This document shows, piece by piece, positions 1 through 43,412 of a stretch of 43,412 nucleotides of DNA. A program made the position numbers and the translations under genes. Under the pieces are notes generated by a model. It was not told the DNA's origin, ran no database searches, and saw nothing but the letters and a program-made list of their open reading frames with translations. Position 1 is the stretch's first letter; each line of letters opens with the position of its first letter. The stretch covers positions 1 through 43,412 of IMG/VR virus record IMGVR_UViG_3300014720_003346. One strand, written 5' to 3'. Source of the DNA: a virus.

Positions 1-65
1 AAACATTGATCTGTTGTCCACAATTTTGGATTGAGTTGATGTTGTGTTTCGTATTCGTTCAGCAT
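1..65 (-). CDS. 5' fragment of a phage gene (possible nucleotidyltransferase family)
   Basis: Only the first 21 codons are in the window. The peptide begins MLNEYETQHQLNPKLW and runs off the left edge in frame. An N-terminus of the form 'x-L-N-P-x-[LI]-W' is familiar from a widespread phage protein family annotated as predicted nucleotidyltransferase, but so short a fragment cannot prove this. The start codon lies 4 nt after an ATATTTATA box and has no Shine-Dalgarno sequence. It follows the lysis cassette on the same strand with a 15-nt gap. Confidence 0.5.
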   Translation of the reverse strand, partial: MLNEYETQHQLNPKLWTTDQC

Positions 66-69
66 TTTA

Positions 70-78
70 TATAAATAT
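70..78 (-). promoter_or_regulatory. ATATTTATA box before the gene at 65
   Basis: Minus-strand reading is ATATTTATA, ending 4 nt before the ATG at 65. The same box with the same 4-nt gap precedes the starts at 18696 (plus strand) and 26265. It is a candidate late-promoter core of the phage. The reverse complement contains TATAAATA, the T4 late consensus, but in all cases the ATATTTATA reading is the one in the sense of the following gene. Confidence 0.4.
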
Positions 79-80
79 CA

Positions 81-428
81 TTATTTCCAAAAGAGCTGTA
101 CTAAAATAAGAGATACTGCTAACATCAATGAAACTGCAGTTTTTAAATTGATAGCTTCGCCTTTAAACATGTATGTCATTATGGTAAAAATAAAGATACC
201 TGCAACAAATGATGTAAATCGTCCAGGCCAAAATTGACCTCCAAATCCCGATACTGCATAGCGGGTGGCTTCCATGAACGCCCATGTTATAGGAACTCCT
301 AAAAACATCAATGCAAGTTTATATGTTCTAGCCCACTGCCAAAGCAATGGTCCATTTACTTGAACCCAAACAACGATTTGACCCAATAAGAATATTGTTA
401 TTGATAGTGCAATGTGTCGATAATTCAT
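81..428 (-). CDS. small multi-TM protein at the end of the lysis cassette
   Basis: 115-residue hydrophobic protein with about four predicted membrane helices (roughly residues 4-22, 34-50, 70-86 and 94-112). Start chosen at the internal Met, beginning MNYRHIAL, because its ATG overlaps the TGA of the endolysin gene as ATGA; a longer in-frame start 12 codons upstream would run into the endolysin. The layout, with a short cytoplasmic 'TYK' loop and a C-terminal helix ending in LFWK, resembles small DMT/DUF486-type membrane proteins, but no motif is decisive. Position after holin and endolysin suggests an accessory lysis or membrane role, which is inference. Confidence 0.65.
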   Translation of the reverse strand: MNYRHIALSITIFLLGQIVVWVQVNGPLLWQWARTYKLALMFLGVPITWAFMEATRYAVSGFGGQFWPGRFTSFVAGIFIFTIMTYMFKGEAINLKTAVSLMLAVSLILVQLFWK

Positions 429-1105
429 TGCAAAGATTTTAGCATTGCAATCATACGAGGACAAGGATAAATATCCGATTTATCTTTGCGATAAGAATTA
501 TGAGTATAAACACCCTGTTCTCCTTGCAAAGCTCGTGTCGATACTGTCCATAAGTCATCGTGTCGGTATGTTAAGTCAATGCCATAAGTTTCATTCCAAT
601 ATACCAATAATTGACGAGTTGATTCAATTTGTGCATCAGTATATCGATGATAAAATTTATGTCCTTTATAAGGTGTTTCTAATTCAGTAACCTGATCTGC
701 AGGAATTTCTCGATCTACATAGTTATAAAATTTGCCATTAACACGATCCAATGGCCCCCAGTTACAAATCTCAATACCAATTGCATGTTTATCTAATGCT
801 CGGTATGGTAAACCTTTTGATTTGAATACATCTGGTTTAATTCCTAGATGATAACCCCAATGCTTAGATGAAAATGCTTGACAAATTTCACCATCATATG
901 TATCTTTTGACTGACCTTTACCTGAAATTGTAACGCAAGTTGCAATGCGACCTCTATCATCCGTATTCCACATTCTAATAGTGCCAACGCCAGAAGAATT
1001 ACCTGCAGTATGATGAAGTACAATTTGTTTCTTTTCGGTTGCTTCTTTTATATATTGCGATTCTCGCAATGGAACTTGTTTGATTTTTGATGTATCTAGT
1101 TTCAT
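425..1105 (-). CDS. N-acetylmuramoyl-L-alanine amidase, endolysin
   Basis: 226-residue Amidase_2/PGRP-fold zinc amidase that would cut the MurNAc-L-Ala bond of peptidoglycan at lysis. Visible signatures: VLHHTAG (H31/H32, first zinc ligand region), a central AIGIEICNWG strand (about 108-117), and a C-terminal YTHNSYRKDKSDIYPCP block (about 200-216) supplying a second His (H202), the catalytic-type Lys and the Asp/Cys ligand region, as in T7 lysozyme-type amidases. There is no signal peptide and no separate wall-binding domain, so export should depend on the holin encoded just upstream. The KSDxYPxP ending is common in amidases of Bacteroidota phages. The gene starts 3 nt after the holin stop; its own stop overlaps the next start. 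Confidence 0.9.
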   Translation of the reverse strand: MKLDTSKIKQVPLRESQYIKEATEKKQIVLHHTAGNSSGVGTIRMWNTDDRGRIATCVTISGKGQSKDTYDGEICQAFSSKHWGYHLGIKPDVFKSKGLPYRALDKHAIGIEICNWGPLDRVNGKFYNYVDREIPADQVTELETPYKGHKFYHRYTDAQIESTRQLLVYWNETYGIDLTYRHDDLWTVSTRALQGEQGVYTHNSYRKDKSDIYPCPRMIAMLKSLQ

Positions 1106-1108
1106 AAC

Positions 1109-1561
1109 TTAATCTTTTTGTCTTTTACCTTTATGTAAATCAATTTTATCTAATATGTCTGTTAGTAATTTGCCTTCAATGAATCCTGCCATTGAAGCAT
1201 TTTTCAAAGCACTAATGATTTGGAAGAATACAAATGGTAACAATATTGTTTCACTCAGCCAACTTGTTCCTGGAAATCCTTTTTCGATAATTAACAACGT
1301 TGTTAAAAACATGATCCAAACTATACCAGTTCTTAAAATTTTAAGAGCTTTATATGTTTTAAATCCTTCCTTTCGAGTTCCTGCAATGATTCCAAATATG
1401 CCATCTAATGCTACAGTAACAACGATTGCTAAGTATTGTTCGGCATTATCCATTGTTAGGTTTAATAAATACGTGCAAAGAAATGATACCGTTGTTGCCA
1501 CTGACATCAATAATCCCGTTTTCATTCTACTCATACCTTTTTCATACAGTTGGTTCATCAT
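1109..1561 (-). CDS. phage holin (Phage_holin_4-like)
   Basis: 150-residue membrane protein with four hydrophobic segments (about 18-34, 43-60, 76-93, 102-118). The central ALDGIFGIIAGTRKEGFKTYK block and the following KILRTGIVWIM helix match the toxin-secretion/phage-lysis holin family (VxLDxxxGIxxAxKxxxF pattern). The C-terminal tail is charged (KIDLHKGKRQKD). It lies directly upstream of the amidase with a 3-nt gap, the expected holin-endolysin order. The first ATG overlaps the end of the upstream two-TM gene by 20 nt. An internal Met at 1534 would avoid the overlap; the sequence does not decide between them. Confidence 0.8.
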   Translation of the reverse strand: MMNQLYEKGMSRMKTGLLMSVATTVSFLCTYLLNLTMDNAEQYLAIVVTVALDGIFGIIAGTRKEGFKTYKALKILRTGIVWIMFLTTLLIIEKGFPGTSWLSETILLPFVFFQIISALKNASMAGFIEGKLLTDILDKIDLHKGKRQKD

Positions 1562-1838
1562 CTTGTTTCTTTTGTTGGTTTGAAAACTTGTCTACTACAG
1601 TTCCAAACATGGCAGCAATAACAATATATTCTATAGCATCAACTAAATATTCTGCAGGTGCAATAGATTTTGAATAAAGAGCGTTAACAAACATTATAAC
1701 AAGCAAAGACACAAATCCAACTACGCCGATAACACGTTTAGACGATACATCGCCTGATCGAGCATCTGATAACATGCGTTGAAAAAAGTTTTTGCTTTTA
1801 CTCAATGTATTCCTTAGTTTTGATAACATTTGTTTCAT
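1542..1838 (-). CDS. two-TM protein, holin/antiholin-like
   Basis: 98 residues: a basic N-terminal half (KLRNTLSKSKNFF), two membrane helices (about 35-55 and 62-83) and a charged tail (NQQKKQDDEP). This is the layout of class II holins or of small holin partners. It is encoded immediately before the four-TM holin and overlaps its first start, so it is probably the second component of the lysis cassette. M1 is 1 nt and M4 (at 1829) is 10 nt from an upstream ATATTTATA box; M4 would give the more usual spacing. Function is inferred from topology and position only. Confidence 0.65.
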   Translation of the reverse strand: MKQMLSKLRNTLSKSKNFFQRMLSDARSGDVSSKRVIGVVGFVSLLVIMFVNALYSKSIAPAEYLVDAIEYIVIAAMFGTVVDKFSNQQKKQDDEPTV

Positions 1839-1839
1839 G

Positions 1840-1848
1840 TATAAATAT
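1840..1848 (-). promoter_or_regulatory. ATATTTATA box before the lysis cassette
   Basis: Sense reading ATATTTATA lies between the stop of the last glycan gene (1850) and the first lysis gene. It matches the boxes at 70, 17039, 18683, 21269 and 26270. A promoter here would let lysis genes be expressed separately from the long glycan operon. Motif match only. Confidence 0.4.
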
Positions 1849-1849
1849 G

Positions 1850-3055
1850 TTACTGTTTCGTTTTAATTAGATTTTTTTCATATGATTCGAGATGATTGAT
1901 TGTAATAATAAACATATCAAGTTCAAATTCACCCACTTCGCCGCTTTCTTTAATGATTAATGGCATTTGAGTGAGCAATTGAAAACTTTGTTGTGTTAAT
2001 TTATTTGGATCAAATTTGATAACGATATCATTTTCCCAATCTGGATTATTTCGATATGTCGTAAATACTCGTTTTGATAAATCATATGAAGTTTCTGATT
2101 GTTTTTTATTTCTAAATTCATATACATGATTGAGCAAAGAATTAGTTGCTGGGTCTACTTCGCTTTCGATATATAAACGATCGCACCATGGTTCCAATGC
2201 TTCTAATAATTGCATGGAACAATTGTTGATTACGTATGCAATATTATATTTAGGTACAACAATTGGCTCCATTAAGGCAGTATGATTTACACTAGACCCC
2301 CATTTGCGAATAAATTCCATCGTTGAACGATCCATCGCAGATTTCCACGCAGCGTGGCGATCAGCATCTCCATCAAAACTTCCAGCACCCCGACCCGTCA
2401 AATGATATACTAACGAATTCCATGGCTGTACAAATTTATAACCTGCTAACTGCATTCGATTAAAGATATCCGAATCCTCTCTGCAAGAATGGAGTATTGG
2501 ATCATGTCCCCCCAATTCCATAAAATCCGTTTTATACATCATCCATGGTGCAAATATACCGTTAGTAATTTTAGTATCTGATAAATGTTCTTCAACGTAT
2601 TGTTTAAATTCATCTCGTTTAAATTCTTCTGGCCACATTCCGAGATCAAGAAGTATTTTTTCTCCCCCATTAGGATGAATTGGTGGTTCAATTCGAGTTG
2701 AACACACTACAGTTTGTGGTTCTAGATGTTCAAATGCTTTTAAGTCTGCATCTTTGCCTAACATCATATCAGCATGAAATATCATAAACACATTCGTAGT
2801 GGAATTTTCAATACAATAATCATATGCTTTGCCAATACCATACAAGCTATTACCTAAATCCGGATTAACGAAATATATTATCTTATATTCATCTTTTACT
2901 TGCTCTAACCATTCAACCGTTCCATCTTCATCCGAATCAACAAAAATGATAATATCATGATCTTTTCGATGTGCATTTTCGCGAATGGATGGTATACAAG
3001 TTTTTAGATAACGTAAATTTGATTTACTAGGTATACAAAATGTTATTTTATCCAT
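1850..3055 (-). CDS. glycosyltransferase family 2, last gene of the glycan operon
   Basis: 401-residue protein with an N-terminal GT-A domain (about 1-240). It starts MDKITFCIPSKSNLRYLKTC, then IIIFVDSDEDGTVEWL (nucleotide-binding region), a central FHADMML metal/acceptor segment, and GGHDPILHSCREDSD, a typical GT2 late motif with an acidic cluster. The C-terminal 150 residues match nothing I recognise. It would transfer a sugar from a nucleotide donor in the cytoplasm; donor and acceptor cannot be read from the sequence. Its start overlaps the end of the upstream methyltransferase by 8 nt, so it belongs to the operon running from 17018. Confidence 0.85.
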   Translation of the reverse strand: MDKITFCIPSKSNLRYLKTCIPSIRENAHRKDHDIIIFVDSDEDGTVEWLEQVKDEYKIIYFVNPDLGNSLYGIGKAYDYCIENSTTNVFMIFHADMMLGKDADLKAFEHLEPQTVVCSTRIEPPIHPNGGEKILLDLGMWPEEFKRDEFKQYVEEHLSDTKITNGIFAPWMMYKTDFMELGGHDPILHSCREDSDIFNRMQLAGYKFVQPWNSLVYHLTGRGAGSFDGDADRHAAWKSAMDRSTMEFIRKWGSSVNHTALMEPIVVPKYNIAYVINNCSMQLLEALEPWCDRLYIESEVDPATNSLLNHVYEFRNKKQSETSYDLSKRVFTTYRNNPDWENDIVIKFDPNKLTQQSFQLLTQMPLIIKESGEVGEFELDMFIITINHLESYEKNLIKTKQ

Positions 3056-3710
3056 GATTCTTTAATTCTAAAATAAGGTGAGTAACTCCTGGTCTCGTAT
3101 CCCATGTTTTAACATCTGAAATATATAACGGTGTATATTCGCACATTTGTTTGTATGTTTCCAAAGATGCATTAAACGGATCTCCAGGTGAATATTTTTT
3201 AGATGGAATTACTTCCGGAATATAATGACCATTGACTGCATATTGAAGTACTATGATACCAGTAGGTTTAAGTGTCTTTGCCCATTGGTTCAAACAATAT
3301 ATTGGATCATATGTATGATCAAAAGAATTTGAATAAATTACATCACACGATCCAATCCACTCCTCCTTAATTTCGTGCATATCCCATTGAATTGTAATTT
3401 CAGGATAACCAAATTTATCTCCAATTTCTGTACCAATAACGGTACAGTTAAGCATATCACCTAATATTTTATTTTCTCTTCCTGATCTTACACCATGGCA
3501 CAATCCAAATGTTGGAACAGAATTTCTTGTTAATACTTCATCTTTAATTTTTGAAAAAATACTGTCTGGATCATTACATCCCGGTCCAAATTTTCTTTCA
3601 TTTAAAATTTTTTGATTGGTAACATATAAATCATATTCGGCAGTATAATCAGTTAATAAAAACGTTTTACCTTCTCCTAATTTTTTATAAATTTTTTTGT
3701 CTGTTTTCAT
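3048..3710 (-). CDS. class I SAM-dependent methyltransferase
   Basis: 220 residues. PTFGLCHGVRSGRENKI (about 66-82) stands where the glycine-rich SAM loop is expected. CTVIGTEIGD supplies the acidic residue after strand 2. CDVIYSNSFDHTYDP (about 123-137) and WAKTLKPTGIIVLQY (about 143-157) match motif IV and the 'LKPGG' motif V of small-molecule methyltransferases. The substrate is not evident; an operon position among sugar genes suggests O- or N-methylation of a glycan or a precursor. It lies 9 nt downstream of the PhyH gene. Confidence 0.75.
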   Translation of the reverse strand: MKTDKKIYKKLGEGKTFLLTDYTAEYDLYVTNQKILNERKFGPGCNDPDSIFSKIKDEVLTRNSVPTFGLCHGVRSGRENKILGDMLNCTVIGTEIGDKFGYPEITIQWDMHEIKEEWIGSCDVIYSNSFDHTYDPIYCLNQWAKTLKPTGIIVLQYAVNGHYIPEVIPSKKYSPGDPFNASLETYKQMCEYTPLYISDVKTWDTRPGVTHLILELKNHG

Positions 3711-3719
3711 ATTTTTACT

Positions 3720-4616
3720 TTATACTAATTTTAAAAAATCACAAAGTGGTTTATACTTTATATCTAACGTATCAAAATCTGATTTTCGCATTTGAAATGT
3801 TTGATTGACATCAAAAAATTCAGGATGGCATGCATAATCTAATGTTAACATGGTACGTTCATTATCAATTGGTTTAGTTCCTCTATGCCAACCATTTGTG
3901 TCAGCTATTAATAAATCTCCTTTTTTAGCAGTAAGATATTTTACTTTATCCGCGCCATATAGTTGGTGAATGTCATTCAATTCCCAATTATACTGCCTAT
4001 TCCAATTGTATCCATTTATTTCAAATTTTTTCGTATGACTACCTTCTACATAACAAAATGGTCCTCCGTTGATATCAACATCATTTAAATACACAAAAAA
4101 TTTAAGGAATCTAGGAGAATTTGGATCGGAATGATAGATTTGGGTTCCTCCTGCAGGTAAATTTGTAACAAATGATTTTCTTAAATTACATGTACTTAAC
4201 ATGGGCATACAATCTAAGTATGCACCCGCAATATCAATAATAAAATCATTAAATACAAAAGGAAGTATTTCTGGAACATTTAAGAATGGTTGAAATACTT
4301 GAATATACAATTGATTAGATCTTGCGTCATGTTGCGATATCTTGCTTTGATTTGCTGGATGCGATGCATCAGACAGTATTTCTTCTACTCGTTGATAAAG
4401 TGAATCAATAATTGATGTATCTAAAAAATTCTCTATTTTAGCATAACCCTTTTCTTCTAATTCCATAGCAATATTAATTGCAGCATCAGATGACTGATAA
4501 TCAGGGTATTGTTGTTTTCTAGAAACATACGCTTGACTATATTTGTTTAAATTTTCATAACCATTAGTTACTGCTCTATGATCTGGCCACGTAACCCATT
4601 CTACTGTTTGATTCAT
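3720..4616 (-). CDS. phytanoyl-CoA dioxygenase (PhyH) family, Fe(II)/2-oxoglutarate oxygenase
   Basis: 298 residues with a double-stranded beta-helix core. The iron triad is visible as YHSDPNSP (H162, D164) and NGWHRGTKP (H244), followed by the 2-oxoglutarate Arg in DNERTMLTLDY (R254). The segment FVYLNDVDINGGPFCYVEGSH (about 174-194) is the usual PhyH strand-turn between them. Such enzymes hydroxylate small molecules, and phage and bacterial glycan clusters often carry one as a sugar- or lipid-tailoring enzyme. Its start overlaps the upstream GT42-like gene as ATGA, consistent with translational coupling. The substrate is unknown. Confidence 0.85.
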   Translation of the reverse strand: MNQTVEWVTWPDHRAVTNGYENLNKYSQAYVSRKQQYPDYQSSDAAINIAMELEEKGYAKIENFLDTSIIDSLYQRVEEILSDASHPANQSKISQHDARSNQLYIQVFQPFLNVPEILPFVFNDFIIDIAGAYLDCMPMLSTCNLRKSFVTNLPAGGTQIYHSDPNSPRFLKFFVYLNDVDINGGPFCYVEGSHTKKFEINGYNWNRQYNWELNDIHQLYGADKVKYLTAKKGDLLIADTNGWHRGTKPIDNERTMLTLDYACHPEFFDVNQTFQMRKSDFDTLDIKYKPLCDFLKLV

Positions 4617-5335
4617 AATTTAATCTTTTGTTTAATTTCTTTACTTAATGGAAAATGTTTCATGCTATATGGAGTAGAACAATTGAAATCAAATCCTTCT
4701 CCTAAATTATGTAATTTAATTTTTGTTTGCAAACTAGTTTGATATAAAATGTTTGCAAAATATTCATGTGCGTCTACAAAACTTTCATACGAATGCAATC
4801 CATTATCTGCATCAATTAAATTGGTACGAAATGAATTATTAGGAGAATCATTTCTATTTTTTCCATGACCGTCAATTCCTACATAATAAAGTTCTGCAGG
4901 AAAAAATTGCATTACAAAATAACACACCCGGCCAGCTACTCCTTCTATTTTACCATACTCTGTATTGTAATAAACAATTTGTTCTTTATATGTTTCAACA
5001 AACCGTTTAAATGTTTCTGATTGATAGAATGGGTGCATTTTTGGTTCAAATGCAAACGTACATGTAGGATTATTTTGTATAAATTCGATTAAATTGGGAT
5101 GTTCTAAATCCACAACATCAGAAAGTGTAACGTGAGTTATATTTGATAGATTTCTAACTTCATCATTTAAATAAAAAAAACTAGTAGTTACTATTGCGTC
5201 TACATCTAAATTTTTCCAATTTACTAAATTAACCGATGGGCCTGAACCCATTACTAATATTTTTTTATTTGTAAATTTTTGCGTAAACGTTTCTTGCGAT
5301 ATAGAAGTTGAATTTGATTCTAAAAATTTTATCAT
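4613..5335 (-). CDS. GT42/DUF115-like Rossmann-fold protein, candidate sialyltransferase
   Basis: 240 residues. KKILVMGSGPSVNLVNW (about 24-40) matches the nucleotide-binding start of both GT42 sialyltransferases (GNGPS) and the MptE/DUF115 family. GVAGRVCYFVMQFF followed by ELYYVGIDGHG (about 133-158) parallels the 'SGVYM...EIYLSGID' block of CstII-type enzymes, and a later helix with DAHEYFANILYQ and a strand KIKLHNLG complete the same order. It overlaps by 4 nt the gene for a CMP-sugar synthetase, whose product is what a GT42 enzyme uses. Fold similarity is moderately clear; sialyltransferase activity is inference from resemblance and neighbourhood. Confidence 0.55.
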   Translation of the reverse strand: MIKFLESNSTSISQETFTQKFTNKKILVMGSGPSVNLVNWKNLDVDAIVTTSFFYLNDEVRNLSNITHVTLSDVVDLEHPNLIEFIQNNPTCTFAFEPKMHPFYQSETFKRFVETYKEQIVYYNTEYGKIEGVAGRVCYFVMQFFPAELYYVGIDGHGKNRNDSPNNSFRTNLIDADNGLHSYESFVDAHEYFANILYQTSLQTKIKLHNLGEGFDFNCSTPYSMKHFPLSKEIKQKIKL

Positions 5336-6006
5336 AACCTTTTATATAAATATTCTCCTAATCGAAATTGCCATTCGTAATCTATGTCAAATGCTTCTAA
5401 TTCGTTCATGACAAATAACTCCGGAGAGGGTGGAGAAACCGTATCCATCCAATATCCGTCTTTAATAATATCTAATCGACTTGCATATAAACAATGTGCT
5501 GCTTCGTATATTGGTTCTACAAACTTCGTATTCATAATACAAGCGCCTTCCCAATCTGTAATGGCTTGTCCTCGTTTGTCCCAATAATATGTTTTCTTTT
5601 CAAATACTGCAAAAGCTCCATCTTTATCAGATTCAATAAATGACTGAATAAAATTATCAATCGTTTCAATTGTCAATATTGGATTACATGCACTTATTAA
5701 GACTACATATTTAAATGGCAATTTATCGTGCCATTCGTAAATCAATTGCATATCAGTTTCTGCAAATGCCGATTCCTTTGATCGATTAAAAATATTGATT
5801 TCATATTTTTTACCTACTTCTTTTAATTCATCTTCGTATGCCGAAAAATAAATGTTTGATTTAGGAATAATAGTTGAATTAGATAATTTTTCAAATAAAA
5901 TATCCGTTAATGTAGTTTCAGCAAATGGTCGTAACATTTTACCTGGGACGCGTTGTGACCCCATTCTAGCTTGCACTAATATGCATATATCTTGTATCTG
6001 TTTCAT
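5332..6006 (-). CDS. acylneuraminate cytidylyltransferase (NeuA/SpsF family)
   Basis: 224 residues from the chosen start. ICILVQARMGSQRVPGKML is the diagnostic nucleotide-binding loop of CMP-nonulosonate synthetases, and VVLISACNPILTIETID gives the second conserved region. It would join CTP and a nonulosonic acid to give CMP-sugar. The start at 6006 forms an ATGA overlap with the stop of the metallo-hydrolase gene; a start 7 codons upstream is possible but overlaps more. SpsF-type and NeuA-type enzymes are hard to tell apart here; a NeuB-type synthase in the same operon favours nonulosonate activation. Confidence 0.85.
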   Translation of the reverse strand: MKQIQDICILVQARMGSQRVPGKMLRPFAETTLTDILFEKLSNSTIIPKSNIYFSAYEDELKEVGKKYEINIFNRSKESAFAETDMQLIYEWHDKLPFKYVVLISACNPILTIETIDNFIQSFIESDKDGAFAVFEKKTYYWDKRGQAITDWEGACIMNTKFVEPIYEAAHCLYASRLDIIKDGYWMDTVSPPSPELFVMNELEAFDIDYEWQFRLGEYLYKRL

Positions 6007-7334
6007 ATGTGAAAATAGTTTAAACAATAATAAATTTCTCGTTCGTATACATCGGGTGACCTAAAATATGTAATAAAACTGCCAATTTCTGCATTATTCC
6101 AATGTGCATATCTAGGACCTAGTAATATTCGTTTTAATAACTTCTTTGGCAATGATAATGATAAGTATGGAACCGAATCATCTATATATTTTACAAAATC
6201 AATACCGGTACCATTAAATGATATTTTTGCAAAAACGTATTCATTAATTTTAATATAAATCATAGTTTCATTATAAAATTTTAATTCTGTTCGTTTCCGG
6301 TCAAAACGATTAAATGATTTTATGCACAAAGAAATTAATTCTAAATCTTCGACAACTGCATCATTTTCAAATGAATATTTTTTATGTCGCAATACGTTAT
6401 TAACATATAAATCTCGATCAGCTGAGGTAAAATGCTTATATGGTGCAGATTGCTCTTTAGTTACTAAATCAAAAGATTCATATGAATTTAATAATATTCC
6501 TGTAGATGTATTTTGTAATTCATTGTATTTGTCACAAGTATCTTTTATATCATTTATTGCTCGATATGGTTCTAAATTTACTAACTTTCCTGCTAAAATA
6601 TATGTTCCTGCATGAAGCATAAAGTATGTAGGTTTACAATGAGTTATAAAATTTAATCCAGAATCAAAATAATATTGTTTTTGTTCTTGTGCTTTTTGTA
6701 ATTTTTCGCTATTTGAATAATTAGAAAAACATTGTGGATATGCACTTGCTCCTGTATATCCGGTGATTAAGAAATCAATTTTATTATACGAATTTAAAAC
6801 AGATTTGATTGCAAATTTTGCTACAGGAAATGGGCAATCATTAACGTTTAAAACTGTATATTCATTATTATCAATAACACATAATGTATCTACGATTGTG
6901 GATGCAAAATTAGTTTCCATCTTACCGCAACCAAATGTTTTAGCACAATGTATCGGATTACAATAACCTGCAGGTATGATATTGATATAAACATCGTTTT
7001 TTAAATGGGTACGTACATTTGATTCTAATTCAATAACAGAAAAACCTAGTTGTTCAATGTTTATTTTTAAAAATGGAGTAGAAAATTTATGTATTAATAC
7101 CGGAATCTCTTTGTTGAGTTTTTCTAATGTTAGTTTACTTAAATGATCTGGATGTATGTGTGAAACATAAATATAATCAATATCATTTAATAAATCAAAA
7201 TCAAAATTGGGCAACGGCGGATACATATACCAAGATCCGTAATATTCTCCATCAACTAACCACGGATCGGTCAAAATTTTAATACCATTTGCTTGAATAA
7301 TTTCACAAGCGCCATTTAAATGGGTTATTTTCAT
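6003..7334 (-). CDS. metallo-beta-lactamase-fold hydrolase, CMAH-like
   Basis: 443 residues. The N-terminal MBL fold opens THLNGACEIIQANGIKILTD, and SHIHPDHLS (H59, H61, D63, H64) is the metal motif; ILTDPWL and the following GSWY are also conserved in the UlaG/CMAH branch. The C-terminal half ends with YAHWNNAEIGSFITYFRSP, a tail I associate with CMP-N-acetylneuraminate hydroxylase-related proteins. No Rieske 2Fe-2S motif (CxH...CxxH) is present, so it cannot be a complete hydroxylase of the mammalian type. It lies between the NeuA-like and dehydratase genes, implying a CMP-sugar or nonulosonate substrate. Family fold is secure; the CMAH link is tentative. Confidence 0.75.
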   Translation of the reverse strand: MKITHLNGACEIIQANGIKILTDPWLVDGEYYGSWYMYPPLPNFDFDLLNDIDYIYVSHIHPDHLSKLTLEKLNKEIPVLIHKFSTPFLKINIEQLGFSVIELESNVRTHLKNDVYINIIPAGYCNPIHCAKTFGCGKMETNFASTIVDTLCVIDNNEYTVLNVNDCPFPVAKFAIKSVLNSYNKIDFLITGYTGASAYPQCFSNYSNSEKLQKAQEQKQYYFDSGLNFITHCKPTYFMLHAGTYILAGKLVNLEPYRAINDIKDTCDKYNELQNTSTGILLNSYESFDLVTKEQSAPYKHFTSADRDLYVNNVLRHKKYSFENDAVVEDLELISLCIKSFNRFDRKRTELKFYNETMIYIKINEYVFAKISFNGTGIDFVKYIDDSVPYLSLSLPKKLLKRILLGPRYAHWNNAEIGSFITYFRSPDVYEREIYYCLNYFHI

Positions 7335-7335
7335 T

Positions 7336-8310
7336 TTAACACTTTAATCCAGTTTCAATCAATTCAATCAATTCATCAGTATCTTCTGTTACCCATAATG
7401 CCGAATTAAACTCTGGTCCTGTATATTTTTTGAAATCTTGATGACTTTTATTTGTGTATTGCGGACGTATTTGTAACAAATTAATTTCTGGTACTTGATA
7501 TGTAAAAGGCAATTCGGTTACTGCTAACATATCTTCATGCAATTTTTCTCCGGGTCGAAGACCTATTAATTCTGTTTTAGGTTGTTTATTTAACATTTTA
7601 CCTAATGCAGCTATACATGTTGGCAATGTATAAGAATTAATTTGTGGAACAAATACTTCTCCACCAACTGCATGTTCTAATGCACCCAATACTGTATTAA
7701 CTGCATCATCTAATGTAAATAAAAATCGAGTCATTGCTTCTGATGTAACTTTGAGTGTTTGATTGTTATTAATCATATCCACCCAAAGTGGAATAAACGA
7801 TCCACGCGATGCAATTACATTTCCATATCTAACAGATGCAAATACGGTTGATGTAGAATGATAATCATAATTTGTAAAAATACGCTCAGCAATGAATTTA
7901 CTCGAACCATATACGTTAACTGGTTGACAGGCTTTGTCAGTTGATACTAAAATACACTTTTCAATTCCATTCTCTAATGCAGCTCTTGCAACATTTTCCG
8001 ATCCGTTGATATTTGTTTTTACGCATTCATCAGGATAAAATTCCATATCATCGATACGCTTCAATGCAGCTGTATGTATAATATAATCCGGTTTATGTCT
8101 TTGTAGTGTAACGTTTAATTTATCAAAATCTCTAATGTCGCCAATTACTTTGATAATACTTGCATCTTGTCCAAATTCTAATGCTTGTTTGCCTTCATCT
8201 CTGCTATAAACAATAATTGTACAATCAAATTGTTTTAATCGTTTAATAAGAGCTTTTCCTAATGAACCGGTACCGCCAGTAATAAATATTTTTTTTCCAG
8301 TAAAATTCAT
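7336..8310 (-). CDS. UDP-GlcNAc 4,6-dehydratase-like SDR (PseB/CapD family)
   Basis: 324-residue extended short-chain dehydrogenase. TGGTGSLGKAL (about 11-21) is the NAD(P) loop, STDKACQPVNVYG (about 123-135) contains the family's TDK triad, and YGSSK (Y134, K138) is the catalytic YxxxK. MTRFLFTLDDAV is the characteristic 'RFxxT' segment of the polysaccharide biosynthesis (PseB/FlaA1/CapD) branch. It would convert UDP-GlcNAc to a 4-keto-6-deoxy sugar, the first step toward pseudaminic/legionaminic-type or other deoxy-amino sugars. No PLP aminotransferase partner is in the window, so the pathway as seen is incomplete. Its ATG overlaps the upstream stop (TAATG). Confidence 0.85.
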   Translation of the reverse strand: MNFTGKKIFITGGTGSLGKALIKRLKQFDCTIIVYSRDEGKQALEFGQDASIIKVIGDIRDFDKLNVTLQRHKPDYIIHTAALKRIDDMEFYPDECVKTNINGSENVARAALENGIEKCILVSTDKACQPVNVYGSSKFIAERIFTNYDYHSTSTVFASVRYGNVIASRGSFIPLWVDMINNNQTLKVTSEAMTRFLFTLDDAVNTVLGALEHAVGGEVFVPQINSYTLPTCIAALGKMLNKQPKTELIGLRPGEKLHEDMLAVTELPFTYQVPEINLLQIRPQYTNKSHQDFKKYTGPEFNSALWVTEDTDELIELIETGLKC

Positions 8311-8927
8311 TATAATGTAACTTTAATAAGTTGTTCAAATCCATGAGATGCATTCAGTGCTTGATTTATTTGAACTTCTGCACACGTACTATACATATCA
8401 TTAAAGTTATGTACATAACGCATAGTTTTATTTGGTAATTTATAATATGTATCACCATGGTGCTCTGCATGAAATATAAATTGTTTTGCTATTTTCTTAA
8501 GATTGTTTGCTATATTTAAAATGTTATCTGTATCTATTTTATCCGAAAAACATGGTATATGAATAAGTACGCCTGCAGTAAAAATAATGTCAAATTGATT
8601 TTCGTGAAAATATTTATCTAATTCATATATACTCCCATGAATTAAATTTAATTTAGGTAATTTATTTTTTGCATATTCTAATGCATTAGAATTAATATCA
8701 AATCCTGTTAATTCAATTGTAGAATCTAATTCATGAATTTGTCTAAGATTGTATCTGCCAAAACATCCAATTTCTAAAACACTTTTTGGTTTTAATTGTA
8801 CAATTTGTTCGGCTAGTTTTTTTCTTCGATCATTTTTAAAATTTTCATATCCCGACCCCGAATATTCTTTTGTATTTTGCCAATGATTTTGTGTTTCTAT
8901 AAACACTTTTTTTAAATTTGTTTTCAT
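8310..8927 (-). CDS. SAM methyltransferase, like pseudaminic-acid-associated methylases
   Basis: 205 residues. VLEIGCFGRYNLRQI (about 50-64) is motif I, ELTGFDINSNALEYAK the acidic strand-2 region, and FDIIFTAGVLIHIP (about 114-127) the motif IV with the 'GVLIHI' string typical of methylases encoded beside pseudaminic acid genes. The C-terminus (FIFHAEHHGDTYYKLPNK) also follows that family. It is encoded between the dehydratase-like gene and the NeuB-type synthase, with a 2-nt gap to the latter, supporting methylation of the nonulosonic acid or a carrier. Confidence 0.75.
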   Translation of the reverse strand: MKTNLKKVFIETQNHWQNTKEYSGSGYENFKNDRRKKLAEQIVQLKPKSVLEIGCFGRYNLRQIHELDSTIELTGFDINSNALEYAKNKLPKLNLIHGSIYELDKYFHENQFDIIFTAGVLIHIPCFSDKIDTDNILNIANNLKKIAKQFIFHAEHHGDTYYKLPNKTMRYVHNFNDMYSTCAEVQINQALNASHGFEQLIKVTL

Positions 8928-8929
8928 TT

Positions 8930-9760
8930 TTATCCTCTTAATTTAGTTCTAATTGGTTTTTCTGATTCTGTTACTTGTATGATGCCATCACCATATGCTT
9001 CTTCTAATTCTCGTACGCCTTTAACAAGTTTAATTAGGCCTTGTGGTTCTACTGATGACAAATGATCTGTGCCCCACATTGTACGATCCAATGTTATGTG
9101 TCGTTCTAATATTGTAGCTCCTAAGTATACTGCTGCTACCGTAGTTCCAATTCTAAATTCATGTCCCGAATACCCTACTTCGCACTTATACTTGTTTTTA
9201 AGTGTCGCGATGGTACTTAGGTTCAATTCTGCAATGGGTGCAGGATACGTTGAATTACAATGCAATATCGCAAAGTTTTCTGTATGTTTGCGTATCAATG
9301 CAATTGCCGTATCAATTTCTTCTTCTGTACTCATTCCGGTAGATAAAATTAACTTTTTACCACATTGTGCACATGCTTCTACTAATTCATTATTAGTTAA
9401 CATTGCCGATGGTAATTTTATAAACGGAAGATCATATTGCTTCAAAAATTCTAAAGAATTCATATCCCATGGGGATGCTGACCACTTAATGCCCTTTTCT
9501 GCACAATAACGATCTATTTCATCATATTCTGCTTTTTCAAATTCTACTCGATATTTGTAGTCTAAATAAGTCATCGTGCCCCATGGTGTATCTCGCATGA
9601 CATTTTTTTGATGCTCAGGTACGCATACAGCTGGTTTACGTTTTTGGAATTTAACTGCATCACACCCTGACAATGCCGCAATATCAATCAATCGCTTTGC
9701 TATGTTTAAATCGCCATTATGATTGATTCCAATTTCAGCAATAATGTAAGTTTTTTTCAT
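8930..9760 (-). CDS. neuB: NeuB-family nonulosonic acid synthase lacking the SAF domain
   Basis: 276-residue TIM barrel that would condense phosphoenolpyruvate with a hexosamine to form a sialic- or pseudaminic-type acid. Motifs in order: IIAEIGINHNGD (about 6-17), CDAVKFQKRKP (about 33-43), LILSTGMSTEEE, LHCNSTYPAP, EVGYSGHEFRIG and ERHITLDRTMWGTDHLSS. Usual NeuB/PseI/LegI proteins are about 340-350 residues with a C-terminal SAF (antifreeze-like) domain that caps the active site; here the protein stops just after the barrel (KPIRTKLRG). Its ATG overlaps the upstream HAD stop as ATGA. Family sure; exact product (Neu, Pse or Leg) not decided. Confidence 0.9.
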   Translation of the reverse strand: MKKTYIIAEIGINHNGDLNIAKRLIDIAALSGCDAVKFQKRKPAVCVPEHQKNVMRDTPWGTMTYLDYKYRVEFEKAEYDEIDRYCAEKGIKWSASPWDMNSLEFLKQYDLPFIKLPSAMLTNNELVEACAQCGKKLILSTGMSTEEEIDTAIALIRKHTENFAILHCNSTYPAPIAELNLSTIATLKNKYKCEVGYSGHEFRIGTTVAAVYLGATILERHITLDRTMWGTDHLSSVEPQGLIKLVKGVRELEEAYGDGIIQVTESEKPIRTKLRG

Positions 9761-10050
9761 ATTTCTTCTATTCTTTTTGTTTTATCGCAAATCAATAAAT
9801 CATATGCAGGTTTTTGACCCGTAATTAATTTATGATATTTACATCCCCATGTATCTAATTGCATTTTAGTTACATCGAACCAATCTATACCAGTAACTGA
9901 ACCTCTTGCGGTCCAATACGTAATGTCATGTCCTTCTTCATATAATATATTGATTTTTTCAATGTTTTCCAAGATGGGGTCTGCTAAATCATAACGACGT
10001 TCTCCAGTATACATACAAATTGTTTCGTCGATATCTACGTATATATTCAT
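9757..10050 (-). CDS. small HAD-superfamily phosphatase
   Basis: 97 residues. YVDIDETIC (D6, D8) is the DxDxT-type nucleophile motif, YWTARGS (about 45-51) is motif II, and KPAYDLLICDK (about 79-89) supplies the motif III Lys and motif IV acidic residues. There is no cap domain, as in the C0 HADs near capsule genes (KdsC-like and 'capsular biosynthesis' HADs). In this operon it could remove phosphate from a nonulosonate 9-phosphate or a related sugar phosphate; that is inference from its 4-nt overlap with the NeuB-like gene. Confidence 0.75.
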   Translation of the reverse strand: MNIYVDIDETICMYTGERRYDLADPILENIEKINILYEEGHDITYWTARGSVTGIDWFDVTKMQLDTWGCKYHKLITGQKPAYDLLICDKTKRIEEI

Positions 10051-10051
10051 G

Positions 10052-10732
10052 TTATCTTAATTTTCCGCCTGCTGCATTAAATTCGCAGACAATATTAATA
10101 CTATTATTTTTCAATACATGTTTCAAATCAATTAATTTAGCTGCTTCACACTTATGAAATTCAATCCCGATGTTTTTAATAACGTTGATTCGAGTTGTTG
10201 GGAATGTTCTAAATATTTCATATTCAGCTCCTTCAACATCAATTTTCATTAGTTTGCAACTTGTTATATTATTTTGATCCAAAATATCTTCAAGTGAAAT
10301 CGTTTGTACTTGCGAAACTGGATATTGATTAAAAAACTCAGACTTATAATATATTGAAGAACCTCCAGAATTTGTTGGTGATGTCGGAATCTGTATAATA
10401 CTATTTGAATCAGACCAAACCGCTAAATTAAATGCTTGAATGTTAGTGCAATTGTTATCTTTTATATTTTTAACAAAATTTTGATAATTTATAGGAGATG
10501 CTTCAAATGAATAAATTTTAGTAAATGGAAACTTTTTAGATAATAAAATAGAAATAATTCCTAAATTGGCTCCTAAATCTATTATGCAATCTCCTGGTTG
10601 AAATCCTATATCAAACATAGGTTTATATGTAGACAATTCATCTTGTATTAATTTTATAGTATGTTCCGTTTCCTGACACGTTAACGTTAATGTCTGATCT
10701 AAAAATTTATATTGATTAGTTTTTAAGTTCAT
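10052..10732 (-). CDS. FkbM-family methyltransferase
   Basis: 226 residues. GDCIIDLGANLGIISILLS (about 47-65) is motif I of FkbM methyltransferases, KIYSFEASPINYQNFVKNI (about 72-90) follows, and LMKIDVEGAEYEIFRTF (about 162-178) is the family's hallmark 'KIDVEGxE' block. FkbM enzymes O-methylate sugars or other hydroxyls. The upstream GT-B gene overlaps its start by 17 nt and the HAD gene follows after 1 nt. A second, diverged FkbM gene lies at 12666-13499, so two positions or substrates may be methylated. Confidence 0.85.
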   Translation of the reverse strand: MNLKTNQYKFLDQTLTLTCQETEHTIKLIQDELSTYKPMFDIGFQPGDCIIDLGANLGIISILLSKKFPFTKIYSFEASPINYQNFVKNIKDNNCTNIQAFNLAVWSDSNSIIQIPTSPTNSGGSSIYYKSEFFNQYPVSQVQTISLEDILDQNNITSCKLMKIDVEGAEYEIFRTFPTTRINVIKNIGIEFHKCEAAKLIDLKHVLKNNSINIVCEFNAAGGKLR

Positions 10733-11930
10733 TGTTTAAAAAATTTATTATTCTATTAGTACTATTTCCATCAAATTGATATTCATCAAAATATTTAACT
10801 AGATTGTCGTAGTCTTTTTTTGGTTGATTTAAAAAATTACAGTCCCAATCAAAGTCAATTGTATTTGCATGAACGCATTGCATAAATTCTGTATTTGTTT
10901 GTTTGAATGTATTTATACGACGCAAATCAATCATATTTTTAAATTCATCAACGGAATTTAAATTCCAAACTCCCATCCAAAATTTGGCAGAATCTTCAAC
11001 GCCATTGTTTGTTTCTTCAAGATAGGTGTTGATATCATTCATTTTTTCGTCCGCAAAACATATACTATCTAAATTAACTAGTTTTTTATTATGTGCAAAT
11101 GCAAAGTTAAATACGCTACTAGCAGCTGCTATATGAGTATCGCAGATTGCAGCCATATCGTATATATCATTTTCATCATATATTACAGTAACGCCATCAA
11201 CACAAAAAGGATTGAAATCTTTTTGAAATCGATCATTATATGGTTCACCTGGATAACATTTATAATAAATTTGATGCGTATCTTTTGTTTTATTTGCTAA
11301 AACTTGTAATGCTTCAAATGCGGTACGTCTTGTTGTATTAATTACACCCCAAAATAATATCTGTTGTTTAGTTGGGTCAATATTATATTTTTCTTTTACT
11401 CGTTGCAGATCTGTTTCTTTAAAGTTTCTAGTATTGCCTACAACAATTGTTTTTATATCATATGATTCATCTAAACAATCTATTCTACGTTGCTTTGCCC
11501 ATTGACTATGTTCGAAAAAATAATCTACTTGATTTTGTGGATATTGTGTTCTAGATAACATTTCTAATCGATTTTCAATATTGTTAGTTAAATGACTACT
11601 TACTTCAACACAACATATTTTACAATCCCATTTAGATTTAAATTCATGTATAATCGATTGTTCCGGATTCCATCGTTCTCGAGCTAAAATTAAAACATCT
11701 GGCACAAATGGCAATTGTAGTTGCAATGTTTCTGATATGACAGGTGTTTCATCTTGTATCTGGCCATCATATTTAAACCGCTGTTTATGATCTGGGTGAT
11801 TTGGATAAAGTAATTGCGTACTTTGTGTATAGTAAAATAAAAATGCATGATTGGTATTTTTTAATTCTTCTGCAATAGGTTGCAAAACCGAATAATATTT
11901 TCTATCTCCTGCATAAATTACGATATTCAT
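10716..11930 (-). CDS. GT-B-fold protein, probable glycosyltransferase
   Basis: 404 residues with two apparent Rossmann halves. The first begins MNIVIYAGDRKYYSVLQPIA; the second runs through QQILFWGVINTTRRTAFEAL, IYYKCYPGEPYND and a late DIYDMAAICDTHIAAASSVF block followed by NKKLVNLD. The 'IAAASSVFNFA' segment stands where GT-B enzymes of the CDP-glycerol transferase/UDP-GlcNAc 2-epimerase type bind the nucleotide sugar. I do not see the strict residues of NeuC epimerase, so a transferase is more likely than an epimerase. Overlaps its neighbours by 4 and 17 nt in the glycan operon. Confidence 0.55.
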   Translation of the reverse strand: MNIVIYAGDRKYYSVLQPIAEELKNTNHAFLFYYTQSTQLLYPNHPDHKQRFKYDGQIQDETPVISETLQLQLPFVPDVLILARERWNPEQSIIHEFKSKWDCKICCVEVSSHLTNNIENRLEMLSRTQYPQNQVDYFFEHSQWAKQRRIDCLDESYDIKTIVVGNTRNFKETDLQRVKEKYNIDPTKQQILFWGVINTTRRTAFEALQVLANKTKDTHQIYYKCYPGEPYNDRFQKDFNPFCVDGVTVIYDENDIYDMAAICDTHIAAASSVFNFAFAHNKKLVNLDSICFADEKMNDINTYLEETNNGVEDSAKFWMGVWNLNSVDEFKNMIDLRRINTFKQTNTEFMQCVHANTIDFDWDCNFLNQPKKDYDNLVKYFDEYQFDGNSTNRIINFLNNELKN

Positions 11931-12679
11931 AATAAATCTTTTACTAAGTTAGAAAATGTAGTATTTGTAGTTATTATATCAGATTCTGTTAAATTATCTA
12001 AATATTTTTTACCACTACTCTCCCATAGATGATGAGAATATGCATTTGGAAAATCATGATTTTGTTCAAACATTGCTTCAATGTGGTCTTGATGATACAA
12101 TGGCCAAAAAAATGCTTCATGATCTAATATTGTAATTTCGTTTGAAAGTTGTTTAGATAACCATAATGGATAATGTACTGAATGCGTGCACCACGTATCA
12201 CTTCCAGGTGGGCCACCATGAAAATGATCTTTGAATCCTGCCAACCAATGTTGTGCAAATACTGAATTTGGCTCTGATAAAATCACAGCAGGGCACAATC
12301 CTTCCGATCCATTGGGTGCTTGTTGTCCTAAAACAAATTTATTATGTAGCAATGATAAAAAATCTTTAACAAATATAGTATCCGTATCAACATATATTCC
12401 GCCATGTTCTAAAAGAATTTGTAAACGCAATACATCACTTTTATGTGCTAATTGTGTTATTGGTATTCCAAAAATTTCAGACGGGGCTTCGATGTGAATA
12501 CATTCAACCATTGGTTTAGTTTTTTCCCACCATTCGCCAGTTGGCTCGGCATCAACCCACATACATATCTTATTAACTTTGCTTCGAACATATGCAGATT
12601 TTACTGATAAATAATGATGCAACTTCCATGGCCGACCATTATTACTTAAATGTACATAATGCAAATTATTTGGAATCAT
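11927..12679 (-). CDS. glycosyltransferase with DxD motif (GT32/Gly_transf_sug type)
   Basis: 250 residues. The decisive block is LAHKSDVLRLQILLEHGGIY (about 77-96), followed by VDTDTIFVKDF: the H-x-S-D-x-x-R, GGIYxDxD pattern of the Gly_transf_sug family (OCH1 and TcdA/TcdB-type domains), in which DxD binds metal and nucleotide sugar. The N-terminal IPNNLHYVHLSNNGRPW also fits. It would act in the cytoplasm on a lipid-linked or surface glycan acceptor. The gene overlaps the FkbM gene upstream by 14 nt and the GT-B gene downstream by 4 nt. Confidence 0.85.
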   Translation of the reverse strand: MIPNNLHYVHLSNNGRPWKLHHYLSVKSAYVRSKVNKICMWVDAEPTGEWWEKTKPMVECIHIEAPSEIFGIPITQLAHKSDVLRLQILLEHGGIYVDTDTIFVKDFLSLLHNKFVLGQQAPNGSEGLCPAVILSEPNSVFAQHWLAGFKDHFHGGPPGSDTWCTHSVHYPLWLSKQLSNEITILDHEAFFWPLYHQDHIEAMFEQNHDFPNAYSHHLWESSGKKYLDNLTESDIITTNTTFSNLVKDLL

Positions 12680-13499
12680 ATATACAAACTAAGTTATGGC
12701 CAGAGCCTGGTTTTATATCATTAACTGATTTTATTTCTTTACCTAAATTATCTAGATCTAAATGATTAATTTCTTCATCATATGCTTTATATCCTAATTC
12801 ATGAATTGTATCTAATAAATCAGTAATTTCATTGAGATGTAAGCCATCATAAATTTCAGTAATTAAAACTGGTTTATGTGTCGTTATTGTATGCTTCAAT
12901 GTTTTTAAAATATCCTTATCATGTCCTTCAGCGTCTATTTTAATCAAAGAAACATGTCCAAGTTCAATTTCATTTTCATTGATAAATTTTTCAAAATTAA
13001 CTGCCATTACGTCAATTGGCACAGTATGACCAGTAACTCCAATGCCATGCCCAGTACGTGTAGCAAATCCTCCATTGCAAAATCCATGATCTGAATAATG
13101 AAATGTTAATGCTCCTTCTTCATCCGAAATAGCACAATTGAATGGTTGAATATTTTTGTTCAAAGTCGAATTCAATTCTAATACTTCATATGTAGCAGGA
13201 TTTGGCTCAAATGCAATTACTTTGTTAGCAAACAATGAATATGCAACGGACATGTTACCGGTATGTGCTCCAATATCAATTACGGTACTGCCGGGTGTAA
13301 TAATTTTAGATAAATTACTTAAAATTGTTTCATTAAACAATGCACGAACTTCCCAATCGCCTTGCCATGGATGCAACCAACGATGATATGATATTGTTTT
13401 GTCTGCTACTTGCAAATTAATAATTTTAGTAGCATAATGATTGTTACTTTGTTTTAATACATCAAGTACTTGATTTCTATATTCGGTTATCTGCGTCAT
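12666..13499 (-). CDS. FkbM-family methyltransferase (second copy)
   Basis: 277 residues. ITPGSTVIDIGAHTGNMSVA (about 68-87) is motif I, KVIAFEPNPATYEVLELN (about 93-110) the acidic region, and SLIKIDAEGHDKDILKTL (about 184-201) the FkbM hallmark with Asp-Ala-Glu-Gly. It is clearly related in fold to the protein at 10052-10732 but longer and divergent, so not a recent duplication. Likely O-methylates a glycan residue. The small ORF upstream overlaps its start by 23 nt. Confidence 0.85.
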   Translation of the reverse strand: MTQITEYRNQVLDVLKQSNNHYATKIINLQVADKTISYHRWLHPWQGDWEVRALFNETILSNLSKIITPGSTVIDIGAHTGNMSVAYSLFANKVIAFEPNPATYEVLELNSTLNKNIQPFNCAISDEEGALTFHYSDHGFCNGGFATRTGHGIGVTGHTVPIDVMAVNFEKFINENEIELGHVSLIKIDAEGHDKDILKTLKHTITTHKPVLITEIYDGLHLNEITDLLDTIHELGYKAYDEEINHLDLDNLGKEIKSVNDIKPGSGHNLVCIYDSK

Positions 13500-13668
13500 G
13501 ATTATTCTTTATAAAGTATTTACGAATAGCGCACCCCAATTCTTTATCATTAGGATATTTTTTGATTAGTTGTTTTATATCACATACTATAGAATTAGCA
13601 TCCTTGTTTTGCATTGCTTCAACTTCTAAATCCGTATATATTTCTTGTTTTGTTTTACAATGTTTCAT
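13477..13668 (-). CDS. small protein of unknown function in the glycan operon
   Basis: 63 residues from the Met at 13668 (MKHCKTKQEIYTDLEVEAM); a Met three codons upstream (13677) is equally possible. The frame stays open to 13860, but that longer reading is inside the upstream GT2 gene and is probably spurious. Mixed charge, helical character, with KQLIKKYPNDKELGCAIRKY in the second half. I recognise no family. It overlaps the GT2 end by 14 nt and the FkbM start by 23 nt and fills an otherwise empty stretch between them, which supports its being translated. Confidence 0.5.
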   Translation of the reverse strand: MKHCKTKQEIYTDLEVEAMQNKDANSIVCDIKQLIKKYPNDKELGCAIRKYFIKNNHDADNRI

Positions 13669-14284
13669 AATATGCATTTTGTTTGATTTGCCGATCCATT
13701 GTTTTTGGATGATATAATGAATAATCTTCTTGCATTGGTAAAGTTGAATATTCTTTAAAACCTTGTAATACTTCATGCACTTTATTTTTCCAAGTAATAG
13801 AATCATCATTGCGATAAATCCTCCATTGATAATCTGGCCAATTGATCCATCCATGTTCATTCACATTCCAACCCCATTGTTGCATATGATCTTGATCCAT
13901 ACCTTCCACAGTATTTACTCTAGGTACCAAAACAACATCTACTGTAGAATTTGTTTCTAGTATATTTGGTAGTTGTGTTATCAAAGTTTCATTTGGTATT
14001 TCATCTGCATCAATCTGAAAAATAAAATCGCCAAAACAATATGATGATAATTTATTTTTCCAATCGGCAAAATGTCCTTGAAATTTATCTTGCCATATGG
14101 TTATATGATCGTCATAATGTCGTTCATAATGTCGCAGCGTTGATATCATTTCATCATCTGTATTTGTTATATCTAACAACACAACAATTTCATCAGTTTT
14201 CTGTTTATGTTTAAGTAAAAAATCAAGCAAACGTTGTATTTCTTGCAATTCGTTACATACCGTTACTGCATAACTTATTTTCAT
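13655..14284 (-). CDS. glycosyltransferase family 2
   Basis: 209 residues, a compact GT-A domain. MKISYAVTVCNELQEIQRLL is the start of a GT2 nucleotide-binding fold, EIVVLLDITNTDDEMI follows, and FIFQIDADEIPNETLI (about 88-103) holds the D-x-D (DAD) metal motif. WRIYRNDDSITWKNKVHEVL (about 151-170) matches the late segment of TPR-type or lipooligosaccharide GT2 enzymes. Short for the class but apparently complete. It overlaps the upstream GT4 gene by 4 nt (ATGA). Confidence 0.85.
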   Translation of the reverse strand: MKISYAVTVCNELQEIQRLLDFLLKHKQKTDEIVVLLDITNTDDEMISTLRHYERHYDDHITIWQDKFQGHFADWKNKLSSYCFGDFIFQIDADEIPNETLITQLPNILETNSTVDVVLVPRVNTVEGMDQDHMQQWGWNVNEHGWINWPDYQWRIYRNDDSITWKNKVHEVLQGFKEYSTLPMQEDYSLYHPKTMDRQIKQNAYYETL

Positions 14285-15534
14285 GCTTCAATTTTCTTTA
14301 ATTTAGGTAACGTTAATTTAGGCAATGACAATTCTACTTGTTTTGGTACTGATGCTAATGCTTCATCAACGATACCTAATACTTTTTCATATACGGGTGC
14401 TACTGCAGTTTTAGTAAATGTCGAATTAACAAAATAACGTTGGCGTTTTGCTAATTCTTGCCATTTTTTATAATTCTTTTGCACTTCTTTCATCATTTTA
14501 CTAGCATATGTATAATCTGGAGTAAACCACTTTGCATCTTTAATTAAAAATTCGTTACGAGCTGATTCATGTATTTCAGTCAAACCGCCTGGCAATGCAC
14601 AAATGAAATCTTTTTTAAGAAAATCAGCTTGACCAGAATAATGAGGTGCAATTACGGGTTTACCTGTAGTTGAAAATTCAAGTAATGGACGACCAAACCC
14701 TTCTGCTTTTGTAAATGATATCATAGCTTTTACTTTAGGATGATTGTAAAGCAAATTCATTTCTTCATCTGCTAAATCTCCGTGCAATAAGTATACGTTT
14801 GGTAACTTAGCTCCCGGAAATAATTCTTGAAGCTGAATTATTTTGTTTTCAATATCCATGCGGTCCATAACTGAATATGTTGCTCCGCTCGACTTTAATA
14901 CAAGTGCAGGTGCATCTTTTTGATTTTTGTATGTATTAAAAAAACAATGAATAAGCCCGCTAATATTTTTACGATCTTCGCCAGCTTGACCTTGCAACCA
15001 ATGACCAACTGATAAAAATGCAAATGTTTCAGGAATTGAATCTAGAATCGATAACTGGCCAGTTGTTTTATTAGTATATACATTTTCATCAAAATATTCT
15101 GGAATTACTTCTATTTTAGATGTAATAGGTTTGTTATTCTTTTGGGATGTATTAATAAATACTTGTTTTGTAAATTCGCTTGGTACAATGACCAATTGCA
15201 TTGCATTAAGTTTGTCAATCCATTCCGCAGGACAAATATCTCCTTCGGTGCCAGCAGTAACTCCAATATTATACTTTCCAACTGCTTGAAATTCATTAGG
15301 CACTGTAACTTGTACCCAAACGTCTGGTTGTGATGTAAGTGGTAGCGGAACAATGCGTTGATTCCAATCTTGTGGTATTGGATATGTAAATGGAGTATGT
15401 CCCCATGGCAAAGACACGAGTTTAACGTCCCATTCTTTACCACGTTGTTCTATAATGTTTGCAATAATTTCGCGGGCATGATGACCGTATCCTGATTGTG
15501 TTGCTACTGGTGATGCTATTATAACTGTTCGCAT
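14281..15534 (-). CDS. glycosyltransferase family 4 (GT-B)
   Basis: 417 residues. The N-terminal SPVATQSGYGHHAREI is the acceptor-side glycine loop of GT4, and AEGFGRPLLEFSTTGKPVIA (about 288-307) carries the E-x7-E donor-binding motif. It resembles RfaB/WbaZ-type transferases that extend lipopolysaccharide or capsule. It ends with a short repeat-like tail, LPKLTLPKLKKIEA, and the gene immediately upstream begins with a nearly identical LPKLKKI peptide, so the two transferases may share a docking motif. Overlaps that gene by 16 nt. Confidence 0.85.
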   Translation of the reverse strand: MRTVIIASPVATQSGYGHHAREIIANIIEQRGKEWDVKLVSLPWGHTPFTYPIPQDWNQRIVPLPLTSQPDVWVQVTVPNEFQAVGKYNIGVTAGTEGDICPAEWIDKLNAMQLVIVPSEFTKQVFINTSQKNNKPITSKIEVIPEYFDENVYTNKTTGQLSILDSIPETFAFLSVGHWLQGQAGEDRKNISGLIHCFFNTYKNQKDAPALVLKSSGATYSVMDRMDIENKIIQLQELFPGAKLPNVYLLHGDLADEEMNLLYNHPKVKAMISFTKAEGFGRPLLEFSTTGKPVIAPHYSGQADFLKKDFICALPGGLTEIHESARNEFLIKDAKWFTPDYTYASKMMKEVQKNYKKWQELAKRQRYFVNSTFTKTAVAPVYEKVLGIVDEALASVPKQVELSLPKLTLPKLKKIEA

Positions 15535-17018
15535 ACTATTCCTGTTTTTTCGTATTTTTTTGGTGTAACTTTAGTTAGTGTATATCTTGCACGGATTTCT
15601 AATTTAGATTCAAATAAATAATCAATCATTTCAATCATTTTGTTGCCCATTTGTTCGGCCGTTAGTCCATTTTTTAATGCCCATTCTCTACCAGATTGAC
15701 CCATTTGATTTCGAAGTGTTTCTGGCGTGTCATACCAATATCGAATTGCATCAGCAACATCTTCATATTTTGCTCGATCATCAAAAATATATGGCGTTTG
15801 TGGCGAACCTTGAAGTGATCTATTACTTGGAAATACTGGTTTAACCCAAACGCCGTGTAATTTATATTTACCTGTATGATTAGTTGCAAATTCTCCATTA
15901 AATCTAATCCACTCGTCATTTTCGTCCACAAATCCACATTGGTCTTGTAATCCACCAGTTACATTGTTAATAATCGGAGTGCCTGATAATATTGCTTCAG
16001 TTGAACTAAGTCCCCATCCTTCGTTGCTACCAATGTTAACAACAACGTCTGCAACATTATACATAGCATTCAATTCAGCATGAGATAATTTTTGTTCCGA
16101 AAATATTATTTTGCAATCTGGTGCCAATGTTTTAAAAATGGCTCGGAGATCTGTTCCGTTTTCATCTACAATCTGTGTATGCATTAGCAATGCTACTCGT
16201 TGCTTTTGCTCTGCAGGCAATCCGTCAACAAATGTTTTAAACGCTAAAATTAAATCGCCTGGTTGTTTTCGTCTAATATTTCGATTGTTCCAAAACACTA
16301 CAAAGTCTACATCATGTTTCGTTTTAATGTTTTCATAAACATGTTTGTATGTTGCATCATCTACAGGCAATGGTTTGAATGTATTATGATTTAATCCGTG
16401 AGGAACAAACCCAGTAACAATTTGATTCCATTTTACATCCGTTGGTACTGAATCTTGAGCATCATAATTTACAACATCAAATCCATTTTGTGCGAGTACT
16501 TCTCGATGAATATTGTCTGATTGTTTGCTAATACCCATAATTAAATCGCAACTTGCATAAAATGGTGCGTTCCACATTGGATAAGGTAAATCATCCCAAA
16601 TTGAATAATAAATAATAGGTATGTTGAATGTTGTTTTAATTTCGTGCTCAATAGCATATAACCAAGTCCAATATCGCGGATCGGTAAAATGAAATATTGC
16701 ATCTGGACGTTCATTGTTTATAAGTGCCATTAGAATATTTCGGTCTCCATAACCATTCCATGGAATAATTTTAACTGATGCATCTTCTATGCCCGTTTCT
16801 TGTGCAACTTGTACTGACAAATCAAATGCTTGACCTGCTTCTGGGTGTTTTAATGCGCCGCCTAATTGTACCCAATCATAATGTCGTACGGTATTGAATA
16901 TAATCTCTCGGCTGATGGTACCAATACCCGAAGGCAATCGGAAATCATCTGCTAATAATAAAATTTTCTTTTTCTTGGGCTTGTTGGGGTCGATTTTTTT
17001 TAGTTTTGGTAACTGCAT
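15519..17018 (-). CDS. glycosyltransferase family 4 (GT-B), first gene of the glycan operon
   Basis: 499 residues. After a basic N-terminal extension (MQLPKLKKIDPNKPKKKK) the GT-B fold begins ILLLADDFRLPSGIGTISRE; SNEGWGLSSTEAILSGTPII (about 334-353) is the E-x7-E donor motif, followed by NNVTGGLQDQCGF. The start is supported by AAAGGA 4 nt before the ATG, one of the clearer Shine-Dalgarno sequences here. An ATATTTATA box lies 20 nt upstream. This is the first gene of a run of overlapping or nearly touching genes down to 1850, so transcription of the glycan operon probably begins here. Confidence 0.85.
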   Translation of the reverse strand: MQLPKLKKIDPNKPKKKKILLLADDFRLPSGIGTISREIIFNTVRHYDWVQLGGALKHPEAGQAFDLSVQVAQETGIEDASVKIIPWNGYGDRNILMALINNERPDAIFHFTDPRYWTWLYAIEHEIKTTFNIPIIYYSIWDDLPYPMWNAPFYASCDLIMGISKQSDNIHREVLAQNGFDVVNYDAQDSVPTDVKWNQIVTGFVPHGLNHNTFKPLPVDDATYKHVYENIKTKHDVDFVVFWNNRNIRRKQPGDLILAFKTFVDGLPAEQKQRVALLMHTQIVDENGTDLRAIFKTLAPDCKIIFSEQKLSHAELNAMYNVADVVVNIGSNEGWGLSSTEAILSGTPIINNVTGGLQDQCGFVDENDEWIRFNGEFATNHTGKYKLHGVWVKPVFPSNRSLQGSPQTPYIFDDRAKYEDVADAIRYWYDTPETLRNQMGQSGREWALKNGLTAEQMGNKMIEMIDYLFESKLEIRARYTLTKVTPKKYEKTGIVCEQL

Positions 17019-17038
17019 TTTATCCTTTATAACTTTTA

Positions 17039-17047
17039 TATAAATAT
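17039..17047 (-). promoter_or_regulatory. ATATTTATA box before the glycan operon
   Basis: Sense reading ATATTTATA in the 32-nt gap between the SLOG-domain gene and the first glycosyltransferase. It sits 20 nt before the ATG, leaving room for a short leader containing AAAGGA. Same motif as at six other intergenic sites. Candidate promoter for the 15-kb operon. Confidence 0.45.
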
Positions 17048-17050
17048 GGT

Positions 17051-17455
17051 TTAACCTAAGATAACCACAGGTTTTTGTAATTTTTTAGTTCGCGTCCATG
17101 CTGTTTGAAGCACTGGATCTAATTGCATTTGATTGCTTAAAATCATCATGTAATCGCATCGTTCTGCAATAAGCTGCATGCGGTGATGAAGCTGCGAAAA
17201 ATGATATGGTTTACCATAATATGATTCTGGCATTGCTGAATACATGTTATGTCCTGAAAATGAAGGGTTATATTCTTCGTAACTTAAACCAAATTCCAAT
17301 GCATACTTTCTAACCATACTGTTGGCTCCTTCATTACCACCTGCACCAACAACAATCAAATCGTCACCAAACTTCTTTTTTACAAGCTGCAGAGTTTCTT
17401 GTATTTTTCTTTTATTTTGCCAATCTGTATTTCCGATAATTGCAATTCGTTTCAT
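17051..17455 (-). CDS. SLOG-domain protein (DUF2493/YspA-like)
   Basis: 134 residues in one Rossmann-like domain. MKRIAIIGNTDWQNKRKI starts the fold. LIVVGAGGNEGANSMVRKYA (about 34-53) matches the 'GGAxGaDxLA..yA' nucleotide/ligand loop of the SLOG superfamily (DUF2493, DprA/LOG relatives), and CDYMMILSNQ with a terminal KPVVILG are the later strands. Phage members are common but their ligand is unknown; SLOG proteins generally bind or hydrolyse nucleotide derivatives. Overlaps the upstream 72-residue gene by 4 nt. Confidence 0.65.
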   Translation of the reverse strand: MKRIAIIGNTDWQNKRKIQETLQLVKKKFGDDLIVVGAGGNEGANSMVRKYALEFGLSYEEYNPSFSGHNMYSAMPESYYGKPYHFSQLHHRMQLIAERCDYMMILSNQMQLDPVLQTAWTRTKKLQKPVVILG

Positions 17456-17670
17456 CGTCGTTCTCGTACAAATTTAACACCTTTTGGATAATGCCCATAT
17501 ACTAAACGAAGCATTTGTTCCAATGTTTTTCTATTTTCTTTATGATCAGGGCCATCTATGTTTGTACACAACGAATACTCCATGACACATGTTTTAGTAC
17601 CTGGCCACGTTGGATGATTTTGCATCTGAAATTCGTAAACGTATACATGTTTATGTGTCCACTTAATCAT
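17452..17670 (-). CDS. hypothetical protein, 72 residues
   Basis: Not recognised. It is a soluble basic protein beginning MIKWTHKHVYVYEFQMQ, with two Cys (in KTCVMEYSLC) and a basic tail ending VRERR. Its stop overlaps the SLOG-domain start. The upstream region has TATAAT ending 5 nt before the ATG and no Shine-Dalgarno sequence, the same arrangement as several DNA-metabolism genes here, which supports this start. Confidence 0.6.
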   Translation of the reverse strand: MIKWTHKHVYVYEFQMQNHPTWPGTKTCVMEYSLCTNIDGPDHKENRKTLEQMLRLVYGHYPKGVKFVRERR

Positions 17671-17675
17671 ACTTT

Positions 17676-17681
17676 ATTATA
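17676..17681 (-). promoter_or_regulatory. TATAAT box, 5 nt before the ATG at 17670
   Basis: Sense strand has ATAGGA, 18 nt, TATAAT, 5 nt, ATG. The spacing matches the boxes before 18642, 25661, 27470 and 38179. A start of transcription 6-7 nt after the box would make the mRNA leaderless or nearly so. Confidence 0.45.
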
Positions 17682-17688
17682 ATGAATT

Positions 17689-18642
17689 TTATTCACGAAT
17701 CCTATTTTCTTTAGGACAACGTTCATAATCTGTTTTAAACGGACAATACTTACAATTAACGGCACCTTTACCTGCAACTGCAACATAGTTTCTATCAGCA
17801 TTCTTATTGCCTTCTGCATCAAAGCATGCATCAACAAAAGATTCAATCTGCCGTTGAACTTTCTTTTGAGTTACTGAACCAGCTGCTGGTTTATGATTTT
17901 GAATTCGTTTTTGCGGAAACATTGATTCTTCAACAATCTTACGCTTAACGATAAAAAATTCAACTTCAATCTTGTCACGCGATACACCAAATTGTTCTGC
18001 AAAGTAATTTTTATATGCAATTAATTGTGCTGACTTCATTGCATCTGATTTAGCTGATTGCTTCCAACCATTGCGAGACGTTTTAATATCAAACAATTTA
18101 AAAGTATTAGTAGGAACGTGTCGCATAACAACATCAATAAAACCATACCAGTATACTGATGGATTCTTGGGAGATGCCGGATGACATAATTCAATTTCAA
18201 TGCCAACTAATTCCCAATCTTTGCTTGAAAAGTATTGTCCTCGTCGTTTGCTAAACCATTGCAGAATAGCAGCACCATCTTCTAAATATTCTGCTAGTTG
18301 CAATGGATTTGAAAAATGCTCTCCACCAAATTCTTGTACGCATCGTGCATACTCTTCGCGAAGTTTGTTTTGCAATATGCCACGCAAATCCAATGCTTCT
18401 GCTTTCTTAACGGATTCCGTATACATTACGGTTAAGAAATACTGAAATGTTTCATGGAATGCTGTTCCAAACACTGTTTCAATTGATGCTTGGAACGGCG
18501 CTAGACCATCGATATATGATAATTTCCAAGAAAGTGGGCAACGTTCATACATTGACCATTGCGAATATGAAATCTTTCTTGGTACAGAAGCTGCGTCTCG
18601 TACTGCTAATCTATATACTGGATTAATGTATGTGCCTTTCAT
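17689..18642 (-). CDS. PD-(D/E)XK nuclease with Fe-S-type cysteines (Cas4/AddB-like)
   Basis: 317 residues. SYSQWSMYERCPLSWKLSYI (about 25-44) is the N-terminal motif of RecB-family nucleases, with Cys35. FGTAFHETFQYFL (about 58-70) gives the conserved His. FKLFDIKTSRNGW is the D...(D/E)xK core (motif II/III), and a helix SAQLIAYKNYF follows with the Q-x3-Y motif. The C-terminus has NCKYCPFKTDYERCP (C297, C300, C309); with Cys35 these four could hold a 4Fe-4S cluster as in AddB, Dna2 and Cas4. It probably resects or processes DNA ends during replication or recombination. TATAAT lies 5 nt before the start and there is no Shine-Dalgarno sequence. Confidence 0.85.
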   Translation of the reverse strand: MKGTYINPVYRLAVRDAASVPRKISYSQWSMYERCPLSWKLSYIDGLAPFQASIETVFGTAFHETFQYFLTVMYTESVKKAEALDLRGILQNKLREEYARCVQEFGGEHFSNPLQLAEYLEDGAAILQWFSKRRGQYFSSKDWELVGIEIELCHPASPKNPSVYWYGFIDVVMRHVPTNTFKLFDIKTSRNGWKQSAKSDAMKSAQLIAYKNYFAEQFGVSRDKIEVEFFIVKRKIVEESMFPQKRIQNHKPAAGSVTQKKVQRQIESFVDACFDAEGNKNADRNYVAVAGKGAVNCKYCPFKTDYERCPKENRIRE

Positions 18643-18647
18643 ACTAT

Positions 18648-18675
18648 ATTATATGAAAATAATTTAAAATTTCAA
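18648..18675 (-). promoter_or_regulatory. promoter TTGAAA-N16-TATAAT, 5 nt before the nuclease ATG
   Basis: In the 53-nt divergent spacer the minus strand has TATAAT at 18653-18648, 5 nt before the ATG at 18642. Upstream at 18675-18670 it has TTGAAA with a 16-nt spacer (or ATTTGA with 18 nt, the register shared with four other genes). This is the best-formed sigma70-like promoter in the window. Because the -10 box is so close, the mRNA would start at or next to the AUG. Confidence 0.55.
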
Positions 18676-18682
18676 ATCAAAT

Positions 18683-18691
18683 ATATTTATA
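18683..18691 (+). promoter_or_regulatory. ATATTTATA box before the plus-strand peptidase gene
   Basis: Plus-strand ATATTTATA ends 4 nt before the ATG at 18696. The identical box and gap occur on the minus strand before 65 and 26265, so the element follows gene orientation and is not strand bias. No Shine-Dalgarno sequence is present. On the minus strand the same bases read TATAAATA, 41 nt before the nuclease start, so a two-way role is possible. Confidence 0.45.
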
Positions 18692-18695
18692 ATAT

Positions 18696-19010
18696 ATGAT
18701 ACGGTTAAAACATTTGCTTACAGAACAAACTGATGCTACGAAATTTTGTAAAGCAGATATCTTATCTAAACCACAATTTTCTAAAGAAAAATGGAGTGCA
18801 ATTGGTATATGGCCGCCTCCCGGAGGCCGTAATATTGGTAAAACAAATACTCCGTCGGAACATAATATCGGAAATGCTATTGATTGGCACGGAGCAAAGG
18901 GTATCGGCGATCCGGTTATGCAAGAATTAGCAGATTATTTAGTAGCAAATCATTCTACATATTCTGCCAAAAATGTTATTTACAATAAACGAATGTGGAC
19001 TTTCTCCTAA
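18696..19010 (+). CDS. M15-type peptidase, N-terminal part (frame broken at 19008)
   Basis: 104 residues ending at TAA 19008-19010, the only plus-strand gene in the window. It opens with the decapeptide MIRLKHLLTE, matching leaders of three other proteins here and the form of T4 capsid-targeting signals. SEHNIGNAIDWHG (about 59-71) is the first zinc motif (SxHxxGxAxD) of M15 DD-/LD-peptidases, followed by DPVMQELADYLVANH and VIYNKRMW, a strand common in this family. The matching second zinc motif lies downstream in the +1 frame (see 18973-19503), so the gene is either frameshifted by mutation or sequencing error, or read through by +1 slippage. Confidence 0.7.
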   Translation: MIRLKHLLTEQTDATKFCKADILSKPQFSKEKWSAIGIWPPPGGRNIGKTNTPSEHNIGNAIDWHGAKGIGDPVMQELADYLVANHSTYSAKNVIYNKRMWTFS

Positions 19011-19503
19011 AGGATGGCACGCATACACAGGAGAAAGTCCACATTTAGAACATGTACATGTTGATTTTATAAAAGGTGCAAAACCAAAAGAAAAACCAAA
19101 AGCAGATCCAAATAAAACGTATCGAGAGCAGAATGGAAAAATAATAGCAGCAATTAGACGAGTATATAAAGTTACAACGTTGTATCCTCAAGATTATTTT
19201 TATGATTTCCGTAGTTGGAATCCATTTGCTCCAGGAATTGGCGATGATGAAGAGGGCGCATATTATTGGTTTACCAATTGGTTTGCTGACAACATAAAAA
19301 GAGATATCTTAGATCCAATAAAAAAATCTACAAATACTGAAAATAAAAAATCTATTACTAATTTAGAATCATTAGTTGATGACATTGCCTCTGCCATATG
19401 GAATGGTGACAGTTTAACACAATCACTTCAATACTATTATTATAGCGACAAACAAAAAAAATTCATTAGTACTTCATTAACATTTGAATGGGACTATATA
19501 TAA
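18973..19503 (+). CDS. M15-type peptidase, C-terminal part (+1 frame)
   Basis: The open frame gives up to 176 residues, but homology-like sequence begins near GWHAYTGESPHLEHVHVDF. This supplies the HxxHVHV second zinc motif missing from the upstream frame, so it is most likely the continuation of the gene at 18696 and not an independent protein. After the peptidase domain come a Lys/Pro-rich linker (KPKEKPKADPNK) and about 120 residues of unknown type (NPFAPGIGDDEEGAYYWFTN). Its last 10 nt overlap the 3' end of the convergent minus-strand gene at 19494. Confidence 0.65.
   Translation: MLFTINECGLSPKGWHAYTGESPHLEHVHVDFIKGAKPKEKPKADPNKTYREQNGKIIAAIRRVYKVTTLYPQDYFYDFRSWNPFAPGIGDDEEGAYYWFTNWFADNIKRDILDPIKKSTNTENKKSITNLESLVDDIASAIWNGDSLTQSLQYYYYSDKQKKFISTSLTFEWDYI
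18992..19045. repeat. 17-bp perfect inverted repeat at the peptidase frame break
   Basis: AATGTGGACTTTCTCCT at 18992-19008 and its exact reverse complement AGGAGAAAGTCCACATT at 19029-19045, separated by 20 nt. The premature TAA begins on the last base of the left arm. The right arm encodes the conserved TGESPH of the peptidase. Perfect pairing inside coding sequence, coinciding with a frame change, suggests template-switch mutation, a hairpin-related sequence error, or an RNA structure affecting translation. Confidence 0.95.
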
Positions 19504-19691
19504 TTTGATTCTTTCAAATAGATATCAATTAAATCTTTAGTCTTCTGCAAGTCTTGTTCAAATGAACCTTTGTGACGGCATCTTACAATGCGTTTAATGA
19601 TATCAAATTCATAGGCATTCAATCCCCATTCTTGTGCAAATTTATAAAGACTATCCTTACCTTTGTAATGTGTCTGCGTATTTACACTCAT
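19494..19691 (-). CDS. DUF3310-like small protein
   Basis: 65 residues. HYKGKDSLYKFAQEW followed by GLNAYEFDIIKRIVRCRHKG and FEQDLQKTKDLIDIYL fits the DUF3310 ('nucleotide kinase-like') pattern of phages: HYKG, a central G-N-x-I-K-Y-I-x-R helix, and a final EDLxKAxxY helix. Function of the family is not established. It overlaps the gp62-like gene by 4 nt, and its 3' end overlaps the convergent plus-strand gene by 10 nt. Confidence 0.65.
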   Translation of the reverse strand: MSVNTQTHYKGKDSLYKFAQEWGLNAYEFDIIKRIVRCRHKGSFEQDLQKTKDLIDIYLKESNYI

Positions 19692-20137
19692 TTGATTCCT
19701 TTTAACATACGTTTTTTCTCAGCATCGCTATATCCATACATTGTTATGATGCGCTCTAATGTAACTTTATCCATTAAATCTGCATAATCCGTTGCTTCTG
19801 ATTTGCTAATTTGATAATGTTCTGCAAGTTGCGTAATTAAATCTTTATCAAATTTATCTTCAGCTTTGCCTTTAATGTATTTTGCAAAGCTCTTATTTGT
19901 AGGCAAAAGTTCATAATACAATCGATATGTTTCTTGCGGTCTAAGTAATCCAATTGTATATGTTTGCAATTCATTGACTAGTTCTGTTAATTCCATTCGC
20001 ATTGATAACCAACGATTAACAATAAATGGAGAAAATTTCTTTTGATCTGTTTCAGACCATTTTTTCCATTCTCGCTTTTTATCCGTTACGCCGCCAATCA
20101 AATCAAAAATCGTTGCACCTTTCTTTTCTTCTGCCAT
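19688..20137 (-). CDS. 62: clamp loader small subunit (T4 gp62-like)
   Basis: 149 residues. FSPFIVNRWLSMRMELTELV (about 36-55) and YYELLPTNKSFAKYIKGK (about 74-91) follow the order seen in T4 gp62 ('FMVENALS..' and 'AVPRGKRYGKWAK'), and LITQLAEHYQISKSEATDY matches its LLAKRYQVNTNDAINY helix. gp62 joins four gp44 subunits to load the gp45 clamp. It is encoded in the same direction just below gp44, with a homing nuclease and two small genes between. Assignment rests on motif order and context, as gp62 proteins diverge strongly. Confidence 0.75.
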   Translation of the reverse strand: MAEEKKGATIFDLIGGVTDKKREWKKWSETDQKKFSPFIVNRWLSMRMELTELVNELQTYTIGLLRPQETYRLYYELLPTNKSFAKYIKGKAEDKFDKDLITQLAEHYQISKSEATDYADLMDKVTLERIITMYGYSDAEKKRMLKGIK

Positions 20138-20140
20138 TCG

Positions 20141-20356
20141 TTATAATTTATATTTTTTACGATATTGTTGTTCTAAATATTCACCTATTCCGGCTTCTAA
20201 AATAACAGCAGTATCTGGTATTCCTATGATTCGTTTTGCATTTAAAATATCATCCATTGATTTGTTTCGAAACGTTTTGATTTTAGTTTTTGCGTTGCTA
20301 CGATTTGATGTTTTAAATACAATTGTAACTAAATCTTTATGATATGGTGCAGACAT
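20141..20356 (-). CDS. hypothetical protein, 71 residues
   Basis: No family recognised. Small basic protein with a short beta-rich start (DLVTIVFKTSNRSNAKTKIK), a middle MDDILNAKRIIGIPDTAVIL and a helical tail LEQQYRKKYKL. Its start overlaps the stop of the zinc-ribbon gene and it ends 3 nt before the gp62-like gene, so it is translated with the clamp-loader genes. The NAKRIIGIPDTAVILE segment could be a short nucleic-acid-binding fold, but this is a guess. Confidence 0.6.
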   Translation of the reverse strand: MSAPYHKDLVTIVFKTSNRSNAKTKIKTFRNKSMDDILNAKRIIGIPDTAVILEAGIGEYLEQQYRKKYKL

Positions 20357-20577
20357 TACTTTTTAACTTTTATAGGTTGAAATTCTTCTGGAATAGAACC
20401 GCAGTCGTCGCATCTAAATACTGGAATTGGCACCATGGTATCTTTATCGGCGCCTGTTAAAAATTTAGATACTTTGTTAATAGCCATTACTTGTCGAAAA
20501 TACATTCCGTTACATTCTTTACATGTAATTGGTTGCATATCATTTGGTTTAATTCCTGGGGTGTTTAATTTATTCAT
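20356..20577 (-). CDS. zinc-ribbon protein
   Basis: 73 residues from the chosen ATG at 20577 (MNKLNTPGIKPNDMQ). A start four codons upstream is possible but lies inside the end of the homing nuclease gene. Two CxxC pairs, PITCKECNGMYF and VFRCDDCGSIPEEF, about 35 residues apart, form a zinc ribbon. Phage zinc ribbons of this size sit beside replication or transcription genes and may bind nucleic acid or a polymerase. Between the clamp-loader genes; role unknown. Confidence 0.65.
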   Translation of the reverse strand: MNKLNTPGIKPNDMQPITCKECNGMYFRQVMAINKVSKFLTGADKDTMVPIPVFRCDDCGSIPEEFQPIKVKK

Positions 20578-21256
20578 AGTTGAACTCATTTATTCTTATA
20601 AATTTACATTTTAAATATTCTTCAATTTCTTTTTGACGTTTTATATCTTTTTCTCGTAACTTTTTATTTTTAAAATGATGTTTTTCGTCATATTCAATAA
20701 CAACGTTTTTTTCTTTATCATATCCATCTACAAAATAGCCTAAATGTTCTATAAAATATTCTCCACCATTTTCTGCATGTTGAAAATTATATCCATATTT
20801 TTGTCCATATTCATCTATCCGATTACATGCAATTTTATTATATCCGGGATAACATGGACGTTTTTCATTTAATGATTTTAATCTTTTAATTCTTTGTTTT
20901 CTTTTAGTTTCTGCAGAATGTTTATAACCGTAATGTGGATTATTAATACCCGTAACATTTATTTTAGAAAAATATCGGCCTTTTTCTGATACTTTTTGTT
21001 TAATATCCGGAATTTGTGATATATTTTCATATTGTCCATTACTAATAGTTAATGCAACTAATTTCATTTTACATGCAGGCTTACACGTTTTACCATTATC
21101 TGCAGTTTTAAATTTTGTATTACATATAATACAATCTTTTTCTTTTAGTTTTCTACATTTACTACATTTAAACAAATTAACATTAATTTTTTCAAATCTA
21201 GCTTTATATCTAAATTCCGTAATACTATCACATTCGATACATTTAATGTTATACAT
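20570..21256 (-). CDS. homing endonuclease, Vsr-like/EDxHD type, with zinc fingers
   Basis: 228 residues from the ATG at 21256 (MYNIKCIECDSITEF), chosen because AAAGGA precedes it by 5 nt; the frame is open 14 codons further up. The N-terminal third has several Cys pairs (KCIECD, FKCSKCRKLKEKDCIIC). A short NUMOD-like region (NNPHYGYKHSAETKRKQR) follows. The C-terminal domain FVDGYDKEKNVVIEYDEKHH with a following EKDIKRQ is the Vsr/DUF559-like nuclease core with the acidic-His pattern of EDxHD homing nucleases such as I-Bth0305I. It sits freely between clamp-loader gene 44 and the zinc-ribbon gene, overlapping the latter by a few bases. Confidence 0.8.
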   Translation of the reverse strand: MYNIKCIECDSITEFRYKARFEKINVNLFKCSKCRKLKEKDCIICNTKFKTADNGKTCKPACKMKLVALTISNGQYENISQIPDIKQKVSEKGRYFSKINVTGINNPHYGYKHSAETKRKQRIKRLKSLNEKRPCYPGYNKIACNRIDEYGQKYGYNFQHAENGGEYFIEHLGYFVDGYDKEKNVVIEYDEKHHFKNKKLREKDIKRQKEIEEYLKCKFIRINEFNYE

Positions 21257-21268
21257 AATATCCTTTAT

Positions 21269-21277
21269 TATAAATAT
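21269..21277 (-). promoter_or_regulatory. ATATTTATA box before the EDxHD homing nuclease
   Basis: Sense ATATTTATA lies 12 nt before the ATG at 21256, with AAAGGA between box and start. Compared with the boxes at 4 nt, this longer gap goes with a Shine-Dalgarno sequence. It would allow the inserted nuclease gene its own transcription. Confidence 0.4.
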
Positions 21278-21307
21278 ATCTGTAATAGATAAAGACATTG
21301 AATATTT

Positions 21308-22255
21308 TTACAATTCTGATAAAATTTTCGTAAACATTGCCATAACATTAATTTCCTGATCAACAACATGAGCTCCTTGATACTGTGCTTCTGCAATAAT
21401 CAAAATGCATGGAGCAATATGACCATGTGCAAAGTCATCTAAATTGTCATAAAGAAAAGTATACAATGGCGTAAAATCTTTTACTTTGCTGTCAGCAATA
21501 ACCTGACGTATTTTATTGAATGCTGCTTTTTTGTCTTTAGCATTTTTCAAAACCTCCAAGACTTCCGTCATGTAATTTGCTTGAATTGCACTTGCTTTAT
21601 CCAACTGCAAATTGCCGTTAACAACAGATGCTTGTGCTGCATTGATTGCTCGGCGAATATCTGGATATGATGCATTGATGATTGCTGCTACATCTTTAAT
21701 ATCATATGTAACGCCTTTTTCATCTAATACCACAACCAATCGCTTTGCTACATCTGATTTGCTCGGGGGCGTAATAGCAAATGTTTGACAACGAGATTGA
21801 ATTGGATCAATGATTTTTTCAACATAGTTACACGTTAAGATAAAACGCGTTGTTTTGCTATATGTTTCCATCAAATTGCGAAGAGCAGCTTGTGCATTCG
21901 GTGTTAAATAATCTGCTTCATCTAAAATAATGATTTTCCAACGACGAAATCCAACCGTTGATGCATAACGCTTAATCTTATCTCGTACCGCATCTACTGA
22001 GTTTTCATCCGATGCATTAATATACATTAAATCTGCATCTACGCTGTTTGCAATTATTTTCGCCAACGTTGTTTTGCCTGTTCCAGCTGATCCATAAAAT
22101 AATAGATGCGGAACATCACCATTTGCGATAAAGATCTTAACTTTTTCAATAATATGTTCATTGCCAATATATCCTTCTAATGTGTCTGGGCGAAATGATT
22201 CTACCCAAAGCGTGTTTTCTTGTTGTACAATCATGTTATTTACCTGTTGATCCAA
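21308..22255 (-). CDS. 44: clamp loader large subunit (T4 gp44-like AAA+ ATPase)
   Basis: 315 residues, close to T4 gp44 (319). FYGSAGTGKTTLAK (Walker A, about 53-66), IILDEADYL (Walker B, about 109-117), a sensor-1 region FILTCNYVEKII and the arginine finger SRC (154-156) identify an RFC-type clamp loader ATPase. It loads the sliding clamp gp45 on primed DNA at the cost of ATP, together with gp62. Its ATG overlaps the end of the dUTPase gene by 20 nt. The EDxHD homing nuclease follows. Confidence 0.95.
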   Translation of the reverse strand: MDQQVNNMIVQQENTLWVESFRPDTLEGYIGNEHIIEKVKIFIANGDVPHLLFYGSAGTGKTTLAKIIANSVDADLMYINASDENSVDAVRDKIKRYASTVGFRRWKIIILDEADYLTPNAQAALRNLMETYSKTTRFILTCNYVEKIIDPIQSRCQTFAITPPSKSDVAKRLVVVLDEKGVTYDIKDVAAIINASYPDIRRAINAAQASVVNGNLQLDKASAIQANYMTEVLEVLKNAKDKKAAFNKIRQVIADSKVKDFTPLYTFLYDNLDDFAHGHIAPCILIIAEAQYQGAHVVDQEINVMAMFTKILSEL

Positions 22256-22661
22256 ATCCTCCTAGCCCCCGTTTTGTATCTGATAATGAATCGGTTATTT
22301 GCCATTCTATTCGCTCTACGCGGGCCATAACCAATTGTGCAATCCGTTCACCTTTGTTAAATTCAACAACTGTGCTGCTATGATTCATTAAAATAACACC
22401 AATTTCTCCTCGATAATCTGAATCGATAGTTCCGGGCGTATTCAATACGGTTACTCCATGTTTTAAAGCTAAACCGCTGCGAGGTCTTACTTGAATTTCA
22501 AATCCTGCAGGAATTTCTACATATAAACCAGTTTTTGCTAAAACTCGTTCACCCGGATTCATCGTGATGGATTCGGTACATCTTACATCTAAGCCGGCAC
22601 TCTGAGGAGTTTCATATGCCGGCAACGCATTTAGCGATTCATTTATTACTCGTACTTGCAT
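22236..22661 (-). CDS. dut: dUTP diphosphatase (dUTPase)
   Basis: 141 residues, the length of a trimeric dUTPase. All five motifs are visible: SAGLDVR (I), RPRSGLALK (II), NTPGTIDSDYRGEIGVIL (III, with the catalytic Asp), KGERIAQLVM (IV) and RGLGGFGSTGK (V, the P-loop-like C-terminus). It hydrolyses dUTP to dUMP and pyrophosphate, keeping uracil out of phage DNA and feeding dTMP synthesis. Encoded between clamp and clamp loader; 1-nt gap to the clamp gene. Confidence 0.97.
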   Translation of the reverse strand: MQVRVINESLNALPAYETPQSAGLDVRCTESITMNPGERVLAKTGLYVEIPAGFEIQVRPRSGLALKHGVTVLNTPGTIDSDYRGEIGVILMNHSSTVVEFNKGERIAQLVMARVERIEWQITDSLSDTKRGLGGFGSTGK

Positions 22662-22662
22662 A

Positions 22663-23373
22663 TTAATTTTGTAACATTACTAACCAATAGGTTGATTCAA
22701 AATCAGAACCTGTAAATTCAATTCGAGCTAAACCATCTGGTGATACTTTTAATTCTCCGCTATCTCCACGATTTGCTACTAATACTTCTTTTAACTTATC
22801 TGCAGAAAAACAAACAGGATCCATTGCGGCTATTGTTGTTGGACCTACTTCGAATGAAATGTTATCTGCATTAACCGTTGTGTAATTAATAATAAATTTA
22901 ACTTGTCCGTTAATAACTTGCACTGCAAAGTTTTTTGCATCTGGTAATGCATTTTTTGCTTTGATGAATTTGCTAACAAATTCTTCATTAACTGAAATAG
23001 TAACTTCATAATTAGGTTCTGCATTGATTGAAGGTACTGCAGGAATAACCGTCGTGTCAGCTAACATAAAAGTTGCCTGCGTGCTACCTTCTGAAATTTT
23101 CATTGCATAATTTTTACCTGCTGCATCTTTAACATCAATTGTGATATTTTCACCTAATGCACCTAGCATCTTAATCAAAGCGCCAGTATGATTAATTCCT
23201 AACATACCTGTCATAAATGGTGTCGTATTCCATTTAATTTTACCTACGATGGTTTGATCCGTGTCAATCAATTCGCATCCGATTGAATCTGTTTGTTCTT
23301 TTAAAATAACCGCTTCGCAATTGCCTGCTAAATAATAACGATTAATGAACGATTGTAACTTGCTTTTTTCCAT
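22663..23373 (-). CDS. 45: DNA polymerase sliding clamp (T4 gp45-like)
   Basis: 236 residues, near the T4 gp45 length (228). A two-domain clamp pattern is visible: KLQSFINRYYLAGNCEAVIL at the start, FMTGMLGINHTGALIKML in domain 1, and VPSINAEPNYEVTISVNEEF leading into domain 2, which ends LARIEFTGSDFESTYWLV. Such clamps are trimeric rings; in T4, gp45 also activates late transcription with gp33 and gp55. Assigned from length, overall pattern and position directly beside gp44. Confidence 0.85.
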   Translation of the reverse strand: MEKSKLQSFINRYYLAGNCEAVILKEQTDSIGCELIDTDQTIVGKIKWNTTPFMTGMLGINHTGALIKMLGALGENITIDVKDAAGKNYAMKISEGSTQATFMLADTTVIPAVPSINAEPNYEVTISVNEEFVSKFIKAKNALPDAKNFAVQVINGQVKFIINYTTVNADNISFEVGPTTIAAMDPVCFSADKLKEVLVANRGDSGELKVSPDGLARIEFTGSDFESTYWLVMLQN

Positions 23374-23386
23374 TATTTATTCCAAT

Positions 23387-24646
23387 TTAAAATGTAAAGA
23401 ATTTATTAAAATTTTCTGCATCAGTGGTTGATATACTGCTACCACCGAATTTTTTATATGTTTTGATGTATTTTTCATATACTTGCGGAGCCGAGTCTGG
23501 ATCGGCAAACATTTCGTGCAAAGATAATATTACATCATATAAGTCTCTAGGTATTACTGTTTCTAACAATTCAACGTGACTATCAACCATTTGATTGATT
23601 TCATTTGCAGCTTGTACATACAAATGTGTATTGTGAACTACCATTCGGGGCATTGCTTCTTGCGAATATCGATCCAACCCATCTGCTGTCTTACCACCTA
23701 AATATTCATATGTAAAATCTGCACAAGCCGGACACCCCATGGAACACGGTACATGTTGAGTTAAGTCAATTGCAACCTCTCCGGTTTTGCCTTGCTTAAT
23801 ATGTGACTTTCTTCGATATTCGGCATTCTTTGGAAAATACAATTCAGAGAATGTTTGTGACTTGTAATTCGTTGAATGAAGATATGTACCAAATACTGGA
23901 TATTGTCCTGGAGATGAAGAATCTGTTGTGATATAAATTCTATTACCAGTTAATTCATTCATTAACTTTTGCAACGTAGCCAAAATAAAGAAATCTGAAA
24001 TCTTGCTAATACCAAGTAAGTGAACATATTCTAATCGTTTATTTTCAAATTCTCGCTCTTTGAGCATCAAAGAAACTGCAAACATGAAATCAACTAATTT
24101 CTGTGGTCCTCCAATTGCCCAACCTTGAAAATCAAAATGCTTAAATTTATGATACCACCAAGTATACTCATCTGCATTTGAACCTTGCAACATGTTTAAG
24201 AATTTTGTCTTGCCGCTTTGATTTTTTTCAAACCAAGCAAAGTTATCAAAACTAATGTCAGCACAAAGTGCAAATTGATTTTTATATTTTGTCTTAGGTG
24301 GGATATCTAAATTAGCTGCAACATCGCTGTTTGCTTCTAACCAATGAAAAATCTTTTCTCGTAATTCATTGCTATATGGTAATGCACCTGTTGCAATCTG
24401 ATAACCGCCCGAGTCACCAAATACAAGTACATCTTTTTCTAATCCCATTTGATCGCGGAAATCCATTTTCTTGTAATGATGTCCTGCTGTAACCAGAAAG
24501 TATGGATGTCTCCAATCTGCAGGATATCTAGAATCAAAGAATTTTACCGGATCGCCGCTTGTAAATTTCATATCTTTCTTAAATGCAGATACCATGCTGC
24601 CTGCAGATAAAGATGGAAAGTATATGAATCTTTTATTTTCGCTCAT
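23387..24646 (-). CDS. dpdA: TGT-like transglycosylase, probable DpdA (7-deazaguanine in DNA)
   Basis: 419 residues related to tRNA-guanine transglycosylase. VFGDSGGYQIATG (D78) corresponds to the TGT 'LTDSGGFQ' loop, NMLQGSNADEY to the 'GIIQGS' strand, and FQGWAIGGP to 'GYAVGG'. LLGISKISDFF corresponds to 'LMGVGKPEDL', YITTDSSSPG (D242) to the catalytic-nucleophile region, and CSMGCPAC (C301, C305, C308) with VVHNTH (H338) to the zinc site. Phage TGT relatives of this kind, DpdA, exchange guanine in DNA for 7-deazaguanines. folE, queD and queE in the same genome (31012-33306) would make the base. The glycosyltransferase upstream overlaps its start by 14 nt. DNA as substrate is inference; a tRNA target is the alternative. 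Confidence 0.8.
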   Translation of the reverse strand: MSENKRFIYFPSLSAGSMVSAFKKDMKFTSGDPVKFFDSRYPADWRHPYFLVTAGHHYKKMDFRDQMGLEKDVLVFGDSGGYQIATGALPYSNELREKIFHWLEANSDVAANLDIPPKTKYKNQFALCADISFDNFAWFEKNQSGKTKFLNMLQGSNADEYTWWYHKFKHFDFQGWAIGGPQKLVDFMFAVSLMLKEREFENKRLEYVHLLGISKISDFFILATLQKLMNELTGNRIYITTDSSSPGQYPVFGTYLHSTNYKSQTFSELYFPKNAEYRRKSHIKQGKTGEVAIDLTQHVPCSMGCPACADFTYEYLGGKTADGLDRYSQEAMPRMVVHNTHLYVQAANEINQMVDSHVELLETVIPRDLYDVILSLHEMFADPDSAPQVYEKYIKTYKKFGGSSISTTDAENFNKFFTF

Positions 24647-25661
24647 CGTAGTCCTTTAAAGTATTAATTAATTTAGTTGCTGAAAAAAAGTTATTATGTA
24701 ATTTTATTGCCAATTGTGCAATGGGTTCCGTTAAATCTTGTTGTTCGTATTGCAAAATTGCTTTTACTGCAGAATCAACGCTGTCTGCTTGTTTAAACAT
24801 ATAATCATACATTTCTACATATGACAATCTATTTGGAACTATAGGGCAAGCACCAGCACAAGCCGATTCATACATTGAAATGCCCAATGTTTCTTGATCT
24901 GCAAATGAAACTGCAAATCGTGCACGTTGAAGCAATTCATGATATTCTTGTTTAGACAAATTCATTTCCATTGCAACGCAAAATTGATAATGTTGCAATT
25001 CTGGACGAGCTGATAATTCTAGAAATAAATCTAAACGCTTTTCCGGCGCAATGCGATGCGGAAATACAATGATATTTTCTTTTTGTGACCAAATGCGAGA
25101 TGCAATCATATTGTGGGTATATTCCATCGGCCAGCCGGTTTTGTTAAAAGATCTATCATGTGAAATATAATATGTTTTACTCATTAATTTAAAATGTGCT
25201 GCAGTTGCAATCCAATTATGATCATATGCCGCAATCATTGCTTGTTCAGCGTGCCTAATCCATGGTTTATCTCCTACGAGACGACCTAAAAAATCATTTG
25301 GATCATATGAACCCGCGTGCCAAAGTCCGTGCGTTACAACGGGAATATTTAAAAGCTCACTCATGTATTTTACATTGATAATACCCGGATGCCAAGCATC
25401 TGTAAAAATAATATGATCGCCAGGTTTAATTTGTCCTGTAGTAAACATGTAACTTAAAGAATGTACTTGTTTTGCTTTATACATATTAGTGCCACCAAAG
25501 TTTAAAAATGCACCTGGTGTCGTTGCTTCCGGAATATTTGAATCTCCTTCTACTACAACTACTTCAAAACCAGAGCCTTCTAACAATTTAGGTACGTGTG
25601 TCTTCCATTCGCAAGTATAACGCGTAGGAACTGATTCTATATCAACTAAAAATATTTTCAT
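24633..25661 (-). CDS. glycosyltransferase (GT4-like), paired with the DpdA-like gene
   Basis: 342 residues with a GT-B layout: ENIIVFPHRIAPEKRLDLFL (about 195-214) is the GT4 strand-loop for the nucleotide sugar, and DQETLGISMYESACAGACPI (about 255-274) is the E-x7-E motif. It lies far from the glycan operon, coupled to a DpdA-like gene and close to clamp and polymerase. It may therefore glycosylate a DNA base, as phage T4 glucosyltransferases do, and not a surface glycan. That target is inference. Start supported by TATAAT ending 5 nt upstream. Confidence 0.8.
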   Translation of the reverse strand: MKIFLVDIESVPTRYTCEWKTHVPKLLEGSGFEVVVVEGDSNIPEATTPGAFLNFGGTNMYKAKQVHSLSYMFTTGQIKPGDHIIFTDAWHPGIINVKYMSELLNIPVVTHGLWHAGSYDPNDFLGRLVGDKPWIRHAEQAMIAAYDHNWIATAAHFKLMSKTYYISHDRSFNKTGWPMEYTHNMIASRIWSQKENIIVFPHRIAPEKRLDLFLELSARPELQHYQFCVAMEMNLSKQEYHELLQRARFAVSFADQETLGISMYESACAGACPIVPNRLSYVEMYDYMFKQADSVDSAVKAILQYEQQDLTEPIAQLAIKLHNNFFSATKLINTLKDYDERK

Positions 25662-25666
25662 AACTT

Positions 25667-25696
25667 ATTATATAAAATTATTATATCATATCCAAA
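25667..25696 (-). promoter_or_regulatory. promoter TTTGGA-N18-TATAAT, 5 nt before the ATG at 25661
   Basis: Sense TTTGGA at 25696-25691, 18-nt spacer, TATAAT at 25672-25667, 5 nt, ATG. Same geometry as at 27470, with the same TTTGGA. It overlaps the 3' end of the HNH gene and would give the glycosyltransferase-dpdA pair its own promoter. Confidence 0.5.
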
Positions 25697-26265
25697 TAAT
25701 GTTGAATGTGTTCTGGAATATAAATAATTTTTTCTCGTTTTTTTGAATTTTCAATTCCTGGTATGATTTGTAAATTTTTTATATCTCCTATTAATTCAGC
25801 AGGAATTTTATTATCAAATCCTTTAGATTTAGGATAAATATGATCAATCGCATACCCGCCAATTGATATATGTCCAATTTTATCAAAATTTTCTAATGTG
25901 TGTAATGGTTGTTTTTTTGTAATTCGTAAAACTTCTAATATATACAAATATCTGTCATCTTTTGTTTCGGCCCATTGTTCTGCTGTCATTCCAAATTGTG
26001 CCAAAAAATATTTATCCCGATGCTGTAAATCAAACATTGGATTATTTTCTTTTAACCATTTACTATGCTCTGGGCGTTGTTTTCCTTTACTCCAAGCAGG
26101 TTTACCATACATTGGATTATTTTGTCCCGTAGATGAACAACTTTTACATACTCTAAATTTTTTTTCAGCTTCCCGGGACGTTTTTATATGATTTTTTCCA
26201 TTATACTTTAATTCAGTATTACAAAGAGGACATAAACGTAAACTATATGTATCTAAATGTTTCAT
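25681..26265 (-). CDS. HNH homing endonuclease
   Basis: 194 residues. RLCPLCNTELKYNG and VCKSCSS provide two CxxC pairs in an N-terminal zinc domain. NNPMYGKPAWSKGKQRPEHS is a NUMOD3-like DNA-binding repeat (a partial second copy, NNPMFDLQH, follows). YAIDHIYPKSKGFDNKIP, then IGDIKNLQIIPGIENSKK, is the HNH core (DH...N...N). Free-standing between the glycosyltransferase and a PTPS-fold gene, with no sign that it interrupts a coding sequence. An ATATTTATA box is 4 nt before its ATG and there is no Shine-Dalgarno sequence. Confidence 0.85.
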   Translation of the reverse strand: MKHLDTYSLRLCPLCNTELKYNGKNHIKTSREAEKKFRVCKSCSSTGQNNPMYGKPAWSKGKQRPEHSKWLKENNPMFDLQHRDKYFLAQFGMTAEQWAETKDDRYLYILEVLRITKKQPLHTLENFDKIGHISIGGYAIDHIYPKSKGFDNKIPAELIGDIKNLQIIPGIENSKKREKIIYIPEHIQHYLDMI

Positions 26266-26269
26266 TTAA

Positions 26270-26278
26270 TATAAATAT
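26270..26278 (-). promoter_or_regulatory. ATATTTATA box before the HNH gene
   Basis: Sense ATATTTATA ends 4 nt before the ATG at 26265, exactly as at 65 and 18696. Lies in the 44-nt gap to the upstream gene. T4 homing nucleases are often expressed late, which would fit this element being a late promoter. Confidence 0.45.
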
Positions 26279-26309
26279 AACATATGTTCAAAATCTTCCC
26301 TAATCTTCC

Positions 26310-26663
26310 CTAATCTCGCTCAACAACACAACCATTTTTCCAATCTTCCCAAACTTCTACTTTGTAAAGAGCCGGAAAACGTTCTAATAACCATTCTCCA
26401 ATTGCTTCGCACGACATTGAACCAAACTCTAATACATTGGGAGTTTCTTTTGTAAATCCAATTCGAAGTTCTTTTTGTATTTTTCTATTCAACAGGATAA
26501 ATTCTTCATCACGATCTGTATGTGTTACTCGTGCATAACAACGAAATCCAAACATATGTCGATGTCGATCAGATAAGAATGCTACTTCCGGAAAAATGTC
26601 TTTTGCATCGGGCCAACAATGAAACCCTTCAATATTAAATGTTACTACTACGCTGTACTTCAT
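26310..26663 (-). CDS. T-fold protein distantly like QueD/PTPS
   Basis: 117 residues. YSVVVTFNIEGFHCWPDA opens the protein. SDRHRHMFGFRCYARVTHTD (about 31-50) is reminiscent of the His-rich zinc segment of 6-pyruvoyl-tetrahydropterin synthases. MSCEAIGEWLLERFPALYKV then VEVWEDWKNGCVVE (about 83-116) closely parallels the QueD C-terminal 'PTAENxAxWIxxRL...VxVWET' block. The protein is shorter than true QueD (found at 32139) and lacks its C-x3-HGH. A pterin- or deazaguanine-like ligand is plausible but unproven. Its first 29 nt overlap the end of the cytidylyltransferase gene. Confidence 0.55.
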   Translation of the reverse strand: MKYSVVVTFNIEGFHCWPDAKDIFPEVAFLSDRHRHMFGFRCYARVTHTDRDEEFILLNRKIQKELRIGFTKETPNVLEFGSMSCEAIGEWLLERFPALYKVEVWEDWKNGCVVERD

Positions 26664-27051
26664 CTGCTATTAATTTTTTATATTTAGTTGTTGACCAACC
26701 ATGGTCTCTGTTTAAGTATCGAATTGGAAGATCTAAATCATCGCCGGTAAATGACTTACCAACATAATCATCGCCTAGGAATCTAACATCGAAGTTTCCT
26801 TTAACTAGAGCTTCATATAACTCAGCTTCCGTTTTATATGGAAATACAAAATCAACTTGTACAAGTGAATCAAGTATTTTTACTCGGTCGCTCCAATGTA
26901 ATATTGGTTTAAGTTTTTCTGGTCGTTCAATGGATGGATCTTCGTGTAAACATACTATTAATTTATCGCAGTGCTTTTTGCATTCATCAAACATTGCAAT
27001 ATACCCGGGGTGTATTACGTCAAAATTTCCTGCTATAACTCCTCTTATCAT
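26635..27051 (-). CDS. cytidylyltransferase-like nucleotidyltransferase (TagD/RfaE family)
   Basis: 138 residues. VIAGNFDVIHPGYIAMFDEC (about 5-24) is the family start, with HPGY where most members have HxGH. SDRVKILDSLVQVDFVFPYK (about 54-73) is the usual middle, and GWSTTKYKKLI near the end is the 'STTxxK' second active-site motif. Members join CTP or ATP to a small phosphate ester such as glycerol-3-phosphate. A HxGY variant may be less active or altered. Neighbours (PTPS-like protein, DpdA, glycosyltransferase) suggest a role in nucleotide or base modification, which is inference. Confidence 0.8.
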   Translation of the reverse strand: MIRGVIAGNFDVIHPGYIAMFDECKKHCDKLIVCLHEDPSIERPEKLKPILHWSDRVKILDSLVQVDFVFPYKTEAELYEALVKGNFDVRFLGDDYVGKSFTGDDLDLPIRYLNRDHGWSTTKYKKLIADEVQRSSNI

Positions 27052-27470
27052 TGTCTATCAAATTTGTAATCATCTGGAGTAACATGTTGCATATTGTGCA
27101 CGGTTGTACAATACAATGAATAATCTGCATATACAACTTTGATGCTATCTGTTTTCTTTAACAATGCAGCATCTTCACAATCTAACATCAATAAGATGTG
27201 TGCTCGAATTCTAATCATCGGCGGAACATGTTTCAACATGCCCGGAGTAACTTCTATGGTAACAAATGTAGTATCCGTTATCATATCAAATATTGAACTC
27301 CACGCTTTACGATCAACTAATTGCTGCGTTGCAGGCGAACAAATATAAATGTGCGCGCAAGGAGTCAATTTTTCATATGTTGCTTTCATATCCGCAATGA
27401 ATAGCGTTTCGATATCGGTAAATCGTCCTTCAACTTCTTTACCATACCAATGTGTCCTATAACCAATCAT
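27048..27470 (-). CDS. hypothetical protein, 140 residues
   Basis: No family recognised. A mixed alpha/beta protein: TDIETLFIADMKATYEKLTP near the start, CAHIYICSPATQQLVDRKAW, then FVTIEVTPGMLKHVPPMIRI and HILLMLDCEDAALLKKTDSI. It could be a small Rossmann- or ligase-like domain, but no motif allows a name. Its stop overlaps the cytidylyltransferase start by 4 nt. The start is supported by a TATATT box 5 nt upstream and a TTTGGA 18 nt further up. Confidence 0.6.
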   Translation of the reverse strand: MIGYRTHWYGKEVEGRFTDIETLFIADMKATYEKLTPCAHIYICSPATQQLVDRKAWSSIFDMITDTTFVTIEVTPGMLKHVPPMIRIRAHILLMLDCEDAALLKKTDSIKVVYADYSLYCTTVHNMQHVTPDDYKFDRQ

Positions 27471-27475
27471 ACTTT

Positions 27476-27505
27476 AATATAATAAATTTATTCTTATTTT
27501 CCAAA
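27476..27505 (-). promoter_or_regulatory. promoter TTTGGA-N18-TATATT, 5 nt before the ATG at 27470
   Basis: Sense TTTGGA at 27505-27500, 18-nt spacer, TATATT at 27481-27476, 5 nt, ATG. Identical geometry to 25661. The upstream half lies in the 3' end of the polymerase gene. Confidence 0.5.
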
Positions 27506-30010
27506 TGAAAAGAATTTTGCTACTGAATTGTTTTCTGGAAATGCTCCCCAATTCATTGCTGCATAAAAATCATCCAATTTGTTTTTTAGTTCTTTTTCAA
27601 ATATTTTATTTCGATCTATATATTGCGTAACAAATTCCGTAATTTCTTTTGGATCTTGATAGCCACGCAACGCCATTGTATCAAATCCATATGGATTATC
27701 TGATAAGTATGCCCATTTCACCTTTTCTCCGTTTTGAATAGGTTGGATGTCTCGAATTTTGTGCAATGTTAATAAATCATTGAAATTGATTGCGGACTTA
27801 ACATGTGCCGGAGTTCCTGATACATATCCATTAAATGGTTTGCGACCTTTTGTGAATTTTGATATTTCTTTGACACCCGAATTCTTCATTACATTGAGTA
27901 CGGGTGATTTCTGTATGTTGCGTTTAAATTCATGTATCATATCCGTTGTAGCAGTCTTATCTCGTTCTTTAAGAATATGCCACAATGTTTCTTTCATGAT
28001 TTTTTTGAAATCTTCTGGAAATGATGATCTAACAACATCTAATCCTTTGATATCTAATTTATCCGTAGGTTTGCCTTCCTTAAAAATTACCCATTGTGCA
28101 TATCGTTTCTTTGCAATCCATAAACCAGATTTTGCAACATATTCTTGTTTGATTTGCCAACGATGTGATGCGGTATTGTGAAACACTTCAGCATATCGAT
28201 CATACATTCGATTTACCAATGTTTGTACTTCTGATGCAATTGCATTGGTTTGGTCAATCATAAATTGTTCGTCCGATTCATCATATCCAGGAAAGCGTTT
28301 TGCAATAAGTGGCAAACTAGATACAAATGTTGAATCCGTATCTGTATAAAAAGCAAATTCTGCTTTGCCATTGGTTGCATTAACAAAATGATCTTGTCCC
28401 GTTTCTTTTGCATAATGATTGTTAATTACCTTTGCTGAAAATTTAATTACGCTTTGACCTGTTGCTGTAATTGCGCCTGCATTATCTAAATCGTGAAAGC
28501 GAAATGTTTTAAGTCCTAATACTCCATAAAATGAATTAAGCAATACTTTTTGCGTTAACTGCATTGCATCGTAGAATTTATATTCTTCTGACCCTACTTC
28601 ATATTCATCTCGTTTGTCTTTAAATTCAACCCGTTCATTAAACCATTTTTCTAGAATGGTTGGTAAGAATCCTCTTCGGTCATTTGTGTAAACTGTGCCA
28701 TTACTTGCGACTGTATAATTATGATCGGATAACCATGCTTTAACGTGTGGAACACGAGTACCATTTTGTAATGTTATTTGTTGTGGGTTTGATTTCAATA
28801 AGCATTCTTGGTCCCAATTTTGAATTACGCCTAATTTAGTTTCAGGAGAAATATTCAAACTCATAATGATGCTTGGATAAAGTGACGTTAAATCTAAGTC
28901 ATAGATCCATTTATATAATCCTGGTACGGGATCTTTTACATATGCTCCAGCAAGTGCATCTGCTTCCGTTTCTTCTTCAACAAATCTAAATTGTTTGTTA
29001 GGAGCAACTAATCCATTGCGTTTCAAATCTACAATGGCAGCACCGTCCAAATATTTAGATGCATAATATACATCCTCATATGGAACGTGACCTTTATGGC
29101 ATATGGTTCTTGCAAGTGCAATCAATTGCAGTTTGTCATCCATTTCATAAATAAGATCAACGTCAGTAACGTTATATTCTACAAATTTATGAATGTCTTG
29201 TGCAAACAATTGATCTAAATCTCCTTCATATTCAACCTTACCTCTACCCAATTCCTTTTTAGCAACAGTATCTAATCGATAATTTGGCAATTCGGTGTAT
29301 GTAAACTTTTTATATAATGTTAAATAATCTAAACTAGATACACCAAATATTTTGTATCGGCCTCTATTTTTATTCCATTCAACAATTCCTGCGGGTGATA
29401 ATTTTTTAATTGCTTGTGCACCTAATACTTTTTTGATGCGATTGATCAGATACGGAATATCAAAATTATCTGTATTCCAACCTGTAATTACTGTGGGTTG
29501 TATTTCTGCAAATGCATTGATGAAACGCATCAACATGTTTGCTTCTGAATCAAATATTTCTACCTGATATTTATTAGTAGCAAATGAATCGTGTTTCACT
29601 CTTCTTTCTTCATCTAACAGCAAAACTTGCATGGTATGCCCAGCTTTATCATAATATGCAATGGACGTTATTCGCGAACGAGCTTCTTCAGGAGTCGAAT
29701 ACCCATCTTCGTCCCGCTCTACTTCGATATCGAAGAAAAAGTCTCTATGCCCTTTCGAAACTAAATCGCTTTCGTAATAAAGATCGATAAGCGTACGCAT
29801 TTCTTCATTTAAATCAGATTCATATGCAGTAGCATTGTCTTTCCAATTGCCATCAACTCGATCCAATCGCACGCCATCTAATGATTGATATTGTCCTGAA
29901 TCCGATGGTATGTATGCATACGGTTTGAATGGGAACTTTTGATGTCCTAACTCATCATCCCATACGTGCATAATACCAGTTTTTTTATCGTAACCTATTG
30001 CTTGAAACAT
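27494..30010 (-). CDS. 43: family B DNA polymerase (T4 gp43-like)
   Basis: 838 residues (T4 gp43 is 898). Proofreading exonuclease motifs are intact: FFFDIEVERDE (Exo I), GWNTDNFDIPYLI (Exo II) and VEYNVTDVDLIYEM (Exo III). Polymerase motifs follow in order: YDLDLTSLYPSIIMSLNISP (A), KVLLNSFYGVLGLKTF (B) and FAFYTDTDSTFV (C, with both catalytic Asp). The C-terminal end is where T4-type polymerases contact the clamp. Replicative polymerase of the phage. AAAGGA lies 5 nt before the ATG. No intein or intron is seen although homing nucleases are common nearby. Confidence 0.97.
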   Translation of the reverse strand: MFQAIGYDKKTGIMHVWDDELGHQKFPFKPYAYIPSDSGQYQSLDGVRLDRVDGNWKDNATAYESDLNEEMRTLIDLYYESDLVSKGHRDFFFDIEVERDEDGYSTPEEARSRITSIAYYDKAGHTMQVLLLDEERRVKHDSFATNKYQVEIFDSEANMLMRFINAFAEIQPTVITGWNTDNFDIPYLINRIKKVLGAQAIKKLSPAGIVEWNKNRGRYKIFGVSSLDYLTLYKKFTYTELPNYRLDTVAKKELGRGKVEYEGDLDQLFAQDIHKFVEYNVTDVDLIYEMDDKLQLIALARTICHKGHVPYEDVYYASKYLDGAAIVDLKRNGLVAPNKQFRFVEEETEADALAGAYVKDPVPGLYKWIYDLDLTSLYPSIIMSLNISPETKLGVIQNWDQECLLKSNPQQITLQNGTRVPHVKAWLSDHNYTVASNGTVYTNDRRGFLPTILEKWFNERVEFKDKRDEYEVGSEEYKFYDAMQLTQKVLLNSFYGVLGLKTFRFHDLDNAGAITATGQSVIKFSAKVINNHYAKETGQDHFVNATNGKAEFAFYTDTDSTFVSSLPLIAKRFPGYDESDEQFMIDQTNAIASEVQTLVNRMYDRYAEVFHNTASHRWQIKQEYVAKSGLWIAKKRYAQWVIFKEGKPTDKLDIKGLDVVRSSFPEDFKKIMKETLWHILKERDKTATTDMIHEFKRNIQKSPVLNVMKNSGVKEISKFTKGRKPFNGYVSGTPAHVKSAINFNDLLTLHKIRDIQPIQNGEKVKWAYLSDNPYGFDTMALRGYQDPKEITEFVTQYIDRNKIFEKELKNKLDDFYAAMNWGAFPENNSVAKFFSFGK

Positions 30011-30023
30011 TAATCCTTTTGTT

Positions 30024-30245
30024 TTATGATTTTTTTAATAATCTATAAATTCCATAAACATTGATTGCAATTATAACTAAACTTAAAACTAGATGACTGT
30101 AATTGTCAATGAAAAAATCATATGTAATCCAACCAGTATCACCAACGATCCATGTAATCATTGCGGCTTTTGTCCAGCCTCTTGCATTTGAAATGTATCC
30201 AGCTAATACCAAAGCTGTACTAAACCATCCTAACGTTTCTATCAT
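30024..30245 (-). CDS. small membrane protein, YgjV/SWEET-like
   Basis: 73 residues with three hydrophobic segments: ETLGWFSTALVLAGYIS (about 3-19), AAMITWIVGDTGWITYDFF (27-45) and LVLSLVIIAINVYGIYRLL (52-70). The small-residue-rich first helix, the Trp-rich second and the 'NVYGIYR' third recall YgjV and PnuC/semiSWEET-type single-repeat transporters. Substrate unknown. Its start overlaps the end of the GroES-like gene by one base. Confidence 0.6.
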   Translation of the reverse strand: MIETLGWFSTALVLAGYISNARGWTKAAMITWIVGDTGWITYDFFIDNYSHLVLSLVIIAINVYGIYRLLKKS

Positions 30246-30538
30246 TATTGTTTAATTAAAGCAATTTCAGATTCTCTAACCAATTGATATTTTTCTCCAG
30301 CAATTGAAACTTCTTTATGATCTCCAATTTGGTTGGAATGAATCATAACTTCATCGCCTTCTGCAACAGTCATTGGAATTCTGGTACCTGTAGCAGTAAA
30401 AAGTCCTGGTCCTATTTTTACAACGTCTGCATAACGATAATCATCTGTGCCGGTCATTATGATAATGCCGCTGGTTGTTTTGTCTGTTTTTTCGTGTAAT
30501 TTTAATAACACTTGATCTCCGGTTGGTAACCAATTCAT
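30245..30538 (-). CDS. GroES-like co-chaperonin
   Basis: 97 residues, the GroES length. WLPTGDQVLLKLHEKTDKTT, the mobile-loop region TTSGIIIMTGTD, ADVVKIGPGLFTA and VAEGDEVMIHSNQIGDHKEV, then YQLVRESEIALI, follow the Cpn10 fold from end to end. T4 encodes a functional counterpart, gp31, that works with host GroEL to fold the capsid protein; this protein probably has that job. It is closer to bacterial GroES than to gp31 in appearance. AAGGA precedes the start by about 9 nt. Confidence 0.88.
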   Translation of the reverse strand: MNWLPTGDQVLLKLHEKTDKTTSGIIIMTGTDDYRYADVVKIGPGLFTATGTRIPMTVAEGDEVMIHSNQIGDHKEVSIAGEKYQLVRESEIALIKQ

Positions 30539-30552
30539 AACTTATTCCTTTT

Positions 30553-30798
30553 TTAATTAAACATTTTTCTAATTGCATCTTCCGTAATATTGTCGCCTAC
30601 AATGCGACCAATGCCATAGTCATTCATTGTAATGATTATGCACGGAACACTTTTAACACCATACTTATCACACGTTGCTTTGCTTGTATCAACATTGATA
30701 ATTTGTATAGGAAGTTCTGCTGCCAGTTTTTCTATTCTAGGTCTTAATGCCTTGCAAGGTTCGCACCATGGTGCTGTAAAATAAAGTATTTTTTTCAT
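30553..30798 (-). CDS. thioredoxin-like protein
   Basis: 81-residue minimal thioredoxin fold. YFTAPWCEPCKALRPRIEKL (about 6-25) holds the CxxC redox pair (C12, C15), IIIINVDTSKATCDKYGV-type strand and helix follow, and VKSVPCIIITM supplies the cis-Pro loop. Smaller than bacterial thioredoxin (about 105), like phage glutaredoxin/thioredoxins that reduce ribonucleotide reductase. A reductase partner is encoded at 34872. Its ATG overlaps the stop of a 19-codon ORF as ATGA. Confidence 0.88.
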   Translation of the reverse strand: MKKILYFTAPWCEPCKALRPRIEKLAAELPIQIINVDTSKATCDKYGVKSVPCIIITMNDYGIGRIVGDNITEDAIRKMFN

Positions 30799-30854
30799 CG
30801 TATTTCGTATATTACGTTAACATTGCCAAACGTTGTTGTAGTTGTCCAATTCAT
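30795..30854 (-). CDS. 19-residue ORF coupled at both ends (tentative)
   Basis: Reads MNWTTTTTFGNVNVIYEIR. Its ATG overlaps the TGA of the 53-residue ORF upstream and its TGA overlaps the thioredoxin ATG, both as ATGA, so it exactly fills the gap between them. That arrangement suggests translation, possibly only to carry ribosomes on to the thioredoxin gene, which lacks a Shine-Dalgarno sequence. No homology can be judged at this length. Confidence 0.3.
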   Translation of the reverse strand: MNWTTTTTFGNVNVIYEIR

Positions 30855-31012
30855 TTTTCTTCTAATTGATCAATTAAAAATCGTAATCTATTAATTTCTG
30901 TAATAACATCATCACCTAACTCTATTTTAGACATCATGGATAAATCTATTACTTGCGTTTCTAAAACTTTGATTAATTCTCGTTGCGCGTTTATTAAATC
31001 TTCTTTATTCAT
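30851..31012 (-). CDS. hypothetical helical protein, 53 residues
   Basis: Reads MNKEDLINAQRELIKVLETQ, continues through VIDLSMMSKIELGDDVITEI and ends LRFLIDQLEEK. Nearly all helical with regular Leu/Ile spacing, so a short coiled coil is likely. The start overlaps the QueE stop by one base (TAATG). No family recognised. Too short for a long-ORF search, but the tight fit between queE and the following ORF supports it. Confidence 0.6.
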   Translation of the reverse strand: MNKEDLINAQRELIKVLETQVIDLSMMSKIELGDDVITEINRLRFLIDQLEEK

Positions 31013-31797
31013 TATACTCCTCGTTTAGTATCAAATGCAATGATATGGTCTCTTCCTGTCATGTTATAGCCATTTTCAGCACACATATCAAATACAATAG
31101 GATACATTTTTATTAGTTCTTCTCTGTTATCACCTGCGGGCATTATAAATGTTTTAGATTTTGGAATATTATGTAATACTCTAAATTCTTCAATTTCTTC
31201 TAGATTATACGATGTACCATCCCATACTGGTTTGTAATGATAATCTGCGTGAAATGCAATCATCTGTTTGATTGCTTCGTGATTGAGACGAAATTTATTG
31301 TGTTGCGCCACCATCTTCTCATCCGTAATCGTCCCTTGCGGCGTAGCAACACCCACACGGGGAACGCTATTATCAAACTTAGGACTAAGACTAATAAGCC
31401 CAATAGGATAATCGGTAGCAATAAAATGCGAGCCTTCCGTTTCAATTGTAATAAGAATGTTTCTTTCATGTGCAAAATGAGTTAATTCATTTACCAAAGC
31501 CGGATGCATTGTCGGCGAACCACCAGTTAACATCATTTCTTTGATATGTGGATTTTCATCGTATATCTTTATGATATCATTGAATGTAAATGTGCCTTTT
31601 TCTGGATGGATACTTGTATACCATGAATCGCACCAACCGCCTTCACCAAACCAACATCTATGCGTACAGCCCGTAGTTCGTACTGCAATTGTTGGTCTAC
31701 CAAATCGAGAGCCTTCACTTTGCACACATCGATACAATTCTACTATAGGCAATGTTTTTGTGTAATCTGTTATTCTTTTAGAAGGGGAGGTCGTCAT
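31012..31797 (-). CDS. queE: 7-carboxy-7-deazaguanine synthase (QueE), radical SAM
   Basis: VELYRCVQSEGSRFGRPTIA is the QueE start, with the typical 'QGEG/SEG' substrate loop. TTGCTHRCWFGEGGWCDSWY gives the three cluster Cys as C-x3-C-x7-C, the insertion form seen in many phage QueE. MMLTGGSPTMHPALVNEL matches the 'TGGEP' SAM-binding strand, and HADYHYKPVWDGTSY fits the C-terminal half. It converts 6-carboxytetrahydropterin to CDG. Start chosen at 31797 to limit overlap with the upstream gene to 20 nt; in-frame Met codons at 31806 and 31824 are alternatives. Confidence 0.88.
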   Translation of the reverse strand: MTTSPSKRITDYTKTLPIVELYRCVQSEGSRFGRPTIAVRTTGCTHRCWFGEGGWCDSWYTSIHPEKGTFTFNDIIKIYDENPHIKEMMLTGGSPTMHPALVNELTHFAHERNILITIETEGSHFIATDYPIGLISLSPKFDNSVPRVGVATPQGTITDEKMVAQHNKFRLNHEAIKQMIAFHADYHYKPVWDGTSYNLEEIEEFRVLHNIPKSKTFIMPAGDNREELIKMYPIVFDMCAENGYNMTGRDHIIAFDTKRGV

Positions 31798-32149
31798 CGT
31801 GGTACTCATTACTATTGGTAACATTGTTTTCTAATTTTTTTAATAAAGTTGCAAATTTGAATTCTAATTCTTCAAGTCGCTGATGTATTTCGATTAACGC
31901 AGATCGTCTTACAATTGGCGTCAAATCCATCTCGGGTTTAGTTGCAAAGAATTCATCCAAAAATGATACAGGATACAGTTGCACTTGACTATATTCTGGT
32001 TTTTGTGCTTCTTTTGGTAGCATTCTATATTTGATATCAACGCCCCGTTTAATAGCTTCCGCTGTTACTTCTCGACCAATGTTTGATCCACCAGAGCCTT
32101 TACCTAAATATTCAAAAAGCGATATATAAGTGTCATCATTATTCTTCAT
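31778..32149 (-). CDS. small protein with an SSB-like acidic C-terminal tip
   Basis: 123 residues from the ATG at 32149 (a start at 32176 is possible). SLFEYLGKGSGGSNIGREVT near the start, LYPVSFLDEFFATKPEMDLT in the middle, and a helical IEIHQRLEELEFKFATLLKK near the end. The last residues, NEYHDDDLPF, copy the C-terminal tip of bacterial SSB proteins (DDDIPF), the peptide by which SSB recruits replication and repair enzymes. No OB fold is evident, and the phage's own SSB (gp32-like) is elsewhere. It sits between queD and queE. Function unknown. Confidence 0.6.
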   Translation of the reverse strand: MKNNDDTYISLFEYLGKGSGGSNIGREVTAEAIKRGVDIKYRMLPKEAQKPEYSQVQLYPVSFLDEFFATKPEMDLTPIVRRSALIEIHQRLEELEFKFATLLKKLENNVTNSNEYHDDDLPF

Positions 32150-32603
32150 AACTTGCTGAGTTTCTTTCGTGTTCATATACTTCTACTTTTATTGCTTGAA
32201 CTCTGCCTTCGGTTTCTTCAAACAAAAATTTATTAATTACTGCGTACAAATATTCAGCAAACCGTTCACAACCTGTAGCAGGTAAAACACGTAATTGAAT
32301 TACGCCATCTTCATACATTCGTTTAAATTTTTCTAAATATGGATCGTCTTGTGCTATGATTGTAGTGTGGTCTAAAAGATAATCAAAATATGCTTTTGGA
32401 GACATACCATTTATTTTAGCTTTTGCACGTTTCATACCGCCGAAATCCCACACCCAATTACGTTGATCTAAATCGCCTTCAAACCATACTCGAAATGATA
32501 CTGCGTAACCATGTAAAAATTTACAATGAGTTCCATCTGCTCGCCATTGGCGAAAACATGTTGAATATCCATCAAATAGTTTTGTTGATGTAAATCGTGC
32601 CAT
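32139..32603 (-). CDS. queD: 6-carboxytetrahydropterin synthase (QueD-like)
   Basis: 154-residue T-fold enzyme. FTSTKLFDGYSTCFRQWRAD is the N-terminal strand region. THCKFLHGYAVSFRVWFEGD (about 25-44) has the catalytic Cys (C27) and the first of the usual HxH zinc pair, but HGY replaces HGH and the upstream zinc His is not obvious. LPATGCERFAEYLYAVI carries the late conserved Cys-Glu. Such divergence is typical of phage QueD. It would make 6-carboxytetrahydropterin for QueE. One base separates it from folE. Confidence 0.85.
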   Translation of the reverse strand: MARFTSTKLFDGYSTCFRQWRADGTHCKFLHGYAVSFRVWFEGDLDQRNWVWDFGGMKRAKAKINGMSPKAYFDYLLDHTTIIAQDDPYLEKFKRMYEDGVIQLRVLPATGCERFAEYLYAVINKFLFEETEGRVQAIKVEVYEHERNSASYEE

Positions 32604-32604
32604 A

Positions 32605-33306
32605 TTAATTATAACCTTTTACAAATTGATAAAATTCTGATCTTGCATTGCCATCATCTAAAAATGCTCCAGATAGTTTTGCAGTCTTCATTGAAGCTCC
32701 GCCATGTTTAACTCCACGACATTGAACGCAATTATGTGTTGCTTCAATCATAACCGCAACGCCTTTATTATTTTCAATAAGTTCATTTATTGCGTGATGA
32801 ATTGCTACTGTCAATTGTTCTTGAATTGCACCTCTTCTACCAAAGTGTTCTACAACGCGATTCAATTTACTTAAACCGATAACATTGCTATTTTCGCCTG
32901 GAATATATGCAACATGCACATTACCCATTATGGTTTGATGATGATGTGAGCACATTGAAGTTAATGGAATACCTCCTTCAAACACAATACCATCATATCC
33001 GTCACTAGGAAATGCGGTGATTCCTGACATTGGATTGTATCGACCAGCCCATAAATCATTAACATATGCCTTTGCAACTCTGCGTGGAGTATCAGATGAA
33101 TTTGGATCTTGCTTCCATTCTACACCTAATGCTGATAAAAATTGGCCATAATGATAAGCTGCATTTGAAATGATATCATTTTTTTCGTCTTGCGTTAATT
33201 CGGCATCAGGGCCATGTATTGCTTGTTTAGTTGCTAATTGCGTAGAAATGCCATTAGCAAATCCAGATTTAACTAATTCTAGATTATTTCTTTGTTTGTC
33301 TGTCAT
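32605..33306 (-). CDS. folE: GTP cyclohydrolase I (FolE)
   Basis: 233 residues. LTSMCSHHHQTIMGNVHVAY (about 115-134) has the zinc ligands C119 and H122, VIGLSKLNRVVEHFGRRGAI (about 142-161) is the family's central signature, and ATHNCVQCRGVKHGGASMKT (about 189-208) supplies the last zinc Cys and the RGV/RGI loop. It opens GTP to dihydroneopterin triphosphate, the entry to 7-deazaguanine synthesis, and is followed by queD and queE. A promoter-like TTTGGA-N17-TATATT lies upstream. Confidence 0.95.
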   Translation of the reverse strand: MTDKQRNNLELVKSGFANGISTQLATKQAIHGPDAELTQDEKNDIISNAAYHYGQFLSALGVEWKQDPNSSDTPRRVAKAYVNDLWAGRYNPMSGITAFPSDGYDGIVFEGGIPLTSMCSHHHQTIMGNVHVAYIPGENSNVIGLSKLNRVVEHFGRRGAIQEQLTVAIHHAINELIENNKGVAVMIEATHNCVQCRGVKHGGASMKTAKLSGAFLDDGNARSEFYQFVKGYN

Positions 33307-33324
33307 AACTTGATTCTTATTTTT

Positions 33325-33353
33325 AATATAATAAAACTTATTGAAATTCCAAA
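33325..33353 (-). promoter_or_regulatory. promoter TTTGGA-N17-TATATT before folE
   Basis: Sense TTTGGA at 33353-33348, 17-nt spacer, TATATT at 33330-33325, then 18 nt to the folE ATG. It matches the -35-like TTTGGA of 25661 and 27470 but leaves a short leader. A promoter here would serve folE-queD-queE. Confidence 0.45.
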
Positions 33354-33358
33354 GTTTT

Positions 33359-33850
33359 TTACATGTTTGGGTTGCCTGGTGTATCTATACCTGTCCAATC
33401 AAATTTTGATTTTATCTTTTGTAACCATCCTTTTTTATGTGCTACTACTAAAGTATCCGTTTCTTCTTGGATGTTATAATCATGCAAAAACGGAATAATA
33501 TAACGTTTATACATGTTAATACGACGCGGATCTTCTGAGTGAAAATATACAACCGTTGGTTTTTTTTCATTAATCGCACGTTTAGCAATATCGACTACGG
33601 TACTCATAACTCGATATTGATCGTGTAAATTTGTAGCAGATATACTATAATTTACGCTATCATCGGTTTGAGCGATAAATTCTATTTCCATATCATTTTT
33701 ATGATAAATTCCAGGATTATAAAATGACACTATATACTCAACATTGCCGCTGTGAAATGTAGCTTGTTTTTGATTTCCAAAATATTGATATGGGTATGGC
33801 TGTGAACTTGCATCGCCAATTTCTAATAATATATCTCGTAATCGTATCAT
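33359..33850 (-). CDS. protein with capsid-targeting-like leader
   Basis: 163 residues from the ATG at 33850, chosen because the protein then begins MIRLRDILLE, matching leaders at 18696, 42494 and 43410, and because the ATG lies 1 nt after the upstream stop. The frame is open 26 codons further, inside the DUF5522 gene. The rest has a strand-rich half (HSGNVEYIVSFYNPG, MEIEFIAQTDDSVNYSIS) and a helical segment with TVVDIAKRAINEKKPTVVYF and YKRYIIPFLHDY. No known family. If the leader is cut after the Glu as in T4, the mature protein would be packaged in the capsid. Confidence 0.7.
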   Translation of the reverse strand: MIRLRDILLEIGDASSQPYPYQYFGNQKQATFHSGNVEYIVSFYNPGIYHKNDMEIEFIAQTDDSVNYSISATNLHDQYRVMSTVVDIAKRAINEKKPTVVYFHSEDPRRINMYKRYIIPFLHDYNIQEETDTLVVAHKKGWLQKIKSKFDWTGIDTPGNPNM

Positions 33851-33851
33851 A

Positions 33852-34073
33852 TTAATAAATATCTTTGAGTGTTGTATTGCCTTTTTCATGTGCAGGTTCA
33901 TACGCACAATGTCTACAACCCGATCCACAACAACTTCCTCTTCTGCGATGATATGCTTCAGTCATTACACGACGACCTAATTCATCATAATAAAAGTCCG
34001 TTGGAAGGAGCTTGCTTCCAAACTCCCTCACGAACTGTTGTTGTATCCAATCTTTTCCTGCTGGCTGCATCAT
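33852..34073 (-). CDS. DUF5522-like Cys-rich protein
   Basis: 73 residues. FYYDELGRRVMTEAYHRRRG leads to SCCGSGCRHCAYEPAHEK: the pattern 'TExYHxxRGxCCGxGCRHCPY' of DUF5522, small bacterial proteins with a putative metal-binding Cys cluster and no assigned role. The first ATG is overlapped by the stop of the GIY-YIG gene (TAATG), so the nuclease seems to have been inserted exactly in front of this gene. Confidence 0.75.
   Translation of the reverse strand: MMQPAGKDWIQQQFVREFGSKLLPTDFYYDELGRRVMTEAYHRRRGSCCGSGCRHCAYEPAHEKGNTTLKDIY
33854..33862 (-). promoter_or_regulatory. ATATTTATT box before the capsid-leader gene at 33850
   Basis: Sense ATATTTATT, one base off the ATATTTATA element, ending 3 nt before the ATG. 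It lies within the last codons of the DUF5522 gene. Weak on its own but consistent with the positions at 70, 18683 and 26270. Confidence 0.3.
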
Positions 34074-34831
34074 TATTTTATCTCTTTTGTTATTTTTATT
34101 TTGTATCCTTCGTATGATAATTTACGTTTTCTAGATGATTTAATAATAATATCTGTTTGTCCATTGCGTATTTCATTATTATTTTGACCGCATAATGTAT
34201 ATTCTTTTTTCAAATATCCAATACATTCATACCGTTTAAGTAAATTCATATCCAAATCATATAAATATGCATACCCTTTCCACGTACTATTATTCGAACC
34301 TTTAGAGTTTTTACTTCTTATAGCTCGAGCTTCTGGGGTGTTACATATTTGTTTCATTATACGTTTGCGTTTGGCAATTATATCTGGATTTTGGTTTGCT
34401 CGATTAACTCCATCTTTAACTTTTTTAGAATATTCCTCAGTTTGCCATAATCGTTTAGTATTTTCACTATGTTTTATTCGATTGATATTATTCCAATATG
34501 ATGATGTTTTTGATAATAATTTTCTTGTTCTTTCTTGTTCCTCATTTGAACGTAAACTAAATGTGTCACCACCTTCGCCGCCAGTTGTTAAGTTGTATCC
34601 TATAGATCTACATGTAGAATTATAATATGCAATCCAATACTTTTCACGGTCACACATATGTTTTTCAGACTCGCAATATTCTATTATTACTTTTTCAAAA
34701 TTTTCTCTACCATATTTATTTATTGAACTATTTAAACGTTTACCCGAACCTAAATATTTAAGATTATCGTGTTTATCTTTTCCGATATAAATTTTTCCGT
34801 TAATCAAATTAGTTGTTTTATAAATAATCAT
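34073..34831 (-). CDS. GIY-YIG homing endonuclease
   Basis: 252 residues. IYKTTNLINGKIYIGKDKH (about 3-21) is the GIY-YIG motif, KYLGSGKRLNSSINKYGREN (about 25-44) the usual next block, and CDREKYWIAYYN carries the catalytic Glu. Repeated basic helices follow (RIKHSENTKRLW, SKKVKDGVNRANQN, IIAKRKRIMKQI), as in NUMOD-type DNA-binding tails of SegA-like phage nucleases. It stands free between the ribonucleotide reductase and DUF5522 genes. AAGGAG lies 5 nt before its ATG but is locked in an 11-bp hairpin. Confidence 0.88.
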   Translation of the reverse strand: MIIYKTTNLINGKIYIGKDKHDNLKYLGSGKRLNSSINKYGRENFEKVIIEYCESEKHMCDREKYWIAYYNSTCRSIGYNLTTGGEGGDTFSLRSNEEQERTRKLLSKTSSYWNNINRIKHSENTKRLWQTEEYSKKVKDGVNRANQNPDIIAKRKRIMKQICNTPEARAIRSKNSKGSNNSTWKGYAYLYDLDMNLLKRYECIGYLKKEYTLCGQNNNEIRNGQTDIIIKSSRKRKLSYEGYKIKITKEIK

Positions 34832-34835
34832 AAAA

Positions 34836-34863
34836 GCTCCTTATATAAATAAATATAAGGAGC
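34836..34863 (-). promoter_or_regulatory. hairpin hiding the ribosome site of the GIY-YIG gene
   Basis: The minus strand reads GCTCCTTATAT, a 6-nt loop, ATATAAGGAGC: an 11-bp perfect stem whose 3' arm contains the whole AAGGAG Shine-Dalgarno sequence. The ATG follows 4 nt later. Messages read from the reductase gene would fold it shut; a transcript started inside the AT-rich arm (ATATTTATT occurs there) would not. T4 I-TevI is controlled this way. A TTTT follows the stem, so it may also end reductase transcripts. Confidence 0.75.
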
Positions 34864-34871
34864 CTGTGAAA

Positions 34872-36728
34872 TTAAATAATAGTGCAATTGCCACCCGCGC
34901 AGGCCAACTCTCCAGATAAATTCGTATTATCATCTAATTCAATAACTTGCGATAAATCTACATTTGATAAACTTTGAAATAATTGTTCGTATTCTTCTTT
35001 AGTACAATCTTCAAATGGACTTTGCATATATGTATGATCTGAATATGGCAATACCGATAACCCATTATAATGGTCTCTGTTTTCCCACATCCATTCTCCT
35101 GCCAATTCCCATTCATCAGCTTTCAACGAAACCGTTGCTGATACATTGTGAGTATTGTTTCCTGATCTATGTCCTGGTTTAACCCATTCTAAATGTACTT
35201 TTTTGATTCGATCTAGCAATGCAAATGGAGATTCCGTACGAAGAATTGCTCCTTCGGGTGCCTTTTGTGGAATTGAAATAACCGCAGTATCGTGTGGACG
35301 AAAGTACTCATCTTCTACAAGCTCTGGGTGATTAATTGCCAAATATGTGTAAATTGCTTCATTCTTTCCAACTCGGATTCTTCTTACATAATAATCATTG
35401 TGCCATGCATGAATACCCGATGATGTTCCTAATGCTAAAGATGTTGTTCCTGCAGGCTTAACCGTTGTGGTACGAGCTGAACGATTAATATCAATCAATT
35501 CTGCAACACGTTGATTTTCTTCTTTAACTGCCTTTGCCGCTGCTTTCATATCATATCCTAATACCGTGCCAGATCCAATACCTGTCATTGAAACACCAAT
35601 AAGTGCATCTTTCTCAGTTGTGCGTTTCCATATAGGACGAAGATAATGAAAATCCGTATATCCTGCTTGGAGTGTTCCAATAAATGCTGCAGCACGTACT
35701 CGTGCCATTAAATCGTCTTGCGACTCAACGTCTGATGCATTTACTTCACATAGGTTACAAAATTGAAATGGTCGAAGTGCAATTTCGCAGCATGGGTTAG
35801 TTCCCCAATCTTTGTCATTACTTAAATAGATTCCAGGCTCACCAGCATTTGATAATTCAACTCGTTTCCATAAATCCATGAAAAATTCTTTGGTAACTTT
35901 GTGACGAATCAATACTGCAGAATTATTTGCTCGACCTCGTTGTGGATTTGTTTCCCACCATGCACCTGATTTACATGCAATCATTTCTTCATCGTCTGCA
36001 CTAAATAAAGATATAAGTGCTGCTCTACGAATTCCACCTGCTAATACTGCATCTGCAACGTGACATACCATATCATGTACTTCAATTGGAGAAAGTTTAT
36101 CGCCATCTTCTTTAGCATCTAAAATACCTTGCAATTTAATCAAACATTCTTTTAAAGGCTGTGGTCCTGGAGCTTTTCCTCCCGATGTAACCAATCTAGC
36201 ACCTTTAGCTCTAATGTCTGAAAAATCAAATGAATACGATGTTCCGCCTTCGAAATAAGATTTAACTAGAACTTTTACTGCATCAGCCCATCCTTCAATT
36301 GAATCTGCAATCAAATATCTTCGAGTACGTTTTGTGTTTGGTTTACGAATTTCTGGTAATGCTTCAACATGATGTTTTTGCACAGAATAACCAACGCCTG
36401 TCCCGCCTAGCAATAAAAACATTGCTTCAGCAAAAGCACGATAATCATCTATAGGAAGATATGCACAATTATAAATTCGATTTGGAGAGATTTCAATTGG
36501 TTTGCCTCCAAATTGTAAACTACGCATTGAAGGTAATACTTTTTTATTATATACAAATTGATATGCAGATTCAATTTCTTCCCTTAATTTGGGGTATTTT
36601 TTGATGTGCATTTCTTTGTTTCTTGTAACTAGTTCTTCCCATGTTTCTCTGCGGTTAAGCTCGGGAAGATATTTGGCATATTTCATATATACCGTAATTT
36701 CACTTAAAATTTGATTTGAAATCTCCAT
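34872..36728 (-). CDS. nrdJ: B12-dependent ribonucleoside-triphosphate reductase (class II)
   Basis: 618 residues, a short monomeric RTPR-type enzyme. YNCAYLPIDDY (C88) and FCNLCEVN (C324) provide the active-site disulfide pair, NPCCEIALRP (C313, E315) the thiyl-radical Cys and the Glu, and LACAGGNCTII (C610, C615) the C-terminal relay cysteines. SFDFSDIRAKGARLVTSGGK (about 166-185) is the substrate-side signature. It makes dNTPs from NTPs using adenosylcobalamin, so it needs neither oxygen nor an NrdB subunit, unlike T4. AAGGAG lies about 8 nt before the ATG. A terminator precedes it. Confidence 0.93.
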   Translation of the reverse strand: MEISNQILSEITVYMKYAKYLPELNRRETWEELVTRNKEMHIKKYPKLREEIESAYQFVYNKKVLPSMRSLQFGGKPIEISPNRIYNCAYLPIDDYRAFAEAMFLLLGGTGVGYSVQKHHVEALPEIRKPNTKRTRRYLIADSIEGWADAVKVLVKSYFEGGTSYSFDFSDIRAKGARLVTSGGKAPGPQPLKECLIKLQGILDAKEDGDKLSPIEVHDMVCHVADAVLAGGIRRAALISLFSADDEEMIACKSGAWWETNPQRGRANNSAVLIRHKVTKEFFMDLWKRVELSNAGEPGIYLSNDKDWGTNPCCEIALRPFQFCNLCEVNASDVESQDDLMARVRAAAFIGTLQAGYTDFHYLRPIWKRTTEKDALIGVSMTGIGSGTVLGYDMKAAAKAVKEENQRVAELIDINRSARTTTVKPAGTTSLALGTSSGIHAWHNDYYVRRIRVGKNEAIYTYLAINHPELVEDEYFRPHDTAVISIPQKAPEGAILRTESPFALLDRIKKVHLEWVKPGHRSGNNTHNVSATVSLKADEWELAGEWMWENRDHYNGLSVLPYSDHTYMQSPFEDCTKEEYEQLFQSLSNVDLSQVIELDDNTNLSGELACAGGNCTII

Positions 36729-36774
36729 TGTTGTAATCTCCTTAGATGTTTTATTAACTTAAATTTTTTAGATG

Positions 36775-36798
36775 AAAAAAGGAAGGAAAACTCCTTCC
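36775..36798 (-). terminator. Rho-independent terminator after the helicase gene
   Basis: Minus strand: GGAAGGA, loop GTTT, TCCTTCC, then TTTTTT. The 7-bp stem with a T6 run starts 26 nt after the helicase stop and ends before the reductase leader. It separates the replication-recombination block from the reductase gene. An ATATTTATA box lies just ahead of it (36811-36819). Confidence 0.85.
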
Positions 36799-36810
36799 TA
36801 CTTTCTTTCA

Positions 36811-36819
36811 TATAAATAT
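36811..36819 (-). promoter_or_regulatory. ATATTTATA box just ahead of the terminator
   Basis: Sense ATATTTATA between the helicase stop (36824) and the terminator hairpin. If it is a promoter like the other boxes, most transcripts would end about 30 nt later at the terminator, giving a very short RNA, or would read through into the reductase gene. Confidence 0.3.
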
Positions 36820-36823
36820 CATT

Positions 36824-38179
36824 TTATCCCAAAGTTCCTCCGAGATCTTTAAACTTTTGTGCTAAATTTTTCTTAACTAAATTCTCGCCCGTTTTCATGA
36901 TCTGCGTAGTTTGTTTGCCTTGAGTTGTTTGTGGTTCAAAGAATTGAAATTGACCATTATTTGTATTGATCTTACTTGGTAGCGTAATACCATCTGGTCC
37001 AAATCTGTTCTTAATAACATGTCCTCTACCAGTTCCTGATAATTTATCTTCTACTTTTCTAGACAGTGACATTAAAAAATCAGCAACCATTACTTTTCCA
37101 TATGATGATGCAATTTTGTCTGCTTCAATTACATCTTCTTCTAATGCACTACGACCTGCCTGCGATGCTGTCCATACTGGAATTTTATATTCTCCTGCCA
37201 TACCTCGCAATTCTTCATATAAATCTTCCAATGCTTCGTGCTTATCTTTTTTAGTATTTACTTTGAGCAAGTCACCGTAATCTACAATAATCAAATCAGG
37301 TGTTTTGCCTTGCATCATTGTTTTTTCAATATGTGCTTTAAGTGCCATTACTCCTACCGACTTTGTAGGGTAGTATTTAACAATCAAATCTCCCGTTAGA
37401 GACTGCATCTTTTCTTCCACAGTTTCTTGATGATGCTTAAGTGTTTGTGCGTTTATACCAGTTAAAACCGAGTCATATCGCTGTCCTACATAGTTCTCAT
37501 TGAGCTCTAATGTATAATGAATAACTGTTTTTCCTGCTCTAACTGCATTAGCACCGATGTTGATAAGCATCCAAGATTTACCAATACCTGCAGGAGCCAT
37601 CACTACTCCTAACTCACCAGGAGCCAATCCGCCATCCATTAAATCGTCAATAACATCCCAACCCGTTGTGATTGTATGTCGAGCAGCTTCATTGTATCGT
37701 GCAGCTACATTATTAACGTAATCTAATCCAATGTCAGTATCAGCACCAGCTTTCATAGCACTATCCATTTTGGTTTTAATTGCATCATAGTTACCCATTT
37801 TGAGTAACGATACCGAATCCATAATGGCCCGTTTGATTTCTTGATTCTTGCAAAATTTAAGAATTTCATCTTTTACAAAAGAAAGGTCATCAGATTCCAT
37901 ATAACGGAATACTTCTTTCAATTGTTCTAATACTGCAGTTTTTAAGATGTCATTTTCAATTTCGGTTATTTTGACTTTAAGTACATCTTTAGATGGCGGA
38001 GCTTTGTACTGCCTAAAATGTTCCAATACAATTTCTAACAACCAACTGTTTGCATCTGATTCAAAATAATCAGGTTGAATGATATCTGCAATTTGTTGTA
38101 AAAATATTCGGTCTGTAAATAATGCGGCTATAACTTTGACTTGAAAGCCAAAACCATATTCGGAAAGTTTGTCGGTCAT
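36824..38179 (-). CDS. 41: replicative DNA helicase (T4 gp41/DnaB-like)
   Basis: 451 residues. A helical N-terminal domain (FQVKVIAALFTDRIFLQQI) is followed by the RecA-like core: VVMAPAGIGKSWMLINIGAN (Walker A, about 192-211), YTLELNENYVGQRYDSVLTG, DLIIVDYGDLLKVN (Walker B), and PVWTASQAGRSALEEDVIEA (sensor/Gln motif). FEPQTTQGK precedes a basic tail. It is the hexameric helicase that opens the fork ahead of the polymerase. No gp61 primase or gp59 loader was found in the window. The start is supported by TATAAT 6 nt upstream. Confidence 0.94.
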   Translation of the reverse strand: MTDKLSEYGFGFQVKVIAALFTDRIFLQQIADIIQPDYFESDANSWLLEIVLEHFRQYKAPPSKDVLKVKITEIENDILKTAVLEQLKEVFRYMESDDLSFVKDEILKFCKNQEIKRAIMDSVSLLKMGNYDAIKTKMDSAMKAGADTDIGLDYVNNVAARYNEAARHTITTGWDVIDDLMDGGLAPGELGVVMAPAGIGKSWMLINIGANAVRAGKTVIHYTLELNENYVGQRYDSVLTGINAQTLKHHQETVEEKMQSLTGDLIVKYYPTKSVGVMALKAHIEKTMMQGKTPDLIIVDYGDLLKVNTKKDKHEALEDLYEELRGMAGEYKIPVWTASQAGRSALEEDVIEADKIASSYGKVMVADFLMSLSRKVEDKLSGTGRGHVIKNRFGPDGITLPSKINTNNGQFQFFEPQTTQGKQTTQIMKTGENLVKKNLAQKFKDLGGTLG

Positions 38180-38185
38180 ATAACC

Positions 38186-38215
38186 ATTATATAAAAAACG
38201 TTGTTAAAATCAAAT
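38186..38215 (-). promoter_or_regulatory. promoter ATTTGA-N18-TATAAT, 6 nt before the helicase ATG
   Basis: Sense ATTTGA at 38215-38210, 18-nt spacer, TATAAT at 38191-38186, 6 nt, ATG at 38179. Same register as the nuclease promoter at 18648. The -35-like part overlaps the end of the exonuclease gene. Confidence 0.5.
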
Positions 38216-39270
38216 TATTTGTGTGTTTGTTTTGCAAATGCATTTAAAGACAACCAAGTATTGTTCAACCAATCTGGCAAATTTTTCATGATAGCCCACA
38301 TCTTATCTTCATAAAATAATCTTTGAAACTCAGCACGATTTAATTCAGGTATAGGTTGTTCCATAATACCACGAATACGTGTTGCAGTCTGTGCTGGTAT
38401 ATCAAGCAATTTGATATTCATTAATTGATAATTTTGTTCAATGATTTGACTATTATCAAGAATTTTTTGATATGATTTAGATTCTTTAAGCAATGCCGTG
38501 CTTTTGTCAAACAATTGCTGTGTCGAATATGGTACTGCAGCTGCTAATTCTGGAATCAATTTCAATATAGTTTTTGGACCTATTCCATTAACACCTGGAA
38601 TGTTGTCTGAAGCATCGCCCGTAAATGATCTATAAATAACCATGTTAGCAGGATGCACTCCAAATTCTTCTTGCACGGTGTCTACATTATACATTTTCTT
38701 TTTAATAGGAGACCATACTTGAATGCGATCATCTACTAATTGATAAAAGTCTCTATCTGTAGATACAATGGTAATCTTTTTGCATTCCGTTTCATACATT
38801 TGTGCAACGTACGCAATGGTATCATCTGCCTCAATTCCATCCATTGAAATAAATGTAACAGGCAAATTGTCTAGATAAGAAATCAAACGACTAAATTGAT
38901 GCCGCATCGATTCTTGTTCTTGCTCCAAAGTAGATTCATGATGATCATGACGACGCAATTTGGTTTTATTTGCTCTGTTTGCTTTGTAATCACCGTAAAT
39001 ACGTTTTCTTCGTGCAGAACCCCCGCGACCATCGAAAACGATAATGCATCGAGTTGGTTTAAAATCTCGTATGCTTTTACCTACTGAATATAAAAATCCA
39101 GTAATGCCGCCGATGTGATTGCCATCTTCATTGTATGCGGGAGTTGCGCCGAAGCTTCTAATAAAAGTGTTCAGTCCGTCAAACACCATGAGATGATCAT
39201 TGACGCTTGACGGAGCAGAACTCTTTTCTTGTTGTAACTCTTTGAATAATTGCTGATACTTATTCTTCAT
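38215..39270 (-). CDS. rnh: 5'-3' exonuclease / RNase H (FEN-1 family)
   Basis: About 351 residues from the ATG at 39270 (MKNKYQQLFKEL); ATGs at 39273 and 39282 are possible. HLMVFDGLNTFIRSF, CIIVFDGRGGSARRKRIYGD, GIEADDTIAYVAQ and VSTDRDFYQLVDDRIQVWSP carry the conserved acidic metal ligands of flap/5'-nucleases. SFTGDASDNIPGVNGIGPKT is the helix-3-turn DNA-binding loop. In T4 this enzyme removes RNA primers from lagging-strand fragments. Slightly longer than T4 RNase H (305). It overlaps the end of uvsX. Confidence 0.92.
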   Translation of the reverse strand: MKNKYQQLFKELQQEKSSAPSSVNDHLMVFDGLNTFIRSFGATPAYNEDGNHIGGITGFLYSVGKSIRDFKPTRCIIVFDGRGGSARRKRIYGDYKANRANKTKLRRHDHHESTLEQEQESMRHQFSRLISYLDNLPVTFISMDGIEADDTIAYVAQMYETECKKITIVSTDRDFYQLVDDRIQVWSPIKKKMYNVDTVQEEFGVHPANMVIYRSFTGDASDNIPGVNGIGPKTILKLIPELAAAVPYSTQQLFDKSTALLKESKSYQKILDNSQIIEQNYQLMNIKLLDIPAQTATRIRGIMEQPIPELNRAEFQRLFYEDKMWAIMKNLPDWLNNTWLSLNAFAKQTHK

Positions 39271-40420
39271 CATAAACTTCATCTACGACAATTACGTCAT
39301 CAATACCACCATCAACACCGGCTTGATATTTGAAGATATAAGCATCGCATATTCTTTGATATAACCTTTCTTTTGCTTCTGAGTTATTAATAACCTTTTC
39401 CACAAAATCTTTGCTTTGAAATTTGAGCTCGCCATGAGTTTCACCAGTTTCGATATCTACGTCTTCTAACGTATACCATGCCCCGGATTGCTTAACGATA
39501 TCAAAATTCTTCATGATGTTCAACCAACCACCATAATTGTCAATTCCTGAATCATAATAGATTTCATAATCAACTTTGCGATGTGGAGGACCCATCCTGT
39601 TTTTTACTACTTGTACATTTGTTTTGCTACCCACAACTTGTTCAACACCACTTACTTTGGCTTTGATCATTCCGGTATTTTTCAAACGCAATCTAACCGA
39701 AGCATGAAATGGAATTGCTTTACCGCCTGCAGTTGTCCATTGATCACCAAATGATACGCCCATTTTGGTACGTAATTGATTGGTAAATATAAGACAAATA
39801 CGTTCTCGTGCAATCCAATTGGTAACTTTTCGCATTGCCTTTGATAATATAATGGATTTGCTTGTTGCATAACCATCCTTATCATACTCAGCTGACATTT
39901 CAATTTTTGTAGATGCACCCATGATTGAATCCACTACAATCGTAACTAAACGATTTTTGTCTGATTTACGTACTCCTTCAACAATAGTTTCAATTGTTTC
40001 AAAAATTTCTTCAATTGTCTCTAAAGGAACATAAAGCATTGTTTTCAAATCAACGCCAATTGCTGTTAAAAATTCAGAACTTACTGCAGCTTCTGTATCA
40101 ATATATACTGCTAATCCGCCTTTCTTTTGTGTTTCTGCTAATGTGTGTGCAGCTAACAACGATTTACCAGATGCTTCCAATCCGGTAATTTCAGTGATGC
40201 GCCCAACGGGAAAACCTCCATGGGCGCGATTTGAAATTGCTAAATCGAGCATCGAGCAACCAGATGATACCCATTCTGTTACATTGCTTGGAGCATCTTC
40301 ATCGCCATCTAAAAAGAATGCAGTTTTGAGTGCTTGACCTTTAAATTGCTTGTTGATACTTTCTGCCAATGTTGATGCTAGAGCATCTTCTATTTCCAGT
40401 TTACTTTTACTCTTTGCCAT
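39260..40420 (-). CDS. uvsX: UvsX RecA-like recombinase
   Basis: 386 residues (T4 UvsX 391). ITEITGLEASGKSLLAAHTL (about 75-94, Walker A), YIDTEAAVSSEFLTAIGVDL, VTIVVDSIMGASTKIEMSAE (Walker B) and LIFTNQLRTKMGVSFGDQWT (Gln sensor and L2 region) follow the RecA order. It forms the filament on single-stranded DNA for strand exchange, recombination-dependent replication and repair. Acidic C-terminus (DDVIVVDEVYDEE). GAGG lies 7 nt before the ATG. It is encoded directly after gp32, its partner in T4. Confidence 0.94.
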   Translation of the reverse strand: MAKSKSKLEIEDALASTLAESINKQFKGQALKTAFFLDGDEDAPSNVTEWVSSGCSMLDLAISNRAHGGFPVGRITEITGLEASGKSLLAAHTLAETQKKGGLAVYIDTEAAVSSEFLTAIGVDLKTMLYVPLETIEEIFETIETIVEGVRKSDKNRLVTIVVDSIMGASTKIEMSAEYDKDGYATSKSIILSKAMRKVTNWIARERICLIFTNQLRTKMGVSFGDQWTTAGGKAIPFHASVRLRLKNTGMIKAKVSGVEQVVGSKTNVQVVKNRMGPPHRKVDYEIYYDSGIDNYGGWLNIMKNFDIVKQSGAWYTLEDVDIETGETHGELKFQSKDFVEKVINNSEAKERLYQRICDAYIFKYQAGVDGGIDDVIVVDEVYDEE

Positions 40421-40435
40421 TTTATAACCTCACTG

Positions 40436-41206
40436 TTAGTTGTTGAATAAATCATCAAATGCAGAAGCAACATCATCAACTTTTTTAGTTGCAGCCGGCT
40501 TAGCAGCTTTTGCTGGAGCTGGAGCTTCGTCTTCATCATCTGAATCAACATCTGAATCTGCATTTTCTGGATTCATCCATTCTGCTAATGCTTTTTCTAA
40601 TTCTTCATAAGATGGTTCTGGAAATAAATCAGTAATCGTAGGTTGATTCATGATTTTTTGTGCAATGTCTTTGTCTTCGGTTGCAGGTTGTGTATTAGGC
40701 TTAACACGAATTGCAGTCTTTGGATAAGCTCCGCCTTCTGCTGGCGTAAACTCTACATCAATATCACGACCATTCATCAAATCCGTAATGTCACCATAAT
40801 CTGGATCAGAGATAATTGAAAGCAATTCTGTGTAGATTGTTTTACCAAATCCCCAAAACTTAACACCTTCAGATTCCTTACCGCGAATAATTACGGGAAC
40901 ATAGGTACGCATTTTAGGTTCAATCTTACGACCCATTAGCCAATCTTCTTTATCTCCGGTTTTTTTAAGCTTATCTGCAAATTCTACGATTGGATCTGCA
41001 TTGCCAAATGTGATCGGCGATAACATGGATTTCTTTCCGATGTCATAATGAAAATACAATTCTAAAAACGGATTTTCTTTGCGATGAACGTAAGGTACAA
41101 TGCGCACCCTCGTTTTTCCTGCTTCGGGTTTCCAAAGATTCTGTTTTTTGTCATCGGCTTTGTTTAATTGATTAAGTTTTGCTTTGATAGCATCTAAGTT
41201 TAACAT
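40436..41206 (-). CDS. 32: single-stranded DNA-binding protein (T4 gp32-like)
   Basis: 256 residues. Basic N-terminal AIKAKLNQLNKADDKKQNLW corresponds to the cooperativity domain. The core has TRVRIVPYVHRKENPFLELY, the 'fhY..gk' strand region and VKFWGFGKTIYTELL. The C-terminus is strongly acidic (ADSDVDSDDEDEAPAP) and ends in a short hydrophobic tip (ASAFDDLFNN), as in gp32. It coats single-stranded DNA and recruits replication proteins. AAGGA lies 6 nt before the ATG. The zinc ligands of T4 gp32 are not obvious. Confidence 0.9.
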   Translation of the reverse strand: MLNLDAIKAKLNQLNKADDKKQNLWKPEAGKTRVRIVPYVHRKENPFLELYFHYDIGKKSMLSPITFGNADPIVEFADKLKKTGDKEDWLMGRKIEPKMRTYVPVIIRGKESEGVKFWGFGKTIYTELLSIISDPDYGDITDLMNGRDIDVEFTPAEGGAYPKTAIRVKPNTQPATEDKDIAQKIMNQPTITDLFPEPSYEELEKALAEWMNPENADSDVDSDDEDEAPAPAKAAKPAATKKVDDVASAFDDLFNN

Positions 41207-41228
41207 AAATTTCCTTTTTGTTAAGTTG

Positions 41229-41975
41229 TTAATAAAAAATAATTAATAATAATATAATTGATTTACCGGTTAAATCCAAGTTTATAATTTGTTTTTTTTT
41301 TAAATTCATCGTTTGTTTAAATGATTCGAGACGCTTTCGTTTATGTTCGTTAGATTGTGGCCCAGTTTTACGACCTAGTAACGTATTGCTAATTTTTTGT
41401 TTTATTTCGTCAGTTTTAGGTTTACCATAATTATGGTTTTTTTCACCTTTTTTTGCATCGCTTAGTTTTTTCTTTATCTCATTAGATAACGGTTTACTCA
41501 TTTGAGATTCGCTCTTTTGTAGTCGTCGATCTTTTGTCCAAGCTGCACTTAACTTTTTTTTAGTTTCGTTAGTATGTTGCTTACCTTTATTCCAAGCTTC
41601 TCGGCCTTTACTTGATTGACCAATTTTAAGTTTAGTTTCATCAGAATGAGTGAATGATTTTCTTGCTTCACTAATTAATAGTTTAATATGCTCGTATTCT
41701 CGACTACTAACCGTATAATTGCGTTGTTGCGTATTACTTTGTGTCTTGTTAGACATTAACCATAACGCATATAATAATTTATGATCATTAGGATATATTT
41801 CACAAAGAAGTTTATGTGCTATGAAATGTTCTCGAGCTGTTAAGTCGACTAAATTTGATGCATCATTGTTCCCGCCTATACAACGTGGTATGATGTGATG
41901 TCTTTCTTTGTAACCTTGCAATGTTCTTGTTCGAGCTCGGTCAATTAATTGTGTATAAATTTGTTCATAATTCAT
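41229..41975 (-). CDS. HNH homing endonuclease with NUMOD3 repeats
   Basis: 248 residues. ERHHIIPRCIGGNNDASNLV (about 25-44) and LTAREHFIAHKLLCEIYP are the HNH core of the phage 'HHIIPR' type. Three to four basic NUMOD3-like repeats follow (DETKLKIGQSSKGREAWNKG, NEIKKKLSDAKKGEKNHNYG, DEIKQKISNTLLGRKTGPQS). The last residues (GKSIILLLIIFY) are oddly hydrophobic and may be read-through of intergenic AT-rich DNA after an insertion event. It stands free just upstream of gene 32 with a 22-nt gap. AAGGA lies about 11 nt before its ATG. Confidence 0.85.
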   Translation of the reverse strand: MNYEQIYTQLIDRARTRTLQGYKERHHIIPRCIGGNNDASNLVDLTAREHFIAHKLLCEIYPNDHKLLYALWLMSNKTQSNTQQRNYTVSSREYEHIKLLISEARKSFTHSDETKLKIGQSSKGREAWNKGKQHTNETKKKLSAAWTKDRRLQKSESQMSKPLSNEIKKKLSDAKKGEKNHNYGKPKTDEIKQKISNTLLGRKTGPQSNEHKRKRLESFKQTMNLKKKQIINLDLTGKSIILLLIIFY

Positions 41976-42050
41976 TTAATTAGTATCCTTAGTTAATTAA
42001 TTATAATTTAATTAGTTATGTCGTTAATTCAAAGTTAATTGTTAAATTTT

Positions 42051-42494
42051 TTAGAATAGATAATCAGAAAGTACTTGATCATTTATTCCGTGTTTTTTTG
42101 CAACAAGTTCATCTTGTATTTCTACATTTTGAATATCGCCATCTTCATCGAATGAAACAGTAAAATCAATAGTATCAGATCCTACTTTTAATTCACAATC
42201 AAATTCAATATCAGATACTAAACGTGTTTGGTCATATGCACCCGTTGGATCGTTTTCACTTTCAATTTCTTGTTTGATGTCGTTTATCAGATCTTGGAAA
42301 TCGCTTTTATCAGCTACGCCGCCGCCTTGATATGTTACATACGAATATCCGCCAATATTTTTATCATATTCTGCACCGTTAATGACAAGTTGAACGTTAT
42401 TAGAATCTAATTTATTTGTTAAATTTGTTTCAGATAAATTTTTAGTACCAAATCTACGCATATTTTCAGCTAAGATGTTTTTTAGATTTTTCAT
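42051..42494 (-). CDS. acidic protein with capsid-targeting-like leader
   Basis: 147 residues. It begins MKNLKNILAE followed by NMRRFGTKNLSE. The decapeptide has the length and [IL]-x-E ending of T4 internal-protein leaders and matches three others in the window. The rest is acidic and strand-rich (GYSYVTYQGGGVADK, DIEFDCELKVGSDTIDFTVS) with no recognised fold. A second possible cut site is NLSE at residue 22. A packaged, injected internal protein is the favoured role, by inference. Confidence 0.75.
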   Translation of the reverse strand: MKNLKNILAENMRRFGTKNLSETNLTNKLDSNNVQLVINGAEYDKNIGGYSYVTYQGGGVADKSDFQDLINDIKQEIESENDPTGAYDQTRLVSDIEFDCELKVGSDTIDFTVSFDEDGDIQNVEIQDELVAKKHGINDQVLSDYLF

Positions 42495-42519
42495 AATTAT
42501 ATTCTATTAATATTAAAAT

Positions 42520-43410
42520 TTAATTTTTCCGAAATGTAATTTTTTTGTTATCGTCTTGTACAGCATTCCAGTATGTAGAAATATTGTTGTATACATCCTG
42601 TACTACAGCTTCTTCGTTTTTATTAGTCTGTAATTTTGCCATTAGTATGGTACAATCACCTTTGCCACTAATACATACATCTACTACCGGTTCTAGAAAC
42701 GAGCCTCTCATTTTCCCAGCTGCAATCTTGCCTGTTTTTCGGAAGAAAAAAGAAGGATCAATTTCAATATCAAATTGCGTCCAATATTCTGGGTCTAACT
42801 TTGTTTTGGGATATTTGCGGATTTGGCGCCATGAACATATGTTCCATTTTTTTCCTTTCGTAACTGTCCATTTTGAGTTTGGGAGTGTGTTTAATTTTTT
42901 AGTAATAGCGTCAAACAAAGACCACGGTTTTAAATACGACATAAATGTAAGACCACTGTTAGGTTTGCCGGCGGTAGGCATCAACGTTTTGTACAATCTA
43001 GTGCCAGCGGAAATTTCATCACCGCTTTGAGAAAAAGTTTGTTCTTTGCCTTGTTTGTCTTTGTATGTATATGATATGAAATTAATTTTATCTAAATAGT
43101 AACCGTTATTTTTTATATTACCAAACGTTACAGAAAGTAACCCGTTATCATGAACTAAAGTAGCTTCAAATCTACTGTATCCGTAGGTACCTGGCATTTT
43201 AATGCTGTTTTTGTCTCTGCTAGCATTATCAAAATATAAACCTGTAATTTTAAAAGTTTCGTATTCGGATCCGATCTTTTGACTAATGAAGCTTCCGTTT
43301 ATTTGTGGAATCACCGAGTTAAATAACCTGGCCATTGCTTGATTCAAATTTTCATCACGATCCGTAGTGGCTGAAGCCTGTTCAACTAAAATATTTTTTA
43401 ATTTTATCAT
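42520..43410 (-). CDS. large protein with capsid-targeting-like leader
   Basis: 296 residues, complete; its ATG is 2 nt inside the right edge of the window. It begins MIKLKNILVE, then QASATTDRDENLNQAMARLF. The remainder is a soluble mixed protein (GTYGYSRFEATLVHDNGLLS, YLKPWSLFDAITKKL) without a family I recognise, and has few Cys. The leader matches those at 18696, 33850 and 42494. With the gene at 42051 it forms a pair, separated by 25 nt, upstream of the replication block. Confidence 0.7.
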   Translation of the reverse strand: MIKLKNILVEQASATTDRDENLNQAMARLFNSVIPQINGSFISQKIGSEYETFKITGLYFDNASRDKNSIKMPGTYGYSRFEATLVHDNGLLSVTFGNIKNNGYYLDKINFISYTYKDKQGKEQTFSQSGDEISAGTRLYKTLMPTAGKPNSGLTFMSYLKPWSLFDAITKKLNTLPNSKWTVTKGKKWNICSWRQIRKYPKTKLDPEYWTQFDIEIDPSFFFRKTGKIAAGKMRGSFLEPVVDVCISGKGDCTILMAKLQTNKNEEAVVQDVYNNISTYWNAVQDDNKKITFRKN

Positions 43411-43412
43411 TT

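What the first reader, a model, noticed from the sequence alone, without database searches (positions are those of the whole stretch)
18696..43410. Four proteins share a decapeptide leader of T4 capsid-targeting form
The N-termini MIRLKHLLTE (18696), MIRLRDILLE (33850), MKNLKNILAE (42494) and MIKLKNILVE (43410) are all exactly ten residues, share M-x-x-L-[KR]-x-[IL]-L-x-E, and head otherwise unrelated proteins. T4 internal proteins IPI-IPIII start with a ten-residue capsid-targeting sequence ending in I-x-E, cut by the gp21 prohead protease after [LI]-x-E. The shared leader is seen directly. A packaged and injected set of proteins, one of them an M15-type peptidase, is inference. These could be novel host-takeover or anti-defence effectors.
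Basis: partly seen in the sequence, partly recalled or inferred. Interest (0 to 1): 0.78.

Follow-up and report, generated by a model that had tools for sequence, protein, structure and literature searches.

The report
Phage capsid-delivery tags on cargo proteins
In an uncultured relative of phage T4, many unrelated proteins begin with the same short tag that, judging by phage T4, loads proteins into the virus head for injection into the bacterium, so the tag can be used to list candidate injected effector proteins.

Summary
The motif M-x2-L-[KR]-x-[IL]-[IL]-x-E sits at exactly the four named starts and nowhere else in the window's 60 called ORFs. In the window plus 15 relatives it is about 1,200 times commoner at protein starts than elsewhere (49 of 1,360 against 10 of 338,047 sites). 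It keeps positions 4, 7, 8 and 10, which T4 mutagenesis tied to capsid targeting and processing. A looser rule on whole T4 returns IPII, IPIII and gp24 (3 of 3; 5 hits if looser still). The window holds no protease, but a contig linked by 99.99% identical overlaps has a T4-order head block with a gp21-type protease. New: a 22-residue second leader ending again in [LI]xE (74 of 76), exchange of the two leaders on one body, and cargo including lysozymes, M15-like and kinase-like proteins. Best reading: capsid-targeting propeptides of an enlarged injected protein set. Packaging, cutting and injection are inferred, not shown. The window's M15-like gene is split. The kind is known from T4; the lineage's second leader and cargo are a new variant.

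The parts
18696..18725 (+). Class A leader MIRLKHLLTE of the M15-like gene
18696..19010 (+). First piece of the M15-like gene (leader plus SxHxxGxAxD motif), 104 aa; the frame ends early compared with relatives
   Evidence: intact homologues in records G004 (264 aa) and G030 (255 aa)
18973..19503 (+). Second piece of the M15-like gene in another frame, carries HxH
18683..18690 (+). ATATTTAT, putative late-promoter box upstream of 18696
33821..33850 (-). Class A leader MIRLRDILLE
33359..33850 (-). Leader-headed protein of 163 aa, DUF6934 (PF22028) body
   Evidence: E 9.4e-08, 32.6 bits against cut-off 27; cluster 1
33855..33862 (-). ATATTTAT box upstream of 33850
42429..42494 (-). Class B leader MKNLKNILAENMRRFGTKNLSE (22 residues, [LI]xE at 8-10 and 20-22)
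42051..42494 (-). Leader-headed protein of 147 aa, fold undecided; relatives carry a class A leader on the same body
43381..43410 (-). Class A leader MIKLKNILVE
42520..43410 (-). Leader-headed protein of 296 aa, no family found

Best explanation
The leaders are capsid-targeting propeptides. During late infection the leader would bind the prohead core through hydrophobic residues 4 and 7, the S77 prohead protease (gp21 homologue) would cut after [LI]-x-E (E10 in class A; E10 and/or E22 in class B), and the released body would stay in the head with the DNA and enter the next host with it. The window encodes four such proteins; contigs linked to it encode at least five more: an endolysin/transglycosylase-like protein, a DUF5872 protein with a looser leader, a kinase-like protein and two class B proteins. 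Shown: the leader, its restriction to protein starts, its conservation as protein, its sharing by unrelated bodies, exchange between leader types, and a protease in the linked contig. Inferred: core binding, cutting, packaging, injection and effector roles.
For: Start-specific enrichment: 49 of 1,360 distinct proteins against 10 of 338,047 other sites; residue shuffles of the first 30 aa give a mean of 0.05 and a maximum of 1 in 200. The functional positions of the T4 signal (4 and 7 targeting, 8 and 10 processing; PMC9026906, passages read) are those conserved here. T4 control: the rule M..[LIY]..[LIF][LI].E on whole T4 (272 called ORFs) returns 3 ORFs, ipII, ipIII and gene 24; I set these residue classes after seeing the T4 starts, and the wider hydrophobic class returns 5, the same 3 among them. 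Codons at L4, L8 and E10 vary synonymously. In 65 distinct kinase-like proteins (from the best 80 of 263 relatives) I2 and L4 are kept in 65, E10 in 64; mean identity is 0.75 in residues 1-10, 0.41 in 11-20 and 0.71 in 21-60, and the model leaves residues 1-9 below pLDDT 50. One body carries class B in the window and class A in L008 and L011 at 88% and 80% identity. The class B search rule stopped at KN[LIV], yet 74 of 76 continue xE. Linked contig G002 has portal, S77 protease and Gp23 capsid protein in T4 order; H85, S140 and D168 of T4 gp21 are invariant in 5 sequences. ATATTTAT lies within 50 nt upstream of 30 of 66 leader genes against 235 of 1,294 others.
Against: No proteomics. The window itself has no protease. 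Where Mel-JY01's capsid protein has ISE the lineage reads VKE, not [LI]xE, although LLE32 and LLE48 lie upstream. The strict motif is absent from T4 (0 of 272 ORFs), and the T4-like cyanophage S-PM2, which has gp21, shows no leader even with the looser rule (0 of 254 ORFs). Under that rule enrichment is much lower in the unselected controls T4 (22-fold) and Mel-JY01 (15-fold) than in the window (190-fold). ATATTTAT is absent upstream of 36 of 66 leader genes and of the capsid, probable scaffold, protease and terminase genes shown. One of the 12 records of 59 kb or more, G018, has no S77 match. Several cargo bodies are cell-wall hydrolases, which in other phages often act in tails or lysis (recalled; bodies). 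The 15 relatives were chosen because they match the window's leader-headed proteins, which favours leaders in them.
Confidence: 0.85

Rival explanations
1. The leader docks the proteins to another part of the virion, such as tail or baseplate, and is not an internal-head signal; the hydrolases would act during penetration.
For: Lysozyme, tail-lysozyme and endolysin/transglycosylase-like bodies occur among the cargo; in G002 the kinase-like gene lies next to an ORF with a partial match to a virion structural family (E 1.4e-10), although endonuclease and primase genes lie on its other side.
Against: The leader ends at the [LI]xE cleavage motif of the prohead protease, which acts inside the prohead; T4 gp24, a head protein, starts with the same pattern.
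Confidence: 0.08
2. The shared start is a mobile promoter and ribosome-binding cassette that spread as DNA; its peptide has no function.
For: Some leader genes share upstream sequence and an ATATTTAT box.
Against: Synonymous codons vary at conserved residues and many upstream sequences differ; leader conservation equals that of the folded part while the linker between them varies.
Confidence: 0.03
3. Whole-protein paralogy: the proteins descend from one internal protein and the leader is only the last recognisable remnant.
For: Single-linkage clustering merges 64 of the 208 leader ORFs, mostly class B, into one cluster.
Against: Bodies belong to different families: lysozyme, tail lysozyme with GDSL, DUF5872, DUF6934, kinase-like, M15-like; leaders are exchanged on one body.
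Confidence: 0.03
4. Chance likeness of short amphipathic protein starts.
For: The motif is short; the looser core also occurs inside proteins (27 sites in T4, 15 in S-PM2).
Against: 49 starts against 0.05 expected from shuffles; conservation across 65 homologues.
Confidence: 0.01

Closest known systems
Phage T4 capsid-targeting sequence of IPII and IPIII (and the gp24 propeptide)
   Same: Ten residues, hydrophobic 4 and 7, [LI]8, E10, N-terminal, shared by unrelated bodies, gp21-type protease present
   Different: Consensus M-I-[RK]-L-K-x-L-L-x-E instead of T4's MKTYQEFIAE; a second, 22-residue two-site type; 13 and 15 leader genes in the two longest relatives, looser forms included; cargo with cell-wall hydrolases and a kinase-like protein, whereas T4 Ip1-3 are GmrSD inhibitors (PMC12373910, passages read)
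Phage P1 DarB capsid-targeting signal
   Same: N-terminal residues suffice to direct a reporter into the head (PMC9024508, passages read)
   Different: P1 does not appear to have a separate scaffold according to that paper, and DarB is a 250-kDa antirestriction protein; no sequence comparison was made here
Giant-phage (phiKZ, SPN3US) head propeptides and ejection proteins
   Same: Many head proteins cut C-terminal to Glu by a gp21 relative, several cut sites per propeptide (PMC9026906 and PMC5694885, passages read)
   Different: Mostly long propeptides, and S/A-x-E specificity in phiKZ; not the short leader seen here

Membership tests
T4-type capsid-targeting sequence (CTS) | N-terminal peptide of about ten residues ending in [LI]-x-E | tested here: met
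T4-type capsid-targeting sequence (CTS) | Hydrophobic residues at 4 and 7, [LI] at 8, Glu at 10 (T4 mutagenesis) | tested here: met
   functional positions from PMC9026906
T4-type capsid-targeting sequence (CTS) | Shared by proteins with otherwise unrelated bodies | tested here: met
   26 body clusters among 49 distinct leader proteins; leader exchange on one body
T4-type capsid-targeting sequence (CTS) | gp21-type prohead protease in the same genome | tested here: met
   S77 in G002, linked to the window through G001 by 99.99% identical overlaps; this shows one population, not one molecule
T4-type capsid-targeting sequence (CTS) | The same cut motif in capsid, scaffold and core proteins | tested here: inconclusive
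   LLE32 and LLE48 in the capsid protein, LQE31 in the probable scaffold (named by position only; no family match), LTE17 and ILE11 in two neighbouring ORFs, but VKE57 at the place of the Mel-JY01 ISE site
T4-type capsid-targeting sequence (CTS) | Late expression with head genes | tested here: inconclusive
   ATATTTAT upstream of 30 of 66 leader genes and of the 5 portal genes shown, but not of capsid or protease genes; that it is a promoter is inferred
T4-type capsid-targeting sequence (CTS) | Protein found in the virion, cut after E10, and injected | not testable with these tools
   needs virion mass spectrometry and an injection assay
T4-type capsid-targeting sequence (CTS) | Leader sufficient to package a foreign protein | not testable with these tools
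   needs a reporter fusion
Peptidase S77 (T4 gp21) | Match to PF03420 over the cut-off; catalytic residues kept | tested here: met
   G002 protein 112.3 bits against cut-off 27; H85, S140, D168 invariant in 5 sequences (their catalytic role is recalled)
Peptidase M15 (18696 gene) | SxHxxGxAxD and a second zinc-ligand His motif in one protein (motifs recalled) | tested here: inconclusive
   Motifs in order in intact homologues; split over two ORFs in the window; no Pfam or NCBIfam match and no PDB sequence match to a peptidase
Protein-kinase-like fold (leader-headed protein of the linked contig) | Kinase fold with glycine loop, Lys and D-x4-N motif | tested here: inconclusive
   By title nearly all of the 50 rows shown by Foldseek and by VIA are kinases, kinase-fold phosphotransferases or complexes holding one, but scores are modest (best E 5.4e-04; best Z 8.8, rmsd 3.7, 124 aligned); no Pfam match over cut-off

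The most novel reading that the evidence does not exclude
These T4-like phages carry a modular injected arsenal built on two interchangeable head-targeting tags, a ten-residue one-site tag and a 22-residue two-site tag for which my searches found no description, on 13-15 cargo proteins in each of the three longest records. The cargo includes cell-wall hydrolases and a minimal kinase that act at the moment of entry, and some members protect 7-deazaguanine-modified DNA from modification-dependent restriction, as T4 Ip1-3 protect T4 DNA from GmrSD enzymes.
Probability: 0.35. Interest if true: 0.82.

Novelty: new variant of a known kind. Interest (0 to 1): 0.64.

Why it matters
If right, a short sequence rule turns uncultured T4-like genomes into lists of candidate injected proteins, most without known function, some likely to act against first-line host defences. 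In T4 each of three such proteins blocks a different GmrSD restriction enzyme (PMC12373910, passages read). Finding internal proteins of T-even phages by their leader is itself not new (same passages); the two-site class B leader and the hydrolase and kinase-like cargo go beyond what T4 shows, and can be tested by virion proteomics or by fusing the leaders to a reporter.

Tried and rejected
Chance: rejected by shuffles and position counts. DNA-level cassette: rejected by silent codon variation. The pattern scan for relatives of the 33850 protein confirmed none (11 candidate stretches). The 43410 protein has only near-identical relatives (3 loci, one of them partial) and no family. tblastn of the 22-residue leader against 50,697 phage records gave no match at E 10, which may reflect the short query; the kinase-like protein gave none at E 0.01; an M15-like homologue gave one partial match, an Arthrobacter phage. 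The 42494 model (pLDDT 78) has no PDB match better than E 0.053, so its fold is undecided. The phmmer search with the M15-like homologue gave 6 chains, none a peptidase. T4's late box TATAAATA (recalled) is not enriched upstream of leader genes (1 of 66 against 12 of 1,294).

Pfam on 20 leader-headed proteins that I picked: 7 have a match over the cut-off, 13 have none. PDB and family searches therefore leave most cargo unnamed.

Paper searches: among the titles and abstract starts listed I saw no paper on capsid-targeting leaders in uncultured T4-like phages. Lists were capped (25 of 254, 15 of 18 and 10 of 24 papers) and the library is open-access only. Papers seen as passages: PMC3012670, PMC9026906, PMC5694885, PMC12373910, PMC9391042, PMC9024508, PMC10052503; none was read whole.

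Limits of the counts: ORFs were called by a simple longest-ORF rule. The 15 relatives were chosen through matches to the window's leader proteins, and four of them (G001, G002, G028, G029) are the window's own population. Near-identical records (G009/G006, G010/G011, G028/G029) were merged only where protein sequences were identical. The 208 leader ORFs and the 76 class B ORFs come from loci fetched with leader-headed queries. The residue classes of the looser rule were set after the T4 starts had been seen. In class B the first site was limited by the search rule to E or K; only the second site is free of it.
Full report
What is there. The window is a 43,412-base IMG/VR virus record of a T4-like phage: DNA polymerase and a single-strand binding protein, UvsX-like recombinase, replicative helicase and clamp loader. 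The nearest cultured phage by polymerase is Microcystis phage Mel-JY01 at 45.7% identity. Of 912 possible starts in the window only these four match the strict motif, and in the window's 60 called ORFs the core motif occurs nowhere else.

Is it more than chance. In the window plus 15 related records (1,690 ORFs, 1,360 distinct, 347,567 residues) the core L[KR]x[IL][IL]xE lies at position 4 of 49 distinct proteins and at 10 of 338,047 other sites, an enrichment of about 1,200; shuffling the first 30 residues gives a mean of 0.05 and a maximum of 1 in 200 trials. Positions 2 and 3, which the motif does not fix, are also conserved (entropy 1.35 and 1.58 bits against 3.1 to 3.9 for residues 11-30). 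The leucines use several codons, so the peptide and not the DNA is conserved. The 15 records were chosen through matches to the window's leader proteins, so they favour leaders; T4, Mel-JY01 and S-PM2 were not chosen that way.

Two leader classes. Class A is the decapeptide. Class B is a 22-residue unit, M(x)LKNILAENMxRFGTKNLxE, noticed when the 42494 protein pulled in loci of which 47 of the 80 kept (105 found) match only within its residues 1-31. In the 16 records 32 ORFs match the class B core regex (first match of each); in all 32 a methionine opens the leader 10 to 17 residues before the match, although in some the called ORF starts further upstream. Over all fetched loci class B heads 76 distinct ORFs; 74 end in KN[LI]xE, although the search rule stopped at KN[LIV]; 75 have E and 1 has K at the first site, which the rule limited to those two; 39 of 76 have a further [LI]xE within 30 residues, against 26 of 208 body windows. 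The classes are interchangeable: the 42494 body carries class B in the window and class A in L008 and L011, at 88% and 80% identity. In L006 the first site reads K, with the second site intact.

Comparison with T4. In a review of T4 head work (PMC9026906, passages read) the capsid-targeting sequence is the first ten residues of IPIII; targeting maps mainly to residues 4 and 7, processing to residues 8 and 10, and gp21 cuts after L/I-x-E. Those are the positions conserved here. The rule M..[LIY]..[LIF][LI].E on the whole T4 genome (272 called ORFs) returns 3 ORFs: ipII, ipIII and gene 24. I set those residue classes after seeing the T4 starts; the wider hydrophobic class returns 5, adding the ORF at 8908-9165 and gene 61.1, and the strict motif returns 0. 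IPI does not fit. Mel-JY01 has 2 hits among 245 ORFs and cyanophage S-PM2 has 0 of 254, so the signal is not universal in T4-like phages.

The protease. The window has none, but contig G001 overlaps its right end (8,625 bases, 99.99%) and G002 overlaps G001 (18,852 bases, 99.99%); G028 overlaps its left end (23,070 bases, 100%). G002 carries portal, S77 protease, a probable scaffold (by position) and Gp23 capsid protein in T4 order. The protease is 33% identical to T4 gp21 and keeps H85, S140 and D168. Eleven of 30 records examined have S77, and 11 of the 12 records of 59 kb or more; the twelfth, G018, has none. The capsid protein has LLE32 and LLE48 in its N-terminal region, but VKE57 at the place where Mel-JY01 has ISE.

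The cargo. Of 20 leader-headed proteins that I picked for Pfam, 7 match over the cut-off: phage lysozyme (one with LysM), phage tail lysozyme with LysM or with GDSL, a peptidoglycan-binding domain, and DUF5872. Others: DUF6934 for 33850; a protein of G028 whose best PHROG is labelled endolysin, with an injection-transglycosylase family also matched; M15-like proteins recognised by motif only; and a kinase-like protein. The kinase-like family was read in the best 80 of 263 loci (65 distinct proteins): I2 and L4 are kept in all 65 and E10 in 64, and the leader is as conserved as the folded part while residues 11-20 vary (0.75, 0.41, 0.71 identity). Its model (pLDDT 83) leaves the leader at low confidence, and the structure comparisons list mostly kinases and kinase-fold phosphotransferases at modest scores. 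Contigs of the window's population carry at least nine leader-headed genes: four in the window, two more in G028 (one with a looser leader), three in G002. The longest relatives, G003, G009 and G023, have 13, 15 and 13 counting looser forms.

Late expression. ATATTTAT is the commonest 8-mer upstream of genes in these records; it precedes the portal gene (5 of 5 shown) and none of the replication genes shown, and lies upstream of 30 of 66 leader genes against 235 of 1,294 others (p 1.2e-6). That it is a late promoter is inference; the capsid, probable scaffold, protease and terminase genes shown, perhaps inside operons, lack it.

Mechanism. The leader binds the prohead core, the S77 protease cuts after [LI]xE, and the body is packaged and injected. 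Leader, cut motif and protease are shown by sequence; the steps are inferred from T4. One speculative link: the window also encodes FolE, QueD-like and QueE-like proteins and a protein with a weak TgtA match, so its DNA may carry 7-deazaguanine. In T4 the injected Ips block GmrSD enzymes, and the one blocked by Ip1 is described as cutting glucosyl-hmC DNA (PMC12373910, passages read); the 33850 gene is the next one after FolE, with QueD beyond, which makes an anti-restriction role worth testing.

Verdict. A real, strongly supported capsid-targeting leader family in an uncultured T4-like lineage. The kind is known from T4; the second leader class, the leader exchange and the cargo set are a new variant.

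Noticed in passing
window 31012-33306, 23387-24646: QueE-like radical SAM protein, QueD-like protein and GTP cyclohydrolase FolE, plus a protein with only a weak TgtA match (E 0.0087) and a DSGGYQ stretch: a likely 7-deazaguanine pathway, possibly for DNA modification.
   Followed up: partly
window 1850-17018: Long run of sugar-related genes: NeuB-type synthase (8930-9760), PseB-type dehydratase (7336-8310), and, by eye only, methyltransferase- and glycosyltransferase-like ORFs.
   Followed up: partly
window 20570-21298, 25681-26265, 34073-34831, 41229-41975: Four homing-endonuclease-like ORFs (NUMOD3, HNH, GIY-YIG, several below cut-off); the one at 25681 has a below-cut-off match to the GmrSD C-terminal domain.
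   Followed up: no
window 18696-19503: The M15-like gene is split into two frames, identically in contigs G028 and G029; whether it is a dead gene, an assembly matter or a programmed frameshift is open.
   Followed up: partly
G023 119023-126541: Six class B leader-headed genes and one class A gene lie close together with different bodies: a possible cargo island.
   Followed up: no
Upstream regions in the 16 records: ATATTTAT is the commonest upstream 8-mer and precedes portal genes but not the replication genes shown; possibly this lineage's late-promoter box. It overlaps the reverse complement of T4's TATAAATA (recalled).
   Followed up: partly
T4 18966-19130 (gene 61.1): Gene 61.1 starts MKTFKEFIKE, a T4 internal-protein-like leader.
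   Followed up: no
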